From contig MU004242.1 in NCBI GenBank assembly GCA_010405405.1, forward strand, positions 720,748 to 784,747: a DNA stretch of 64,000 nt, written 5' to 3'. Source of the stretch: Microthyrium microscopicum (taxonomy: Eukaryota; Ascomycota; Dothideomycetes; Microthyriales; Microthyriaceae). Under the pieces are notes generated by a model that was given only the letters and a program-made list of their open reading frames with translations, ran no database searches and was not told where the DNA came from. Of the stretch, positions 1-64,000 are shown piece by piece. Both the position numbers and the translations under genes were made by a program. Position 1 is the stretch's first letter. Every line of letters begins with the position of its first letter.

Positions 1-246
1 AGATCGATTGATATCTAGGATGCCTATGCATTCAAGATGACACGTATCAATTCTTATGAAAGCGATATATGATACCTATCAAGCAGAGAATGACCACCCA
101 ATATGATACTCAAATCAACCTCCCAACTCCCCGAGAACATTTACGTTCACAAATTTCAGATATTACCCGTCACCTGAGCCCAGAAGAGCCACCCGTAAGC
201 AAAAACAACATAACAAATAAGTCACTCAGTCCCCATCGAAAAGCGT

Positions 247-2155
247 TCATTTGACACCGTTGGTTCCATTCTTCTGAGGCTTTTGAATGAGAGCAAAGTC
301 CTTCTCGGTCTCCGCCTTGGGCATATTCGCCAACCAGGTTGGAGCAGTGATTCCAGTCTGCTGCTGGATAGTCTCAAGCAATGGTGGGAGAGACTGGAAG
401 AGATTTCGAATAGGCGCGGTCGTATCAACACCGTCGGAGCTACCAGTGTTCCAAACGTTGATCTTTGGCTGCAATCCATGAATGGCTTTGGCGTTCTCGG
501 CTGCCATATTTTCGTATGTGCCACGCTCAAGCATCATCCAGTGCATCAAGCCAGATGGACCACCAAGGACGTTGGAAAGTTGGCCATAAGCCTAGCATTC
601 TGTTAGTCGCCTGCACTCAAGTCGACCCACGAGTTTTTGGAAGACACTTACCTTGGTCATTTCCATAAGACCATCTGCTTGGGTCTTCTTGGCGTAGTAT
701 AGAGCATCAGCCTTCAGCTTATCTTGGTAGTATTTGGCATCGGTCTCCAGCTTCTTGGTCTCAAAGACGAGTTTTGCCTTTTCATACTGAGCCAAAGCTT
801 CTTGCTGAACGCGGTAGTAGTCTGCATCAGCCGAAATCTTGATGGCTACCTGACTACCCTCTGCCTCCTTGGCTCTCTTGGTCTTGTAACCCTCAGCATC
901 CTGCTTCACGGTAACGAGTTTGGCATCGGCATCTCTGGACGCTCTGTAGTACGCGGCATCAGTCTCGGCCATCTTCTGGCTCTTGAGAGCTTCGGCGTTC
1001 TTCTGTTCTACTCAGAATTAGTACCGGCAAAATGAAGTCTCAGAACAAGCTTACGGGTGTATAGCAAAGCATCGGCCTTTTCTTGATCAGATTCACGGTT
1101 GATACGAGCCTTGATGACAGTTGTAGCACGCTGTCTCTCCAACTCCATCTCCGCGCGGCGAATTTCAACGGTCTACACACTAGTGAGCTTCATATCACAA
1201 TCAACGCGACTTGTTCGAACCTTCTGAAGCTCCACATCTCGCTCTTCCGCCTTGCGACCTGCTTCAACACGGCTGATCTGCAAGTTTCGCTCAATCTCAA
1301 TTTGAACGCTTGTCAACTCAGCATCTGCCTTGGCCTTCTCTGCCTTGCGCATGGTTTCTTTGACAGCAGTGTCGGCGTGGATTTTCGCAATCTCCTGCTT
1401 TGTTTGGCCTTGACGTTGACTTTCTCCGACCTAGAAGAGAATGATTTAGCAGCGCGAGAGTTAATTGTTCGAAGGCTCCCTTACGTCTCCGACCATGCGA
1501 GCTTCTGCAACGTCAACCTTTGCCTGGTTGAGGGCTCCTTCGTGGGCCTTGCGACTGAGGTACGCGAAGTACTCAGAGCCTGGAGTATCCTGTAGTTCTT
1601 TGAGGCGTTAGCATGATCCTATGGAAATGGACTCCGAAACCTACCTTTGACGTTGGCGTTGTAGATCTTGAGACCGAATTGATCAAGCTCAGTTTGCACG
1701 TTCTTGATAACCTTGTCTCTGAACATCTTCCGCGCATTGAAGAGCTCTTCCATGGTCATGGTTGACACAATGGAACGAGTTTCGCCCTCGATGATACCCT
1801 TGACAATGTTTTGCACATGGCCTCGGCCCTCTGCCAAACCGATAGCGCCAGACTTGCCTGGAGTAGCCACTCCACCGTCGGTGTTACCTGTCAGGAGTAC
1901 TGCGTACCTGACCAGCGCCTGGTTGTTATCGCTCTCGTCGTCTGGGCCGATGGTGAAGACTGCTGGCAAGCTGAAACTCAACTTCTCCACTGTCATGGCT
2001 TGAAGAGAGAGGGAGAAATCGAATGGCGTGATGGAGAACTTTGTCACTTTCTGGAAGGGCATAATGAATGCCTTTTTCTTGACAGCGACGCCATCAATAC
2101 CAGCGCCGGTGATGGCGAGGTAAGCACTTGGCTCAGATACATGATACCACACCAT
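247..2155 (-). CDS. floA: Flotillin-like SPFH/band-7 membrane scaffold protein, six exons
   Basis: Fungal flotillins coat the inner face of the plasma membrane and organise sterol-rich domains. I read six exons: 2155-1645, 1597-1485, 1430-1221, 1172-1055, 1007-652 and 591-247, giving about 550 residues, the expected size. The N-terminus begins [19 protein letters not shown], a typical flotillin start with ATG in the context CCAAGATGG. The SPFH domain covers roughly residues 5-190. It is followed by a long Glu/Ala/Lys-rich coiled coil (about 190-420) with recurrent ADA.YY segments, then a C-terminal region with [18 protein letters not shown]. There is no transmembrane segment; such proteins attach by acylation and oligomerisation. 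The first intron ends in AAG rather than CAG/TAG, but the frame (NANVK then [14 protein letters not shown]) supports it. An extra 5' non-coding exon upstream is possible. The family call is firm; exon edges are inferred. Confidence 0.93.
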
Positions 2156-3370
2156 CTTGGTAGAATGGATTCAAAAATTTGAAGTTGAGGAATTCAGGGT
2201 CTTGGTATTGAAGATCGAAAGGAAAGACAATGGTCAGCAAGAGAAGAAGTGCGCGTGAAAGTGCGACGTATGGCATATCTAAATACCTACCCGGTGAACT
2301 CATTTCGGTGAAGGCGGCACTGCTTTTGATCTGCTCTTGGAACAACTACTGGTATCCGTGCCCTTGGCAGAAGTAGCATGCCACTGTTCGCAGTCAGGTA
2401 GTAGCATTTCTGTAGGCAGATTCTTAATGCCAAAAAGAGCCAAGCACTGTTCAATGGTAGAGTTCCACGAAAGCCATTGAGTGGGAGACGAAGAACAAGG
2501 GGACCAGCACGGGCCAAGGCAAGGCTGACACCAGAAAATGAGCGATTTTCATGGTTTGTGCGTTTGCATCGTATGAGTTGTAGATTTTCTAGGTGCATAA
2601 ATAGATGCAGAAGGACGCTGGTGACAAACACTTGTCGCTCGAATTATCCCGATTGCCGCACTGCCGTACCAAAGGTACCGTTCTCGTCATCACTGGACTT
2701 TTTGACGATCGTTGTGAACGAAGCAAAGAGGCTTCTTTGGCGAAAATTATCTACCTATGCTGCCGCAGCTTCATGGGTGCTCATTCAACAGTCATGACCT
2801 GGATGGCATTTGTGGCTATCGTCCGCGAGAATTATCTTGTTGCTCCCTGAGTACGAATTCCGCAGTATCTAGTGAGACTGTCTTCATGAGGCTTGATGCT
2901 CAGCCTTGCGCCTTATGGTCAGTGGCGTTGAAACCTGGCCATGGATACTGTACCTTCCCAAAATCTTGAAATACTGTTTCATAGACTCTGTAATACAATC
3001 AACTTCTTATTACCTTTATTATCACTTCACTACGTTCATTGCAAACGATGGTTAATTTCTGGCTCTGTTTGACGTAGTGATACCACAGAATATCTCCTAA
3101 GAGTCTCCATCAGCCTTGGCATAAGTCTTGACCGAAAATTTCCATCACAAGACTCTACTAAATGAAACTAGCAATTTTACCAGTACAGATGGAAGGAAAA
3201 CGGCCATAACATGGCTCAGCTGCAAATCAGTCAGATCACGTTTTCGTCCACCAAGCTTTCCAAGATCAGCTAGTCCCTTACTTTACCGAACATAAGGTAT
3301 CGTGCCAGTAAGCCCTAATGACGGAATACGGTCCGTGCAGCTCAGGGAATGCAGAATCGGTAAAGGGAAC
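2156..3370. other. Intergenic, upstream of flotillin
   Basis: This holds the flotillin promoter and probably its 5' UTR. Several open frames of 70-115 codons occur on both strands, but none resembles a known family or shows a clean start plus splice pattern. Base composition is normal until about 3370, where the AT-rich island starts abruptly. I see no RNA gene. Confidence 0.5.
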
Positions 3371-3613
3371 ATTAAAGAATCTAATTAACTAACTACTATA
3401 ATAACTATAGTATTTATACCCTATTAAAGACGTAAAATATATCTTCTTAGAGCCTAAAATTTAGGCTATAATAAAGGCAAAAGTAATATATAGAAAGAGA
3501 TAGAAAAGGCAAAAAGATATAATAGCTAATAAAGGCTAAATTTTAGTATTTCTACTTCCTAATTCTAAATTAAGACTAGCATAGATCTAGGGTTTAGAAT
3601 AAACCTTCTATTA
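3371..3613 (-). repeat. Left long terminal repeat of the RIP-eroded element
   Basis: A direct repeat of the block at 10486-10727. By eye the two copies align over their whole length with no gaps and about 21 differences, all of them transitions. That pattern is expected from cytosine-to-thymine mutation on either strand (RIP) and not from ordinary drift. This copy is AT-rich along its full length. Confidence 0.85.
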
Positions 3614-6600
3614 TACTTTTTAAGTTTCTAATCTATAAATCTTAAGATATACTTAGTATTAAGTATAAAAGAATATTAATTTTTAGGTTTTCTAAGACTA
3701 AGCTACTAAAATATTAAAACTAGTTAAAATAGAAAATAAAAAATACTATTAAGTAGCCCTAGCATAGAAGATCTAGCTTATATTAAAATATAAGAAATTT
3801 AGTAATTTATAGTAGTAGCAAAAGTATTTATAACGTTCTAAAAAGAATCTTCTTAAGCTAATACTAAGTATTCTATATCTATTAAATTTAGTATCTTTCT
3901 AAACTTCTTATATTCTTATAAAGAGAAAGCTTTTATTAAATTATTTACTAGTATTTTACCTATAAGAACTTATTTAATAAAGATATAGCCTTTTATAACT
4001 TCTTAATAAAGTTAGAACTAATATATATTAATATACTTTAATCTAGAAGATAAAAGCTAAGCCTACTTTATTATAATACCTATTATTTAGGTATTATTAT
4101 TTAATATTAGTATTTTAATATTAAGATTAAACTTAAGCTATAAGAAGAAGCATTAAATTAAGATTAACTCTTTTAAGGCGTTTAAGAAGAATAAAAGTTC
4201 TACTTTTATTATAGATATTAAGACTATCTTTTAGCGTAAAAATTATTAGCTAATAAGTCTTCTAAATAGGTTAAATAAGAAGCCCTAGGTTAATCTTTAA
4301 GTTTCTTAATTATTTATAAATATAGTATTATAGGCTATAAGAAATACTTCTTTACTAGTAATAAGTACTTTAGCAGTTCTATAATACTTAAGCATAAGGT
4401 ATTTTATTATTTAAAAATATAGAATAGTTCTCTTAATCTTATAGTAATAAAGTTTAGAAGAATTCTAGTTAAAATAACTTAAATAAGAGGCTATATAATA
4501 AATATTTAGCCTATATATTATTATAGAGTAAATTATAGAGCTATAACGTATTTAAAAGGCGTAGATTTAATCTTTAAATATCTATTCTTTATTTAGAATA
4601 AGTTTAATAAGATTTAAAATAAAAATAACGTATTTAGTCTTCTTTATAATATTAAGCTAGAATTTAGTACTAATTTTATTAATATACTAATCCTATAAGA
4701 TCTAAAGCTTTTAATTAGCTTAATCTTAAAGTATTTAAATATTAAGAAAGCTTTTTAAGATACCTAAATTCCTTATAGCGTAATATATACTAAGTTTATA
4801 TTTTATCTTATCTACTTCTACTTAATATACTTTTAGTAAAAGAAGGAAAAAGTTATTAATATAATAAAAAAGGAAAATAGGATACTAAATATATTTAAAA
4901 AAGTAAGAGTCTTCTAGAATAAGCTTAAACTTTATTATATAAAGGATAGCTCTTATATCCTAATACTATAGTAATAAAGATCTTAGTAGTTTATAGAAAG
5001 TATAATAAAGTAGTAATACCTTTTTAAAAATATTAAAGCCTTTAAGGTATTAAACTAGAATTATTTTATCTAAAATAGTATTTAAGAAAATATTTATAGT
5101 ATTAAATTAATAAAGATCTAGATTAAACGTAGCTATTAGTATAAGAATTATACGTAATATATAGTAAGCTCTAATAGTAATATAAATCTCTAATTCTAGA
5201 TTTTAGTACTATAGATCTTCTTTTATATAGATTCTAGCCTTATATTTAAGAAAAAAGCTATTTAAATTATACTTCTCTAAGAATATCTACTTTAAGGGTA
5301 GAATAAGCTTATTAGTTTAAAGAGTATAGACCTTTTTAAATATACCTTATTCCTAAAGTATTTTAATCTTAATTTTAGTAGCTAAAAGATATTAGTCTTA
5401 ATTAGAGCGTTTTATTATTTTAGACTACGTTTTTAGTAATTCTAGCATATTTCTTTTATAGTAGTATTAAACTAAAGCTATAGAGAATACATAATATAAT
5501 AAGATAAAGAAGTAAAGTTTATAGAGTACTAGATTAGTAGTCCTTAAGAATTATAGAATATAACTATTTCTTATAGTACATATAGAGATATTTTAGAAAG
5601 CTTAAATCTCTTATTTATACTTAGTAATATACTACTATTTTAGGCAAGCTATTAAAGTAGCTAGTAGTAATACTAATAGAATTATAAGAATAGAATCTTC
5701 TAAAGTATCCTTTCTTAATTTAGTATATCCTTAAGTAAGTAATAAACTTATAGAGAATATTAAATATTATAAAGAAGGCTAAGATAATAGTAATAGTATA
5801 GAATTAGGCATTATTAGCTAGTTATTAAACATAGATTAATTAGAATCGTTTTTAAAAGTCTAATAGCTATCTTATTTTTACTATTAATTATTCTATGCCT
5901 CCTAATTTTAATTAAGCTATTATTTAGCTTCTTATAAGTTAAATATACTACTACTAACGTCTATTTTAAAATAAGAGAGTAATATATCTAAAAGTACGTT
6001 AACAAATTAGTTATTAATTATAATAAGTATAATAGTATTAAATTTAATAGTTTTATTAATTATAATATCTTATACTTTAATAATATAGTTATTTAAAGGA
6101 ATCTAAACCCTAAAGATATTACTTCTAATATACCCTATTAGCTAACCTTTAATTAAGTAAGATTAAAGCTTCTTAAGCTTTAGAATATTAGGATTATAAA
6201 TATAAGCTTTTAAGCTAATAATTTAAACTAATAAGAAATCTAGCACTTATTTAAATACTATCTTAAAGGGTATTCTCTAGTTTAGCTACTTCTTTAGGAT
6301 CCTATTAAGTAAATATACTACTAAGTAAGTAAGTTTAGGCTATAACGCATTTAGAAGGCTACTATATTATTTTAGTACCCTTATAATAGATATTAAGATT
6401 TATCTTAATACTTCTATAAGACTATTTTATAAAGCAATATAGAGTATAGATAGTTCTTTAATAATACTATTTAGCTAAATCTTATTATTCTACTTCTTAC
6501 CTATTATAGCTTTATAATCCCTATAGATTTAAAAGACTTTATATTTAATATTACCTACTTTATAACTTATATTCTTAATAATAGTAAGTACGTAGCGTAG

Positions 6601-8729
6601 GAATTAAATATAGTTCTCTTATATCTTCTAAGGAAGTATTTCTAGTAAATAGAACTTTATAATAGTATAGTAAGTATAAATAATCTAGCAATTATTATTA
6701 TAGCCTTTCTTAACCTAAATTAGATTAATATAAAGCTTCTTAAAGGGCTTTAAGCCTAAATCTATTAATTAATAAGAAATCTATTTCTTCTACTTCATTT
6801 TAATATAAATTTTATAGAAATAGTTATTATCTTTAGTATCTCTAAAAGAAGTAATATTTAGAATAATTTTTATATCTTTAGTAGTACATTCTATATAAGA
6901 TACTATAGCTTTACTAATATAACCTATCTATTAGTATTATTTAAATATAAAAGCTATAAAAGTATAAAGAAGTAATAATATTATAAAGAAGATATAATAA
7001 GAATTATTTTTAAAGAGAAAGTAAACATTAAAGAGGATAATCTTAGCTAAAAGCTTTCCTATTTTAATATGCCTAATCTAGCCTATTTTATTATTCTAGT
7101 AGTATCCTATAGCTTTTATCCTATAATAGAAAGCTAAATTCTTATAAAAGCTAAATATATAAGTAACATTATAAAGAGTAACTATTTAGTATCCTTTAAG
7201 GCCTAAAACAATAATATCTATATTACTATATTCTATAACTTATAAAAAGACCCTACTATAGATTAAAGAACTAAGAATACTCTTATATATCTTAAACTAA
7301 AATTTATTATTATAAATATATATATCTACTCTAGAATTAAGAATAAACCTTTTATTAAGAGATATCTTAACTATTATAAATATTATAACTCTTATAACTA
7401 CTATTCTAATACCTATATATTTAATTATTTTAGATAATTAGTTATTATTACTATACTCTTAATCTTAACCTATTTTAAGAATATAATTAACTCTTACTTT
7501 AAGCTAAGGATTCCTAAAGCTTTCCTTAATTTTTACTTTTACTTTAGGGTTAAGATACTATCTATTTAAACGTTTATTAAGTTAAAGATAGAAATAATCA
7601 TTATAATATTCTATCTTACTATAAAGGTAAAGAGGAACTATCTTTTTATCCTTTTAAGAACTCTATAATCTAAACGTTAAGAAAGATTAATAAGCATTTA
7701 TATTTAAGGAAGTCTTCTTAGGTTAAAATATCTCTTCCTAAGTCTTTTTATTAAGGATAGTAGTAAAAGTAATACTAGATTATAATACTAGTATAATTTC
7801 TTTACTATAAATAGTCTAATACTTCTTAATATACTCTAAAAAGATAAGTTATTTACCTTCTATATAATAATAAATAAACTATATCTAGGTACTAAGGTAA
7901 GAAGCTTAAGTAGCGTCTATAAAGATATCTATAAGCTATCTTTTAAAAATTTCGTCCTTATTATAAAGAGAACTTTTTCTTTAAAGAAATATCTAGTAAA
8001 TTAGCTAAAGTTATAGTTCTTACTATTTATATCCCTTCCTTAGGGTATTAAATTCTTTATCTAGCTTTAAGATTATACTAGTTTAAGAAAGATAAATACC
8101 TTTCTAAAGTACTTAAAGTATATCTTAAGCTTTAAAGATATTAGTAATATAGTTCTAGAAACTTTTAAATACTATCTTATTTAGAAAGTTATTAATCTTA
8201 ACTATAGCGTTTTTAATATCTTAATACTCCTAGTAGTCTAAATTATATATCTATAATAAGATATTATATTCTTAAATAAAAATTAACTCTACTATTTAAA
8301 TAAGTTAATCCTTATTATTCTTTATAAATACTTAAGAAATAGTAGATTTTACTAAATATATTTTAAATAGGCATACTAATTCTTTTAGAGAAGAACTAGT
8401 TCCTTCTAGATTAATATAATCCTATATATCTAGAGCGTATACTTACTATTTTATAAAATTAATCTAAGTATACTAGTTATTACTATTCTTTAATATAACT
8501 ACTATAAAGAAATTTCTAGTAGTTACTATTTTAAGTAATCCTTCTATAGAGTCTATATAGTATACTTAAGAATAATATCTAGCTTTTTATAAGGACTAAT
8601 ATCTCTAATACTACTTTAATTAAGAGATAGAAACGCTACTACTATATTAAGTTACTATAGCTTATTCCTTTAGCTTAATAGGCCATTTTAAAGATTTTTC
8701 TAATTTAGAAGAACTATCTTAGTATATAG

Positions 8730-10060
8730 AAAAAGAAGAAGAAGAAATAAAAAAAAAGAATAAGAAAGTATTTTATACCTCTAGGAATTAAGAAATTACC
8801 TATTTAAGCAATTTACGTTAAGTCTATTTAAAGGAAGTACGCGTAAGCTTATAATAGGTACTTCTAGCAAATTATTGCTTTATTTAGGAGATACTACCTT
8901 AGTATCTTTATACCTTTATTTAGAAGATACTACCTTAGTATAGAGGAAGAAGAAGAAAAGGAGAAGAATAAGTAAAAAAAGATATTTATACCCTCTAGGC
9001 CTCTAAGATTTCCTCTTTAGGTAGTTTAGGCCTAGCATTATATTTCTCTACTTAGGAACAGAATATAGAATAATTAGACACTTATATATCTTTACTAAAT
9101 ACTTCTTCTACTCTACTTAGGAATAGAATATAAAATAATTAGACACTTATATATCTTTACTAAATACTCCTTCTACTTTACTTAGGAATAGAATATAGAA
9201 CAATTAGATACTTATATATCTTTACTAAATATATCTTTTAGTTATAGCGTACTAAGCCTAAACTAAAGTACTAAAGTTAAGTTAGCAATAGTAAGATTAC
9301 TAATAATATTCTATAAGAATTTAGAACGTACTTAAAAGTAGTATAGGTTTTAGTACTACTATAGCTAAGGTAGTAAAAAGGTTAAGTCTTTAAAGTTAAG
9401 AAATAATAGTAGTAATTTATATAATATTAATAATAAGTTTCTCTAAGAGACTTACTTAATAGCTTAGGTCTATAAGAAAGAAAATAGCAAGTATAGCAAT
9501 ATAGTTACTATTAAAGAATTAAAAAGCGTTATCTAGTACTACTAATACTAAGACTATTAATATACTCTAATACTACTAATACTAAGGCTATTAGTATACT
9601 AAGCCTAATAAAGAGGTTAAGTCCTTAAAAGTAAAGACTACTAATAGTTAAGTCCTTAAAGTTAAGGAAATAATAGTAGTAAAAGAACTATTAAAGACTA
9701 AAGAACTAGATAGTAACTAAAAGTAATAAGAAGTATTACTTATACTTTACCTTTATAAATACTAAAGCTATTAGTATATTCTAGCACTACTAATACTAAG
9801 GCTATTAATATACTAAGAGTTTAAAGAAGTAATAACTTTTAAAGAACTATTAAGATTAAGAATACGTTAGAAACTTAATAATAAAGGTTATATAAATACT
9901 AAATATAATAAAAAGAGTACTAATAAAGGCATAAAGCTTAAAGTACGTAATAAAAAAGAGAAAAAGAAAAAGAAAAGGAAAAAAAATAAAAGAATATTTA
10001 TACCCCTAAGGTTTATAAGATTACCTCTTTAAGTAATTTCTTAATTTAATCTACTAATTC
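8730..10060. repeat. Low-complexity and tandem repeats inside the RIP-eroded element
   Basis: Within the fossil, three purine runs (A/G-rich, near 8730-8770, 8945-8980 and 9955-10000) are each followed by a related TTTATACC-type segment. A unit of about 65 bp is repeated three times at 9046-9235. A direct repeat of the TACTACCTTAGTAT type lies at 8885-8940, and ACTACTAATACTAAG units recur around 9540-9800. They may be original non-coding repeats of the element or later expansions. No gene can be recognised in them. Confidence 0.6.
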
Positions 10061-10485
10061 CTTACTCTTTCTTACTATTAAATAACGCAATAAGGTTCTC
10101 TTATTACTTCTTAATAATTTAAATAGGTATTATAAATAGTAAAATAATAAAAAGAGATATAAGTCGCTATAAAGAGGAATAAATAAAGTAAAGTACTTCC
10201 TAACCCTAATTTAAAAGAGTAGTAACTTTAAAGAGTAGTTCTAGCTTTAGTAATAATTATAAGTTTAAAAGCAATATTATAAATTAATCTATAACTTAAT
10301 AAGTAAGTTTTAGTACTAAAACTAGTATATAGTAATAGCTAAAATTTAGGAGATTATAATAATATAGTTTATAAGAGATTTATATATAGAATAATAAAAT
10401 AATAAAGGTATATTAAAATACTAAGCTTATAACTAACAAAATATAGTCTATATAGCTTAAAGAATATAAAATTAGTAAAGAGAAT

Positions 10486-10727
10486 ATTAAAGAATCTAAT
10501 TAACTAACTACTATAATAACTATAATATTTATACCCTATTAAAGATATAAAATATATCTTCTTAGAGCCTAGAATTTAGGCTATAATAGAGACAAAAGTA
10601 ATATATAGAAAGGGGTAGAAAAGGCAAAAAGATATAATAGCTAATAGAGGCTAAATTTTGGTATTTTTGCTTCCTAATCCTAGATTAGGACTAGCGCAGA
10701 TCTAGGGTTTAGAACGAACCTTCTGTC
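10486..10727 (-). repeat. Right long terminal repeat of the RIP-eroded element
   Basis: Partner of the repeat at 3371-3613. Its outer 100 bp or so (10650-10727) keeps more G and C than the left copy, so mutation was uneven along the element. On the minus strand it carries a TATAAATA-like box near 10530, which is why the element is tentatively oriented right to left. Confidence 0.85.
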
Positions 10728-10995
10728 ACCTGATATCCCAAATCTGCCTTATGAAAGAAACCTTATTGTGTACCCCACATCAATACGGGTTGCCCCTGAC
10801 AAACATTGGTTCTCAATTCTCAATCTATCTTTTTATCTGAAGTCTGATAGCCATCTCTTGGAGCTTTTGCGATTCCCAGGCAGCGTTTTCGTATTGCACC
10901 ATTAGCTGGCACCCAAACGTCGAAGACCACAATACTTCAGATTTTCAGGTCATTCAATTCTAGCAATCATCAAAGAACATTTGGCGATCATAAAG

Positions 10996-11683
10996 ATGCC
11001 CAAAGAAGAGACTCCAGATGGTCTTCCTAGCTACCAGGAGACCATGAGCACACCGAGCGGCCATTCTCTAATGCAACAAACGCTTGGGGCTCGATCACAG
11101 CACATCCACCACATCACCTTAAGCCTGATACTACCAATACTTTCTCGGCGAGCTTCAAGAGGCCTTTCAAAAACAACGATAGCCATGGTTCCAGCACGGA
11201 GATCCGGTAATTTATCCAGTACAAAGCAACTTGACAGTCTGTCCTATCTTTTTTACATCTCGCCGTACTATCGTAACAAAATACTGATATCTAAGTACAG
11301 ATCGGAAAGAAAAGATGGAGATGGTAGGGCTGGCAGATTCCGACGAGTCGTACGAAGAGGTAGTACTTGAGGAGGAGATGGATACGCAAGAGTTTTGGGA
11401 ACAACCTGAGGCGTTGAGCGATTTGAGAAAGCTATTGAAGACTAGTATTGCCTCGTCAAATTGGTATGAGCAAGAAGAAGAATTGCCTGTGAGGCCGGTA
11501 CAAAAGATTTCGAAAGGCTTTTTCGGGAAGAAGTCTCAACCAGTGACGGCGAGTCCGAAACGTCCGCAGGTTACCGTCGAAGTTGGGCATGAGGATATGT
11601 CATATCGTATTGAAAATTCTTTTGGCTTGTATGATACCATCGCAAAGCCGGCGATTGTGGTGAGGGTCAACACGAGGGCATAG
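10996..11683 (+). CDS. Small fungal protein of unknown function, two exons
   Basis: Two exons, 10996-11206 and 11301-11683, joined by a 94-bp GTAATT...CTAAGTACAG intron, encode about 197 residues. The first exon begins MPKEETPDGLPSYQE and contains an ILPILSRRASRGLSKTTIA segment. The second is acidic (DSDESYEEVVLEEEMDTQEFW) and then basic (KISKGFFGKKSQ). The layout, PSY near the start, a helical stretch ending in LSKTTIA.VP, then an acidic EFW.QP..L..L motif, resembles a family of short proteins I recall from other filamentous ascomycetes, for which I know no function. There is no signal peptide or membrane segment. It starts only 270 bp from the RIP island yet shows no sign of RIP damage. Confidence 0.75.
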
Positions 11684-11840
11684 GGGGCGATCATAAGAGC
11701 ACGCTGCATAGGATGACTTCTGATAGACAATTTGGTGCCGACCTTGTGGCCCATAAACCTGTTGCATCATGAATGATGTATACAATGATAGCATTGGAAA
11801 CACGCTACCAATCGCCGAAGAAAATATGCATATATTATTC

Positions 11841-13722
11841 TTAATAGAACCATCTGAATTCTGGCGAGGCCGGACCATTGCGCAACTTTTCAGTAGGAAT
11901 ATCTCGCACACTCAACGGTCCTGTCTTTCGGTCTCTTCTCTTATTGTCGAATATCATGTAAGAGCCAAGAATGATAGTCAATATTGCCCCCATACCTCCG
12001 AAAGCTGCGGTAGTTGCTAGAGCCGGAATGTATTTTGGTGCGTCCTTGGAGGTCATGTTAGCAAATCTTCTCAACCCGATTTCAAGCCTCTCATGCTACA
12101 GAGCAGAGAACTCACTTTGTTTTGAAAGATATTTGACGAAAGCACTCCCATCAAATTAGCCATGGGCACACCGACTGATGTTAGGACTAGCCGCTTTCCT
12201 TCATGGGCAATATTGTTGTTGTACCAGACATCAAGAAGTACACTGGGAGCTGAAGTTCCCCTGAAAAAGTCAGTTTTGTCTTTCAGAGTTCAGAGCAACG
12301 TACCAAGTCATCATGAATGTCGCAAAGTACGCAACATGAAGCTCGTCGAGCACGTCGATCGAAACATATATACAGAATCCAATGAAAGTGAATATGAATC
12401 CCAGAGCAATAAACGGAAATCTCAAGCGGGTATAATCGCTTGCAAAGGCTAGAACCAGCAGCATCACTGCTCCAGAAACATTCGGCGCGACTGTGTACAG
12501 ATTCGTTTTGACTGGTGTGTATTTGAGTCTTGAAATGATTTGAGGAAGGAAGAGTTGCACTGATTGAAGTGGTACTCCCAGGCAAATCTCGATCGCGATG
12601 ATGAGCCAGCTTGTCCAATGTTTGAAGATACTGATGGATTCTTTGAAGTTGAACTTTTCGTTGACCACACTGGAGCTGTCGATTTGCATTCGGTAGAACG
12701 CAAGTTTCTTTTCAGACTCTGATAAGAAAGTGGCATCTGCTGCACTATGTGGGAGATACCAAAAGGCGAAAATACTGAAAAGAGTTGTACAGGTTCCTTC
12801 GATAATGAAGAGATATCTCCAACTGCTTAATGGTGCATTTTTGATCTGGAAAGTGCCAAAGGCCAAAAGTCCACCGAACGCAGATGCGATAGATTGAGCA
12901 GCATAGAATAAGGCTAATCGTCTAGCTAGCTCACCTCGACGATAAAAGCTACAGACAGGTTAGTAGAGCAACGGGTGGACAAAATAATTGGCGTGCCCCA
13001 ATCAAGTCGAATGGCTCCCACCAACGCTTCCAAACAGCAAGTACTATCAATCCCATCACAATCAATCGATAGTGGTGGAATAAACATAGTCCTTGGGAAA
13101 TAAAGCACTCGATAGCAAAGCGTGGCAGATGGAAGCCATAGAAGTCAGTGGGGTCCGCCAGTTATTTTGTCCTTTGGTTGTAGTGCTTCAGCATGAATAT
13201 ATTAGGGACTTACGTTGTTTGATAGTAGATGACCAGAGGAAAGAAGGCCGATTCAGACATTCCAAGAAACCAGCGTAGAGTCATAAGTCCTCCAAAGTTC
13301 TTAACGGCAGTTACAAGTAACGTAAGACAACCAAAGCAGAACATCATACAAGGTAGAACTTTATTAGGTCCGTACTTCTTCCCTAGTATTCCCAGGAATG
13401 GGGCTGTCAAGACGTATGGGATGAAGAATATACTGAGGATCAGATTGTACTGGCCATCTTTGAGGTGCAGGTCCTTTTCCAGTCCAGCTGTTTTGGCGTT
13501 TCCTAGATTCGATTTATCCAGAGAATTGAACAGATACATTACTGCCAAAACAGGCAAAATGCGCAAGTCGAATTTCCAAACGAGTATTCGCTCCGCCTTT
13601 GGGTCCATAATCATCTCTGTCTCTCCATCCTCGCCGATCACAGCCTGGGTTCCATCTTCTTTGATCTCGATAGCCTTGGAATGACTTCGGAGGGGGTCCT
13701 CACCCTTCAAATCCAGAGACAT
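11841..13722 (-). CDS. MFS permease of the Dal5/allantoate (anion:cation symporter) family
   Basis: Four exons (13722-13214, 12948-12304, 12260-12116, 12044-11841) encode about 500 residues with 12 predicted membrane spans. The N-terminal cytosolic tail is followed by ILPVLAVMYLFNSLDKSNLGNA, the signature first helix of the ACS/Dal5 group, and later LRWFLGMSESAFFPLVIYY. The C-terminus ends in EFRWFY, as in many fungal relatives. Such carriers import organic anions such as allantoate, vitamins or small peptides; the substrate cannot be told. The first intron is 265 bp because it holds a 196-bp palindromic element (12977-13172). The promoter has three HGATAR sites within 170 bp of the ATG (13835-13840, 13856-13861, 13892-13897), consistent with nitrogen regulation by an AreA-type factor (inference). 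Confidence 0.9.
12977..13172. mobile_element. Palindromic MITE-like element, copy A, in intron 1 of the permease
   Basis: A 196-bp element with 23-bp terminal inverted repeats (GGACAAAATAATTGGCG left, its near complement ending ATTTTGTCC right; about two mismatches). The right half shares GGGAAATAAAGCACTCG with copy B and a degenerate form of it with copies E and F. It lies wholly inside the 265-bp intron; removing it leaves about 69 bp, a normal intron size. No protein can be encoded. No clear target duplication is visible. Confidence 0.8.
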
Positions 13723-14490
13723 AATTTTGATAAAACTGAGGTTCGTATTGCTGTTTGAACAGACCGGGCTGTTTCGAATAACCCTCGAAGACTCTTAACA
13801 TGAAGCGGCAACCACTCATTTTTAACAGGTCCTCTTATCTCTCGTTGTAAAACTTTGATAAAGACAAGGATTTCTTGCGGGACTTTATGCTTGATAACGA
13901 TCTTCGGTAGGGTTCTTATTGGTGGAGAGCTCCTCCGAAGCTGCAGCTACTGAGATCGTGCCCACCTAAGGCGAGGAGAACTGCAGCTTTTGAATCATTG
14001 AGTAGAAAAAGAAATGTTAGCCTGGGGAAGCTGTTGTAATGTACGGCCTACATGAGGAATCGGAGTGATCTCCGAGAAATCCGATGGCTATCATCTCAAA
14101 GGTTTTCGATGATTCTTGACCGGTTTCGGAATTTTTGGCTAGATAAAAGGCAATTAATAAAGTCTCGATTGGTAGATATACGCAAGTATCGTTGAAGCTT
14201 TTAGGACGGTGACATATATTTCATAATTCCAAGCAGACTGAACTACCTCTTGAGGGTTTCTGAACATCAGTGAACAATTAAGCTTCTTTTATGGACAGGT
14301 TTCGGGGTTTTCTGGTTCATAGAATGACACGACTGATATCATAAATTGGTGATTCTTAGACCGGCTTACTGACGTGTTGGAGGCCCATGATATCAGTGTA
14401 ATACTTCAATCAATGTGCCTATCCCTTGTATTCGTGATGCGTTAATCATTTATGGCCAATTGTGTATGAGGCAATGGTAGCAGCAATTGT
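13723..14490. promoter_or_regulatory. Permease promoter and dehydrogenase 3' flank
   Basis: This intergenic stretch contains GATA-factor cores (AGATAA on minus at 13835-13840; TGATAA at 13856-13861 and 13892-13897) close to the permease start. The remainder (about 13920-14490) is AT-moderate with short inverted repeats such as GAAGCTGCAG/CTGCAGCTTTTG, and no recognisable gene. Confidence 0.4.
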
Positions 14491-15599
14491 TCACCATGGA
14501 AGCTGAAGAGGAATTGGAAGCTTGTCCTTTGGTCCGATGGTATCCTCAGCAGTTCCAATGTCTGCAGCGCCCCTTGGAGCCCAGTACGTTCCTGTTTTGG
14601 AGATATCAAAAGTCTCAATCCAATCAATCAAAGATTTTGCAGCGACATCAGGTGTCACAGCTATTTCGAATCAGCCAACACGTACCCAGATAGATAAAGA
14701 GAGTGGACGAGGTCAACGGCATGGCAAAATAAAGGGTGTACTCCAACAACTCTGATGGCTACCACCAGCGCTGCTAACCAAGGTGCTTTACTTCCCATCG
14801 TATCTAATAAATGCTCCCAGCCCGAGAGCCCTTGATGGGAAGTAAGGCACTCGACAACAGAGCGTAGCGTCTGGGCACCATCAGAGTTGATGGGAGTATG
14901 CCATTTATTTCGACATGCAGTTGGAGGTATTGCAGATTAACTTACCTCCTCCTTCATCCCAAAACTTATCAAATCCCACCCCCTTGGTCATTTCAGTCCG
15001 CATGAAGCCTGGATGAACCGAAACCACAGCGATACCTTGCTCTTTCATGTCCAAACTGAGCAGCTTGTTGACCATGTTTAACGCCGCCTTGCTCGCATGA
15101 TGACCATAATTGCCACCACCCTCCGATTCATGCCTCAACGTGATGCTGCCACTCTCTGAGCTGACCAGAATGACCTTTGAATCTTTTGCAAGTAAACCCG
15201 CTTTGACTAGCTTTTGGACTAGAAAGACAGGGCCAATAGCTGAGGTTGTGTACATTGTGACCTGTGCTGAATGTTAGAATTAGAGAATTCTGGTTCGACC
15301 ATTTTGACAACCTGCGCATCCCAGTCGGGCTTGTCAAAAGTCTCCAAGCCAAAGAAGCCAGCGGTAACAATAAGTGTGTCGATGGAGCCTTTGATATCAT
15401 TGAGACCTTTGATAACCTCGTCGCCTGCAGCAGGTGTACCGATATCGACACCAGTGATCCATTTGATGCTTGGGTCGCTATCTTTGGGAGCTGCTTTGCG
15501 ACCTGTGCCGAAGACTGTATTCGAGCTGTCCTTGACGTATTGTTCGGCCAGTGATCTCCCAAGGCCGCGGGTTGCGCCGACGATTGCGATGTTTGGCAT
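14491..15599 (-). CDS. Short-chain dehydrogenase/reductase (SDR), three exons
   Basis: Exons 15599-15312, 15261-14946 and 14660-14491 encode about 257 residues. The start MPNIAIVGATRGLGRSL contains the Gly-rich dinucleotide-binding motif (Gly8, Gly12, Gly14). ILVSSESGSI provides the catalytic-region serine. The active-site stretch reads NYGHHASKAALN: the Lys and preceding Ser are conserved, but the residue four before the Lys, normally the catalytic Tyr, is His, with a Tyr two positions further upstream. I recall the same GHHxSK form in other fungal relatives, so it may be a subfamily trait. The final exon (AVTPDVAAKSLIDWIE...) completes the usual C-terminal region. The last intron is 285 bp because it contains palindromic element B. 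The first intron starts GTTGTC, a weak donor. Substrate unknown. Confidence 0.88.
14723..14917. mobile_element. Palindromic MITE-like element, copy B, in intron 2 of the SDR gene
   Basis: About 195 bp with long imperfect terminal inverted repeats: GGCAAAATAAAGGGTGTACTC on the left and, complemented, GTCGAAATAAATGGCATACTC on the right, continuing into a shared CAACTCTGATGG. Size, ends and the internal TGATGGCTACCA and GGGAAGTAAGGCACTCG segments match copies A, D and E. It is wholly within the 285-bp intron 14945-14661, which would be about 90 bp without it. Confidence 0.82.
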
Positions 15600-16106
15600 T
15601 GTGCCGAGAGTCGAGCTTTGATGGACGAAATACAGCGATGTTGCAGGAAGAAGGTTTCGTAGTAAGTTGTAGTAGGCACAGGGACGATGAAGAGCTAACA
15701 TGATATACGTCACTCCATGACACCTTACTCCTGCATTCCACCAAGTCGATTGCTAATTCTTGGTAAGCTTATCTGGGCCAGTGTAGTACTCTCTGGGCCA
15801 GTGGATACCATCCATTAGACGAAGCATAATAAATATTCCATTCTTCTTCATAAGACATCTTGGGAGGAATTAGTGCTTAGAAGATATAAAATGATTGGAA
15901 CCTGCTCAGAACTTTGCCACCCCCCTACATCCGATGTCGGGTAGTATTGGATCCGGCACCATTTCTAATCTGTCTCCGCCACAGAAAATAGTTGATCGCC
16001 TCAACATTTTTATAGGCTGGTCCTCACAAACAACCACATCTGGGATCAGAGGCCGTCGAGCCAAAGGCCTGATCACCACTTCATCACTCCCTAGTTCCTG
16101 GATTTT
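15600..16106. other. Divergent intergenic region between SDR and F-box genes
   Basis: A promoter region of about 500 bp shared by two genes transcribed away from each other. I see no repeat, RNA gene or further coding segment, and no distinctive regulatory motif. Confidence 0.5.
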
Positions 16107-17312
16107 ATGGCACCAACTCGACTGAACCTCCAGCGCCTACCCGCCGAGATTGTCGAGCTCATCTGCGAACATCTTGAGGATCACGACTTGATTTCTATCC
16201 GGACTGTGTGCACGGCACTGTATTACCATAGTGTAAAAACTTGCGGATACCGATTATTCAGTGCTATCGGCACGAATCTTTCCAGAAAGAGCTTGGAAGC
16301 AATTCGGGAACAATTTTCAAACTCCAGGTTCTCACCCTGTGTACACCATCTCAAAATACAGAGCAGTTGGCTTGAAAGAGCGAATGATCTAGGCCGGGGC
16401 TTCACATGGAAACGAACAATATGTGGACGCCTCGAATATGACAACGAAGGGATCAAGGCTCTTGAGCAAATTCTTTTCAATATCTTTCCCAATTGTAGAT
16501 CGTTCTCATTCGCGCCAAATCTGGATGATCGAGAACGCATTCCAACCGACGTAAAAGATGTCATCATGACTATGGACTGCGTTTCCATAATCTTCCTGAT
16601 TGGCACTGAAACCGGGATGCCGATTCACGGATTCCATATGATTAGATCGAGATTCACATATCTCGATGACCTACAAGAATACGCGCCCGGATTTCTCGTG
16701 GATACCTGGTATCGATGCCCGCTCCGCCTGCTCGCAACCAAACCATTTAAAGAATCATGGAGTCATCTCACGGATCTGAGCTTAGCATTTGAGCTATCAA
16801 GCACATCATCCTATCGCGCCCCAGACTGGGTCAAAGCCTTACTGTCTGGTACCCCTAGTCTGACATCGCTGGATCTCACGCTACATAGAATAGGCATCAT
16901 GATGCCACAAGACTTCCTTGATGTCTTGTGTTCCCCACGACGGAAGTATAACCTACGAACACTCGCACTGTCATCGGTAGGTATGCCATGGGAAGATCTT
17001 CTTCGACTATTGGATGCGCACCGCAATTCACTTACAAGTTTACAACTTCATCACTCGTCATTTCCGTATCGTCGGGGCCATGTTACGCTGCTTAATGAAT
17101 TGGCTTCGATGCTTCCGCATCTGGACTTTATGAGTTTTGGCTGGCTGTTCCCAACATTGGATAACGATGAACAGATCTCCAGTGAAGACCGACAGGGGGT
17201 TACCATATGGAGTGGAATGCGAAATTCGGAGCGTCAAGTTTTCAGAACTAGCTACTCTGGATCTGAAATCGTCAGAGCGTGTGGTATTATGCTTAAAGCT
17301 CTAGAAGAATGA
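16107..17312 (+). CDS. F-box protein, substrate adaptor of an SCF ubiquitin ligase
   Basis: A single exon encodes 401 residues. Residues about 6-50 (LQRLPAEIVELICEHLEDHD, then LISIRTVCTALYYHS) are a clear F-box, which binds Skp1. The rest has scattered leucine-rich segments (SLTSLDLTLHRIG, LRTLALSSVGMPWEDLLRLL, SLTSLQLHHSSF), suggesting degenerate LRR-like repeats for substrate recognition, as in many fungal F-box proteins. There is no intron and no signal peptide. The target cannot be predicted. The ATG chosen is the first in frame and lies directly before the F-box. Confidence 0.85.
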   Translation: MAPTRLNLQRLPAEIVELICEHLEDHDLISIRTVCTALYYHSVKTCGYRLFSAIGTNLSRKSLEAIREQFSNSRFSPCVHHLKIQSSWLERANDLGRGFTWKRTICGRLEYDNEGIKALEQILFNIFPNCRSFSFAPNLDDRERIPTDVKDVIMTMDCVSIIFLIGTETGMPIHGFHMIRSRFTYLDDLQEYAPGFLVDTWYRCPLRLLATKPFKESWSHLTDLSLAFELSSTSSYRAPDWVKALLSGTPSLTSLDLTLHRIGIMMPQDFLDVLCSPRRKYNLRTLALSSVGMPWEDLLRLLDAHRNSLTSLQLHHSSFPYRRGHVTLLNELASMLPHLDFMSFGWLFPTLDNDEQISSEDRQGVTIWSGMRNSERQVFRTSYSGSEIVRACGIMLKALEE

Positions 17313-17399
17313 AACGCAGTTCAAAACAAGACCGATCAATTGCCAAATGCGCTACTAATACACTACAATCTGCCACGTTATTACCACCCCCGTTGCAGT

Positions 17400-18242
17400 T
17401 CAGATCACGACAACCGCTAAAGCCATGAGAGCTACGGACCCTAGCGGTGCCAATGAGCCCTTTGTGGCGCCAGAGAATTGTACCGCCTTCTGGCCATTGG
17501 TACCTGTTGCTTTAGGCGCATTGGAAGCCTTTGGCGCTCTAGAAGCCTTGGGCGCCTTCGAAGCCTTTGCTGATGCCGACGCTTTCGCAGTGGGAGAAGC
17601 CGATGCGCCAGGTGCTGGGGGAGCAGCCGCATTAGAATAAGCCTTGATGACCTTGTCGAGTGTTTCCGTGATACCAGCAGTCTGCTGCTTAGCCAACGGT
17701 CTCGCCAATACAGGGATTTTCTCCGACACCGAATCGACAAGATCTATCGAAGCAGATCGTTGCTGCTTCAATTGCGCCAGCACAGCGTCATTCAAGCCTG
17801 CCATATTGACCACTGGTTGAATCTCGATCAGATCATTACTCAACTCATCCAAACTCGTTTGCAGTCCTTTAGCTGCGCGCTCAATGGCCAATGAGCCACC
17901 GATATCTGTGTCCCGCTCTTTATCAACATCGGCTTTTGCAGACACAAGCATCTTTCCTAGCATGTCGGCGTTTGTGGCAACGGCGCCTAAAGCTTGCATG
18001 TTGGTTGCGCTGACTTGCTTGACGGAGCCATCGAGAGCCATAACAGACTCTTGAACTGTGCTGAGTGCTTTCATGATTCCTTTGGCGGAGATGGCGCCAC
18101 GGATACTATCTTGGGATGTTGCAACCATCTGTGGGTCTGGTGCGCCGGGCATGGTGGCGGCCAGCGGAGGTGCTGCTGCTTGAGCGTTGACGGAGCCATA
18201 GGCGGCGGAGAGGAGAAGAATGAGTGTAGATTGGAGAAGCAT
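17400..18242 (-). CDS. Secreted HsbA-like (hydrophobic surface binding) cell-wall protein
   Basis: A single exon of 280 residues. A signal peptide (about 1-20, MLLQSTLILLLSAAYGSVNA) is followed by an all-alpha domain of about 150 residues rich in Ala, Asp and Leu (ISAKGIMKALSTVQESVMALDGSV and later helices), the pattern of the HsbA family, known from Aspergillus as a secreted protein adsorbing to hydrophobic surfaces. Then comes an Ala/Lys/Ser/Pro repeat tract (about 210-248, short K-A-S/P units) and a hydrophobic C-terminus (LAPLGSVALMALAVVVI) fitting a GPI-anchor signal. So it is probably wall-anchored. A TATATAAAAA box lies on the minus strand at 18335-18344, about 95 bp before the ATG. 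Single exon, no oddities. Confidence 0.87.
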   Translation of the reverse strand: MLLQSTLILLLSAAYGSVNAQAAAPPLAATMPGAPDPQMVATSQDSIRGAISAKGIMKALSTVQESVMALDGSVKQVSATNMQALGAVATNADMLGKMLVSAKADVDKERDTDIGGSLAIERAAKGLQTSLDELSNDLIEIQPVVNMAGLNDAVLAQLKQQRSASIDLVDSVSEKIPVLARPLAKQQTAGITETLDKVIKAYSNAAAPPAPGASASPTAKASASAKASKAPKASRAPKASNAPKATGTNGQKAVQFSGATKGSLAPLGSVALMALAVVVI

Positions 18243-18334
18243 GTTTATCAGAGATTGAAGTGAATGTGATTTAAAAGTGAGTGTTTAGCTGGAGACTGGA
18301 TGAACTACCTGGTCTCCCAGTGTTGGGAAACAAG

Positions 18335-18344
18335 TTTTTATATA
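18335..18344 (-). promoter_or_regulatory. TATA box of the HsbA-like gene
   Basis: TATATAAAAA on the minus strand, about 95 bp upstream of the start codon at 18242. The position fits a strong, inducible promoter. Inferred from sequence only. Confidence 0.5.
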
Positions 18345-19248
18345 CTTTATCAATAGCATCTTCACATAATGTTTTGAATCCTCTTCATTTATCTAATTAT
18401 AAAGCATGCGGACTTTGACTCAGGAACTGAATATGGCCGTATGAGGAAATACATCCTCTCGTGTTGGCAAAGGTTTGAAACTCGATATCCGGGGGTCATC
18501 GCTTAGAAGAGATACCGGTAATGTTGATGGTCACAAACATCCAACGGGATAACTTCAGCTAGCTGGACTTATTGAAGACCATGCGCACATATGCCATGAT
18601 AGCATAATGACATGATCGAAGTCGTCCAGGACTGTTGTTTTATACTCTTGAATAGCCGGGGCATAATTTGAGATTTCGAATACACAGAGTTAGCCAAAAG
18701 ATTATGTTGATAGCTTCATGCTTAAAGAAATCTACGGCCAAAGAAGGCTGAAACTCTTCGAATATGTTCTTAATCCATAGCCTCTGTTGTAGATTTAATC
18801 ACCAAGAAGTGTTGAATCGTTCATTCTATGGATTCCGCCAGGGCTTCTAGAACCCTTTAACACATAAGCTATTCTTACAGCGAAACATGTTTATATAGAC
18901 TATTGAGACGAATTCTCAAACTGTTTACACTTGACACCTGTAACGCCAATATTTAAGCGAAGTCTACCACATACCAAATAATTTGTGAATATTGCTGCAT
19001 CGTGTAATGTAGTGATCTTGGTGCCCTGAAGTATTCAGGAGTTTATGGCCCAAGCTAATAGCATTATGCGCAAAGACTGACGGTATGTAAGAATGAAAGG
19101 GATAGCAGCGTATTAGAACATAATTAAGTAGCAAACTCATTATCATAAGAGAATAGAATGATTAGAAAGCTCAAAAGATGTCAACCATCTCAAGATAATC
19201 AATCTCTGAAAGCCAGCCAGCACTGGCAGTGCTCACCGACTTCAGCCT
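18345..19248. other. Intergenic, no gene seen
   Basis: About 0.9 kb between the HsbA-like promoter and the 3' end of the oxygenase gene, AT-moderate. No open frame above 60 codons looks coding and no repeat of the palindromic family is present. Confidence 0.5.
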
Positions 19249-20409
19249 TTAAGCATACTTCCGATCCTTAAACCCTGCAATAAGCTCCACAGTCCCATCC
19301 CCAGACTCCGCATACTTCTTCGCCGCAATCTCAGGATTCAGCTGAATCGTCTGCTTAGCCTTAACCCACTCTTCCATCGTTACTGGCTTCTCAAACCTGC
19401 TCTTCACGCCTGCCGCATTCAACACTGGGCTATCCACAATAGGCTCCAACACCACATCGTTATGTGGTCGTGAGAAGTATAGGAGTCCTGTACGTTCGTA
19501 TTCCCACTGATCCTTCGGTGGCGCCACAACACGGTGGATGCTAGATTTGAGCCATCCGCCCGTGATGTGTGAGATGGTATCGGCCAGGTTCACAGTGATC
19601 GTGCCAGGCTGTGCGGAGACGTAAGTCCATTTACCGTCATCGCCGAGAATTTGTAGCCCGGCGACGGGTTGGCGGAAGAGAAGGGTTACGGTCCCGAGAT
19701 CAGTGTGGCCGCCGGAGTGGCCGAAACCGCTGGCTTCGTGCTCTTCAGGGGTACGTTTGTGGTAGATCATGTAGCGGAAGTGATCTTCGCTTTTCTTGTC
19801 ATAGGTGTGTTGGCGGACTAGATAGTCTTCATCTGGCAGTTGGAGGACAATCGCGAAGAGACGCAGGAGGGGGAGAACGACATTGGAGTGGAGCGATTTG
19901 GAGAAGTGCTCAATCTCAGGTAAATGCGCATTTAGAAGGTCTGGGCGTGTGTATTTTCCTTCAAAGTCTGGGGTGAACTTTGGGATGTTGAAGATTTCGA
20001 CGGCGTCGACGGTAGAGCCGTTCTTGCTGCGTCCTGCGCGGCGCCAGCCGTTGTAGTTTGCGGTTTCGTACTTGACCTCGTGTTTGGCTTTCTCTTCGGT
20101 GGGGAGTTCAAAGAAGTGTTTGGCGAGCGTGAATTGTTGGTCGATCTGGGTTTGGTTGAGGCCAAAGTTCTTGACGTAGAAGAAGCCGACGTGGTGGACT
20201 GCGTGCTCGAGTTGTTTGGCTAGTCTTTCCTTTCCGCCTGGGCGGTCATAATCTTCGAGGTCGAGTGTGACTAGCTCTGCCCATGGAAGCTCTTCTTTTG
20301 TTTCTGGGGGATGGACATATGGAGTCAAGTTTTCGTAGCTGTATTGAGCTGGATTCTCTACAGGAAAGGAGACCTGAGGTTTGGCGGTTTTCGTAATGAC
20401 AGCAGACAT
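19249..20409 (-). CDS. 2-oxoglutarate/Fe(II)-dependent oxygenase (isopenicillin-N-synthase-like)
   Basis: A single exon of 386 residues, typical for the family. An N-terminal DIOX_N region (about 45-170, with VHHVGFFYVKNFG and later EIFNIP) precedes the 2OG-FeII domain. Iron ligands are visible as His235 and Asp237 (GGHTDLGTVTLL) and His292 (SSIHRVVAPP); Arg306 (ERTGLLYFSRP) is placed to bind 2-oxoglutarate. The motif order and the HR.V.PP segment match many fungal and plant-type oxidoreductases that hydroxylate or desaturate small molecules. The substrate is unknown and no biosynthetic cluster surrounds it. The start is the first ATG, a few residues before the conserved region. Confidence 0.92.
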   Translation of the reverse strand: MSAVITKTAKPQVSFPVENPAQYSYENLTPYVHPPETKEELPWAELVTLDLEDYDRPGGKERLAKQLEHAVHHVGFFYVKNFGLNQTQIDQQFTLAKHFFELPTEEKAKHEVKYETANYNGWRRAGRSKNGSTVDAVEIFNIPKFTPDFEGKYTRPDLLNAHLPEIEHFSKSLHSNVVLPLLRLFAIVLQLPDEDYLVRQHTYDKKSEDHFRYMIYHKRTPEEHEASGFGHSGGHTDLGTVTLLFRQPVAGLQILGDDGKWTYVSAQPGTITVNLADTISHITGGWLKSSIHRVVAPPKDQWEYERTGLLYFSRPHNDVVLEPIVDSPVLNAAGVKSRFEKPVTMEEWVKAKQTIQLNPEIAAKKYAESGDGTVELIAGFKDRKYA

Positions 20410-21699
20410 TTTCGAAGTGTAGAGTAGAAAGATTTTATGATGTGTTCAGTGATTGAGTTTGTTGCTTCCCTTTGTAGCTCTAAATGCTGTTAAGTTTGAT
20501 ATCTCTACCCACATTTTTCGTAATAGCTGCCCCTGTATGTCACCATTAATTGCTTACCAAGTCATGCTCAACAACCAATATAGTTCAAGATGTAGAAAAG
20601 CAAAAACATGCTAAAAACGGGTATCGCGGCTATAGTAGCCAGAAGGTTCAGCGAATTCGGCGATGGTGAGATATCTTGGGCATTGCGTGATCGAAGACTA
20701 TATCACCAAATACAAGCTGTCAAAATTGTTCGACAACACATTATTGAGTCTAGTATCGTGCCTGTGATGTTTCCAGTGATTGATAGCACTCGAAAGAAAA
20801 TGCTGCCATTGATCTGTGCGTGACTTTGATCTAACATTCCATCAAAGGACGCGCTCGAGAACATTTCCTGACCTGGATGAGAGTGGGGCCGATCAGTTGA
20901 TCCTCGAAGTACATTTGGTCTCTCAACACGAGCAATGCTGCACGAAGTAGATCGACCATCTGGCCTTTGTCGTGATTCCAAGAACTAAAGGTGATACTGC
21001 TCCAGTCGTCCGGTCAAATCGTGAGCGCCAGTTTCTGCAACCTTGAAGAGCCTTAGAAAAGAGGAGGCGCATATTCGGGGGCCCACATTGGCCTGTATTG
21101 CTCAAGAAAGATGGCCAATGCCTGCGAGATAATTCGGTCTTATTCTCTTCCCCAACGTTTATGCTTTTTTATGCCGCGCGTGCATAGGGACATATGGATA
21201 AGCCATCTGGCATGTTCGCAAGTGTATGCGATAGGTTTGAAGTCATGTCGTTGGAAGAATGTCCTTGATTCGAGTCGTCATGCAGGTTTTCCGCGTTACT
21301 ATATAATGATTGTTTAAGCTTGAAGGAGTCTCAAATGCATGGTAGACCTGGTGACTTGATGTTTCCTCTGGCAGATTCTAGAAGGTTTGTCGAGTGTCGT
21401 GTTCTTAGATTTCCATACTTGAAACTTTGAAGCGCTGCATGTCGGGAGCATCATGGCAAGGTCTAGCTGAAGCTCTTCCAACTAGAAATTCCCAGGGATG
21501 CAAACTTTTCAAGGCATCTTGCCTAAATAATCAAGCCCTGGGAGCCATTAGCGTATAGCCCATCAGTGATGTTCGAAGTACTTACAGAATAGTCGCATCG
21601 GATGTATACGTTCGACTTGAGCCCGACATGACCACTATTCCTATGACTCTTGACCCTTCCAAAAAGATAAGGGAGTCCATGATCAAAATTCAAGAATCC
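20410..21699. other. Intergenic, 1.3 kb, only weak coding hints
   Basis: The promoter of the oxygenase lies at the left. A plus-strand frame at 20608-20823 (71 codons, with DGEISWALRDRRLYHQIQ) and overlapping minus frames at 20703-21105 are open, but none resembles a family I know and no splice model gives a longer protein. I treat them as chance or as remnants. Confidence 0.4.
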
Positions 21700-22323
21700 T
21701 CAACTACCCTCACCACCCTTCTTATCCCCATTAGCATCAAAGCCCAGCGCATCCAACTTCTTGATCAACTCATTGATCTGAATAACCTTATTAATCTGTT
21801 CCGGCAGTAACGGCGCCCCCTGACTTTCCTGCTTGCTCTTCAACTCTCTCGCCTGTCGTAGCTTTTTCGCCAACTTTTTAGCCTCCTTCTCTTTATCATC
21901 CACCTTAACCTCTTCCTGTTTCTCCCCCTTACCCTCATCCTCTACCACCTTATCCCCACCCTTCTTCACCCCCTTCCCTTCTGAATCCCCATCACCAGTC
22001 TTAGCGGCGGCGGCAGCTTTTTTCCGCGCCTCTCTCCGTTTTGCATTTTTATTTGCTGTGGCACCACCCTTGTTTTCCTCATCGACAGCCTCGGCGCCTA
22101 TGACTCCGCCTTTGGAGCGGTTGGACCATGCTTCGGCAGTGCGGTTGCGGTAGACTTCTACATCTTCGGGTGGTCGATAGCCTGGGCGGATTTTTATCTC
22201 TTTGCGGAGGGAACCGTCTGGACGAACGGACGCGGGGATGTGACGGATGCCGTTTTCGTCTGTTGTGATGCCTGACTTTGTTGACTGTGTTGGCTCTGTC
22301 AGTGGGGGAGGGGATGGTGCCAT
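21700..22323 (-). CDS. pym: Partner of Y14 and Mago (PYM/WIBG), exon-junction-complex disassembly factor
   Basis: A single exon of 207 residues. Residues about 20-60 (SGITTDENGIRHIPASVRPD, then RKEIKIRPGYRPPEDVEVYRNR) are the Mago-binding WIBG domain: the R.D.S.RK..K.RPGY.P.EDV..Y.NR pattern is diagnostic. The middle is a Lys/Glu-rich low-complexity segment containing a run of Ala, and the C-terminus (KKLAKKLRQARELKSKQ and LPEQINKVIQINELIKKLD) matches the conserved C-terminal helices. In animals PYM binds ribosomes and strips exon-junction complexes from translated mRNA. It is divergent from QCR9, 299 bp apart. The product is highly charged, as expected, with no membrane segment. Confidence 0.9.
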   Translation of the reverse strand: MAPSPPPLTEPTQSTKSGITTDENGIRHIPASVRPDGSLRKEIKIRPGYRPPEDVEVYRNRTAEAWSNRSKGGVIGAEAVDEENKGGATANKNAKRREARKKAAAAAKTGDGDSEGKGVKKGGDKVVEDEGKGEKQEEVKVDDKEKEAKKLAKKLRQARELKSKQESQGAPLLPEQINKVIQINELIKKLDALGFDANGDKKGGEGS

Positions 22324-22622
22324 TTTAGTGGAGGGGGAGGGATGTGGTGAGATTTTTGGAAAGGGAGGATTGGCGCTTTATGAGAGAGGGGAGTCCGAGG
22401 ATTCCAGGCGTAGAATAAAATAGGGGGAGAAAATATAAATGTTGGGAAAGATGTAGAGTGGGTTTGATGAGATGAAGTTGAGGCTCGGAAGTTGCCGCAC
22501 CATCTCCGAAAGCCAAGAATCTTCAATCTTGTGGTCCGCAAGCAACTTCTTTACCCAACTCAAGCTCGACCACCACACCATATCTCCGCGTCGCCAGACA
22601 TCTCACCAGCTCAATCGTCACG

Positions 22623-23052
22623 ATGAGTGTAAGTAATATCACTTTGAGTCAATTTAAATAGGGATAAGGCGCTAACATTGGCGTTATCTAGCTCTACACA
22701 TCCATCTACAAGTAAATCGCCCTCCGCTCCCACCTCAATCGCCGGCCTCAATCGCGACTCAAGCTAATATACACGTCTAGCACTTTCTTCCGGAGTAATG
22801 CGATGATGCTTACTACCGTATTTGGCGCGGCATTTGCTTTTCAAGTGTATGTTGTGGTCTACAAATACTGGTGCAAGGCTAATGGGCATATAGAGTGATG
22901 GACACCTCAGCAGACCGGATATGGGACAACGTAAACAAGGGCGTATGTTATACAAGATTATCAGTGTCGATCTTGGACTGAGACTGACGATGGAATAGCG
23001 GCAATGGAAAGATATCAAGGCGAAATATGTCACGAAGGACGATGAGGAATAG
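22623..23052 (+). CDS. qcr9: QCR9, subunit 9 of the cytochrome bc1 complex (complex III), five exons
   Basis: Exons 22623-22628, 22692-22711, 22781-22846, 22894-22942 and 22999-23052 join in frame to 64 residues: MSLYTSIYNTFFRSNAMML, a membrane span (about 15-35, TTVFGAAFAFQVVMD), then DRIWDNVNKGRQWKDIKAKY and an acidic tail. The IYNTFF..N...L...F.AAF.FQ....D......N.NKG..WKDIK pattern is that of QCR9/UCRQ-9, a 7-kDa inner mitochondrial membrane protein that sits near the Rieske protein. The first exon is only six bases (Met-Ser) and the second 20 bases. All four introns have GT...AG ends. It has no long open frame, so gene callers that need one would miss it. Confidence 0.88.
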
Positions 23053-23753
23053 GCAGTTATGGGAAGCAGAAGACAGTGAAGCAGGCTCGGTGATTCTCAG
23101 AGCGATTGTCAATACAACTTGATGTACCATAGGGGAGTAACTAGCAGACAGTGTTTGCATGAATCAACGGATTAGACTGGCCATGTCTGTTGCCAACAAC
23201 CATCTTTGTACATGTAGCCAGTGATTGCTGTTCAGCGGTTGGAATGAGACATTCTGAACAATGAAGGATTGGCCCTATGTTAGAAGCAGGACAAACCCTA
23301 GAATTGCTGCTTGTTGGCTATCAATCAGGGGCAATATCCTGTTCAAACAGTCAACACAGTGCAGTCTGAAACTGGTCAAAGTATAGGGACCGGTAAAATG
23401 CAGGTATTTATTGACCTGGGGAAGTTCATACAGTGAGACCGAGGCAAGTGCATTGTAGCGTGACCAGCCCCGCCATGGTCATTGCTGCAGTTTGGTACGC
23501 GCCTGCTCACTTACAAGTTACCGTACCTGTGTGCTGTGAGTCCAGGCTGTCACTTCCTACCATAACTTGCCATCCATGCTCACCCATCGGGATACCTGTA
23601 CAGCTCCTGGAAGCCTTCATGACCTTCTCCCAAGTCATTAAACCTTAATCACTTACTACATACAATATACCTCTACTTCATCCGCCTACTCTACATCCCT
23701 CCCTGGTATACACATCATTGCTCGCTACACATCCCCTCCCGCCCGCCGGCACT
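23053..23753. other. Intergenic between QCR9 and UBR1
   Basis: About 0.7 kb holding the UBR1 promoter and 5' UTR, with a pyrimidine-rich stretch (about 23640-23750) just before the start codon, common in constitutive fungal genes. No other feature seen. Confidence 0.5.
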
Positions 23754-26700
23754 ATGCATGGCCCGCCGATAAACCTCGAGTCTCTCGACCTCATTACCTT
23801 CCTACGAGTTCTCCCTGCCGCCTATAACTTTAGATACACTGAAGCCGTCCACAATGTCATCCTACAGAAGCTCTTCATAAGCTGCATTGGCCCCACCGGT
23901 AAGTGCCAAATCACATTTCTTGACGATATTGGATGAAATACAATACATCTCATCGCCACTGCATTCGATGGTTACCATAGAATGCGCTCCTAGTCCAGTG
24001 CTATGGATCCCACCGAATGCGGCGGGCGGCTCAGGCGTGTTGGCTCTGATCATAATCTGTTACTAACAACTTCCAGGACAATACAGCACTCTCTTCTTCC
24101 CTAACAATACTCCTCCATTCGACCCTGACGTCAAATGGTCTCTTCGCGAAGCTCAGGGCGCTATAGAAGGCGCCGAGTATACAGAAGCTGCCCGCGGTAC
24201 TGCTTGCGGCCATATATTTCGACCGGGCGAGGCGAGTTATCAATGCCGCACATGTTCTAGCGATCCAACATGTGTGCTTTGCGCGCGCTGTTTCGATGCC
24301 AGCGACCACGATGGACACCCTGTTTATATTCACGCTAGTGATGGGAATTCAGGATGCTGCGATTGTGGCGATTCAGAGGCCTGGAATCGGCCAGTACACT
24401 GCGGCATTCATTCTGAAGACGAAAGTGCACATGGTCATAAAGACAAGGCAAAGGTATCTGAGCTACCGGCGGAGTTGCTTGAGACTATACGTCAGACTAT
24501 TTCAAAGTCACTAGACTATATGTGTGATGTGTGGAGCTGTTCGCCAGAGCAGCTCAGAGCCAACAAGTCCAAAGATAGCATTTTGGAAGATGAGTGCCTA
24601 TCAAGACTGGCCAGTGAAGTTTACGGAGGCCCGGACTTGGCTGTACAACAATCTGGCCAAGAAGTTGAGTACGCATTGGTACTTTGGAATGACGAAAAAC
24701 ACACCGTGCAAGATGTCAGAGACGCTGTGGCAAGAGCATGTCGTGTTAGCAGCGCAGAAGGGCGGACTCGAGCCGATGAAATTGACAGAGTTGGCCGTAC
24801 CGTTGTCAAGTACTCCAAAGACATTAGCGAACTGCTCCGAGCGGCTGTAATCCTGGAACAACCCAAACTCTCAGTCACCATTCGGTCCTCGCGAGACATA
24901 TTTCGCGAACAGATGTGCGGTTCTATTGTCGAGTGGATTCTCGATGTCTCCGGTTGCGCTGTTGGCTCAGACGGCAAAATACTTAAGCAAATCATATGCG
25001 AGGAGCTCATGAAAGAATGGCGAGTCGGCAGCTTTGCTCATCACAAGATGGTGGGCCAAGATGGCATCTACGATCATGACAAGGAGGAGGTTCAGAAAGA
25101 TCTTCAAGAGAACCTGGGTCCGTATAGTACTGGTTTGATCCAGAGACTCCAACATGCCTGGGGTGCCGCAGCTGATGTGCAAGATGATTCAGTAGACGAC
25201 GATACTGTAGAGGATCATCCGCAAGATGCCAACGACGCCATGGATATAGACACCCCATTCATCCCCTCAAGTTCTCATGATGTAAATGATAACATGTCAG
25301 CAAGCGGCGTTGGTGAGACATCTGAAGGTCAAAACACTCCTGCCGCGAGCCAGAGTTCCGAAGGCGCTGCTCGTTCCAATAATGATTTCATGTTAGAAGA
25401 AGCTGACAGCAACGATGCCTTGCTGACCATACCTCGGACTCCTGCTGCAAGGGTTAAGAAGACCCCGAAGCCACCGAGTTATTGGCGAGATATGCCAGCA
25501 GGCTGTTACGCTCCTGGCCTCACTTCACCTGAAGAAAATCTTCGGAGAAGAGTTCGATTAGATTGGCTCATTCTGTATGACCTGAGAATGTGGAAACAAC
25601 TTCGCATCGACCTTCGAGAAGTCTTCATAACGACACTTATCACCATCCCCAAATTCAAGAGGCTTCTTGCACTGAGATTTGCTAGCGTCTTCACAGTGCT
25701 TGCCGAGCTACACCTCATCGCTGATCGCGAGCCAGATCATTCCCTCATCTTCTTATCTCTCCAACTCCTTACCGTTCCCTCCATTACTACTGAAGTTATC
25801 GAGAGAGGAAACTTCCTTACCAACCTAATGGCCATAATCTATACTTTCCTCTCAACTCGTCAAGTTGGCTATCCCCATCAAGTTGATCTCTCTGCTACTC
25901 TGGCTATCGACCAAGGAGTTGTGTTCAATCGCAGAGCGCAAACGTTCTACCACGATATGCGTCATATGCTTTCCTTGGAGATCGTTCGTGAACGAATACG
26001 AATTGAGCCTCGGTACCTCCTTCAATTCCTTGATATCGCCAAGATCCACCAAGGGATATGCCCCAATGTGCGAGCTGTTGGCGAACACTTGGAATATGAA
26101 ATGGAAGCTTGGATGAGTCTGTCAACAGTGATGACAGAGGTCATGAGGCTCTGTCGTTCCTTTGCAGAATCGTACTACATCCAAAATGAGGATCACTCTC
26201 CAAACTTGCAAGGCGCTCTACGAACCGCAGCAGGTGTCGCAATCATTAATTCGCTGGGTTGCGAATTGTCACGCTTTGAGCAAGGAGAGATCAAACAACT
26301 GGTGCAATTTCATAGCCTGGGACCATTCGAATTTGACCATCAACATGCACCGCCATACTGGACAGTTCGATACAAGGTTGCCGAAGAACCTATGAGCTGC
26401 TATCATCCGCTACACTATATCCTGTCCTGGCTGCTAAGCGAAGCACGATCAGAGAGCGCCGACTATATCAAAGGCTTGCTACACTTTTCGGAAAGTGATC
26501 TTCAACCAATGATTACATCCAAATCTACATACAAAAAACTCAAGGACGTTGGCGATATTCCCGGCAACTATCTCTTGGCCATGTTCGATCTTCCCATCCG
26601 TGTTTGCGCCTGGTTGGCACAAACTCGCGCTGGAATGTGGGTACGAAATGGTCTCTCGTTGAGGCATCAGATTCAGCAGTATAAGAGTGCTAGCCGAAGA

Positions 26701-29700
26701 GAGCTTACATACCAACGAGACATCTTTTTGGTCCAAACAGCTTTCGTCATTTGCGAGCCAGGAACTGTTTTGGCTACCTTGGTCGACCGCTTTGATCTGT
26801 TAGATTGGGCACAAGGCAATTACGAACCACATCCGGCACGAGATGAGGCGCAGACTATCGACGTTGCCGAGGAGTTCATTCATCTTCTCATTGTTATCCT
26901 ATGTGACCGACTAAACCTTATCGTTGGTGATCGCGAAAAGCTTGCCGAGACCATGACCAAACGGGAGCTCATCCACGCTCTCTGCTATAAGCCTCTTTCG
27001 TACGCCGAGCTAAAGAAATATCTGACTGAGCGTGTGAAGGAAGCCGACGATCAAGGCATTCTCCAAGAGTTGACTGCCTACAAACCTCCCGAGGGTATGA
27101 CAGATCATGGCACATTCACACTGAAAGATCAATATTTTGAAGAGATTGACCCATACTTGTCATATTTGACCCGCAATCAGCGCGAAGAGGCCGAAACAGC
27201 TTACCGGAAACATTTTGCAAAGAAACTCGGCAAGGATGTGTCCGAAATCGTGTATGAGCCTAATATCGTGCCGATCGAGTCTGGTTTGTTCAAGGACATT
27301 CACCAATTTACAAGAACGCCACTGTTCGCACAGGTCATCTTTTACTTCATTCAGTATGCTATGATGGCGCCAAACTTTGCACCCGATGTGCAGGCGACTA
27401 AGATCGAGCAACTCTTCCAGTTCGTTCTACAGCTTACACTTGTGGCTATTGTCTTGGACGACTCTACGGAGTTTGTGGAGGAGTTCGATGTGGTCATGGA
27501 TGTTGATGATCCTTCTGGAGAACTGAATGCGCCGCCAAAATACCTTAGCTTCTGCAAAATGATGTTGGAGAAGAAAGCGACCAAAGTTGTCTCAAACGAC
27601 ACTATCGCGAGTGCTCTTCGACGAAGTATGGAACTGGACCATTTGAAATCTTGTGCGCCACGCGTCAAGGCGATCTTCCAGCATCTCCAGGAGAAACGAC
27701 CAGATGATTTCCGTACTTGGATGACGAACCTTAACCTTCCAATGGATGTGTTTGGCCAATCGACCCAAGCCAATGATGCAGCTGCCAAAGAAATAAAGAA
27801 GAAGCAGGCTCTCGAGCGACAGGCCAAAGTGATGGCACAATTTAAACAACAACAAGCTTCATTTTTGGAAAACCAATCTCTGGACTGGGGCGAAGATTTT
27901 GAAGATCTTGATGATGATGAGATGACCGTTACTGCGCATGAAAAGGTGACTCGTTTTCCATCCGGCTCTTGCATTCTTTGTCAGGAAGAGACAGACGACA
28001 ATAGACTTTATGGTACTTTTGGATTCATCAGCGAGAGTCGAATGTTTCGAGACACTCCCATTCGTGATGCAGACTGGGTTAACGAAGTACTCGATACACC
28101 TGAAAGTCTCGATCACGAGTGCGTTGAGCGTCCATTCGGAGTTGCCTCCAAAAACCGCCGTGTCATTCGCAAGACGGGAACTGACGGCAAAGTCATTGAA
28201 CTCGAACGACAGGATCTAGCCAAAGGATTTCCAAACACATATATCTCTCCGAATCCGGTGAGTGTGGGCTGTGGCCATATCATGCACTATACTTGCTATG
28301 AGGTCTATGTGGCTGCGACTGCGAGGCGCCATCAGCAGCAAATTGCTCGGCATCATCCAGAGACTATTGAACGGCACGAATTCTTGTGTCCACTGTGCAA
28401 AGCGCTTGGCAATACGTTCTTGCCAATTATCTGGAAGCCGCAACCTCTACAGTATCCTGGCGCATTAGCTGGTCCTGAGGAGGACTTGGAGACGATGATT
28501 GCAGGAGTGACTGGCCAACTCAACGATTCTTCGTACTTGCAGCACGCTGAGACTGCGCTCAAGAGCTACGCAGAAAGCAATTTCGTGCCTGGATTGGCTG
28601 CGCAGGTTCAACCTAGTTTGATGGAGCTCAAGAATAAAAGAAGTCAGATTCCTCCACCGATACCAGGATTCCCAGGCCGTATCATGGACTTTGACAACCC
28701 GGTGGAGAGTTTGAGCAATATTTTGAGTCGACAAGATAGTCTCTCGTTCTCAGCTGCTAGCACGCCAATTGAGTCTCCACGGATATCAGGTGCCCTCAAC
28801 GTATCAGAACTGCGAAGAGTATACGACACACTAGAAGCCGCACTCAAACTTGCAGATCTCCAATATCCGAACAGCTACAGTACCAGCGAATGGGACGAAT
28901 TTGGCGCTCTGATCTCTGCACTTTCCGGATCGATAAAAGCAGCTGAGATCGCCCAACGTGGTGCCGCTTCGCCCAATTTGGACGCCACCTTCATTGAGAA
29001 GATTAGCTCCCAATCTCTTATGCATCTGAGAGTGCTGAGCGAGACTATCATGTCATTCCTTGCAGTCAATCTCATGAGCAACTCTACCAACAGCGACTCT
29101 AGCCACAATTCCAGCCAGTTCGAACTCGAGAGCCGTCTTGAACGACATATGGGAAGTCTGTTCCTACATTCTAATGATATCGAGGGCGCATTCTCGAGGT
29201 TTCCGGCGTTACTTGCGCAAGATCCATTCGCTGTCTTCACGGAACTCACGCTTTGCCCTGTGCCGGATTTTGATCTCAAGTTCCACATGAAGCTTTTCTA
29301 TATGGCCGAGATTGTAAGGGTTATCGTGTCTTTCTCAACCAAGACCGATGAAGACCCTGATATCAACGACGAAATCCTCAGCATCCGAACACGCCCCAGC
29401 GAGCCAGCCCCTCCCGCCTTCCTAGAACTCGTCAAACTCATCGGCGAGCACCTCCACGGTGGCCTAGGTAGTTACGTATCCTCCCAAGCCCTCTGGATGC
29501 TCTGCCGAAAATACGCCCTCCCCTTTGTCCGCAATTCCGCCATTCTCGTACATATCCGCTACGGCATCGACTTTCCTATCCCCACCACACCTTCTTCCCT
29601 ATCTGAACTCGCACGCCTGTCCACACTTCTAGATCTACCCTCCCTATCAGATCTAGTCTCCGAGTTCATTACTTCCCCTTCTGCGCGGGTGATGGGTACG

Positions 29701-30551
29701 AAGTGGGCGCAGCATTACACCGAGCAAGACGACATTATAAATCTCGCTCATCCTGCTATCTTTGAACTCGTAGGCTTGCCGAAGAACTTTGATACATTGC
29801 AGGATGAAGTTATGAGACGGAAATGTCCTGCTACTGGACGCGCGCTCTGGGATCCGGCGATCTGTCTACTTTGCGGCGAGATTTTCTGCTCACAGAGCCA
29901 GTGTTGTACGAAACCAGCGACTGATGGGCATGGGAACACTGGGAGAAAGGTTGGTGGTTGCTGGCAACATCGTGTCAAGTAAGTTTCCCTCAAAACCCCC
30001 TTTGCCCACACCATCCAACCGCTCGACAAAAAATAAGTGGACGCGCTCCCATCAAGTGCGGTGTCTACCATCTGCTGCGCTTTGGCACCGGTGCTCTATT
30101 CCCCTTGCCAATGATTATATACCGTTGGATTATCCTTCGAGTACGCTGGGTGATAAGGCATTTTCTCGTTATGAAATGCGATGGTAGACACCGTTGTCGA
30201 TGGGAGTGCGCCATCATTTACGCCCCTCATTCCCATCCTTTCCCTCCTATCCTATCCTTGTTTCTTTACTAACAATCTCACAGATGCGGCGGCAAAGTCG
30301 GCATTTTCCTACATATCCGCAAATGCACAATACTGTACCTGCATGAAGGCAGCGGCTCATTCACCGTCGCTCCCTATCTTGACAAATTCGGCGAGGCAGA
30401 TCCCAGCTTGAGGAGCAATTTGCAGCTCTTTTTGAATCAGAAGAGATATGATAGTATTTTTAGGTCTGCGTGGCTGATGAGCCAAATTCCGAGTGTCATT
30501 GCGAGACGGTTGGAGGGGGAGATTAGCACAGGGGGATGGGAGACTTTATAA
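23754..30551 (+). CDS. ubr1: UBR1, N-recognin E3 ubiquitin ligase of the N-degron pathway
   Basis: Exons 23754-23898, 24077-29978 and 30284-30551 encode about 2104 residues. UBR1 recognises destabilising N-terminal residues and ubiquitinates proteins with Rad6. The UBR-box zinc finger spans about residues 90-165 (ACGHIFRPGEASYQCRTC, CFDASDHDGH, CCDCGDSEAWN), including the His/Cys/Asp residues that hold a basic N-terminal residue. A ClpS-like region follows near 245-300 (YALVLWNDEKHTVQDV). The RING-H2-type finger lies at about 1345-1500 (CILCQEE, CGHIMHYTC, CPLCKALGN). The C-terminal cap ends in EGEISTGGWETL and includes RKCTILYLH...GSGSF..APYLDKFGE; it is supplied by the last exon and would be lost if the intron were missed. 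Both introns (178 and 305 bp) contain a palindromic element. Confidence 0.96.
23949..24033. mobile_element. Palindromic MITE-like element, short copy C, in UBR1 intron 1
   Basis: About 85 bp forming a long imperfect hairpin: left arm GCATTCGATGGTTACCATAG, loop, right arm complementary (CTATGGATCCCACCGAATGC). The segment CTCATCGCC...GATGGTTACCATAGAATGCGCT aligns with copies D2 and E. It lacks the GACAAAATAA-type ends, so it seems a short or decayed member. It lies within intron 23899-24076. Confidence 0.7.
30024..30226. mobile_element. Palindromic MITE-like element, copy E, in UBR1 intron 2
   Basis: About 200 bp with inverted repeats of some 35-40 bp. The left end reads GACAAAAAATAAGTGGACGC then CTCCCATC...CGGTGTCTACCATC; the right end is the complement, GATGGTAGACACCG...GATGGGAGTGCGCC. 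Its right half aligns with copy F (CGCTGGG..ATAA.GCAT) and more loosely with A and B. It is contained in the 305-bp intron 29979-30283. Confidence 0.82.
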
Positions 30552-31061
30552 ACGTTGTGGTATTGGGTTTCGGTTGGGGTGATGGGGGTAATGACTGATG
30601 ATGATATTGTTTGATAGATTGGGGCTGGATGAATGATTATGAGATAGAATGCAATGAGTTTTACGTGGGTATTATTGGATTTACTACCTATGGATTCACT
30701 ACATACACTACCACACTTTGCATTTCTGTTGTTGATTCAAAGACCAATGTACTCCCAGCTGAGTCGATGGGGTTACATCAGATCCGTAGTTGTTAAGTAG
30801 CAACTGTGGCAGTTGGCGACCCGATCTGAGGCTTCAAAGAATAGCGCGGAAATGTCTACATCCATACCACAGGTCTAATGGCTGGGGTTGTTTCCTGCGA
30901 TCGATTGGAAGGTTCTTTGTTTTGGGACGTGTCTTTCTCGCATAGCATCCATTCAAGTCAGGGGATTGCGTGCAAATCGGGTGTCCGCTTGACAGATAGT
31001 CCTTTCCAAAGGTTTCGATTAATATGTCAGCTCTTCCGAAAACACGGACTCCTTGAATTCT
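30552..31061. other. Convergent intergenic region, no gene seen
   Basis: About 500 bp between the 3' ends of UBR1 and the minus-strand membrane-protein gene, holding both 3' UTRs. Nothing else is recognisable. Confidence 0.5.
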
Positions 31062-32501
31062 TCATCCCATCTCATGAACGTTTGAAGCCGGTCCACGGCC
31101 AGAAGAAGCAACCTGGTGAGGTGGTTGATATGGAAGTGCTTGTGGAGGACTATACGCCTGCCCAGGAGCTGGCTCACTGTGCGTCTGTCCTGTGACATCT
31201 GGAGACACCAGCGGCGGCGTCGCCAAATACGCCTGTCCGGGTGCTGGTGTACCGCTAAGCTCGGAAAGCTGTGTTGTACTATAATTATGTCCCAAGAGCC
31301 CCGTCTGTCCTGTTGACTCTGGAGATATTGCCTCTCGTGTGCCTGTATATGTCGTCTGTCCAGCTTGTGCCTGGCTATATGTTTGAGCTGGCCAGGTCGC
31401 ACCCATAGGCGTTGACGTCTCCATCGGTGCTGCGTATGGGTTTACTTGCACTGGACTGGATCCCATGTTACCCTTGCTGGCAAAATATTCCGCCTGTGCT
31501 CCACCAGCGGGAAAGTAATTGAGCGGCGCGACATTGGTGATACCAACAGGTTGTATGCCGGCACGCATCGCATTTTGCTGGTCGATGGCGCGGAGGTTGC
31601 GTCTGTGCCGTCGACAGCATAATATGACGATGACGATTGACGATATGTATCCGATACCAAGGGCGACGAAAATGATTATCAGAGGGATCAGCAAAACGGC
31701 CGTGGAGGTTGTCGAGCTGCTATAGTCATAGCTGTTGCTGCCACCGCTATACAAAGAGGTTGTGTATTTCCCAGACGAGCTTGATCGGCTTGTGACGGCA
31801 TAGTAGGGAGCGGTGGAAACGTAGGCTGTTATGTAGGAGTAGCCTGTGTATAATGTGTTGCGGATGGTCGATGTTACGGGTGTCATTTGTGATTTGGCGT
31901 CTATTCCACAGCCATAGCCGGTTACTCCTTTTCCAGGATCTGTGTATTGTATTAGTACATCATGAGGACTAGAGGAACCGATCTGACTTACATGTGTATG
32001 TCTGACAATATGGCTCTGCTGCTGCAGAACAGACAAGATTCAGAGTATTGCTGAGGCAACTTGAGCCGCACTGATTGCCATTGTATTGAGACCTGTCGTA
32101 GCATTTGCTGGCGAATTCACAGTTCGTGTAGCCGCCATAACAGCAGCCTTGAATATATAGGCTGGCAGTGTAGATTGCACAGGATCCAATCTGGCAAGAG
32201 AGGACCGAGCCTAGAGAGTTTGTTAGTATGTTTACGAAGCAAAATCCGATCTTGATATTTAGGACTTACTTTCGGACGCCGATGCATCCCAAATCCAACC
32301 ACAAGTGTCTGCTGAAGCATATGACCTTTTAACTAATGGATTGCGAGAATGATCTGGTGCCTCTGTTGGCTTCGGAGATACTGAGTCCTGAACTGCGAAA
32401 TTTCGTGCGACTATAGTCGGTTCTGGCCCAGGAAACGCGATAGATGCTCCTCTTTGGGCAAGAGTCAACAGACTTAACGCGTAAGAAAACCGCGAAATCA
32501 T
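31062..32501 (-). CDS. Single-pass plasma-membrane protein with Cys-rich ectodomain and Pro/Gln-rich tail
   Basis: Exons 32501-32270, 32210-31992 and 31939-31062 encode about 442 residues. A signal peptide (about 1-22) is followed by a Cys-rich extracellular domain (CGWIWDASASES, SCQIGSCAIYTASLYIQGCC, CEFASKCYDRSQYNGNQCGSSC, roughly 65-150) and a Ser/Tyr/Thr-rich linker. A membrane span follows (about 225-260, LLIPLIIIFVALGIGYISSIVIVI) with a CCRRHRR stop-transfer. The cytosolic tail is Pro/Gln/Ala-rich with recurring PGQAY units. This architecture resembles fungal wall-stress sensors, but I do not recognise a named family and the Cys pattern is not a standard WSC domain. Function is therefore inferred only from topology. 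Confidence 0.8.
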
Positions 32502-33369
32502 TGGAAATTCGCGGCGGACAAGATGAGATCAATGAGCGTGAGTTGAAGATAATGACAGAAAAGAATGAGCGAATATCACGTTAGCGGTTGAATTAGAGGA
32601 GTGAGCAAAAGCGCCATGGAAATGTTAGACAAAGCCATTCCTGTTGAAGTGCATCAAATATCACGAAGTGTTCGACCATTTTCTGCTTGCCAAGAGGCTT
32701 GGTGGTTGAGAGGATTGAAGATTGGCTGGGAGTGGTGGTTGAGTCTAGGCCGTGGCTTATGGAGATGGATATCTTTGGCTGCTGCATTTAGATCAGCAAG
32801 AAAGCGGAAAGATTGGGCTTGATACAAAACAAGATTAAGCAAAAGAACGACAGGGGACAACACGAGCAAATTCCCACCTCTGCGGCTCTGCCACCTTCCT
32901 TCCCCCGGTCTTCCAACTTCAACGCTCCATCTCCATCACGATTCACCGACAACCTAGACGATTTATATCGAAAACTTACACCACAGGCATCCCTTGGACT
33001 TGTATTGTGAAGCACCGTTGGAGAACAGATTCATCAATTACATATTGGTTCATGGAAAGCACTTTGATAGGTGCATCATGTTTCTTTGACAATTGACCTC
33101 GTTGTATTTACCCCTTTCTGGCATGTCATGGTACAGCAAGAGCTCTGTTCTCAGAACTACCTACCTATTGCCCGTCTCCAAGAAGATATGCTAAATGTCC
33201 AAGTCGCACGCCCTATAAACATATTGACAAAGCTAATGATCTCGCGAAGAATCATTTTGAATTCCACACCACTAACTACCGCAGCACCGTGTCTATTGGA
33301 AACTTGTGACTCCCTTTCCCATGCTGATCTAGTTCTACTCATTGATCGGCTTTGCTCTTGTCATTATCA
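32502..33369. other. Intergenic, promoter of the membrane protein and 3' flank of the dynamin gene
   Basis: About 870 bp. A 73-codon plus-strand frame at 32601-32822, Trp-rich and basic, and others near 32813-33010 are open but resemble nothing known. A pyrimidine-rich stretch lies around 32880-32920. I call no gene. Confidence 0.45.
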
Positions 33370-35743
33370 ATCAAACAGTTCAAAAGCGCTCTCAGACACC
33401 GAATCTTCGCGCTTGCTGTCATCTGTTGTTTGTCCATTCTCCTCCGGCTGGTCGGCAGTGGTCACATCCATATCTACAAATTAGGATGTTAGCATGATCA
33501 AGACAGTCAAGACAGTCAACACCTTGAACACATCAGACATGCCAAGAACCCAAGGGGATATCCAACAAGATTTTTCTTTCCGCAAGAGCAAGGAGAGAAC
33601 TAACCTGGGCTTTCGGTCCTATGCTTGTCAAGACGCTTCAAATCTTTCAGTCCTCCTTCGAGGACAGTCAATTGCTCAGCACAGCGACCGCGCTCAACCG
33701 CGGTCTCCTTGCTCTCTCCAGCAAGACGGGCGACATCCTCCTCTTCCATCTCATACACGATCATCGCTTCGAACAAGGACGATAGTTGTCCAATGAGGCA
33801 GTGCTCAATGGCAAGAACACTCACATCATCGACGAATCTCTTCAACGCTACCTTGTAGTACGCTTGCATGTAGTCGATAGCTGCATCGCTTGCATGTTTT
33901 TCCATGTCAACTTCAGTTCGCTCCTCAAGCAAAGTCAAGAGTTTTGAAGGGTCTACATTATACTCACTCTCCCTGTTGAAATCTTGTTTGCCAAAATAGC
34001 TTTTCAGAGCTTCTTCGAGAGCACGTCGTTTCCTGGCAGCCTGGGCTTTCTGTACATTGTCCGTAAAGTAGTGGTTGTACGTAATGGGATGACCACTGTA
34101 GTGCAATCCGAGAAGCTCCTTCACTTTCTCATCAAGCCCGAGTTTGAGAGTCTCAATCCCGGTACGCACAAACTGAAAGATCGCGGCAGCAGTCTCATCG
34201 ACAGAGATGTGGTTGATTATGGTTCCCGTGACCCAGTAGACTGCTTCGAGGATGGTATCCTTATAACTGACGGCAATTTTCTTCCATGGCTGACATTGAT
34301 CCGTGAACAACTCGCCAACGATAAGGGGATTGAACATGCCTTGGAGCTCACGCCCTCTGCTACGCTGGATCATGTCACTGACCTCTTGAATGTAGTCAGA
34401 TCGAGCGACTTTCTTGCCAGCGGAATCATCATCTCCAACAGGACCCTCAACGATGATACGTGTCTCTCCGTTCAAGCGCATGTCATCTTTGAACTTGTTC
34501 AATGAGTCTTGCACTACAGCACGCAGCCGTTTTTGACGCCCTTCCATGGTTTTGGAACTTCCAAAGAACCGATCATCGTAAATGCCATCCACGGCGGCCT
34601 TTATCAATGCGGTAAACTGCTGACTGATCTGCAAGAGGTAGCGGCGCTGCTCGTTTGTAGTGATGCGTGAAATTCCCAACCGGTCCAAACGACTACGGCA
34701 GCCTGAGATGCCGGCTTCGACATCCTCAAGAAGACTGGGGAGTTGATACAAAATTTGGTCCTTTAACACATTGCTAAGCCTTGATTTCAATGGCTTGACT
34801 CCAAGCTGACTGGGGTCTAGAGATGTCCAGATGCCGAGAGAAAAGAATGACTCTTCGTCTGCATCGCGTTGGGCCGAAGAAGCGGCTCTTGTCTCGTAAC
34901 TCCGGTTCTTCAAGACATGCCAACCAAGTCGAAAGACCACATCTTTGTTTTGCGCCAACTTGAAGTAAGCGGCTTCGCTATCGGAACCCGCGTCTAAGGT
35001 ATCGGGCTTTGCTGTCATAGGTTAGTTGAACGAGCTATCACATGAGCTCCTGGATACATACTGATGAGACCTAGAGTCCGCATTCCCTTGCGATCAAGTT
35101 TACGAGCAAGCTCCGTCACTTCCTGAAGAGCAAAGTCGCTCTTGGCTGAGACGACGGCAAGAATGATGCTTCGCGGTCTCTCCATGTACCCTCGAACCAT
35201 ACTTCGGACAATTTTCGCATCGTCAGTTGACTGGTCCCGGTTTCCTGCACGAAATATACCTGGAAGATCGACCATGGTGAGATGTGGCTGATTTGGTCCA
35301 CAAAGCTCAACGCGAAGAGTATCGGTGCTGAAGACTTTTGCGTCTTCCTCGGACAGGCCCATCACCCACTTTGCGCCCTCGATAGTCTCACCAAGATCAA
35401 AGGTGGAAACATCCACCTCTGGAATGTCGCGACGAAATCTAGCAAGCTCCACCTTCTCTTCCACAGAGCGTTCAGGCCCCGGAATGATTGAAATCTTGAT
35501 TCCGGTGGAAACATCTCGGCGAAGAACCAATTCTGTAGCAAATCGGGTGCAAAGGGCGTCTTTGGTTGGAAAGGATATGCCAGAGATTGCTTCCAGGACA
35601 GAGCTTTTCCCGGAGGACTGGTCGCCGCAGACAATGATTTCTGGCAGGTCGACGTATCTGCTGATGCCTTTGGATCGGAGTTTATCAATGATATCCAAAA
35701 GATCACGATGATCTTTGGACTGAAGAGTTACCGAAGTTGCCAT
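33370..35743 (-). CDS. Dynamin-family GTPase (Mx/fungal dynamin-like)
   Basis: Exons 35743-35062, 35011-33605 and 33473-33370 encode about 730 residues. The GTPase domain has G1 GDQSSGKS (residues 40-47), a switch Thr in FATELVLRR, G3 DLPG and G4 TKPD; the first intron splits the G4 region and splicing restores GLITKPDTLD. The middle/stalk region (HPITYNHYFTDN and following) and a C-terminal GED-like helix (IYEMEEEDVARLAGESKETA) follow. No pleckstrin domain or proline-rich tail is present, so it resembles the Mx-like/VPS1-like proteins of filamentous fungi, which often occur as expanded paralogs, rather than classical endocytic dynamin. A short acidic tail comes from the last exon. The membrane acted on is unknown. 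Confidence 0.9.
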
Positions 35744-36548
35744 TGTTTGAGTGAGGTCGTACTTTGGAGTGGGATGGAGAAGAAAAGGCGATCGCAGCGT
35801 TAATGGAAGCCTTATAGCTTGTGAATATCAGCAAATTGTGCTTTCTATTACCTGGACGGTTTGCCTGGTTTCTTTCAGCGATGACATCGCATCTTGATTG
35901 TATTCAGCGAGCCGCAGCTGGCTTTCCACAACAGGCTAATAGTTCGGGACTGTACATGGTTAGAGACAAGCGGATACCATCTGACAGCAGAACCACAATG
36001 CATCTTTTGGCATGCCATCCAAAGGTTGATTGCATTGTGTGGAGTTCGGGGTGGCAAATTGCCTGCTTTGTCGTCCCAGATCTCGTTTTTCCGCTGCCAG
36101 CACCCGTCGGATGCCCAGGGAGCTATGGCACGCTGGTCATATTGATTGAATGTAGAAATGGCTTGGGCCAAATGACCAGGTTCAATGCAAATTTGTCTGT
36201 CTGTCATCCTACTGCGTCAAGTTCTCAACCCATAGGCTCGATGCCTCTGTAATTCGTCCAGGAATGGCACATGAGGTAGCAAAATGATAATCGGAGTAAA
36301 TATATCAGAAATGGTAATTAAATGAATGAAAACATTATTATGGTTTACAAATTGCTCAGATCGCGGTCGTCTCACGGTCCGCCGGCTAAAGAATCATTTG
36401 ACACAAATGTAGCAGCATCTTTCTCGAGCGGACCAAACATGGCACCTGTTGAGCTGTTGAAATGATTATTTTGCTCATCTCTCTTTTGTTTGATGCGGGA
36501 GAAATCATTCCGGTAGTCTGCCCTTTGCCAGTCAACCTCCCCTTCCTG
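35744..36548. other. Intergenic with an imperfect hairpin
   Basis: About 0.8 kb holding the dynamin promoter and the 3' flank of the secreted-protein gene. An imperfect inverted repeat, CCACAATGCATCTTTTGG near 35993-36010 against the complement of 36019-36042, stands in the middle. Open frames of 110-143 codons overlap here on both strands (35821-36252 plus; 35875-36207 minus); neither resembles a known protein, and I leave them uncalled. Confidence 0.4.
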
Positions 36549-37430
36549 TCATACTGACACAGTTGAGGATGTAGAAGAAGAAGAAACACTTGACGATGGT
36601 GCACCAGTAGCTGATGAACTCACGCTGCTAGTCGTTCCGGTAGCTTTTTGAACTGTGGCTTGAACAATCTGTCCAAGCGAATTGAACACAATATCCACCA
36701 ACGCATTCAATGGCGAGTAACTGTACGTTTTCTGAGTCAATCCTCCGGTCAAAGCCTTTGATGCGCCAGTGTAAGTCATATTTTGCAAGTAATCGCCTAC
36801 AATGGATGATGAAATTTTGCCAGTCGTATCCGTGACCTGCTGGACGATGTTTCCTAGATTGTCGACAAGGAAGTTCAGGGTATTGCCATTTTGAGTGACG
36901 CTTCCAAGAAGTCCTTCCACTGCTCCGACTACCTCGCCAAGGACGGAAGTGACATTGTTGATAGCAGTGATTAGCAGGGGATTTAGGTCCAGAGAAGAGA
37001 AGACCCTGTTGACGATTTGCACGAGATTTCCGAGGCGTACGATAAGTTCCAGTTCTGCGTCAACATCCACAATAGTTATGTTGACTTTTTGAATTGAGAC
37101 TTGCACTCCTGCGTTGATCTGTACCAGTGAAGCAACATTGGCATTAAGATTGATGTCCGCTGAGAGGTTTTCGACGTCCAGTTCAATGCGACCGACATGC
37201 AGTTTTGGGACATTCAAATAGACATCCGGTGGAGTTGCAGCTGGATTTCCTGGTGTTGTAGGTGTCGTTGTTACTGAAACAGCAGTTGACGAGGAGATTG
37301 TCGTGCTACTTGACGGTGGTGGAGTGCTTTGTGCCGACGACAATGAAACCAATGGAGCCAAAATGATCGTGAGTAACGAGAATGAAAGCATATTTGCTAT
37401 CATAAACCGGCGAAATATGATGTTCTGCAC
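36549..37430 (-). CDS. Secreted Ser/Thr-rich protein of unknown function, paralog 1 of a divergent pair
   Basis: A single exon of 293 residues with an N-terminal signal peptide (hydrophobic stretch about 14-33, cleavage near SSAQS). A Ser/Thr/Pro linker leads to a conserved core at about 68-160: PDVYLNVPKLHVGRIELDVE, then NLSADINLNANVASL, VRLGNLVQIVNR and SSLDLNPLL. The C-terminus is Ser/Thr-rich and probably O-glycosylated. The core recurs in the neighbouring gene at 37989, transcribed the other way. I recall the same core in other ascomycete secreted proteins without a known function. No catalytic motif is seen. If the second Met in the leader is used, the protein starts about ten residues later. 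Confidence 0.82.
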   Translation of the reverse strand: MQNIIFRRFMIANMLSFSLLTIILAPLVSLSSAQSTPPPSSSTTISSSTAVSVTTTPTTPGNPAATPPDVYLNVPKLHVGRIELDVENLSADINLNANVASLVQINAGVQVSIQKVNITIVDVDAELELIVRLGNLVQIVNRVFSSLDLNPLLITAINNVTSVLGEVVGAVEGLLGSVTQNGNTLNFLVDNLGNIVQQVTDTTGKISSSIVGDYLQNMTYTGASKALTGGLTQKTYSYSPLNALVDIVFNSLGQIVQATVQKATGTTSSVSSSATGAPSSSVSSSSTSSTVSV

Positions 37431-37988
37431 TGAGCCCAGGAGCCAGAAAAGACGTTGCAGATGCAGAAGAGATAAAACACGATCACTGCCATCGCATTCT
37501 TTGGAACGCAGTTAGATTAGACCCAAAATACTTCCAATATGATTCCTTGACCACCTGCTTGTTCCGGCAGGTCGCGATTCGATCCACAATCCACCGCATA
37601 AGTGTTTTGCTGAATGACCCAAAGAATCGACAGGCTTCAAATAGGGGCAACCAATAAAACAGCATGTTTGTAGTTCCCGCGTGGTAATCCTTGCGATAGA
37701 GACCGTTGTTTCACGTTTTAATGCAGGGAATATTCCCACATCTCCAGCAGTTTTTGAATTGGCTAGAGTCGTTCCCCTGCTGTTTCAATCTATAGCCGTT
37801 GATGCCCACCAGGTTCCTAACGGTAGCCAGCCTTGTAGGCTGAACATGATGTCCAGAACCCCAAGCATGGTAATGAATATGCGCGTAAAAACAGAATGAG
37901 ATCGAAAGATAATAGTCGGAACTGCCTTCGAGCTTCTCCCCTCCTTTGGCTTACTGTCCTTTGTCACCAACAGTGATTCTGCAGCACG
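37431..37988. promoter_or_regulatory. Shared divergent promoter of the secreted paralogs
   Basis: A 558-bp region between the start codons of two related secreted-protein genes, so both are probably controlled from it. I could not pick out a convincing TATA box or factor site by eye. Confidence 0.45.
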
Positions 37989-38876
37989 ATGGTTTCACTC
38001 TTCATCCGGAGGCTTCTGATACTGCTTTCGACAGCCTTTTCAGCTCAGTCGCAATATTCTGGCTACTCCTTAAAGCAAACCGGGGACCCGAATTCAGTTG
38101 TGTACAACACCTCCAGCACCACATCCAATGCCACTTTAAATTTGACCCCCGACGTCTTCCTCAATGCCTCAGTATCTGTCGGCGAAATTGACATCCTCGT
38201 CGCCAACCTGAGCGCGAAAATCAACTTGGACGCCCAAGTACTATCACTTCTCAAATTCAACGCTGGAGTAGCAGCTCAGATCGACCGCGTCTCACTTACC
38301 ATTCAGAATGTGAGCGCATTCGCCCAGCTCGAAGTCAGACTTGGAAACTTAGTCTCCATGATTGACGATGTTCTTGACTCGATCGATCTAAATCCCGTAA
38401 TCGCAACACTAGGCCAAGACGTTGGCAACCTAGTGAACACGACAGTCTCCGGACTCTCCGGAAGCGGCGCAACGCAGACATCCAAAAACAACCTCACTGC
38501 GCGGTCCACACCTCCTCTTGGTCCATCTTTCGTTCTCACTGAAAACATCTTGTACAGCGTGAACAACTACGAAGGCGATACACACACGAACCGCATTTTG
38601 GCTCAAAATGGCAACATCGTGGACGAAATGCTGAACAATGAGGGCGTTGTGTCTAGCGATAAAGTGGTTGGGAGTTACGCCACTGACATGACGCCGACTG
38701 GCTTTGATCAACAAGTCACCATCAATGGCGTGGTATATCGCGAAACAGAGTGGGATTATGCGCCTATTCCTGGTCTGAGCATCGTCGCGGCCATCTTTCA
38801 AGATGCTGATGGAACTGTGGTCGCGACTAGGGTTCTGGCTGAAGCTAGGGGAGGCGGATATTCCACGATTGATTGA
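37989..38876 (+). CDS. Secreted protein of unknown function, paralog 2 of a divergent pair
   Basis: A single exon of 295 residues: signal peptide (about 1-20, MVSLFIRRLLILLSTAFSAQ), a linker with several N-glycosylation sequons (NTS, NAT, NLT, NAS), then a core at about 55-135 (PDVFLNASVSVGEIDILVAN, LSAKINLDAQVLSL, VRLGNLVSMIDDVLDSIDLN). It matches paralog 1 in order and spacing (P-D-V-Y/F-L-N; NLSA.INL.A.V.SL; VRLGNLV; S.DLNP). Unlike paralog 1 it has a second domain (about 180-290) with SFVLTENILYSVNNYEGDTH and lacks the Ser/Thr-rich tail, so the two C-termini differ. Function unknown. Confidence 0.82.
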   Translation: MVSLFIRRLLILLSTAFSAQSQYSGYSLKQTGDPNSVVYNTSSTTSNATLNLTPDVFLNASVSVGEIDILVANLSAKINLDAQVLSLLKFNAGVAAQIDRVSLTIQNVSAFAQLEVRLGNLVSMIDDVLDSIDLNPVIATLGQDVGNLVNTTVSGLSGSGATQTSKNNLTARSTPPLGPSFVLTENILYSVNNYEGDTHTNRILAQNGNIVDEMLNNEGVVSSDKVVGSYATDMTPTGFDQQVTINGVVYRETEWDYAPIPGLSIVAAIFQDADGTVVATRVLAEARGGGYSTID

Positions 38877-40354
38877 GCTATTAGCATTATGGGTTAGATC
38901 ATGGGAGTGATAATACCTGAGAAAAGCTTCCACTGCTTTTAAAAGTCTTCCGCATTTGTGGTTGCACCAGAAACTTTCAGTGACGAGAAGAGACCGCACC
39001 AAAGCCACGTGCCTAAAGGCTCGACCGCTTGTCATGGGATACCAATGACCAATGTCTACGACTGCACAATGCAAGATATCAACCTCTGGACGAGTGCCTT
39101 GAATTCTGAATGGATCGATTAGCTTGTTCGGCAAGTGCTGGAGGGTAGAAAGCCTTAGCGTACTTTCGTAATGTGTGATCAGATATCTAATACAATCAAG
39201 ATGTAGTTTACTTGGTCCATAAGCGTTGTATCCTATTGCTGTGTTATATCTGTTGATACCTACTTCACCCTGCGCTGAATTGAGCCTATAAGTAAGATCA
39301 ACACTGCCATGTCCTCTCAGTTAGAATCTTGGATGCAATAGCCTGTTCGCTTTCCATGACTAGAATCTATGTCACCCATTGCTGAAAGTCAATCGACATG
39401 AGTTCATGCCGTTTGTCCCATGCAAGATATAGACGAGGCACACTAGCTCAAGTGTCTCTTTGCCTCAGCTTTGCAAAGAAAGGACATCCATATTTGACAA
39501 TGCGGTCAGAGCTCGATGTTGCTCTCAATTGCTCATGTTCCTGATTACTTTTAGTACCGAGGCCAGCAGTTTAAAATGTCAAGCGACTGGAACAATCGAT
39601 AAATCGTTCTGACTCAGGCCTTTGGTGCCAGACAAATTATAAACAGACGTCATTGTAATGCGCAACTGCGGTATCATCTATGGATTATACATAGTGCCAG
39701 ACTTTACCGTCTACCGCTTGAGTTGAAATGGCCGAGTCGTGTCCCTGGAGCATATTGGTACGTCATTCTCAATACTTGTACACTGGAGTAGGCTGACTCT
39801 CAGCCTTACCTATAGCTTACTGACCTTTCTAGATAGATGATCGGCAGGTCTGCTCGAATCAAAGCTGTCGAGGAGATTTGTTCCCTTAATCCGCCAAAAA
39901 GGGTCTTCGTGACCCGGTAATTCGAGGGTCTCGGAGGTCGATGCCATCCATGGCCTTTGCCCTTCCTGTCAAATCCAACGTCTCCGAAATTCACATATGA
40001 CGTACGGCGCCTAAGCGTTGTTCCTGAATCACTCGAGATGGCAGGGCTTGATCCCAGGTCAAATGGCCGACATACCAATGAACACAGGGGTATAAATTAT
40101 TTCCGTCAAGAACAACTGACGTCAAAGTGCTAAACAAACAAAATGAGACGGCCAAGCCACTGTGAGATTTCACAATAGAGAGCAGTTTCCAAGATACATC
40201 CTAGTCGAACTGCAACGGTCAGGCGGTAGTTTTTCTGGGGTTATAACATGTTTTCTCAGATTCTACAGTGACAATACGCAACCTTGCAAGGAGATATCTC
40301 CGTAGTTGGAAACCCAGGTCGTTGATATCTTGAAGAAGTTGATCTGGCATTGTG
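38877..40354. other. Intergenic, 1.5 kb, no gene seen
   Basis: An AT-moderate region. A minus frame of 90 codons at 39806-40078 is open but looks like chance. I see no element of the palindromic family, no tRNA and no RIP signature. Confidence 0.5.
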
Positions 40355-40361
40355 TATATAA
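40355..40361 (+). promoter_or_regulatory. TATA box of the Asn/Ser/Thr-rich protein gene
   Basis: TATATAA at 40355-40361, followed by an A/C-rich, G-poor leader leading to the ATG at 40494. A strong TATA and a G-poor 5' UTR are typical of highly expressed or inducible fungal genes. Confidence 0.55.
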
Positions 40362-40493
40362 AGCGTCAGTGTCTCGACGTTAAAACATACCTATTCAAAC
40401 TCATCAACTCATCAAACAATACAAAGCAAACTTACATCTACTCCAGACTTACTTTCAACTATTCTTCCTTTAAGAAAACATCATCTCTTCAAT

Positions 40494-41210
40494 ATGAATT
40501 CTACCATGAACACAAACGAGGCCAGCTTCGGCGCCAGCGACAACTTCGAGTCATCCAACACTGACAACTTCCAATCCTCCAACAGTGATAACTTCCAATC
40601 AAGCTCTGTCAACGACACCATGAACACATCAGAAACAGATACTTACAACACCAACAACGTCAACCACACTAGCGGCGTTAATAACGGCGCCTATGCCAAC
40701 AACTCCTCAACCACCTCCACTACATACGGTGGCCAAGCACCCCCAGCCAGCTACTCGCAAACGACCACCAGCACGAACGGTCATAACCAAAGCGCCGGTT
40801 GCTTCTCAGGCGGGAGTATTGGACATGAAGTCAAACAAGCTGTCAAAACCGTTCTCGGAATGAAGAAGCATAAGAACGGCTGCGTGAACAACACCACGAC
40901 GACAACTAGCTCCAACTGCGGTTGTGCGAACCCAGCTACTTGCACACACAGCACCCAGAACAGCAGTGTTGTTGGATCAAACGCATGCGATTGCAATGAG
41001 ACCGACACATACACCGACAATAAGACCTCAAACTTCTCTTCCAGCAATGAGGTCGATTCTTTCAACACCTCCAACAATATGAACAGCAGCAGCTTCAATG
41101 ACACTGAGAATATCTCTGGTCAAGCGTCAGGTGGATTTGAACAAGACAGCTCCTTTCAATCCAACGCTGGTGGAGGACAGGCGGTTCCTGCCGGAGGACC
41201 AACTTACTAG
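40494..41210 (+). CDS. Asn/Ser/Thr-rich low-complexity protein with a central basic Cys segment
   Basis: A single exon of 238 residues. Both ends are Asn/Ser/Thr-rich, with short repeats of the type SSNTDNFQ, SSNSDNFQ near residues 20-40 and related SSNEVDSFNTSN further on. The middle (about 100-165) differs: AGCFSGGSIGHEVKQAVKTV, LGMKKHKNGC, then NCGCANPATC and ACDCNE, giving several Cys pairs. There is no signal peptide, so it is presumably cytosolic. Composition suggests an intrinsically disordered, possibly stress-induced protein; no family is recognised. A strong TATA box lies about 135 bp upstream. Confidence 0.75.
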   Translation: MNSTMNTNEASFGASDNFESSNTDNFQSSNSDNFQSSSVNDTMNTSETDTYNTNNVNHTSGVNNGAYANNSSTTSTTYGGQAPPASYSQTTTSTNGHNQSAGCFSGGSIGHEVKQAVKTVLGMKKHKNGCVNNTTTTTSSNCGCANPATCTHSTQNSSVVGSNACDCNETDTYTDNKTSNFSSSNEVDSFNTSNNMNSSSFNDTENISGQASGGFEQDSSFQSNAGGGQAVPAGGPTY

Positions 41211-41334
41211 AGACTCTTGAATAGAATGAATTTGATGATTACGGGTCGTTTCTATAGCTTGTATTAGTACGCAGTCAGATAATAATGTATAATTGAAGCT
41301 CTTCATACTCAAAATTGATATTCAATTGTGTTAC

Positions 41335-41914
41335 TTAATTTAGTATCAAGACAAGGTTCCCAGAAGAATTGCTGCCAATAAAACTCCCGTTTGAATCAGA
41401 AATGGACACGCAAGCCATCAATTCCGAAATAATTTCGATTATCTTGGGCTTTTCCTCACTGGCGTCATGGTAGGTTGCATATTCCTGCTGAAATTCAACC
41501 ACTATTGCTTTGCCGGTAATCACGATAGTACTCCTCCTGTACACAGCTCCAATCTGCAGCGTCTCCACGGAGGGTGAGAGAGATCTTCTTGGCTGAAGGT
41601 ACATACTTACGAATCCGCAATGCTTGGTTGCAATTTCATTCATAACGATCCCTAGCTCGGGGAGAATTGGTATCGCTACAAGGATCTCACGGGACCCTTT
41701 CCTCGTCCATTGAGCTCCAGCGCTCTCAACAAAACGTAGAAAAGTCTTCTGAGCTTCGAGCGCGGCTTCAGTGAGTTGGAAGGTGGCCCCGTCTGGTATG
41801 GGTGTCGCCTGTTGCTCTGACTGCGAGTCTCGTTAACCTCGTCGACCAAGAAAGTAGAGTGTCGGCTTAGAAAGCTGGTTAGGTCCTGAGCGAAGCTACT
41901 TGATCCATGGGCAT
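41335..41914 (-). CDS. Unrecognised protein, two exons
   Basis: Exon 2 (41820-41335) stays open from an acceptor CTCGCAG at 41821 to the stop, with a coding-like sequence (FQLTEAALEAQKTFLRFVES, WTRKGSREILVAIPILPELG, then VFITGKA-type strands). A short first exon, 41914-41900 (MPMDQ), joins it in phase through a 79-bp GTAGCT...GCAG intron with a GTTAAC branch-like site, giving about 166 residues. No signal peptide or known domain is evident. It is divergent from UTP18, 179 bp apart. The exon-1 choice is tentative; a simple frame would start only at Met in GIVMNEIATK and lose about 64 residues. Confidence 0.5.
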
Positions 41915-42093
41915 CTCAGTATCGTGGTCGACATCAGATTTTTATATCAAAGAGGAGTAAGATGGCTGCAGTATGCGCTAAGACTAAACGGCGCTAGTGC
42001 ACAAGATCCCTGTCCAAAATTTCGACTTTGTTCTTGTTCGTTTTGGTCCCCCCACAATTTTCTCGTAGAACTTACAACAACATTATAAAAATC

Positions 42094-44037
42094 ATGGCGA
42101 CTGCAACACTGGAAAGGCCCACGGCCTTTCATTCTACTATGGATATCGACGAACCCTCGAAATCCTCCGACTTTGGTGGATTCTCAGACGCTGACGAGAA
42201 CGATGATGAGGAGCATTCCAGTGACGAGAGTGTGGACGACCCACGGGAGAAAGACGAAGAAGAGTTAGAGCTGGAAAATATGCTGTTTGGGTCCAAAACA
42301 GCATTCGGAAAGGAAATTGGTCGATACGCAGAACAATCTAGGAAACTCGGCGCAGGTGAAGAGGAAGCAGAAAGCGATGAAGAACTTGAAGATGATCAGG
42401 TATGATATTAGAAACCGCGAAGCTACATGAACTCCATATCTAACAAGTCTGCAGTTGTTCTTCTTAGACTCGGAACCTAGCGCCACTGCCCTTGCTAAGC
42501 TAAAAAGTAACGAAGACACACCCGACCTTGACGAAGACAATGGAAGAGATCCGCCTGCCTGGGCAGACAGTGACGACGATCGGATAAGAATATCTTTGGC
42601 CACTGCCAGTCGACTAAGAAAACTGCGAAAGACGGAAGAAGAAGATGTAATATCAGGGAAGGACTACATTCGCCGACTCAAGCACCAGTACCAAAAGCTT
42701 CATCCTGTGCCCCAATGGGTCTCAGATGCGCATACCAGTCGGCAAGGAAAAAAGAGACGTCGTACGCAAGATGGAGAAGAACTCACCGACGCTTCGACTT
42801 CGGATGATGAAATGGACGTGGATAGTGATATAGAATCACAACAACCTCTCGCCAAGCTGCTTCGAGATGCCACAAGCCTTACAAGATCGTCAACATCTTC
42901 GCTGGGAAAACGGAAGCTTAAGCCTGAAGTCATTGACATTCGACAAGCCAAAGCCATCGCAAACAGTGGGCCAGTAAGCCAAGCATTGATATTCTCTATT
43001 CCCATCAAGTATACTAATTACCATAGTCCGCAATTACCTCGCTACAAATCCACCCCACTCTCCCCATCCTCCTTGCTTCTGGTCCTAGCTCTCGCATGGA
43101 TCTATACCATCTACACTCCCTGTCTCCGAAATCCAGTACACAACTTACATCTCTCTGGATGCCGCGCACACCCTTCACCACCACCGCCTTCCACCCAAAC
43201 CCCGCTGACGCCCGCATCTTCCTCTCCGCCCGCCGGCGCTACTTCCACGTTTGGAACCTGGGCTCGGGCCATGTTGAGAAGATCACTCGCGTGTATGGCC
43301 ACGCTGACGAGCAGCGCAGCATGGAGCGCTTCAAGATCTCACCCACGGGCACACACATCGCCTTCTTAGGCACCGCGCGCAAAGGCGGTGGTATATTGAA
43401 TGTGCTGGACGCCAACTCTCTGCAATGGGTAGCTCAGGCGCGCGTTGAAGGTCATGGTGGTATCGCCGAGTTTGCATGGTGGGCAGATGGCAATGGTTTG
43501 TGTATTGCCAGCAAGAACGGCGAGATCACCGAATGGAGTATGGCGCAACAACGTACGATTGCACGCTGGCGCGATGAAGGTGCCGTAGGGACAACGACCA
43601 TCGCGCTGGGAGGTAGAACGGGAGCATCGAAGATAGGTGGCGATGCGTGGATTGCGGTCGGCAGCTCAGCTGGTATCGTCAACGTTTATTCGCGGCGTAA
43701 GTGGGCGAACAGTCCAGCAACGACGGCGGACGAAGACAATGCGCGCATTCCAAGTGCGCCAAAGCCGGAGAAGGTTTTGGACCGATTGACGACACCGATC
43801 AGCAATCTCGTATTCTCACCTGATGGTCAGGTGTTAGCAATGAGTAGTCGATGGAAGAAGGATGCGCTGCGCCTAGTCCATCTGCCGACCTGTACCGTCT
43901 TCCGGAATTGGCCGACGGCGAACACACCACTGGGCCGGATCAGTGCGGTTTGCTGGGGTGAGGTTGAGGGTGTCGTCAAATTGGTGGTTGGCAATGAGGC
44001 AGGTAAAATCCGATGCTGGGAATTGGCCAAGCCGTGA
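42094..44037 (+). CDS. utp18: UTP18, WD40 subunit of the UtpB complex of the SSU processome
   Basis: Exons 42094-42399, 42455-42973 and 43027-44037 encode about 611 residues. UTP18 acts in the nucleolus with U3 snoRNA in early 18S rRNA processing. The N-terminal half is acidic (DADENDDEEHSSDE, EELELENMLFGSKTAFG, LFFLDSEPS), then KDYIRRLKHQYQKLHPVPQW, a hallmark of UTP18. The C-terminal half is a seven-bladed WD40 propeller beginning SAITSLQIHPTLPILLASGP and including FHPNPADARIFLSARRRYFH. In UTP18 proteins the acidic region often carries an arch-interaction motif for Mtr4; LFFLD is a candidate, not proven here. The second intron must be removed for the propeller to start in frame. Confidence 0.95.
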
Positions 44038-44074
44038 ACACAGCTCCCATCTCCTTAATGTTGGCAGGGAATAT

Positions 44075-44731
44075 TCACCAGGTACGCGCCGTGCTCGGTC
44101 TCGTCCTCGGCAACTGTCCTCTTACATACAATAACACATCACGCTGCATTTCGCGCTGCAACTCCTCGTCCGAAAAGCGTTTGCGCAGTGCTCGCAAATT
44201 CGTGCCTCGTGGTGTAGATTTGCGCCGGAGCTGATGTTTGCTTCCGCTGCTTTCCTGGCTCCACGTGCTTGATCTTGGATTATACGTCGGTGACACAGCT
44301 GTCGATGAAGCAGACGTTGGAGAAGTATATGTTGGGGTGGTAGGCAAACTCCCCTCCTCATCCGTCAATACCGTAGTCGAAGAACTCGCGCTCAACGCCG
44401 GCGTGCTCATTTGTAGAGTGTCTGGCCTCAAGACATCCTCCGGCGCCGGCGTGAAGACGCGCGGACTATAAAAAGCAGTCGACATTGGAGACAGGCAATT
44501 CACCGCTCGGCAGATCAGCTCATCGGGAGTTGGCGGTTCATCGAACAAGAAACAAGCGTTGCGATGCAAAGTGCAGAATTCAGCGCTCTCAGCTCCCAAG
44601 CTCCAGGTACGCAGCAGCCAAGAGCGTTCTTTCGAATCATGAGAAGTTGCAAAGCCCGGCCTTTCGGTGAGCTGGTATGGCAGGTTCGACAGTGACTGAG
44701 GGCGCAGTTGCCTTTTTTGAAGAGGTGGCAT
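44075..44731 (-). CDS. Ser/Thr-rich basic protein of unknown function
   Basis: A single exon of 218 residues, convergent with UTP18 (37 bp between stops). The N-terminal half is moderately ordered (WLLRTWSLGAESAEFCTLHR, FDEPPTPDELICRAV). A Ser/Thr/Pro-rich disordered segment follows, then a basic C-terminus (LRRKSTPRGTNLRALRKRFS, DEELQREMQRDVLLYVRGQ) that may form an amphipathic helix. No domain is recognised. The length and codon pattern suggest it is real, but there is no homology I can name. Confidence 0.65.
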   Translation of the reverse strand: MPPLQKRQLRPQSLSNLPYQLTERPGFATSHDSKERSWLLRTWSLGAESAEFCTLHRNACFLFDEPPTPDELICRAVNCLSPMSTAFYSPRVFTPAPEDVLRPDTLQMSTPALSASSSTTVLTDEEGSLPTTPTYTSPTSASSTAVSPTYNPRSSTWSQESSGSKHQLRRKSTPRGTNLRALRKRFSDEELQREMQRDVLLYVRGQLPRTRPSTARTW

Positions 44732-45915
44732 ATTGACTATATCGAGCTATTGGTCGAATAGAGGAAATAACTTGAGATGAGAAAGATGCGGCGAGTCAGC
44801 GTTACTTGTTATATAGCAAGCAATCGAAACTTCTCAACATCACCTGCTCGCCACAGTGTTGGTAATTCGAATATGAGGTACCAGGTGAATGACCTGCGAC
44901 ACTAGAGTCTCTTTTTGAACTTCGCGAGCCGTAGGGAATGGTAGGCAACAAACAGACAAAATGTCTCAGATGAGACATTCTTTCTTAAAACCCCTACCAG
45001 AGGACTTGCATTGCTTTTGAATAGTCTATTTCACAACTGTCTGTTCCTTGGGACCTTTTGACTATCATCCTAGACAGCCTGACAGCCCACAGTTTGCTTG
45101 TCTCACGAGATATATCCTTACAATGAAATGTCGGGGTGGCAACCTCACAACTCCAAAGTAGTAAAGGAGCTACAATACGCCAAGCAGACTCAGCCTTTTG
45201 CGCTGGGATGCGGCTGGGATAGTTCTATGTGAAAGGGACCTAATGAGGAAAACAAGCTTAGCTATCTCGGATAGTGACTAAGAAAGCGGTATGGTGTTGA
45301 ACTGTTCGGAGAAAGAAAATGTCTTGGATGCATATGCAGCTGTTCGGCCCGTCAGAACAACGTGGTTCGCGCGCGAAATCTGCATATTCTTCAAGCACGG
45401 CATACAATAGTAGGGGTGGGTATAGGTTGGTAGCAAGGATGATTATAGGTGGGTGTATAATGCTGTATCATCAAACATGGGTTATGTTGATAGGCTGGGT
45501 GGAGAGCCGAGTTGAGAAAACTTCCTTATACTGGGGTCATGAACAGATTGTGAAGGAATTGTTACTTCCACGGAATGAAAGGGAGAGTAGGTTACATGTA
45601 TGTCATGCTTAAACAAAAGGATCATGATCAGGAGCTGAAGTAAAGCTGGAACGAGGCCAGGGTGAGAACATGCAATGGGCACAGTCAGCATGCGCAAAAG
45701 GGTTGTTTGGTTCACCGCCATAGCAGGTTGTGGTGTATATTGTATTATACTTTAATCATTTCATGCTAGTTAGACATATCTTTGAAAGCATACTCGCTAT
45801 ACTGCGATGCAAAACAGTAACCAAACGTGGACTCGACATATCGTCGGCTGGACAGCTAATTCCATTCATTCCAAGCGTCACTCAGCTCATAAAGCGAGTC
45901 CATCACCATAGCTAG
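44732..45915. other. Intergenic, 1.2 kb, no gene seen
   Basis: Promoter of the preceding minus-strand gene and 3' flank of the INP1 gene. A 97-codon plus frame (45319-45612) overlaps a 79-codon minus frame; both look like chance. Confidence 0.5.
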
Positions 45916-48162
45916 TCAATCAATCTCCCACGTTTCGCCCTCATTGTGATGGCCACCGACGTCTGAAGGCGTGACTGGTTCATCAGACGCATCGACGAAA
46001 TGCGTCATTTTACGAAGCGGGTAATCATAATCGTCTACTTCATCGACTTCGTCCCAGCTCTCAGTACCGCTCTCGTCGTCCGAGGACCAGGCGCCAGGTA
46101 TTGAGCGACGGCGACTATGACCTGGTAATGTATCTAGAATCCTAGCGGCAATTCGTAGCATCATGGTGACTAGATGCGCAGGCGGGCCGAGGAGAAATTC
46201 GCAGGTCCTACGGATGACGGCGGTGCTGAGTGGAGTTTTGGTAGGATCTCGAGGAGAGAATATGGAGAGTTGCGTGGGCCTGAGTTCTTCTTCATGGTCT
46301 TCGTCGTGGTTTTGTATTTCCAAGCGTTGAATTGGGCGCCGTAGTCGCAATGTTTGAGGAGGAGTGACTGCACTGGCATCTCCTGTATTTTCTGAGACGG
46401 ATGAAGTATCTTCGGTCAAAGTGGGCGTGAGTGGTTCGACGTATGACTGAGGTACCTCCTGAGTATTCTGTGGCCGTGGGATGGCGCGAGGAGTATCTGG
46501 TACTGATGTAGCAATTGAGGAATCTCGGCTATGCGTTGGTGTTGCAATGGAAATGGGAAATTGATGAGGTTGGATTTGTGGAACATGGTATAAATCAGAT
46601 TCCTCCAGATCTTCCACTGAATAGAACGAATCCCGACTTGAGGATATGCTCGCAGTTTCAACGTCTGCTACCGCAGACTCGGCACCTGTTGTTGATTCGG
46701 GCTCCGTTTCCATCTCTTTCCTAGGCTGGAAACCCATTTGACCTAATGCTGTTGCCATACTGCTCATTCTCTCAGTAAGTTGCTTGATTTGCTCTTCCAC
46801 CAACTGTACATCTTTATCGCTATTAGGCCGTCTAAGAAATTCCAGAAAGCCATCGTCTTCATCGCTCTTCGGTTCGTGACTTGGATCAGATTGTTCATTA
46901 ACATTAGGATATGGTGTTTGTTGTGTAGTTACGTTGGACGCTTGATCGTCTGATGAGACCGACAAAGCAAGCTGACCGTATCCATGGTGCGGACGTGAAT
47001 TCGGTATCTTGGCAACGCGTATTTGTGAAAGAGCTGGTTTATCTGAGTCAGGTATCTCCCCAAGAGACTCATTGGATCGAGAAAGCGGTGACGAACGTTC
47101 CCCTCCATATGTATTCATTCGCCGTGGCGGAGTTCTCAACATGGTCGGGGCATTGCTAATACGGTGAAGATGCTCTGTAGCTGGCTTTAGGTTTGAACGC
47201 CATTGCTCACTGACTCGTCGATTGTTCTCTACGAACTGCGCTCGTCTATCCGCGTCTTCTGGTTCCCAGACTTTGTTCAGGCGCCACTTCTTCGCCTTTT
47301 CTTTCGGTGCTAATGATGCTCGACGAACTGGAGTAGGCGGCCGATCGGGAATTTCATAATAGCCCTTCTTAAAGGGACATGGAGTCTTTTCATAACGGCA
47401 TAGGTTATCCAGAGTTTTCTTGAGCGCGTCAACCTGGTGTCGTTCTTCGTCGGATGAAGATGGAAGTTCAATCCGATAGTACGAGTTTTCCCGTACTCGA
47501 AGTATGAAATTGGCGTCGTCGTCTACGCACCAACATTGCGATCGCTGGAGTATTGGTTTGAGGAATGCGCCGGAATTAAGGAAGGAAACGCCAGTATTAG
47601 GTACACGATATATTCTGAGTGGACCTGAAAACAGATTTGTTAGTTCAAAATCGATTGATTTGCCGGAATATAGTCCGAAGAATTGCCAAACAAAAGATTG
47701 GAAACTTTATTGGGTTACTGGGAACATGGTGGACGCAAGTCACTAAGCGCATGCATCATGCAGGTCCAAGACACGTCAAAGTCCATGATGATTGCATACT
47801 CTAGCCATTGGAGGTGATTCGGAAGCTCATGGCAAGTTTTCAGGGGTATAGTAGAGTAACATACCAGCCGCTAGAGTTCGTTCCGATGGTGTTCCCCAAG
47901 GAAGTGTGCCATCCTCTTTGTTGTCCGAGTCTGTGATACCAGAACTCGAGCCCGGACGCGAGTTAGGGGCACCGACTTCAAATGCAACGACTTTGGCAAA
48001 ATCCAAGTTCAAAAGCGTATCTATGGAGTCAGGCGCATGGCTACTCTGAGGAGGAGTTCTCGTAGGGTCGATTAAATGAGTCGGGAGAGTATGAACACGG
48101 CGGATTGTTGGAAAGGAGTGTGAAGGAGGTGGCGCACGTTCTGGAGTAGATGGGGTAGACAT
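45916..48162 (-). CDS. inp1: INP1-like peroxisome inheritance/tethering protein
   Basis: Exons 48162-47865 and 47624-45916 encode about 668 residues. In yeast Inp1 tethers peroxisomes to the mother-cell cortex. After a Pro-rich N-terminus (about 1-95), ERTLAAGPLRIYRVPNTGVS across the splice junction starts the conserved domain, continuing FLNSGAFLKPILQRSQCWCV and ending ...YRIELP...CRYEKTPCPFKKGY (about 95-185). This G-P-x-R-I-Y-R-V-P / SQCWCVD / EKTPCPF pattern is the INP1 family as I remember it. The remainder is long, acidic and disordered, with a possible coiled coil (EEQIKQLTERMSSMATALGQ), and a segment about residues 560-600 that could contact membrane. The family call rests on the conserved block. 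Confidence 0.8.
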
Positions 48163-48851
48163 GTTGGTGTCTTTGGACGAATCAAGACATGGCTAGAATA
48201 AGATTGGAGGGTAAGGTAGTGGGTGGAAGAAGATAGATCGTAAGGTTGTCGTGAGTTGATTGACTGGGGTATGTTTGGAGAAGTTGAGAAGTAGATTGGA
48301 GAATGGCAGTTTGCTAGAGCCTAGAGCCTAGAGGAAGGAGATGCTGGGGAAGATCAAGACATATCGCGCTAGTCAACGATAACTAAGCGAATGACAGGGG
48401 TAACTCGTGGAATGCATTCTCTCGCATATCAGGGCTAGGGCTGTTCCAGTCCAAGGCTACAAGGCTTAAAGGCACGAAGGCCCCCATTCTAAGCCTCGAA
48501 TATAAGGCATGAAGATCCCGGTCGCGATTGCCCCACCAGTTGAGACTAGAGAGAGTGGGTATGAGGTCACAAAGGAAAGCGCGAGTTGTCCGCTGTGCTT
48601 GCTGTGCTTGCTTTTTGCGTGACAGCCTAGACTGGACTCACTAGACGTAGTGACTTTGTGGCCACCCAACATTCAACTCAAGTACTCAACACCAATCTCA
48701 CAATCATATTGATCCTTTGATACCTCTATTCCTCCAAACTCCTACAACTCTTTCTCTCTCGTACTCATATACTCTACAATTTCCCTTTGACAGCCTTACT
48801 TTTCAACGAAACCTCACTGCAAACCAGAGAAGATCTAGTCAAACCGCGACC
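48163..48851. promoter_or_regulatory. Shared divergent promoter of INP1 and VID27
   Basis: 689 bp between two start codons pointing away from each other. The VID27 leader (48715-48850) is rich in C and T. No clear TATA box and no repeat. Confidence 0.45.
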
Positions 48852-51366
48852 ATGTTTATGGTCAATCGCCGTATGTATACTCTGACCCAGTTACTCTTCC
48901 CGAAACTGACACTCTGTCTAGTCGGCAAGTTCCTCTTTGGGGATGGCTCAAAGGAATCCCTCATAGAAATACCTGACGGCCAACTTTACGTTGTTCGCCC
49001 ACTCTCCCTCAAAGGCTATTCCGAGCTTATCTACAAAGACGCCAAAGCTTCCATTCGTCGCACTGGAGTCGAGTTCCAATATCAGCTAGTGATAACCCGC
49101 ATATACGAAGAAGGAGAGGAAGAGCTACTTGACGAAGACAGCGCTGACGAAGCTGGTCTTGATGAGCTGAACAAAGACGAGCAGTCTTTCTTGCTAGATC
49201 AGGCTTTAGAGTTCCGCGTCGACATTCGAGACACTGGTGAAAAGGTTTTCGCCTGGCGCGATTTAAGCGGCGCAAAGGAAGACTTATGGGAATTTGTCTG
49301 TGACACTTCGACTAGACCTGAGACAGTCGAGACATTCGAAATCGCCGCCATTCGCTGTCAATTCGAGCGCAAATACAAGCGCAACTCGGATACTGCCACA
49401 GAAACTGAACTTCAAGAATTCCATTTCGCAGAACAACCTATACCTTCCGCCAGTCCTATCCTCAAACCATCATCCGCCTCTCCTACAATATCTCCTTCAC
49501 ACACCTCCACACGACTACAGGCTGACGCCACTGAAGCAGACGGAAGCATGTCCTCTAAATCACCAGCTGGAAGAGGGGTCGGCGCAAGCTCTTCTCAAGC
49601 TGCTCCCCAGCCCGTAGCTCATCCTGAGGGTCGCGAGACCTATACTCGTGAAGCGGGTGAGCTGCATCTGTTTGACATCGATACTGGTACATTTGTCCTA
49701 CAAGACAATGCGGTCGAAGCTGTAGTCATGGACTTGGGCAGTTGGAACTACTGGCTCAAAATCACTGGACAAAGCCGAAATTGGCTCGGTCGCATGATTG
49801 AAGACGATATCAACCCCGTTTTCAACTTTGAATACCTTTCTGCAATCTTCAACGTTTATGGCGCAGATCATTCAGCCTATTCATGGCTTCTTCGGTTCAA
49901 AGATCGAGAAGTTCTGGAAAAGTTCCAGCAAGGTCTTATGCAAGCGCTATGGGAACACAACAATCAGGTAAAATGGGCCAAGCTCAAAGACAACGACCAG
50001 GATTACATCCTAGAAGCGTTCAACGACATGACAATGGAAGATGTTGAAGAAGAGCCTGAGGAAGAAATTGAAGAGAGTGATGAGGCAGAAGAGGAGCGAC
50101 CTCGTCACCGCTCCGAGGAGTATGATTCTGATGAATCGCAAGATGATACGGAACAGCAAAAGAAGGACGGAAACGTCAACTCACAGCTTGCAATTGGTCA
50201 ACGCCATAATCGAGCCTTTGTTGTGCGTGGTTCGAATATTGGTGTATTCAAGAACGACGACGATGGGCACAATCTCTCATTCGTCACCAATATTCAAAAG
50301 GTTGCCACTCCAAAGGGCAAACTATTCTCGCCAAAGAAGGTCATGTTGCATGCTGGTGACGCAAATCTGATCATGCAAAGCGAGGACAATCCCAACGGAG
50401 TTTATCGCATGGATTTGGAGACTGGAAAGGTTGTCGATGAGTGGAAGGTGCACGATGATATTGCAATCAATACCTTTGCTCCAGAAACCGTAAGTCTTTC
50501 AATATGAAAACACGAAACCACTTTTACTAACAATTATCCAGAAATTCGCCCAAATGACCGACCAGCAAACTTTCCTCGGTGCATCCAAGAACGCCATGTA
50601 TCGCGTCGACCCCCGTCTAGGCGGCAACAAGCTCGTCGACACCGACCTAAAGCAATACGCCTCCAAAACCGGCTTCACCACTGTCGGCACCACCGAGCAA
50701 GGCTACATCGCCGTCGGTTCCGAAAAAGGCGACATCCGTCTCTATGACCGTCTCGGCATCAATGCCAAAACCAACCTCCCTGGCCTCGGTGATGCCATCA
50801 TCGGCATCGACGTCTCCGCCGACGGCCGCTGGGTTCTCGCGACCGCCAAAACCTACCTCCTCCTCGTCGACACACAACAAAAAGACGGCAAATTCGAAGG
50901 CCGTCTTGGCTTCGAACGTTCCTTCCCAAAAGAAAGCAAGCCCGAGCCCCGCCGCCTCGCTCTGACTCCCGCACATGTAGCGCAATTCATGCACGAAACA
51001 AAAGCACCCATCAATTTCACGCCAGCGAAATTCAACACGGGCCCAAATCTTGAGGAAACTACCATTGTCACCGCCACCGGTCCCTTCGTCATTTCCTGGT
51101 CTCTCAAGAAGATCGTAAAGGGTCAGCGTAATCCTTACAGCATCAAGCGCTATACCGACGAAGTCAAGGCGGATAACTTCCGCTTCAACAGCGATAAGGG
51201 CATTATTGTGGCTTTGCCGAATGAGGTCGATGTGGTTATGAAGAAGGCGCTTAAGGCACCCACGCGAGAGAGCATTGCGGCACCACGATTGAGTGCTGCT
51301 GGGAGACGGAGTGGTGCGCGGAGAAGCGGGTATTTGGGGAGAGATGATATTGTTAAGAACTACTAA
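48852..51366 (+). CDS. vid27: VID27, cytoplasmic protein linked to vacuolar import and degradation
   Basis: Exons 48852-48870, 48922-50489 and 50542-51366 encode about 803 residues. The protein starts MFMVNRLGKFLFGDGSKESL, where the first intron (51 bp) is a multiple of three and free of stops, so it can be mistaken for coding. The N-terminal PH-like region (about 1-200), the acidic middle (EEPEEEIEESDEAEEERPRH) and the C-terminal WD40-like domain (FVVRGSNIGVFKND, then YRVDPRLGGNKLVD, LKQYASKTGFTTV, GYIAVGSEKGDIRLYDRLGI, DVSADGRWVLATAKTYLLLV) follow the VID27 order closely. In yeast it is linked to vacuolar degradation of fructose-1,6-bisphosphatase, though its exact role is unclear. Confidence 0.95.
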
Positions 51367-51962
51367 GAAAGATTGAATGGTTTGGTTGGGCTGAGTGAGA
51401 TTCGTGTGCAGATTGACTTGGTGGACGCTTGTTGTTGTTGCGTCCGTAGTCTCGCTGGATAGAATGTGTTGCTGTTTTCTTGTTATATTTCTGCGTTGTT
51501 GAACGGCCCTATTTTGTGTTTTATGTTCATGATGGGAAGGGTGTTTGTTTTGAAAGTATCTTTGGCGTATTTGATTTGACGAGCGTCGATAGTCTCCGCT
51601 GCAGTTGTTAGGATCGGTTTTGGGTTTGCTTGGGCACTGGTGGATTTGATGTCTATGCGTCTAAGAATCCAGTTCTTGATGTGTGGATTTGATGAAGGAT
51701 GCGGGATATGAATCAGTAGAAGGAAAGTATGGTAGATAGCTACATGAACTCTTCAGTATGTTAGGAAGTTAGGAACGACATTGCATCCCTTTTCTAAATC
51801 ATTGATCGAATTTCATCTTAAGACGCGCAAGTCTATTCTACAAGTCGACTCGAGGAGTATTTCCAACCTCAATATGCAATGACTTGCTTCCTTCACCAAA
51901 CAATACCTGTGTCTTGGTTCCCACTTTAGCATGGCAACCAGATCTCCACCTCAGATGCCCCA
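51367..51962. other. Convergent intergenic region, no gene seen
   Basis: About 600 bp of 3' flank for VID27 and the small Cys-rich gene, with T/G-rich stretches (51430-51560) that fit a 3' UTR. Nothing else seen. Confidence 0.5.
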
Positions 51963-52190
51963 TTACATCCTGCTCATCGCTTCGGCAGCTGCTGACTTCG
52001 CCATCGCAGCTTCGTATTCAATTTCGCAATCTCGACAAGGCTCGGTTTTGAGATGGATATGGTCATGAGGAACGCAGTAGATCTGGTGAACTACACAGAA
52101 CACCGGCTTTCCCTGTTCCCGTTTCCTGCAGTTTCCCTTGTATTTCTTTGGGCAATGGTGTTTCGTTGTTCCTACTCTCCCGTGTGGCAT
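51963..52190 (-). CDS. Small Cys/His-rich protein, probable zinc binder
   Basis: A 75-residue open frame starting MPHGRVGTTKHHCPKKYKGN. Its Cys and His are spaced as possible zinc ligands (HHCPKKYKGNC, FCVVHQIYCVPHDH, CRDCEIEYE), and I recall similar short proteins with a GKPVFC..HQ..C..H pattern in other ascomycetes. There is no signal peptide. The function is unknown, and an upstream exon cannot be excluded. Confidence 0.5.
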   Translation of the reverse strand: MPHGRVGTTKHHCPKKYKGNCRKREQGKPVFCVVHQIYCVPHDHIHLKTEPCRDCEIEYEAAMAKSAAAEAMSRM

Positions 52191-52805
52191 TGTGATATGA
52201 TGCCTGGATTGGCGCAGAAAGGTCTTGAGTGTAGAAAGTGCGTGATGATTGGTATGGATGGCTGTATGTTTGCGAATAATAAACTCAACATAGCTGGTAT
52301 GTATGCTAGAAAGCTTATTAGTACATATTCTGAAAGATGGTGTTGCTCATATTCACAGCAAGTAGCCAAATGACCTATATCTATTAGCTATTGACCAGCC
52401 AGTGTTGCAATTTTGTGGCTGCGCCTTCCCTGACTTATAGCAAGCAGTCAAAGGGTCCATGATATAAGTGACAGATCGTAATAGAGTCTATACCGCTTGA
52501 GAAGTTCCAGTGTCAATGTGTGCATCTCCCATCGGATGCGCTGGGAATTAAAGCATCTTTTCGTTGACAAGTGCGATGGTGGCCATCGCAGTCGATGGGA
52601 GCTGATCAGTTGTTGGGCTCACTGGAAGGGCAGTGTCATTGTTAATCACATTGGCTCAAGAGCCATATTATCAATTGAAATCTTGAAAGATACCCTGCTC
52701 AAATACAGAAATTTGCAAAGCTCTCGTGTGGAGGAATCGCCAGGCACAAGCAGTATGTCGGCTGGGAGCTTTTCAGGACCAGGAGAAAATACTCGCTTTC
52801 ACCAC
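52191..52805. other. Intergenic, contains palindromic element F
   Basis: About 600 bp. The only recognisable feature is the short palindromic element at 52525-52606. Open frames here (for example 52053-52373 and 52497-52823, plus) look like chance. Confidence 0.45.
52525..52606. mobile_element. Palindromic MITE-like element, short copy F, intergenic
   Basis: About 82 bp. CTCCCATCGGATGCG on the left and CGCAGTCGATGGGAG on the right are inverted. The segment GCGCTGGGAATTAAAGCATC followed by TTTTCGTT...GTGCGATGGT aligns with the right half of copy E. It is the only member found outside an annotated intron and seems to be a shortened copy. Confidence 0.7.
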
Positions 52806-53170
52806 TATGCAATAAAGTCATAACAGGCCCACCGTGATCTAGGATTTGTGACATCAGATGTTGTTACTTCTACTTGACGCTCAGTATCCGTAGCCATCAC
52901 ATCGTCGCGAATAATCACCCTTATCGAAAATGGCATTCCTGTGCACCCCGATCCATTCTCAAACTGCAGCAAGCTGGAGTTACAGCCGAAGCGAATAGTG
53001 TGACGGCTACCTGAAAGGTTATGTACATTGTCAATAAGACAAAACTTGAAGTTTCTTCAGCCTTACATTTGTGTCATAAGGCTGAAGTGAAGCCTTACCT
53101 ATTTTGATTTAGCTCAGCCTTGACTCGCTCTTTCCTTAAATTCTCCCACCATATACCTTCTTATCACCTA
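52806..53170 (-). CDS. Possible coding segment, incomplete model
   Basis: A minus-strand segment 53007-52806 reads as a coherent sequence (SRHTIRFGCNSSLLQFENGS, CTGMPFSIRVIIRDDVMATD) ending at a stop. An intron (GTAAGG...CAGGTAG) would join it in phase to an upstream stretch at about 53157-53099 (EGIWWENLRKERVKAELNQN). No start codon in frame was found upstream, so either an exon is missing from my model or it is a decayed gene. No family is recognised. Confidence 0.3.
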
Positions 53171-53513
53171 GGTATTTCTTTCGTAACGGTATGTAAAAGT
53201 CATCGCCCAGAAACTTAATGTTCTTCGCTACTGTCAATAGCCACGGAAGACCAATTTTTGAGAATTGTTACCATTGACTAGCAATTCAGCGCGCAACAGG
53301 TCAAAAAGCAAACGGTCAGTGTCACCAACCGAAGGGATCTGTCACCAGAAAGATAAAGTGGGGTAGGAAGACAAAGTTCTATCATTTATTGTACAAGCGC
53401 CGACTCACAGATATCAAAAACTTCATCCCTTCCTTATTTCCAGCAATCATCTACTGCCGCCGTAGTGTAGATGCTTAAAGCCTCCTGCAACAAATCGATC
53501 CCGAAGCGACATC
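53171..53513. other. Upstream region of the APH-type kinase gene
   Basis: About 340 bp with the promoter and 5' UTR of the kinase-like gene. Nothing distinctive seen. Confidence 0.45.
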
Positions 53514-54806
53514 ATGGCCGAAAAGGAGCAAGCGATGAGATCTCACGAGAATTCTATGGACTTGGCCTCCTTAAGTCTAAGGCCCAATATTGAGTCCCCC
53601 CCACCAAGTCCCACAGGTTCAGCTGTTTCGGAATCCTCAACGGTGGAGTGGAACCACGTACCTTTCACCGATTTCCAAGCGCAAGTTCTTGAGCTTGGCC
53701 TCGAAATTCTCAATGACTCAACTAGAAGTTCGATCGAGATTGAACGGCTAAGAGGTGGAGGTGAGAACCGAGTAATTGGACTAAAACTCACAAAGCCTGC
53801 AACATTCCAGCAACCTTCGGTGGTAGACAATTACGTTCTTCGAATCCCTCGCCGAATTTGCGATGCCGATTTCCCACATACCATGGCCCAATTGGATTTT
53901 GCTGCACGAGTGAGCAGTATTCCAGTTCCAAAGACAATCAAGGTGGAATGTTCAAAAGAGAATCCTATTCAGAGTCCTTACCTTTTGCAAGAGCGTATCC
54001 CAGGTCAATCTCTGCTGGACGCTTGGCCAGATTTCAATCTCTCACAAAAGCTGTCCGTGACTCGACAGATCGCAACCTTGTTCCAGTCGATTCGAGCCTT
54101 CCCAGTTTCACGTGGAGGCATTCCGGATCCAAAAAAAGAACTATTACCTTGGCCGCATCAACCTCCTATACTCCGATATCCTCAATGCAACTCTTCAGGC
54201 GAATCTCTGACTGGACCAGCATCTACGGCGTTATTCCAGAGTCCAACGGACATGTTGCAATCACGGTTGGATGTTTGGATGGAGAGAGATATCAAACATA
54301 GAAAGCCACTTTGGGAAATGCTCTCCCAAGGCTTCAAAAATCTCAACGCCACCACCGGTCTTTTCGAAAGCGAGTTTTATTGGTACCACGGAGACTTCCA
54401 GCCTCGGAATCTTCTCGTAGCAGTCATCAGCGAGGAGGAAGTCAAGATTACCGGTGTGCTAGACTGGGACAACAGCCATTTCGCCCCTGCGGTTGTAGCG
54501 TTTGAGCCGCCTTGTTGGCTGTGGATGCAAGATTACTGGAAGGATGCTAGTGACCCAACACCTGATGGCACGGAATGGTACATGACCGAGGCGATGCTCT
54601 GTGAAAAAGCTGGTTTGATACCTACGAACGATGACGACAAACAGATCAAAGAATGCTTTGAAGAATATTTGCAATCGCCTTATGTGCTGAAGTTTGCGTA
54701 TGCCAACCATGCGGTTGATGCGAGAAGACTGTACAAAATGGTGCTTGATGGGCTCACGGATCAAGACGTTGGGGAGGTCGCAGTGAAAATCTGCGAACGT
54801 CACTGA
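53514..54806 (+). CDS. Aminoglycoside-phosphotransferase-fold (APH) kinase-like protein
   Basis: A single exon of 430 residues. The N-terminal lobe (about 50-150) has the ATP-binding beta strands (IERLRGGGENRVIGLKL and NYVLRIPRR, where the second Arg/Lys-containing strand fits the nucleotide-binding lysine position only approximately). The catalytic loop is YWYHGDFQPRN (His292, Asp294, Asn299), and the metal-binding site is VLDWDNSHF (Asp317/Asp319). This pattern defines the APH/choline-kinase-like family, expanded in filamentous fungi; substrates are generally unknown and may be small molecules. The protein is probably cytosolic. The N-terminal 45 residues are Ser/Pro-rich. Confidence 0.88.
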   Translation: MAEKEQAMRSHENSMDLASLSLRPNIESPPPSPTGSAVSESSTVEWNHVPFTDFQAQVLELGLEILNDSTRSSIEIERLRGGGENRVIGLKLTKPATFQQPSVVDNYVLRIPRRICDADFPHTMAQLDFAARVSSIPVPKTIKVECSKENPIQSPYLLQERIPGQSLLDAWPDFNLSQKLSVTRQIATLFQSIRAFPVSRGGIPDPKKELLPWPHQPPILRYPQCNSSGESLTGPASTALFQSPTDMLQSRLDVWMERDIKHRKPLWEMLSQGFKNLNATTGLFESEFYWYHGDFQPRNLLVAVISEEEVKITGVLDWDNSHFAPAVVAFEPPCWLWMQDYWKDASDPTPDGTEWYMTEAMLCEKAGLIPTNDDDKQIKECFEEYLQSPYVLKFAYANHAVDARRLYKMVLDGLTDQDVGEVAVKICERH

Positions 54807-55001
54807 CTTTCTGTCTGTTTAAGTCTGTTTGGAGGCTCGTTTACCCTGCTAACGGAAGCGATTGTAGTCGAAAAGGTTGAATATATAATCCTGAGAGTTC
54901 AATAGTGTAGCAGAAATTATCAAATTGTGTCTAACTCAACTGGCTTGAGATCAACAGCTTCCAATAATACTCATACTCATATACCTTCAACCACGGTCAT
55001 C

Positions 55002-56296
55002 ATGAACTCAAATCACATCAAAGACCACGAAATGCAAGCTACCGCGGCTGGTCCGCAAGATGTAGTGTTATTCACACTAGGTCAGGGGATATCAGCAACC
55101 TCAGCTCACTTCATGACATGGTAATTACCCTGAATCAGAGCAGTTCTGACGAAATCCAAAAACAACATATCTCCCATCGCACTCGATGGCTCCCATAAAA
55201 CCTGTTCTTGTTCGAGTGCTGTGGGTCCCATCAGATGCGATGGCACCCATAACACTTGAACATTATTTTGACCGGGCAAGGCTAAACAGTCCTTTCAACG
55301 TGTTGTCCAAAATAATGATCTTATACTAAAACATTTTAGGTAAGCCTTTTCTAGATTATACCATATTTCTTGACAACATTCAACAAAATCAAAAACAGCG
55401 TTGCTCCCATCGCATTCGATGGCTACCATATGATGCGCTTGTGATCGAGTGCTATAATTCCCACCGCACTCGATGGCTTCCATCAGAAAGCACTTTTATA
55501 ATCTCTACTGACCAATTCCAGGGATGCCATATACAATGACAGGGACGAATCTCGCCGGTACAAAATCCAGAGCTCGTGCAATGTAAGCCTAAAAGATGGA
55601 GCCATTGAATTCAAGGCTGGCACTGCGTTCACGAAAGAATCTCTGTATTCCAAACAAAAGAAACACGGGTTCTTGCAGACGGGCCCCCCCGGACGGCACG
55701 CATGGCTCATTTGCGTGGGTATAGAAGGAGGCCCCATGAACGGACCGGAGCCACCGAGGATAGATCTTGAGCTGAGACTTGTGAGTGTCTAAGCAAAGAG
55801 CACTCTCTTCTTCATGTACTAACTCTTCTAGGAACCAGGCGATGACAAATGGCGCCGCGCAGGCAGCAATCTCATCACCTATAAGTCCATAACCAAGGCG
55901 TTCTGTCACGAAACAAAGCTACGAAAGCTCCTGGAGGTCACAAATTTTATGGATGGCGAATTATTTGTGATGCCAATCAAAGGTCCGATCGAGATTCCTG
56001 ACAATGGCTTGCTTGAGTTCCAAGTACACAATCGAGGCTTCGTGTCCAGGGGTTTGAGAGGACAGCATGTCGGCCGTGGACCAGTGATAGTGCGATGTGT
56101 TGTCAATGACGACCTGCCAGGTACTTATGAGTTGTTGCATGAGCATCTCAAACTTGGGGGATGGCATTTCGAAAGTTGGGGTAGCGGAGAGACTTTTGGG
56201 GAGCCCATTGTCATTGATACAAGGAGCTCATATGGTCCTAAAGTCCCCAAATCTGTCAGATTTGTACCACAATCAGGGGCAAGTGGTAGTGGATGA
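55002..56296 (+). CDS. Unrecognised fungal protein, three exons, large repeat-filled first intron
   Basis: Exons 55002-55120, 55522-55780 and 55832-56296 encode about 280 residues. The first exon gives MNSNHIKDHEMQATAAGPQD and VVLFTLGQGISATSAHFM, then the 401-bp intron containing two palindromic elements (D1, D2), then WDAIYNDRDESRRYKIQSSC and an ENDWW-free beta-rich sequence (AFTKESLYSKQKKHGFLQTG, PPRIDLELRLEPGDDKWRRA). The end is LPGTYELLHEHLKLGGWHFE, then SFGEPIVIDTRSSYG-type strands. There is no signal peptide and no named domain. The splice sites GTAATT...CCAG and GTGAGT...TCTAG are standard and the frame is continuous. Confidence 0.72.
55151..55272. mobile_element. Palindromic MITE-like element, copy D1, in intron 1 of the 55-kb gene
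   Basis: About 120 bp. CTCCCATCGCACTCGATGGC on the left pairs with its complement (GGGTCCCATCAGATGCGATGGC) on the right, and the right end is ATTATTTTGAC, a complement of the family end. The same left arm, CTCCCATCGCATTCGATGGC, begins copy D2 233 bp further on. Host intron is 55121-55521. Confidence 0.75.
55384..55500. mobile_element. Palindromic MITE-like element, copy D2, in the same intron
   Basis: About 115 bp. It resembles copy D1 and the left half of copy E (GGCTACCATATGATGCGCTT). Between D1 and D2 a GTCCAAAATAAT stretch (55305-55316) faces the end of D1, so a third, decayed copy or chained insertion is possible. All of it is removed by splicing. Confidence 0.72.
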
Positions 56297-56513
56297 ATAC
56301 CAGGGTACTAAAGAGCGTCTCGGAGTTTTTTCTTGATGGAATTTGTCTGAATCTGTTTAAACTGTGTGATTTATCTTGATGCATAGGGCAGTAAGTACTT
56401 AACTTAACAAAAAAATATAAAATTGGTGTCAGAGTCGATTTTCGTCTGCGCAGAAGATATTGTGAAGTATAAGGCTGAGGCTCCGTCTATGCTTTACACT
56501 AACCCCTTTCGTC

Positions 56514-58211
56514 CTAGCCACCAGCCTCAATCCCCAACTCCAACTTCTCAAATCTCATCAACAACGAACTCACCACCAATAATGCACCACCCGCCATAGC
56601 AGGCGCAAACATCTTGCGGATTGTCTCTGCAACCGCCACTGTCGCGATCTGTATGACTTTATCGTTGGCCGACGCGAACATCGGCGACAGCCGGCCTGCC
56701 AATGCAGACCGAATATACTCATCAGGGAAGTCATATCCCGCAAATGCGCTCTTGAGCTCGCGAAATCCCTGATTTTGAAAGAGCGATCCTGCAATGGCGA
56801 GCGAGATGGACGTCGCGCCCAATTGGGACAGGTTGATGAAGCCCAGCGCTTTTGACGAATCTTTCGGCGAGACTTTCGCAACGGCGATGGCGTAGGCGTT
56901 TTGCCAGACTAGCCCTGTGCCGGCTGCCACGAGAATCTCGTAGCCGTAGATGTTTCCGCCAAGCGTGCTGGTGTTGATGGTATGTAGTAGTGATGTGCCA
57001 ATCAGGATCAGTGAGCCGCCAGCTAGGTAGTAGAGGTTGTAGCGTCCAACGATGGGCAGCGTGGCGCCAGCCAACATCACGAAGAAGATAAAAATACAAA
57101 TGAACGGTAACAGACGGATGGCGGCGCGTATGGCCGAGTCGCCTTTGGTGAATTGAAAGAATAGTGGGATGTAGTAGAGCGTGATACTTTGAGCCGCTGC
57201 ACCGCTACTGGTAGCGGTGAAGAGTAAGACCAGAGTCCGGGATTTGAGGAAATGCACGGGAAAGTTGCGGTCATTGGTGAAGATAGAAAAGGCTTGCTGG
57301 ACGATGAACGCGATGAAACAGGCGCCGAATACCACCCAGAGAGCGATAGATCCTCTTGAGTCCCAGGCGTACGTCGAGCCACTGAAGCAGAGAGCAACAA
57401 TGAAGAGCACGAAAGCTGCGGCGTATAGTGTCGCCCCGAGCCAGTCGATACTTGCGAGCTTAGTCTTAATGCTGAGATCTGGTCGCGGATTCCTTCCTGG
57501 GAAGAAAAAGATGTACGATGGGAAAAACAGACCCGCGATAGGAAGATTGATGTAAAAGGCCTAAACATTCAAGTCAGTCCAAAACCAAAGCGAGTTGTCA
57601 AAACTAATACGTACCCAACGCCAAGTCGCACCACTCCCAGCAAACAGTCCACCCACCACTGGCCCAAGAATAGACCCAACACCCCAACTAAGCCCAATCA
57701 GGGCATTATATAATGGCGTCTCCGCCGGAGTCGTAAAAGCGGTAATATAGGTCAACGCCCCCAGATACATTCCCGCTCCACCAACTCCAGCAACAACTCG
57801 TCCTATAACCAACGTATTCGACGTTGGTGCAGCACCGCAAATGGCACTACCGACTTCAAACAGGGTCAAGCTGCATATAATCAACCATTTGACGTTAAAG
57901 AGCCCATATCCGCGCGAAAAAAGGAGGATAGTTGCGGCGGAGGCCATGGGGAAACCGATACCAATCCATTGTAGATTCTCGATGTCGCCTAGGTCTTCGT
58001 AGACTGGCCCTTGCACGTCGGCAGCGACGGTTGTATCGAGGCCGTAGAGGATGGCGCCGAGATAGAGGATGATACAGATCAGGATCCATTTCCAGGTTGG
58101 GATGTTGGCGCGGGGGTGCGAAGGAATTGGAGTGTTATCCAGTTCTGTGATGTTGTCATCGGCTTCGCTTGAGGGGGCGGAAGGAGGTTTTTCCATTGCG
58201 GAAGAAGGCAA
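56514..58211 (-). CDS. MFS multidrug exporter of the DHA2 (14-spanner) type
   Basis: Exons 58211-57615 and 57560-56514 encode about 547 residues. After a Pro/Ser-rich tail, WKWILICIILYLGAILYGLD begins the first helix with the D-T-T-V motif of DHA2 transporters. The conserved LQWIGIGFPMAS, RVVAGVGGAGMYLG and GLSWGVGSILGPVVGG motifs (the last being the antiporter motif C) are present, and the splice junction joins ATWRW to AFYINLPIAG, the usual family sequence. About 14 membrane spans are expected. Such proteins expel drugs, toxins or metabolites using the proton gradient; the substrate is unknown. The gene is divergent from a Yap-like bZIP factor (791 bp apart). Confidence 0.92.
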
Positions 58212-59002
58212 AGGTAAGAAAAATGGGACGATGATCGATAGGTGATGAATGGTTTGTTCTCTACATTCTAGGTATGGGAAAACTGGATCTATTTAACAAG
58301 ACTTGTTAACGACATATTGCTATTCTCTCAACTTCGAAACTTTAGGAGTCAAGGACAATTAGTGAGCAACCATGATTCGCGCCTTCAAAGTCAACTTGCC
58401 ATTAATCCTTACTTATCCATCAATATTCTTTACTGCGAGCCGCGCCTCATTGGAGTCTTGATTCTCCTGGAGACCTTCAGGATTGCTGCAAGAGACTTAG
58501 TAAGTCGCTCCTTTGAGGCTGAGATTTGACAACCACCAAACTATTTTATTGGCCAGCTGGCGTTCGAATCCGATAGCATACTCCGGAGGTCCTAGTAACG
58601 CGGATCATAGCCTAGTCATGCTTCTGAGGAGCGTTAGTAGCGCCGTTCTGCTAACGCGTGTCGGAGAGAGTTAGTAACGCTTCCCGGTAATTCGGCCCAA
58701 ATGCATCAGTAACAAACTCGAGTTGGACAAAATAAGTATTCGCCATAGTATCAAGATTTGATCAGATTTCATAATCTTGATCTATAACTTAAGGCAATCT
58801 CATAATATGAGCAACTGACAGTCGGGGTAGTGGACGCTGGCATCGCGGATCAGTAATCTTTTCAAGCCCGTGGCTTTATCACCCATTGCTTCTTCCCAAG
58901 AGACACAAAGGTGCTACTAAGTCCCGCAAAAATTGTTCTGGGCTCCTTTCATAACACAGAGTTTAGATTTCAAGTGTCAAAGATCTGCTTTACATCGCAA
59001 TA
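58212..59002. promoter_or_regulatory. Shared divergent promoter of the MFS exporter and bZIP genes, with Yap-type sites
   Basis: The 791-bp region contains two exact TTAGTAA motifs (58497-58503 and 58671-58677; reverse TTACTAA) and near matches CTAGTAA (58592-58598) and TTAGTAG (58634-58640). The first is centred in GACTTAGTAAGTC (58494-58506), a 13-bp palindrome apart from its centre base. TTACTAA/TTAGTAA is the recognition element of fungal AP-1 (Yap) bZIP factors (established). That the neighbouring bZIP gene binds here is my inference. Confidence 0.5.
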
Positions 59003-60393
59003 ATGGTTTCTGATGCGGGAAAGCACCAATCGCAGAAGCACAAACCAAAACGCAAGATCTCAGAGCTAGATGAAGCCGCAGCAAGGGTGAGCCAATCACA
59101 CTTTGAAATGAGAAAGATACTAATGTTCTTTCCAGCGAAGACGAACTCAAACATGCGAAGCTCAACGCGCTTTCAGAAAACGCAACAAGGAAACCATAAC
59201 ATCACTGACACTGCAAAATTCTGATCTTCAAAAGACAATTGAAGACTTGAGCGCCTGCTTTCTTAGCTTTACGGATGATTTAGTTGCCTCAGGATGGCTG
59301 GAGCAAGATCGCATAGTGGCGAAGAAACTGCAAGCAACGATTGAGCAATTCATTGCTATTACGAGGGCATCTCAATCTCCGATCACAGAGAATCCAGCAG
59401 GTGATGAACATTTCGAATCCCCAGGGACAACGGACTCGTCACCGGCAGAGTTCATTCAAGATTTGGCCACACCATCCCCTCTTAAAGAGCCGCTTCCCAC
59501 CGCGACTGGCATCGATATGAGTTCAACTCAGATGATACTTCCAAACCCACAGGAGACCTTAAGCCGCAAATATACAACCTCAACCACCGAATCAAGAAAC
59601 ATGCTCACTCAGACGTTACCAAGAGCCACGATATTCTCTTCACTCAACGTACCACCAAGCCCGCAAAGTTATCCCCGTGGCCCTATGCCAACTCACAATC
59701 CGCTACTAGACTATCTCCCGCGCATCCCTCGATCAATCAACTTCTTCAAACCCAGCTTCGCCCAAAAGCTACAGCTAGAAGCCATACGTGCCGGCCTACG
59801 ACTCGTCAGTACAGCAGAAGACAACTCTTCCCTCTTCTACCGAACGTTTAACCGAATCCTAGACCTCCCTACGCGGGAGACCTTCCGTTCACGACTCTAT
59901 CAAGCTTTGGACGATAACAAATCGCTTCATCCACCGCCTGAAAATGCCTCATGGTCAGAGTCAGAATCGTTCGCATGGTTGAATGCTTCGGATGTAGCCC
60001 GGCACTTTCGCTCGATTGGCATAGATATTGACTCGTCGCTGGATATCGTTGAGATGGTCCAGATGGAATCGGGCTACTGGCAGGGATTTGCTACTTTCTC
60101 TGGAAATGAACAACCATACGACATGAGAGCTTTATATCATGCGAATGAACTGGATGAATATGCCATAAATCCTGCTTATAACAATAATGGAGGCTACACA
60201 GGGTCTTCTGTGACTGTCGATTTGTCCAAGTTGATACATGGTGAGTATTTTTTGTTGTTCAATAGTCAATAGTCAAGATTTGGCTAATGCAAAATCCGAA
60301 GAAATTATACAAAGGACACGATGTCATGCCGAGTATCCAACGTTCAATAGGCATGATCTTAATGCTGCGCTCACGAGAGCCATGGTTGCATAA
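59003..60393 (+). CDS. AP-1/Yap-like bZIP transcription factor
   Basis: Exons 59003-59086, 59136-60240 and 60302-60393 encode about 426 residues. The first intron splits the basic region; splicing gives RRRTQTCEAQRAFRKRNKET (29-48). The Q..(A)AQRAFR signature of fungal AP-1/Yap factors is retained, but the usual invariant Asn is Thr34 and the following Arg-Ala is Cys-Glu, so DNA contacts may be altered. The zipper has Leu52, Leu59, Leu66 and Phe73 at seven-residue spacing. The remainder is Ser/Thr/Pro-rich, and the C-terminal exon ends in RTRCHAEYPTFNRHDLNAAL, which resembles the helical tail of such factors. The C-terminal intron hides this exon from simple frame finding. No nuclear signal beyond the basic region is obvious. 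Confidence 0.82.
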
Positions 60394-60930
60394 ACAAAGA
60401 ATAATCCAACCATCTCGCTGAATGGACGGCCATTGCACTGCCATTGTTATTATGGAATCTTTAGATACCGCCAGTAATGTGGAGTGGGTGCTGGTATCAT
60501 GTAATGCAGGAATATCCAATAACCCGAGAATCAGATTTTAAGCCGGCGCATTGGGCACTGGGAGTGTTGGAACGCTACAGGTAGCTTTTAAACAGAGTAG
60601 GCCATTCTGAGGAAATAGTCTCTGACGTGCACACTAAACAGACTTGAGTTGTATAGATGGTCTTTCAATTTCGGAAGTTCCGCTACAATTCTCAAGGACC
60701 AACGAGCCCTCATAACACAGCAAAATCGGACTATAAGATAGATGATAGAAAACTTTTAATATACATAGACCACGTCAAAGACGAATCACAGCTCAGCAAA
60801 TTTTTGTTAAACTACGACTTAAGGCACTCTTAAATACTAATCAGCTCCCGACCGCAGTAGCATCTTCAACAACGTAGTTCACCACCATTCTTTTATACAC
60901 CACTTAGCAAGATCGCAGCTCAACATCAAC
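60394..60930. other. Intergenic, upstream of the DUF8021-like gene
   Basis: About 540 bp with the promoter of the next gene. The 5' UTR near 60840-60930 is C/A-rich. No gene or repeat seen. Confidence 0.5.
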
Positions 60931-61692
60931 ATGCTATCCTTTCCTCTCACCCTACTCGCGTTAGCCAGCCAGGCTCTCGCAGCTTGCGACCGCGCCCAAC
61001 TCCAAAAAGCCGCAGAAAGCTACATCGCAGCCGTAACAGCCGGCTCTGGTGGAACACTCGATGTCGCTACCTACACGGAGAACTTCTCAAACGCCAAATT
61101 CAAGACTGGAGTAGTCCACTCCAAGCCCGTCAAGATCGGTTTCAGCAACAACATCCTCGACACGACCAACTGCGCAACCTTCTCTGAGATCACAGCGCCT
61201 CAAAACTCACCACCAATGGTAATAGGCACACAAATCCACTACGATGGCGACAAGATTGCCAAAATGGAAACAGTGTATAGCACTGATAAGCTAGGCACGT
61301 TTAGCAACCCAGCGAAAACACATGGCTACTTTGTCAAAGAGACACGAGGACCACTGGCCAAAAAGGATAGTCGCAAAACGCTACAGGGCATCGTAGATTC
61401 TTACTTCGACAAATTTTCCAATGGGACTATCCAAGTGCCTCATTTCACGCCTTGTGATCGCGTTGAGGGAAGCATGTACGTCACGCCAGATTGTACCGCA
61501 GGTATTATGTCAAGGGCTGGACGAAAGATGACGGATCGACGATTCGTTATTGATGAGGATGTTGGTACTGTCTCGATATTCTTGTGGTTCAATGGTCCAG
61601 GTGGTTCAGCTGATAGTCACTCTTTCCGGATCGAAGATGGGAAGCTGAAGTATGTCCATGCCATTATGGTGCCGACTAATGGGAAGTTTTAA
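60931..61692 (+). CDS. Secreted DUF8021-type protein
   Basis: A single exon of 253 residues. A signal peptide (about 1-18, MLSFPLTLLALASQALAA) is followed by CDRAQLQKAAESYIAAV, SKPVKIGFSNNILDTTNCATF and PMVIGTQIHYDGDKIAKMET, which form the pattern I recall for the DUF8021 secreted domain in ascomycetes. A second similar segment (SRKTLQGIVDSYFDKFSNG, HFTPCDRVEGSMYVT and RFVIDEDVGTVSIFLWFNGP) resembles a duplicated SnoaL-like fold half. Four Cys (19, near 89, near 175, near 188) could form disulfides. The function is unknown; it is probably extracellular. Confidence 0.78.
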   Translation: MLSFPLTLLALASQALAACDRAQLQKAAESYIAAVTAGSGGTLDVATYTENFSNAKFKTGVVHSKPVKIGFSNNILDTTNCATFSEITAPQNSPPMVIGTQIHYDGDKIAKMETVYSTDKLGTFSNPAKTHGYFVKETRGPLAKKDSRKTLQGIVDSYFDKFSNGTIQVPHFTPCDRVEGSMYVTPDCTAGIMSRAGRKMTDRRFVIDEDVGTVSIFLWFNGPGGSADSHSFRIEDGKLKYVHAIMVPTNGKF

Positions 61693-62664
61693 GAAGGTAT
61701 CTGTTGGCATAGCAATATAGCGATAGATTGTGGAGTGAAATTATCATCTGCCTTCATTTCAAGCCCACCATGGCATCGGAATAGAACTTGTGCTTGGAGT
61801 CCTGATATGTGTGACGTGAATGGGGTTCAGTATTATAGATGATAGATCGCATACAATCACCAAACGTGGAGTTGAAGATGGAACTATTTTTAGCGCGTCG
61901 GCATTGGAACTTAGTCTGCTGAAAGATTGATGCGGAGTAAATCATAATTGGTAACATGCAACATTACGGACCCTCCGTCGTTTGCTTACATTAATTGGAG
62001 AGCTTTTCGCCGTCTACAAGAATCGTCGTTGCAGATGACCAGAATAATATGGAGCTCTGACTGATGTTTTTGCTTTCCTCCGATATATTATCGTGAGTCG
62101 TAACTTCCACTGTAAAAGCATCGCAGACCTCTCATACAAAGGCTATCCTTTGAGACTTTAATATTATGACTGAAAAGTTCCTCTAGCGTATACCCTACTA
62201 GCTAAAGCTATATCGGTCTAATAAATATATTATAAAAGGTCTTTGTAGTCTTGAAAGCAGAGCCAAACGAAGACCTGAAAGGAGTCAAATGTCTCTCCGA
62301 TCCAACCCGAAAAGTGGCAATCAACCAATCAGAATGCTGGGTTCACAGCCTCGACAGCCTTGCGGATCCGGTGATTGCAGTCATTGAGCACAAAAGCATT
62401 TACTTTGACCGCTCAAACCCTCGGACTTCTCCTTTTTGAAAACAAAAAACTGCGAGTCTGTTGGTAGGATTAGTTCCTTGTACAAAATAAGGTTTGCATT
62501 CCATGCTTGAGCGCACGGCTGAGTCCATTGCTTATTCCTTCTTGTCAGGCTCGCCCCGATATAAAAAGTGTCTCACCTTCCCAACTTACTCCATCCAAAA
62601 TATCACTCAACCAATATCTTCGCCACTCAACTCAATATTTCGAACTTCTTTCCTTCAAGCATCG
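61693..62664. other. Intergenic, upstream of alternative oxidase, with a small AT-rich patch
   Basis: About 1 kb. A short AT-rich, CA-poor patch at about 62160-62240 resembles the RIP-mutated island and may be a small repeat relic. A 62-codon plus frame (62251-62439) looks like chance. The alternative oxidase promoter and 5' UTR lie at the right. Confidence 0.45.
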
Positions 62665-63763
62665 ATGTCGACAGCTGTTAGGATATCAAGCACCTGCCGC
62701 CCATTAACAATCCACACCCTCAAAACCCTCAGCAACCAAAGCCTCACAAGACCAACTATCTGCGTCCTCTACAACCATGGCGCCCAAAACAAATCCTTTT
62801 CCATATCTCAGTCTCTCGCCATGAAAGATTTCTTCCCCAAGCCAGACAGTCCACACATCCGCCGCACCTCAGCAGCCTGGCAACACCCAGTGTAAGTCGT
62901 CCTTACCACCACCATCCACTCAACTAATTACGTCCTCCAGCTACACCGAATCCCAAATGAACGCGATAACAATCGCCCACCGTTCAGCCCGCACAACATC
63001 CGACCGCGTCGCTCTCACCCTCGTTCGTATCCTACGCTTCGGTCTCGACCTAGCAACAGGCTACAAACACGACAAAGCCGTCGCCCTCTCCAAAAAGGAC
63101 CCCAAGTTCGCGAACCAAAAGTATGGAATGAGCGAGCGCAAATACATGATCCGCAACATCTTTCTCGAATCCGTTGCTGGTGTACCAGGCATGGTGGCAG
63201 GTATGTGTCGACACCTACGGAGTATGCGGCTGATGAGGCGAGATAATGGGTGGATGGAAACACTCCTCGAAGAATCATACAATGAGCGCATGCATCTGCT
63301 TATATTTCTTAAAATGGCGGAACCAGGCCTCTTCATGCGAGTAATGGTTATGGCCGCACAAGGTGTATTTTTCAATGCGTTCTTCCTTGGATACCTCATG
63401 TCACCCAAGACGGCTCACCGGTTCGTCGGATATCTTGAGGAAGAAGCGACGCTCACCTATACGCGCGAAATCGCGGATATGGATGCGGGCAAGTTGCCAA
63501 AGTGGGTTGGTATGAGGGCGCCAGATATCGCGATAGATTATTATAAGATGGAGGAGGGGAAGCAGACGATGCGGGATGTGCTGCTGCATATCAGGGCGGA
63601 TGAGGCGAAACATCGGGAGGTTAATCATACGTTGGCGAATCTGGACCAGAATGAGGATCCGAATCCTTTTGTGAGCACGTTTACGAATCCGGAGAAACCG
63701 CATCCGGGAAAAGGGATTGAGCATTTGAAGCCGACGGGGTGGGAGAGGGAGGATTGTATTTGA
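62665..63763 (+). CDS. aox: Mitochondrial alternative oxidase (AOX)
   Basis: Exons 62665-62891 and 62941-63763 encode about 349 residues. AOX is a di-iron quinol oxidase of the inner mitochondrial membrane that bypasses complexes III and IV, often induced when these fail. The N-terminus (MSTAVRISSTCRPLTIHTLK) is a basic, hydroxyl-rich mitochondrial presequence, which is why I chose this ATG over an earlier in-frame one. Iron ligands are visible: Glu152 (FLESVAGVPGMVAG), Glu191 and His194 (LEESYNERMHLL), Glu243 (YLEEEA), Glu297 and His300 (RADEAKHREVNH). Two hydrophobic helices lie near 210-235. The splice junction joins WQHPV to YTESQMNAITIAHR, as in other fungal AOX. It is complete and typical. 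Confidence 0.95.
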
Positions 63764-63939
63764 ACTACTTTCATGATTAGCATAGGAATGGTGTATTATG
63801 GATTTGGTTGGGTTTGCAGCGATATCAATCTCCTCTTTAGCGTTCATTCACTATGAGATAAACGGATAGACTTTTTTTGGCAACAGAAAAGCAAATGGGT
63901 ATCATAGATCTACAGCACCTGTATCATAAAATCATATCT

Positions 63940-64000
63940 CTAATCCTCCTCCTCATCAAAATCAACCTCCTTCGGCTCTGTCGGCTCCTGTGCCTCATGG
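63940..64000 (-). CDS. C-terminal end of a gene continuing past the right edge (acidic tail)
   Basis: The last 61 bases read on the minus strand as HEAQEPTEPKEVDFDEEED followed by a stop at 63942-63940. The dense acidic residues and open frame suggest the end of a real gene whose body lies outside the window. The 176 bp between it and the alternative oxidase stop would be a convergent 3' region. The product is unknown. Confidence 0.45.
   Translation of the reverse strand, partial: HEAQEPTEPKEVDFDEEED

Follow-up and report, generated by a model that had tools for sequence, protein, structure and literature searches.

Introner-like elements of Microthyrium microscopicum have a core homologous to a co-resident MITE

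Microthyrium microscopicum carries a family of dispersed introns in which the repeat unit is the intron. Removal of the repeat restores reading frames and protein domains, and the repeat core is homologous to a MITE of the same genome. Introner-like elements (ILEs) of fungi were reportedly described by van der Burgt et al. in 2012. MITEs are non-autonomous DNA transposons with terminal inverted repeats (TIRs). We consider it probable, at about 0.7, that an intron took up a MITE and that the resulting chimera then multiplied as a complete unit. The direction, from MITE to ILE, is inferred by parsimony. A MITE of CAACCGATGGACAAAATAAC type would have inserted into an ordinary intron, giving a chimera with a 37 nt donor part, ~100 nt of MITE and a branch-point/acceptor part of ~80 nt. 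This chimera, complete with its splice signals, would then have spread into coding exons, for the most part at N-G|G and in sense orientation, leaving no target duplication. Copying may have proceeded via the excised intron, by reverse splicing or a break-repair relative, and the MITE-derived inverted repeat may have helped the intron to become mobile. An intron carrying part of a small DNA transposon has seemingly been copied to roughly 100 genomic sites. The ILE/MITE pair links self-spreading fungal introns to an identifiable transposon and bears on the origin of fungal introners.

The ILE repeat is ~220 bp long, with the 5' and 3' splice sites as its boundaries. Conservation begins at GTAAG and ends at YAG; flanking exons are unalignable. 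We built a profile from 17 copies. Both splice sites were within the repeat in 35 of 40 near-full-length matches when scored automatically, and in three more by eye. Exact removal of the 35 GT..AG matches left at least 100 nt open on both sides in 25 (14/20 ILEs left out of profile building and 11/15 used in it). With the join shifted by 1-2 nt, an average of 8.5 of the 35 removals were open on both sides. Pfam domains (MFS_1, FHA, kinase, ADH_zinc_N and OPT) span the join in five of ten spliced proteins tried, from 24 available. Together, frames, domains and motifs support the prediction that ILEs splice at the repeat ends. In place, 9/38 were predicted as exact introns. ILEs measure 161-244 nt (n = 35), against a median of 53 nt for 132 predicted introns, a few of them ILEs. 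Ordinary introns are indeed short, as had been suggested from the sequence alone: 110 of these 132, from 273 kb, are 40-89 nt long. The ILEs are thus sequence-similar introns in unrelated genes, bounded by splice sites.

Genome-wide, the ILE core pattern gave 132 matches (reversed control, 0) and the 3'-end pattern 45 (control, 0). The consensus gave 135 candidates, of which 40 were scored. Listed core and consensus matches fall in 98 distinct places, or 124 with 3'-end matches; these places were counted by sequence and only part were placed in genes. Pairwise identity of 34 aligned ILEs has a median of 65% and a maximum of 84%. Near-identical copies, a sign of an active family, were not seen among these 34. 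In the core arms, 81.8% of cells are paired, compared with 27-46% in slid controls and an average of 80.3% in column shuffles; RNAalifold gave no conserved fold in ILEs.

The window, a 64,000 nt stretch of contig MU004242.1, contains three ILEs. One is a 178 bp intron (23899..24076, + strand) of a UBR1-like E3 ubiquitin ligase gene; the segment previously noted there, 23949-24033, is its core. It matches profile positions 13-220 (E 4e-40, the copy being among the 17 that built the profile) and the gene finder places identical GT..AG on it. The others form a head-to-tail pair, also on the + strand. Segments 55151-55272 and 55384-55500 had been taken for separate copies; they belong to two abutting intron units of 219 bp (55121..55339) and 182 bp (55340..55521), respectively. 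The donor of the second adjoins the acceptor of the first. Inspection of the first unit showed a degenerate 5' end, and profile positions 30-220 match 55146-55339 (E 2e-30, copy left out of profile building). The second unit is matched by positions 1-220 (E 5e-38, copy used in profile building). Deletion of 55121-55521 leaves a single frame, open for 215 nt upstream and 268 nt downstream.

The UBR1 gene model (23754..30551, + strand) has one ILE and one MITE-bearing intron. It encodes zf-UBR, ClpS, UBR1-like_wing and PRT6_C domains, and relatives match along its length. Comparison with relatives had been proposed in the sequence-only reading. At the ILE position, the exon is continuous in 27/27 informative relatives. 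At this one locus the alignments point to gain of the ILE, since these relatives have no intron there. The position of the last intron, which hosts a MITE, coincides with ORF ends in 27 relatives; this intron is old and common to them.

MITEs of the genome are ~210 bp long with CAACGG...CCGTTG ends. A TSD of at least 5 bp was seen at 18/24 copies (end positions allowed to shift by up to 2 nt, counted without a shuffled control); that of the L018 copy is AGGGT. The terminus pattern gave 194 genome matches (control, 0), from which we estimate around 100 copies of subfamily B. Pairwise identity within subfamily B has a median of 94% and a maximum of 98.6%. M. microscopicum carries a young TIR/TSD MITE subfamily and more diverged relatives. 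Their length, TIRs, TSDs and, for subfamily B, copy number mark window copies A, B and D as MITEs.

Copy A (12969..13180, no strand assigned, A subfamily) lies in an intron of an MFS transporter gene (~12949-13213 by eye, - strand). Its TIRs are CAACGG..GGTTG and its TSD is imperfect (TAGAG/TAGTG). The empty site is a 51 nt intron in one prediction and intergenic in another; copy A is intronic only if one TSD is removed too. An MFS_1 domain lies beside it, within ORF 13210-13722. Copy B (14714..14923, no strand assigned, B subfamily) lies in an intron of a minus-strand gene. Its TSD, GAGGT, occupies 14709-14713 and 14924-14928, and its empty site becomes a predicted intron of 71-78 nt. A protein search with ORF 16107-17312 returned no relatives. 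Copy D (30016..30226, start approximate, no strand assigned, D subfamily) is a degraded MITE in the last UBR1 intron (29979-30283). Its right end is degraded, and its empty site becomes a predicted intron of 90-95 nt. The seventh segment, at 52525, is part of a short hairpin remnant (52520..52612, - strand) that resembles both the ILE core (ILE profile, E 1.9e-8) and the MITE (MITE profile, E 2.5e-8). No gene is predicted around it, and it is called intergenic.

The sequence-only reading had united the seven segments in one family. They are mutually related, each matching at least one other by blastn, but are of two kinds, MITEs and ILEs. It offered introner-like elements or MITEs tolerated by splicing; both are present, as separate, though related, families. 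By the gene finder, trained on this DNA, together with inspection, six of the seven lie inside introns of four genes. The proposed GACAAAATAA-type end does occur on A, B and D, but the full terminus is longer (CAACGG...) and comes with TSDs. Host splice sites do lie outside A, B and D, but not outside 23949, 55151 and 55384, where the repeat reaches GT and AG. An intron preference of the MITE-like family had also been suggested. We reject this because 24 of 31 MITEs, including A, B and D, are in predicted intergenic DNA, with six in introns and one in an exon. Beyond the window, 3/28 are in predicted introns, one of these within an ILE; introns make up ~8% of non-exonic bases. The introner reading holds on other grounds, the repeat unit being a whole intron with both splice sites.

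The MITEs of L020 and L027 sit in pre-existing introns, like A, B and D. At L028, a MITE with TSD AGCGC sits inside an ILE. By eye, the MITE at L033:6102 also looks intronic, a fourth beyond the three predicted. Facing TIRs on C12 (L073) were considered as the ends of an autonomous element. The interval between them is occupied by the reading frames of ordinary genes, along with three MITEs and one ILE, and the candidate was rejected; examination of this one distant TIR pair identified no transposase or autonomous partner.

Homology to the MITE spans ~100 nt at the centre of the ILE. With an ILE-only profile, all 1000 shuffles score below the real sequence for each of six MITEs and for the 52520 hairpin. 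Scores and the maxima of a palindromic null (1000 each) are 34.9 and 23.7 for L018, 33.9 and 22.5 for B, and 26.9 and 24.8 for A; hence, subfamily A exceeds the null narrowly. Of ten ILE/MITE alignments, two start at the MITE end, one starts 2 nt outside and five start inside; the remaining two extend 16-18 nt beyond the MITE end into flanking DNA. The start is the exact MITE terminus in L018 and at one L014 end. This matters for the reverse direction, in which an ILE core gained terminal inverted repeats, became a MITE and came to be mobilized by a transposase. ILEs are more diverged than subfamily B (medians of 65% and 94%), and ILE segments adjoin MITEs at L019 and L033, as that direction would allow. 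However, homology to the best-matching subfamily begins at the MITE terminus. Furthermore, L018, L033, L032 and A (24.2, 22.7, 20.0 and 18.6 bits) outscore young B (10.2 bits) with the ILE profile, as expected if the ILE derived from an older member. We regard the reverse direction as unlikely.

Transposition might have moved whole ILEs. Introners of DNA-transposon type were reportedly described by Huff et al. in 2016. Whole ILEs would then have moved as DNA transposons with co-option of a splice site, like algal introners (Huff/Gozashti). A transposon relative is present in the genome and, according to passages of Gozashti et al. 2022 (PMC9860276), most non-ascomycete introner families have TSDs or TIRs. 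The insertion sites make such movement improbable. On direct reading, the conserved ILE ends (GTAAGATTTCCCC and TACTAACAAATTCCAG) do not form an inverted repeat, so there are no TIRs. In the 28 ILEs tested, no exon/exon repeat is longer than 1 nt; hence, these have no TSD. Exon end and intron end match over 0-2 nt in 26/28 (3 and 5 nt in the others), and intron start and exon start over 0-2 nt in 28/28. Neither a TSD nor a co-opted splice site was found at the intron ends of these 28. N-G|G sites host 19/28 ILEs, compared with 21/107 ordinary introns. Empty sites were called in sense exons for 19/38 ILEs and in antisense exons for none, the rest being predicted intergenic (18/38) or antisense intron (1/38); the calls come from 1.2-1.4 kb fragments, on which the gene finder is weak. 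Within coding sequence, ILEs are therefore found in sense orientation only.

Just as improbable is shared ancestry without MITE capture, the ILE core and the MITE having independently taken up a third repeat. The stand-alone 52520 hairpin, which resembles both, and an array of ILE-core-like units at L036 are candidates for that repeat, and some alignments do not stop at the MITE terminus. Against this, the match is ~100 nt long and begins at the terminus in L018 and at one L014 end. A single MITE-like family inserting in, or tolerated by, pre-existing introns would suit A, B, D, L020 and L027, and MITEs do have TIRs and TSDs, but this very improbable account is refuted for the ILEs by splice sites inside the repeat at 23949, 55151, 55384 and in 35/40 profile matches (three more by eye), and by the UBR1 position, where informative relatives have no intron.

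Capture of a MITE by an intron, followed by multiplication of the chimera, could have wider relevance. Tentatively, and with less than even odds, fungal ILEs in general may arise when a palindromic MITE enters an ordinary intron, the inverted repeat rather than a transposase enabling self-copying of the whole intron at the intron level. If true, a MITE origin would explain both the reported inverted repeats of fungal ILEs and their absence of TSDs. In passages of PMC8469720, a reverse-splicing model is judged unsatisfactory, since symmetric structure is not needed by the model.

As in sections of Collemare et al. 2015 (PMC4457414) on fungal ILEs, those of M. microscopicum are dispersed similar introns in unrelated Dothideomycete genes, longer than ordinary introns, with splice sites within the repeat and a position that is empty in relatives (one locus, UBR1). 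Decay into shorter forms and inverted-repeat content are also shared with the ILEs in those sections. Unlike them, the M. microscopicum copies are not near-identical (maximum 84%), the host belongs to the Microthyriales and the core is homologous to a co-resident TIR/TSD MITE; the same sections also class D. septosporum families of low identity as ILEs. Because ascomycete introners are described as having no TIRs or TSDs, an ILE with a MITE-homologous core is new relative to them. DNA-transposon introners, in excerpts of PMC9860276, are likewise mobile elements that are introns and are tied to a non-autonomous DNA transposon. There, TIRs or TSDs, where present, mark the introner itself, whereas in M. 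microscopicum the transposon segment lies within the intron, whose ends carry neither. Symmetrical sister stwintrons of Hypoxylaceae/Xylariaceae, as portions of PMC8469720 and PMC12403724 present them, also proliferate, have inverted repeats, have no TSD and function only on the coding strand. Their repeats are terminal or near-terminal, they are nested twins or derivatives, and those portions report no exon bias; the M. microscopicum ILE has an internal, MITE-like repeat and sites biased to N-G|G. PMC3510045 brings introner, MITE and terminal inverted repeat together, and our search of the open-licence literature found no paper linking introners with Microthyrium. One 37 Mb genome holds TIR/TSD MITEs, MITE-bearing introns, a MITE within an ILE and ILEs with a MITE-like core. 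Therefore, each stage between transposon and mobile intron can be tested by comparing strains and species.

The window comes from an assembly that has 20 contigs and totals 36.9 Mb (Dothideomycetes, Microthyriales). Its VID27 matches a Microthyrium microscopicum protein at 491/491 aligned residues, which makes the source this species or an extremely close one. A sequence-only reading had placed seven segments, between 12977 and 55500, in one palindromic MITE-like family. The segments are indeed related by blastn. However, genome-wide copies split into two kinds: MITEs of ~210 bp, with terminal inverted repeats (TIRs) and target site duplications (TSDs), and introns made of ~220 bp introner-like elements (ILEs). 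Window copies A (12969-13180), B (14714-14923) and D (~30016-30226) are of the MITE kind; copies 23949, 55151 and 55384 are ILEs. The ends are of the inverted-repeat type described, but well-preserved MITEs carry longer termini, CAACGGCATGGCAAAATAAATGGCG...CGCCATTTATTTTGCCATGCCGTTG, beyond the limits first proposed.

With copy 55384 as the query there were 26 genome matches: the copy itself, three in loci sampled before, 21 in 20 further loci and one outside the sample. In alignments that include the flanks, conservation starts at the donor GTAAGATTTCCCCGTG... and stops at the acceptor ...TATACTAACAAATTCCAG, while flanking exons are unalignable. For the ILEs, the splice sites that the sequence-only reading placed outside the element are part of the repeat unit. 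Exceptions were L036, an array of cores, and L039, without clear ILE ends (L handles denote other loci holding copies; numbers after colons are positions within them). A profile of 220 positions, built from 17 introns, detected extra copies in flanks not selected for ILEs (L016:6642, L033:5670 and several in L028). A second sample comprised 18 loci picked by similarity to the consensus. Automatic inspection found GT and AG at the expected ends of 35/40 near-full-length profile hits. The other five have GTAAT donors outside the search pattern (L055, L063, L071:235) or are members of tandem pairs (L068, L069).

Exact removal of the ILE leaves at least 100 nt open on both sides in 25 of the 35, a count restricted to near-full-length hits and excluding those with lower profile coverage. 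This was so for 14/20 ILEs not used in the profile and 11/15 that were. Control joins shifted by 1-2 nt were open in a mean of 8.5 of 35. Ten of 24 available spliced proteins were compared with Pfam, and a domain spans the join in five: MFS_1 (L035), FHA (L038, profile 2-67 of 67), protein kinase (L043), ADH_zinc_N (L050) and OPT (L052). Among the remaining five, a domain was confined to one side of the join or no family was matched. We also built a gene finder, which models coding periodicity, donor, branch point, acceptor and intron length, and trained it on 273 kb of the same genome. Of 38 ILE empty sites it assigned 19 to sense exon, none to antisense exon, 18 to intergenic DNA and 1 to antisense intron. 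Among the 18 are several genes with domains, such as L035 and L052, that it overlooked in short fragments. Left in place, 9/38 ILEs were predicted as exact introns.

A 26-nt ILE core pattern has 132 genome matches; for a 3'-end pattern there are 45. The reversed control of each gave 0. The consensus yielded 135 candidates, 40 of which were scored. By sequence match, 100 of the 132 core matches plus the consensus hits mark at least 98 distinct places, and adding 3'-end matches gives at least 124, part of which were inspected; some single places carry several core matches. Among 34 copies, median identity is 65% and the best pair reaches 84%. Decay is visible in a 107-nt remnant (L028:2680-2786). 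ILEs can abut as AG|GT (window 55339/55340; L068 534/533). A dimeric subfamily, longer than monomers, occurs in L040, L041 and L070 with a near-identical internal junction (about 181 to 23), as expected if the copied unit is the whole intron. Other arrangements were seen. By profile ends, two ILEs lie ~8 nt apart at L047:589-1022, as a micro-exon or an abutting tandem. L028:2100-5300 holds four ILE introns of differing decay within 3.1 kb, apparently in two adjacent genes, and one contains a MITE. At L036:40-746 ILE-core-like units form a tandem array, and the site of the best core is labelled intergenic.

MITEs have direct repeats of at least 5 bp around 18/24 copies examined (raw count, end slop up to 2 nt allowed). 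Another subfamily is represented by L018:7883-8076, with AGGGT at either side. Allowing up to 3 mismatches, a 25-nt terminus pattern matches the genome 194 times (reversed control 0); at two ends per copy, we estimate ~100 copies of subfamily B. Identity among 20 B copies has a median of 94% and a maximum of 98.6%. Of 31 MITE empty sites, made by deleting the MITE and one TSD, the gene finder assigned 24 to intergenic DNA, six to introns and one to an exon; the sample is non-random, 20 sites coming from best matches to copy B. Across 20 background loci of 10 kb, intergenic DNA made up 49.1%, exons 46.6% and introns 4.3%. Copies A, B and D, which had prompted the original claim of intron preference, supply three of the six intronic MITEs. 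Outside the window the count is 3/28 (L020, L027 and, inside an ILE, L028), close to the ~8% expected for non-exonic DNA, and the preference is not seen there. The MITE at L033:6102-6296, labelled intergenic, appears intronic by eye and would be a fourth.

Both kinds occur in UBR1 (23754-30551): the ILE follows codon 48, and the intron carrying the MITE interrupts codon 2016. A protein search gave 1162 relatives, of which 120 were listed, 47 of these purely environmental by source column. Among the matches listed, 27/47 environmental relatives stop exactly at residue 2016, 7 stop at 2029-2063 and 13 extend to the C-terminus. At residue 2016 an unspliced donor, AA|GTAAG, would read K and then the stop TAA. 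We infer that these 27 sequences are ORFs read without splicing, which break off at an old intron coinciding with the MITE-bearing one. All 27 begin within residues 1-8, and none has more than one gap across 38-58. Hence, they have no intron at the ILE position. Together, the shared stop and this continuity point to a MITE insertion into an already existing intron and to a new intron formed by the ILE. Intron gain is thus indicated at one locus, UBR1, judging from protein sequences of relatives.

The ILE core and the MITE are homologous. Scored with an ILE-only profile, each of six MITE sequences, as well as the 52520 hairpin, exceeds all 1000 of its own dinucleotide shuffles. Because core and MITE are both palindromic, we added perfectly palindromic nulls (1000 each). 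Scores against null maxima were 34.9 and 23.7 for L018, 33.9 and 22.5 for B, and 26.9 and 24.8 for A. Unconstrained alignment of L018, the best match, starts at ILE position 38 (CATCCGATG) and at the first MITE base (CAACCGATGG); one end of L014 likewise starts at the MITE terminus. Across ten alignments (five sequences, both strands), these two start exactly at a terminus, one starts 2 nt outside, two overrun 16-18 nt into the flank and five begin inside the MITE. The ILE reads as a 37-nt donor segment, ~100 nt of MITE and ~80 nt with branch point and acceptor.

INTERMEDIATE states were also found. Copies A, B and D are introns in genes with a MITE inside. In L028 a B-type MITE lies within an ILE, with TSD AGCGC, and deleting it brings back a 215-nt intron call. 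L033:5940-6300 (-) comprises a nearly full-length MITE, a 38 nt gap and ILE positions 105-223 to an acceptor at 5940, followed by exon; this could represent a composite intron, an intermediate of the two families, or a MITE inserted into an ILE. An ILE donor-segment remnant (positions 2-51; L019:5131-5181), with intact GT absent, lies 24 nt past a TSD-flanked MITE. The stand-alone hairpin remnant at 52520-52612 (-), intergenic, resembles both ILE core and MITE; by eye, no clear TIRs or TSD were seen.

Insertion sites were compared for 28 ILEs: L055, L063 and L071 were added to the 25 whose frames stay open. N-G|G sites account for 19/28, against 21/107 predicted ordinary introns. Flanking-exon repeats never exceed 1 nt; these ILEs have no TSD. 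Exon end matches intron end over 0-2 nt in 26/28 (one 3, one 5), and intron start matches exon start over 0-2 nt in 28/28. The pattern fits insertion at proto-splice sites. An AG/GY preference noted by van der Burgt et al. is reported in PMC8469720; only 5/28 ILEs of the present genome are at AG|G. The same paper (Fekete 2021, PMC8469720) distinguishes fungal introners by inverted repeats unexplained by reverse splicing. Compared with ascomycete introners, these ILEs have the same pattern at their ends but transposon ancestry in their interior; we found no prior report of such an interior in the main text of open-licence papers. The direction would be from MITE to ILE. Copying would use the RNA of the excised intron, entering DNA at G|G sites by reverse splicing or by a variant that involves break repair. 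Within the ILE core, the arms pair in 81.8% of cells; sliding them gives 27-46%, though column shuffles already average 80.3%, and no consensus fold of ILEs was found. Hence, present copies may hold a mere fossil of the inverted repeat.

Elsewhere in the window, the block 3001-11000 is rich in AT, with GC at 19-29% per kb compared with 44-51% in neighbouring DNA. It contains a direct repeat of 285 bp, 88% identical and 7.1 kb apart (3325-3609 and 10440-10724). The block resembles an aged LTR element and may have been modified by repeat-induced point mutation.
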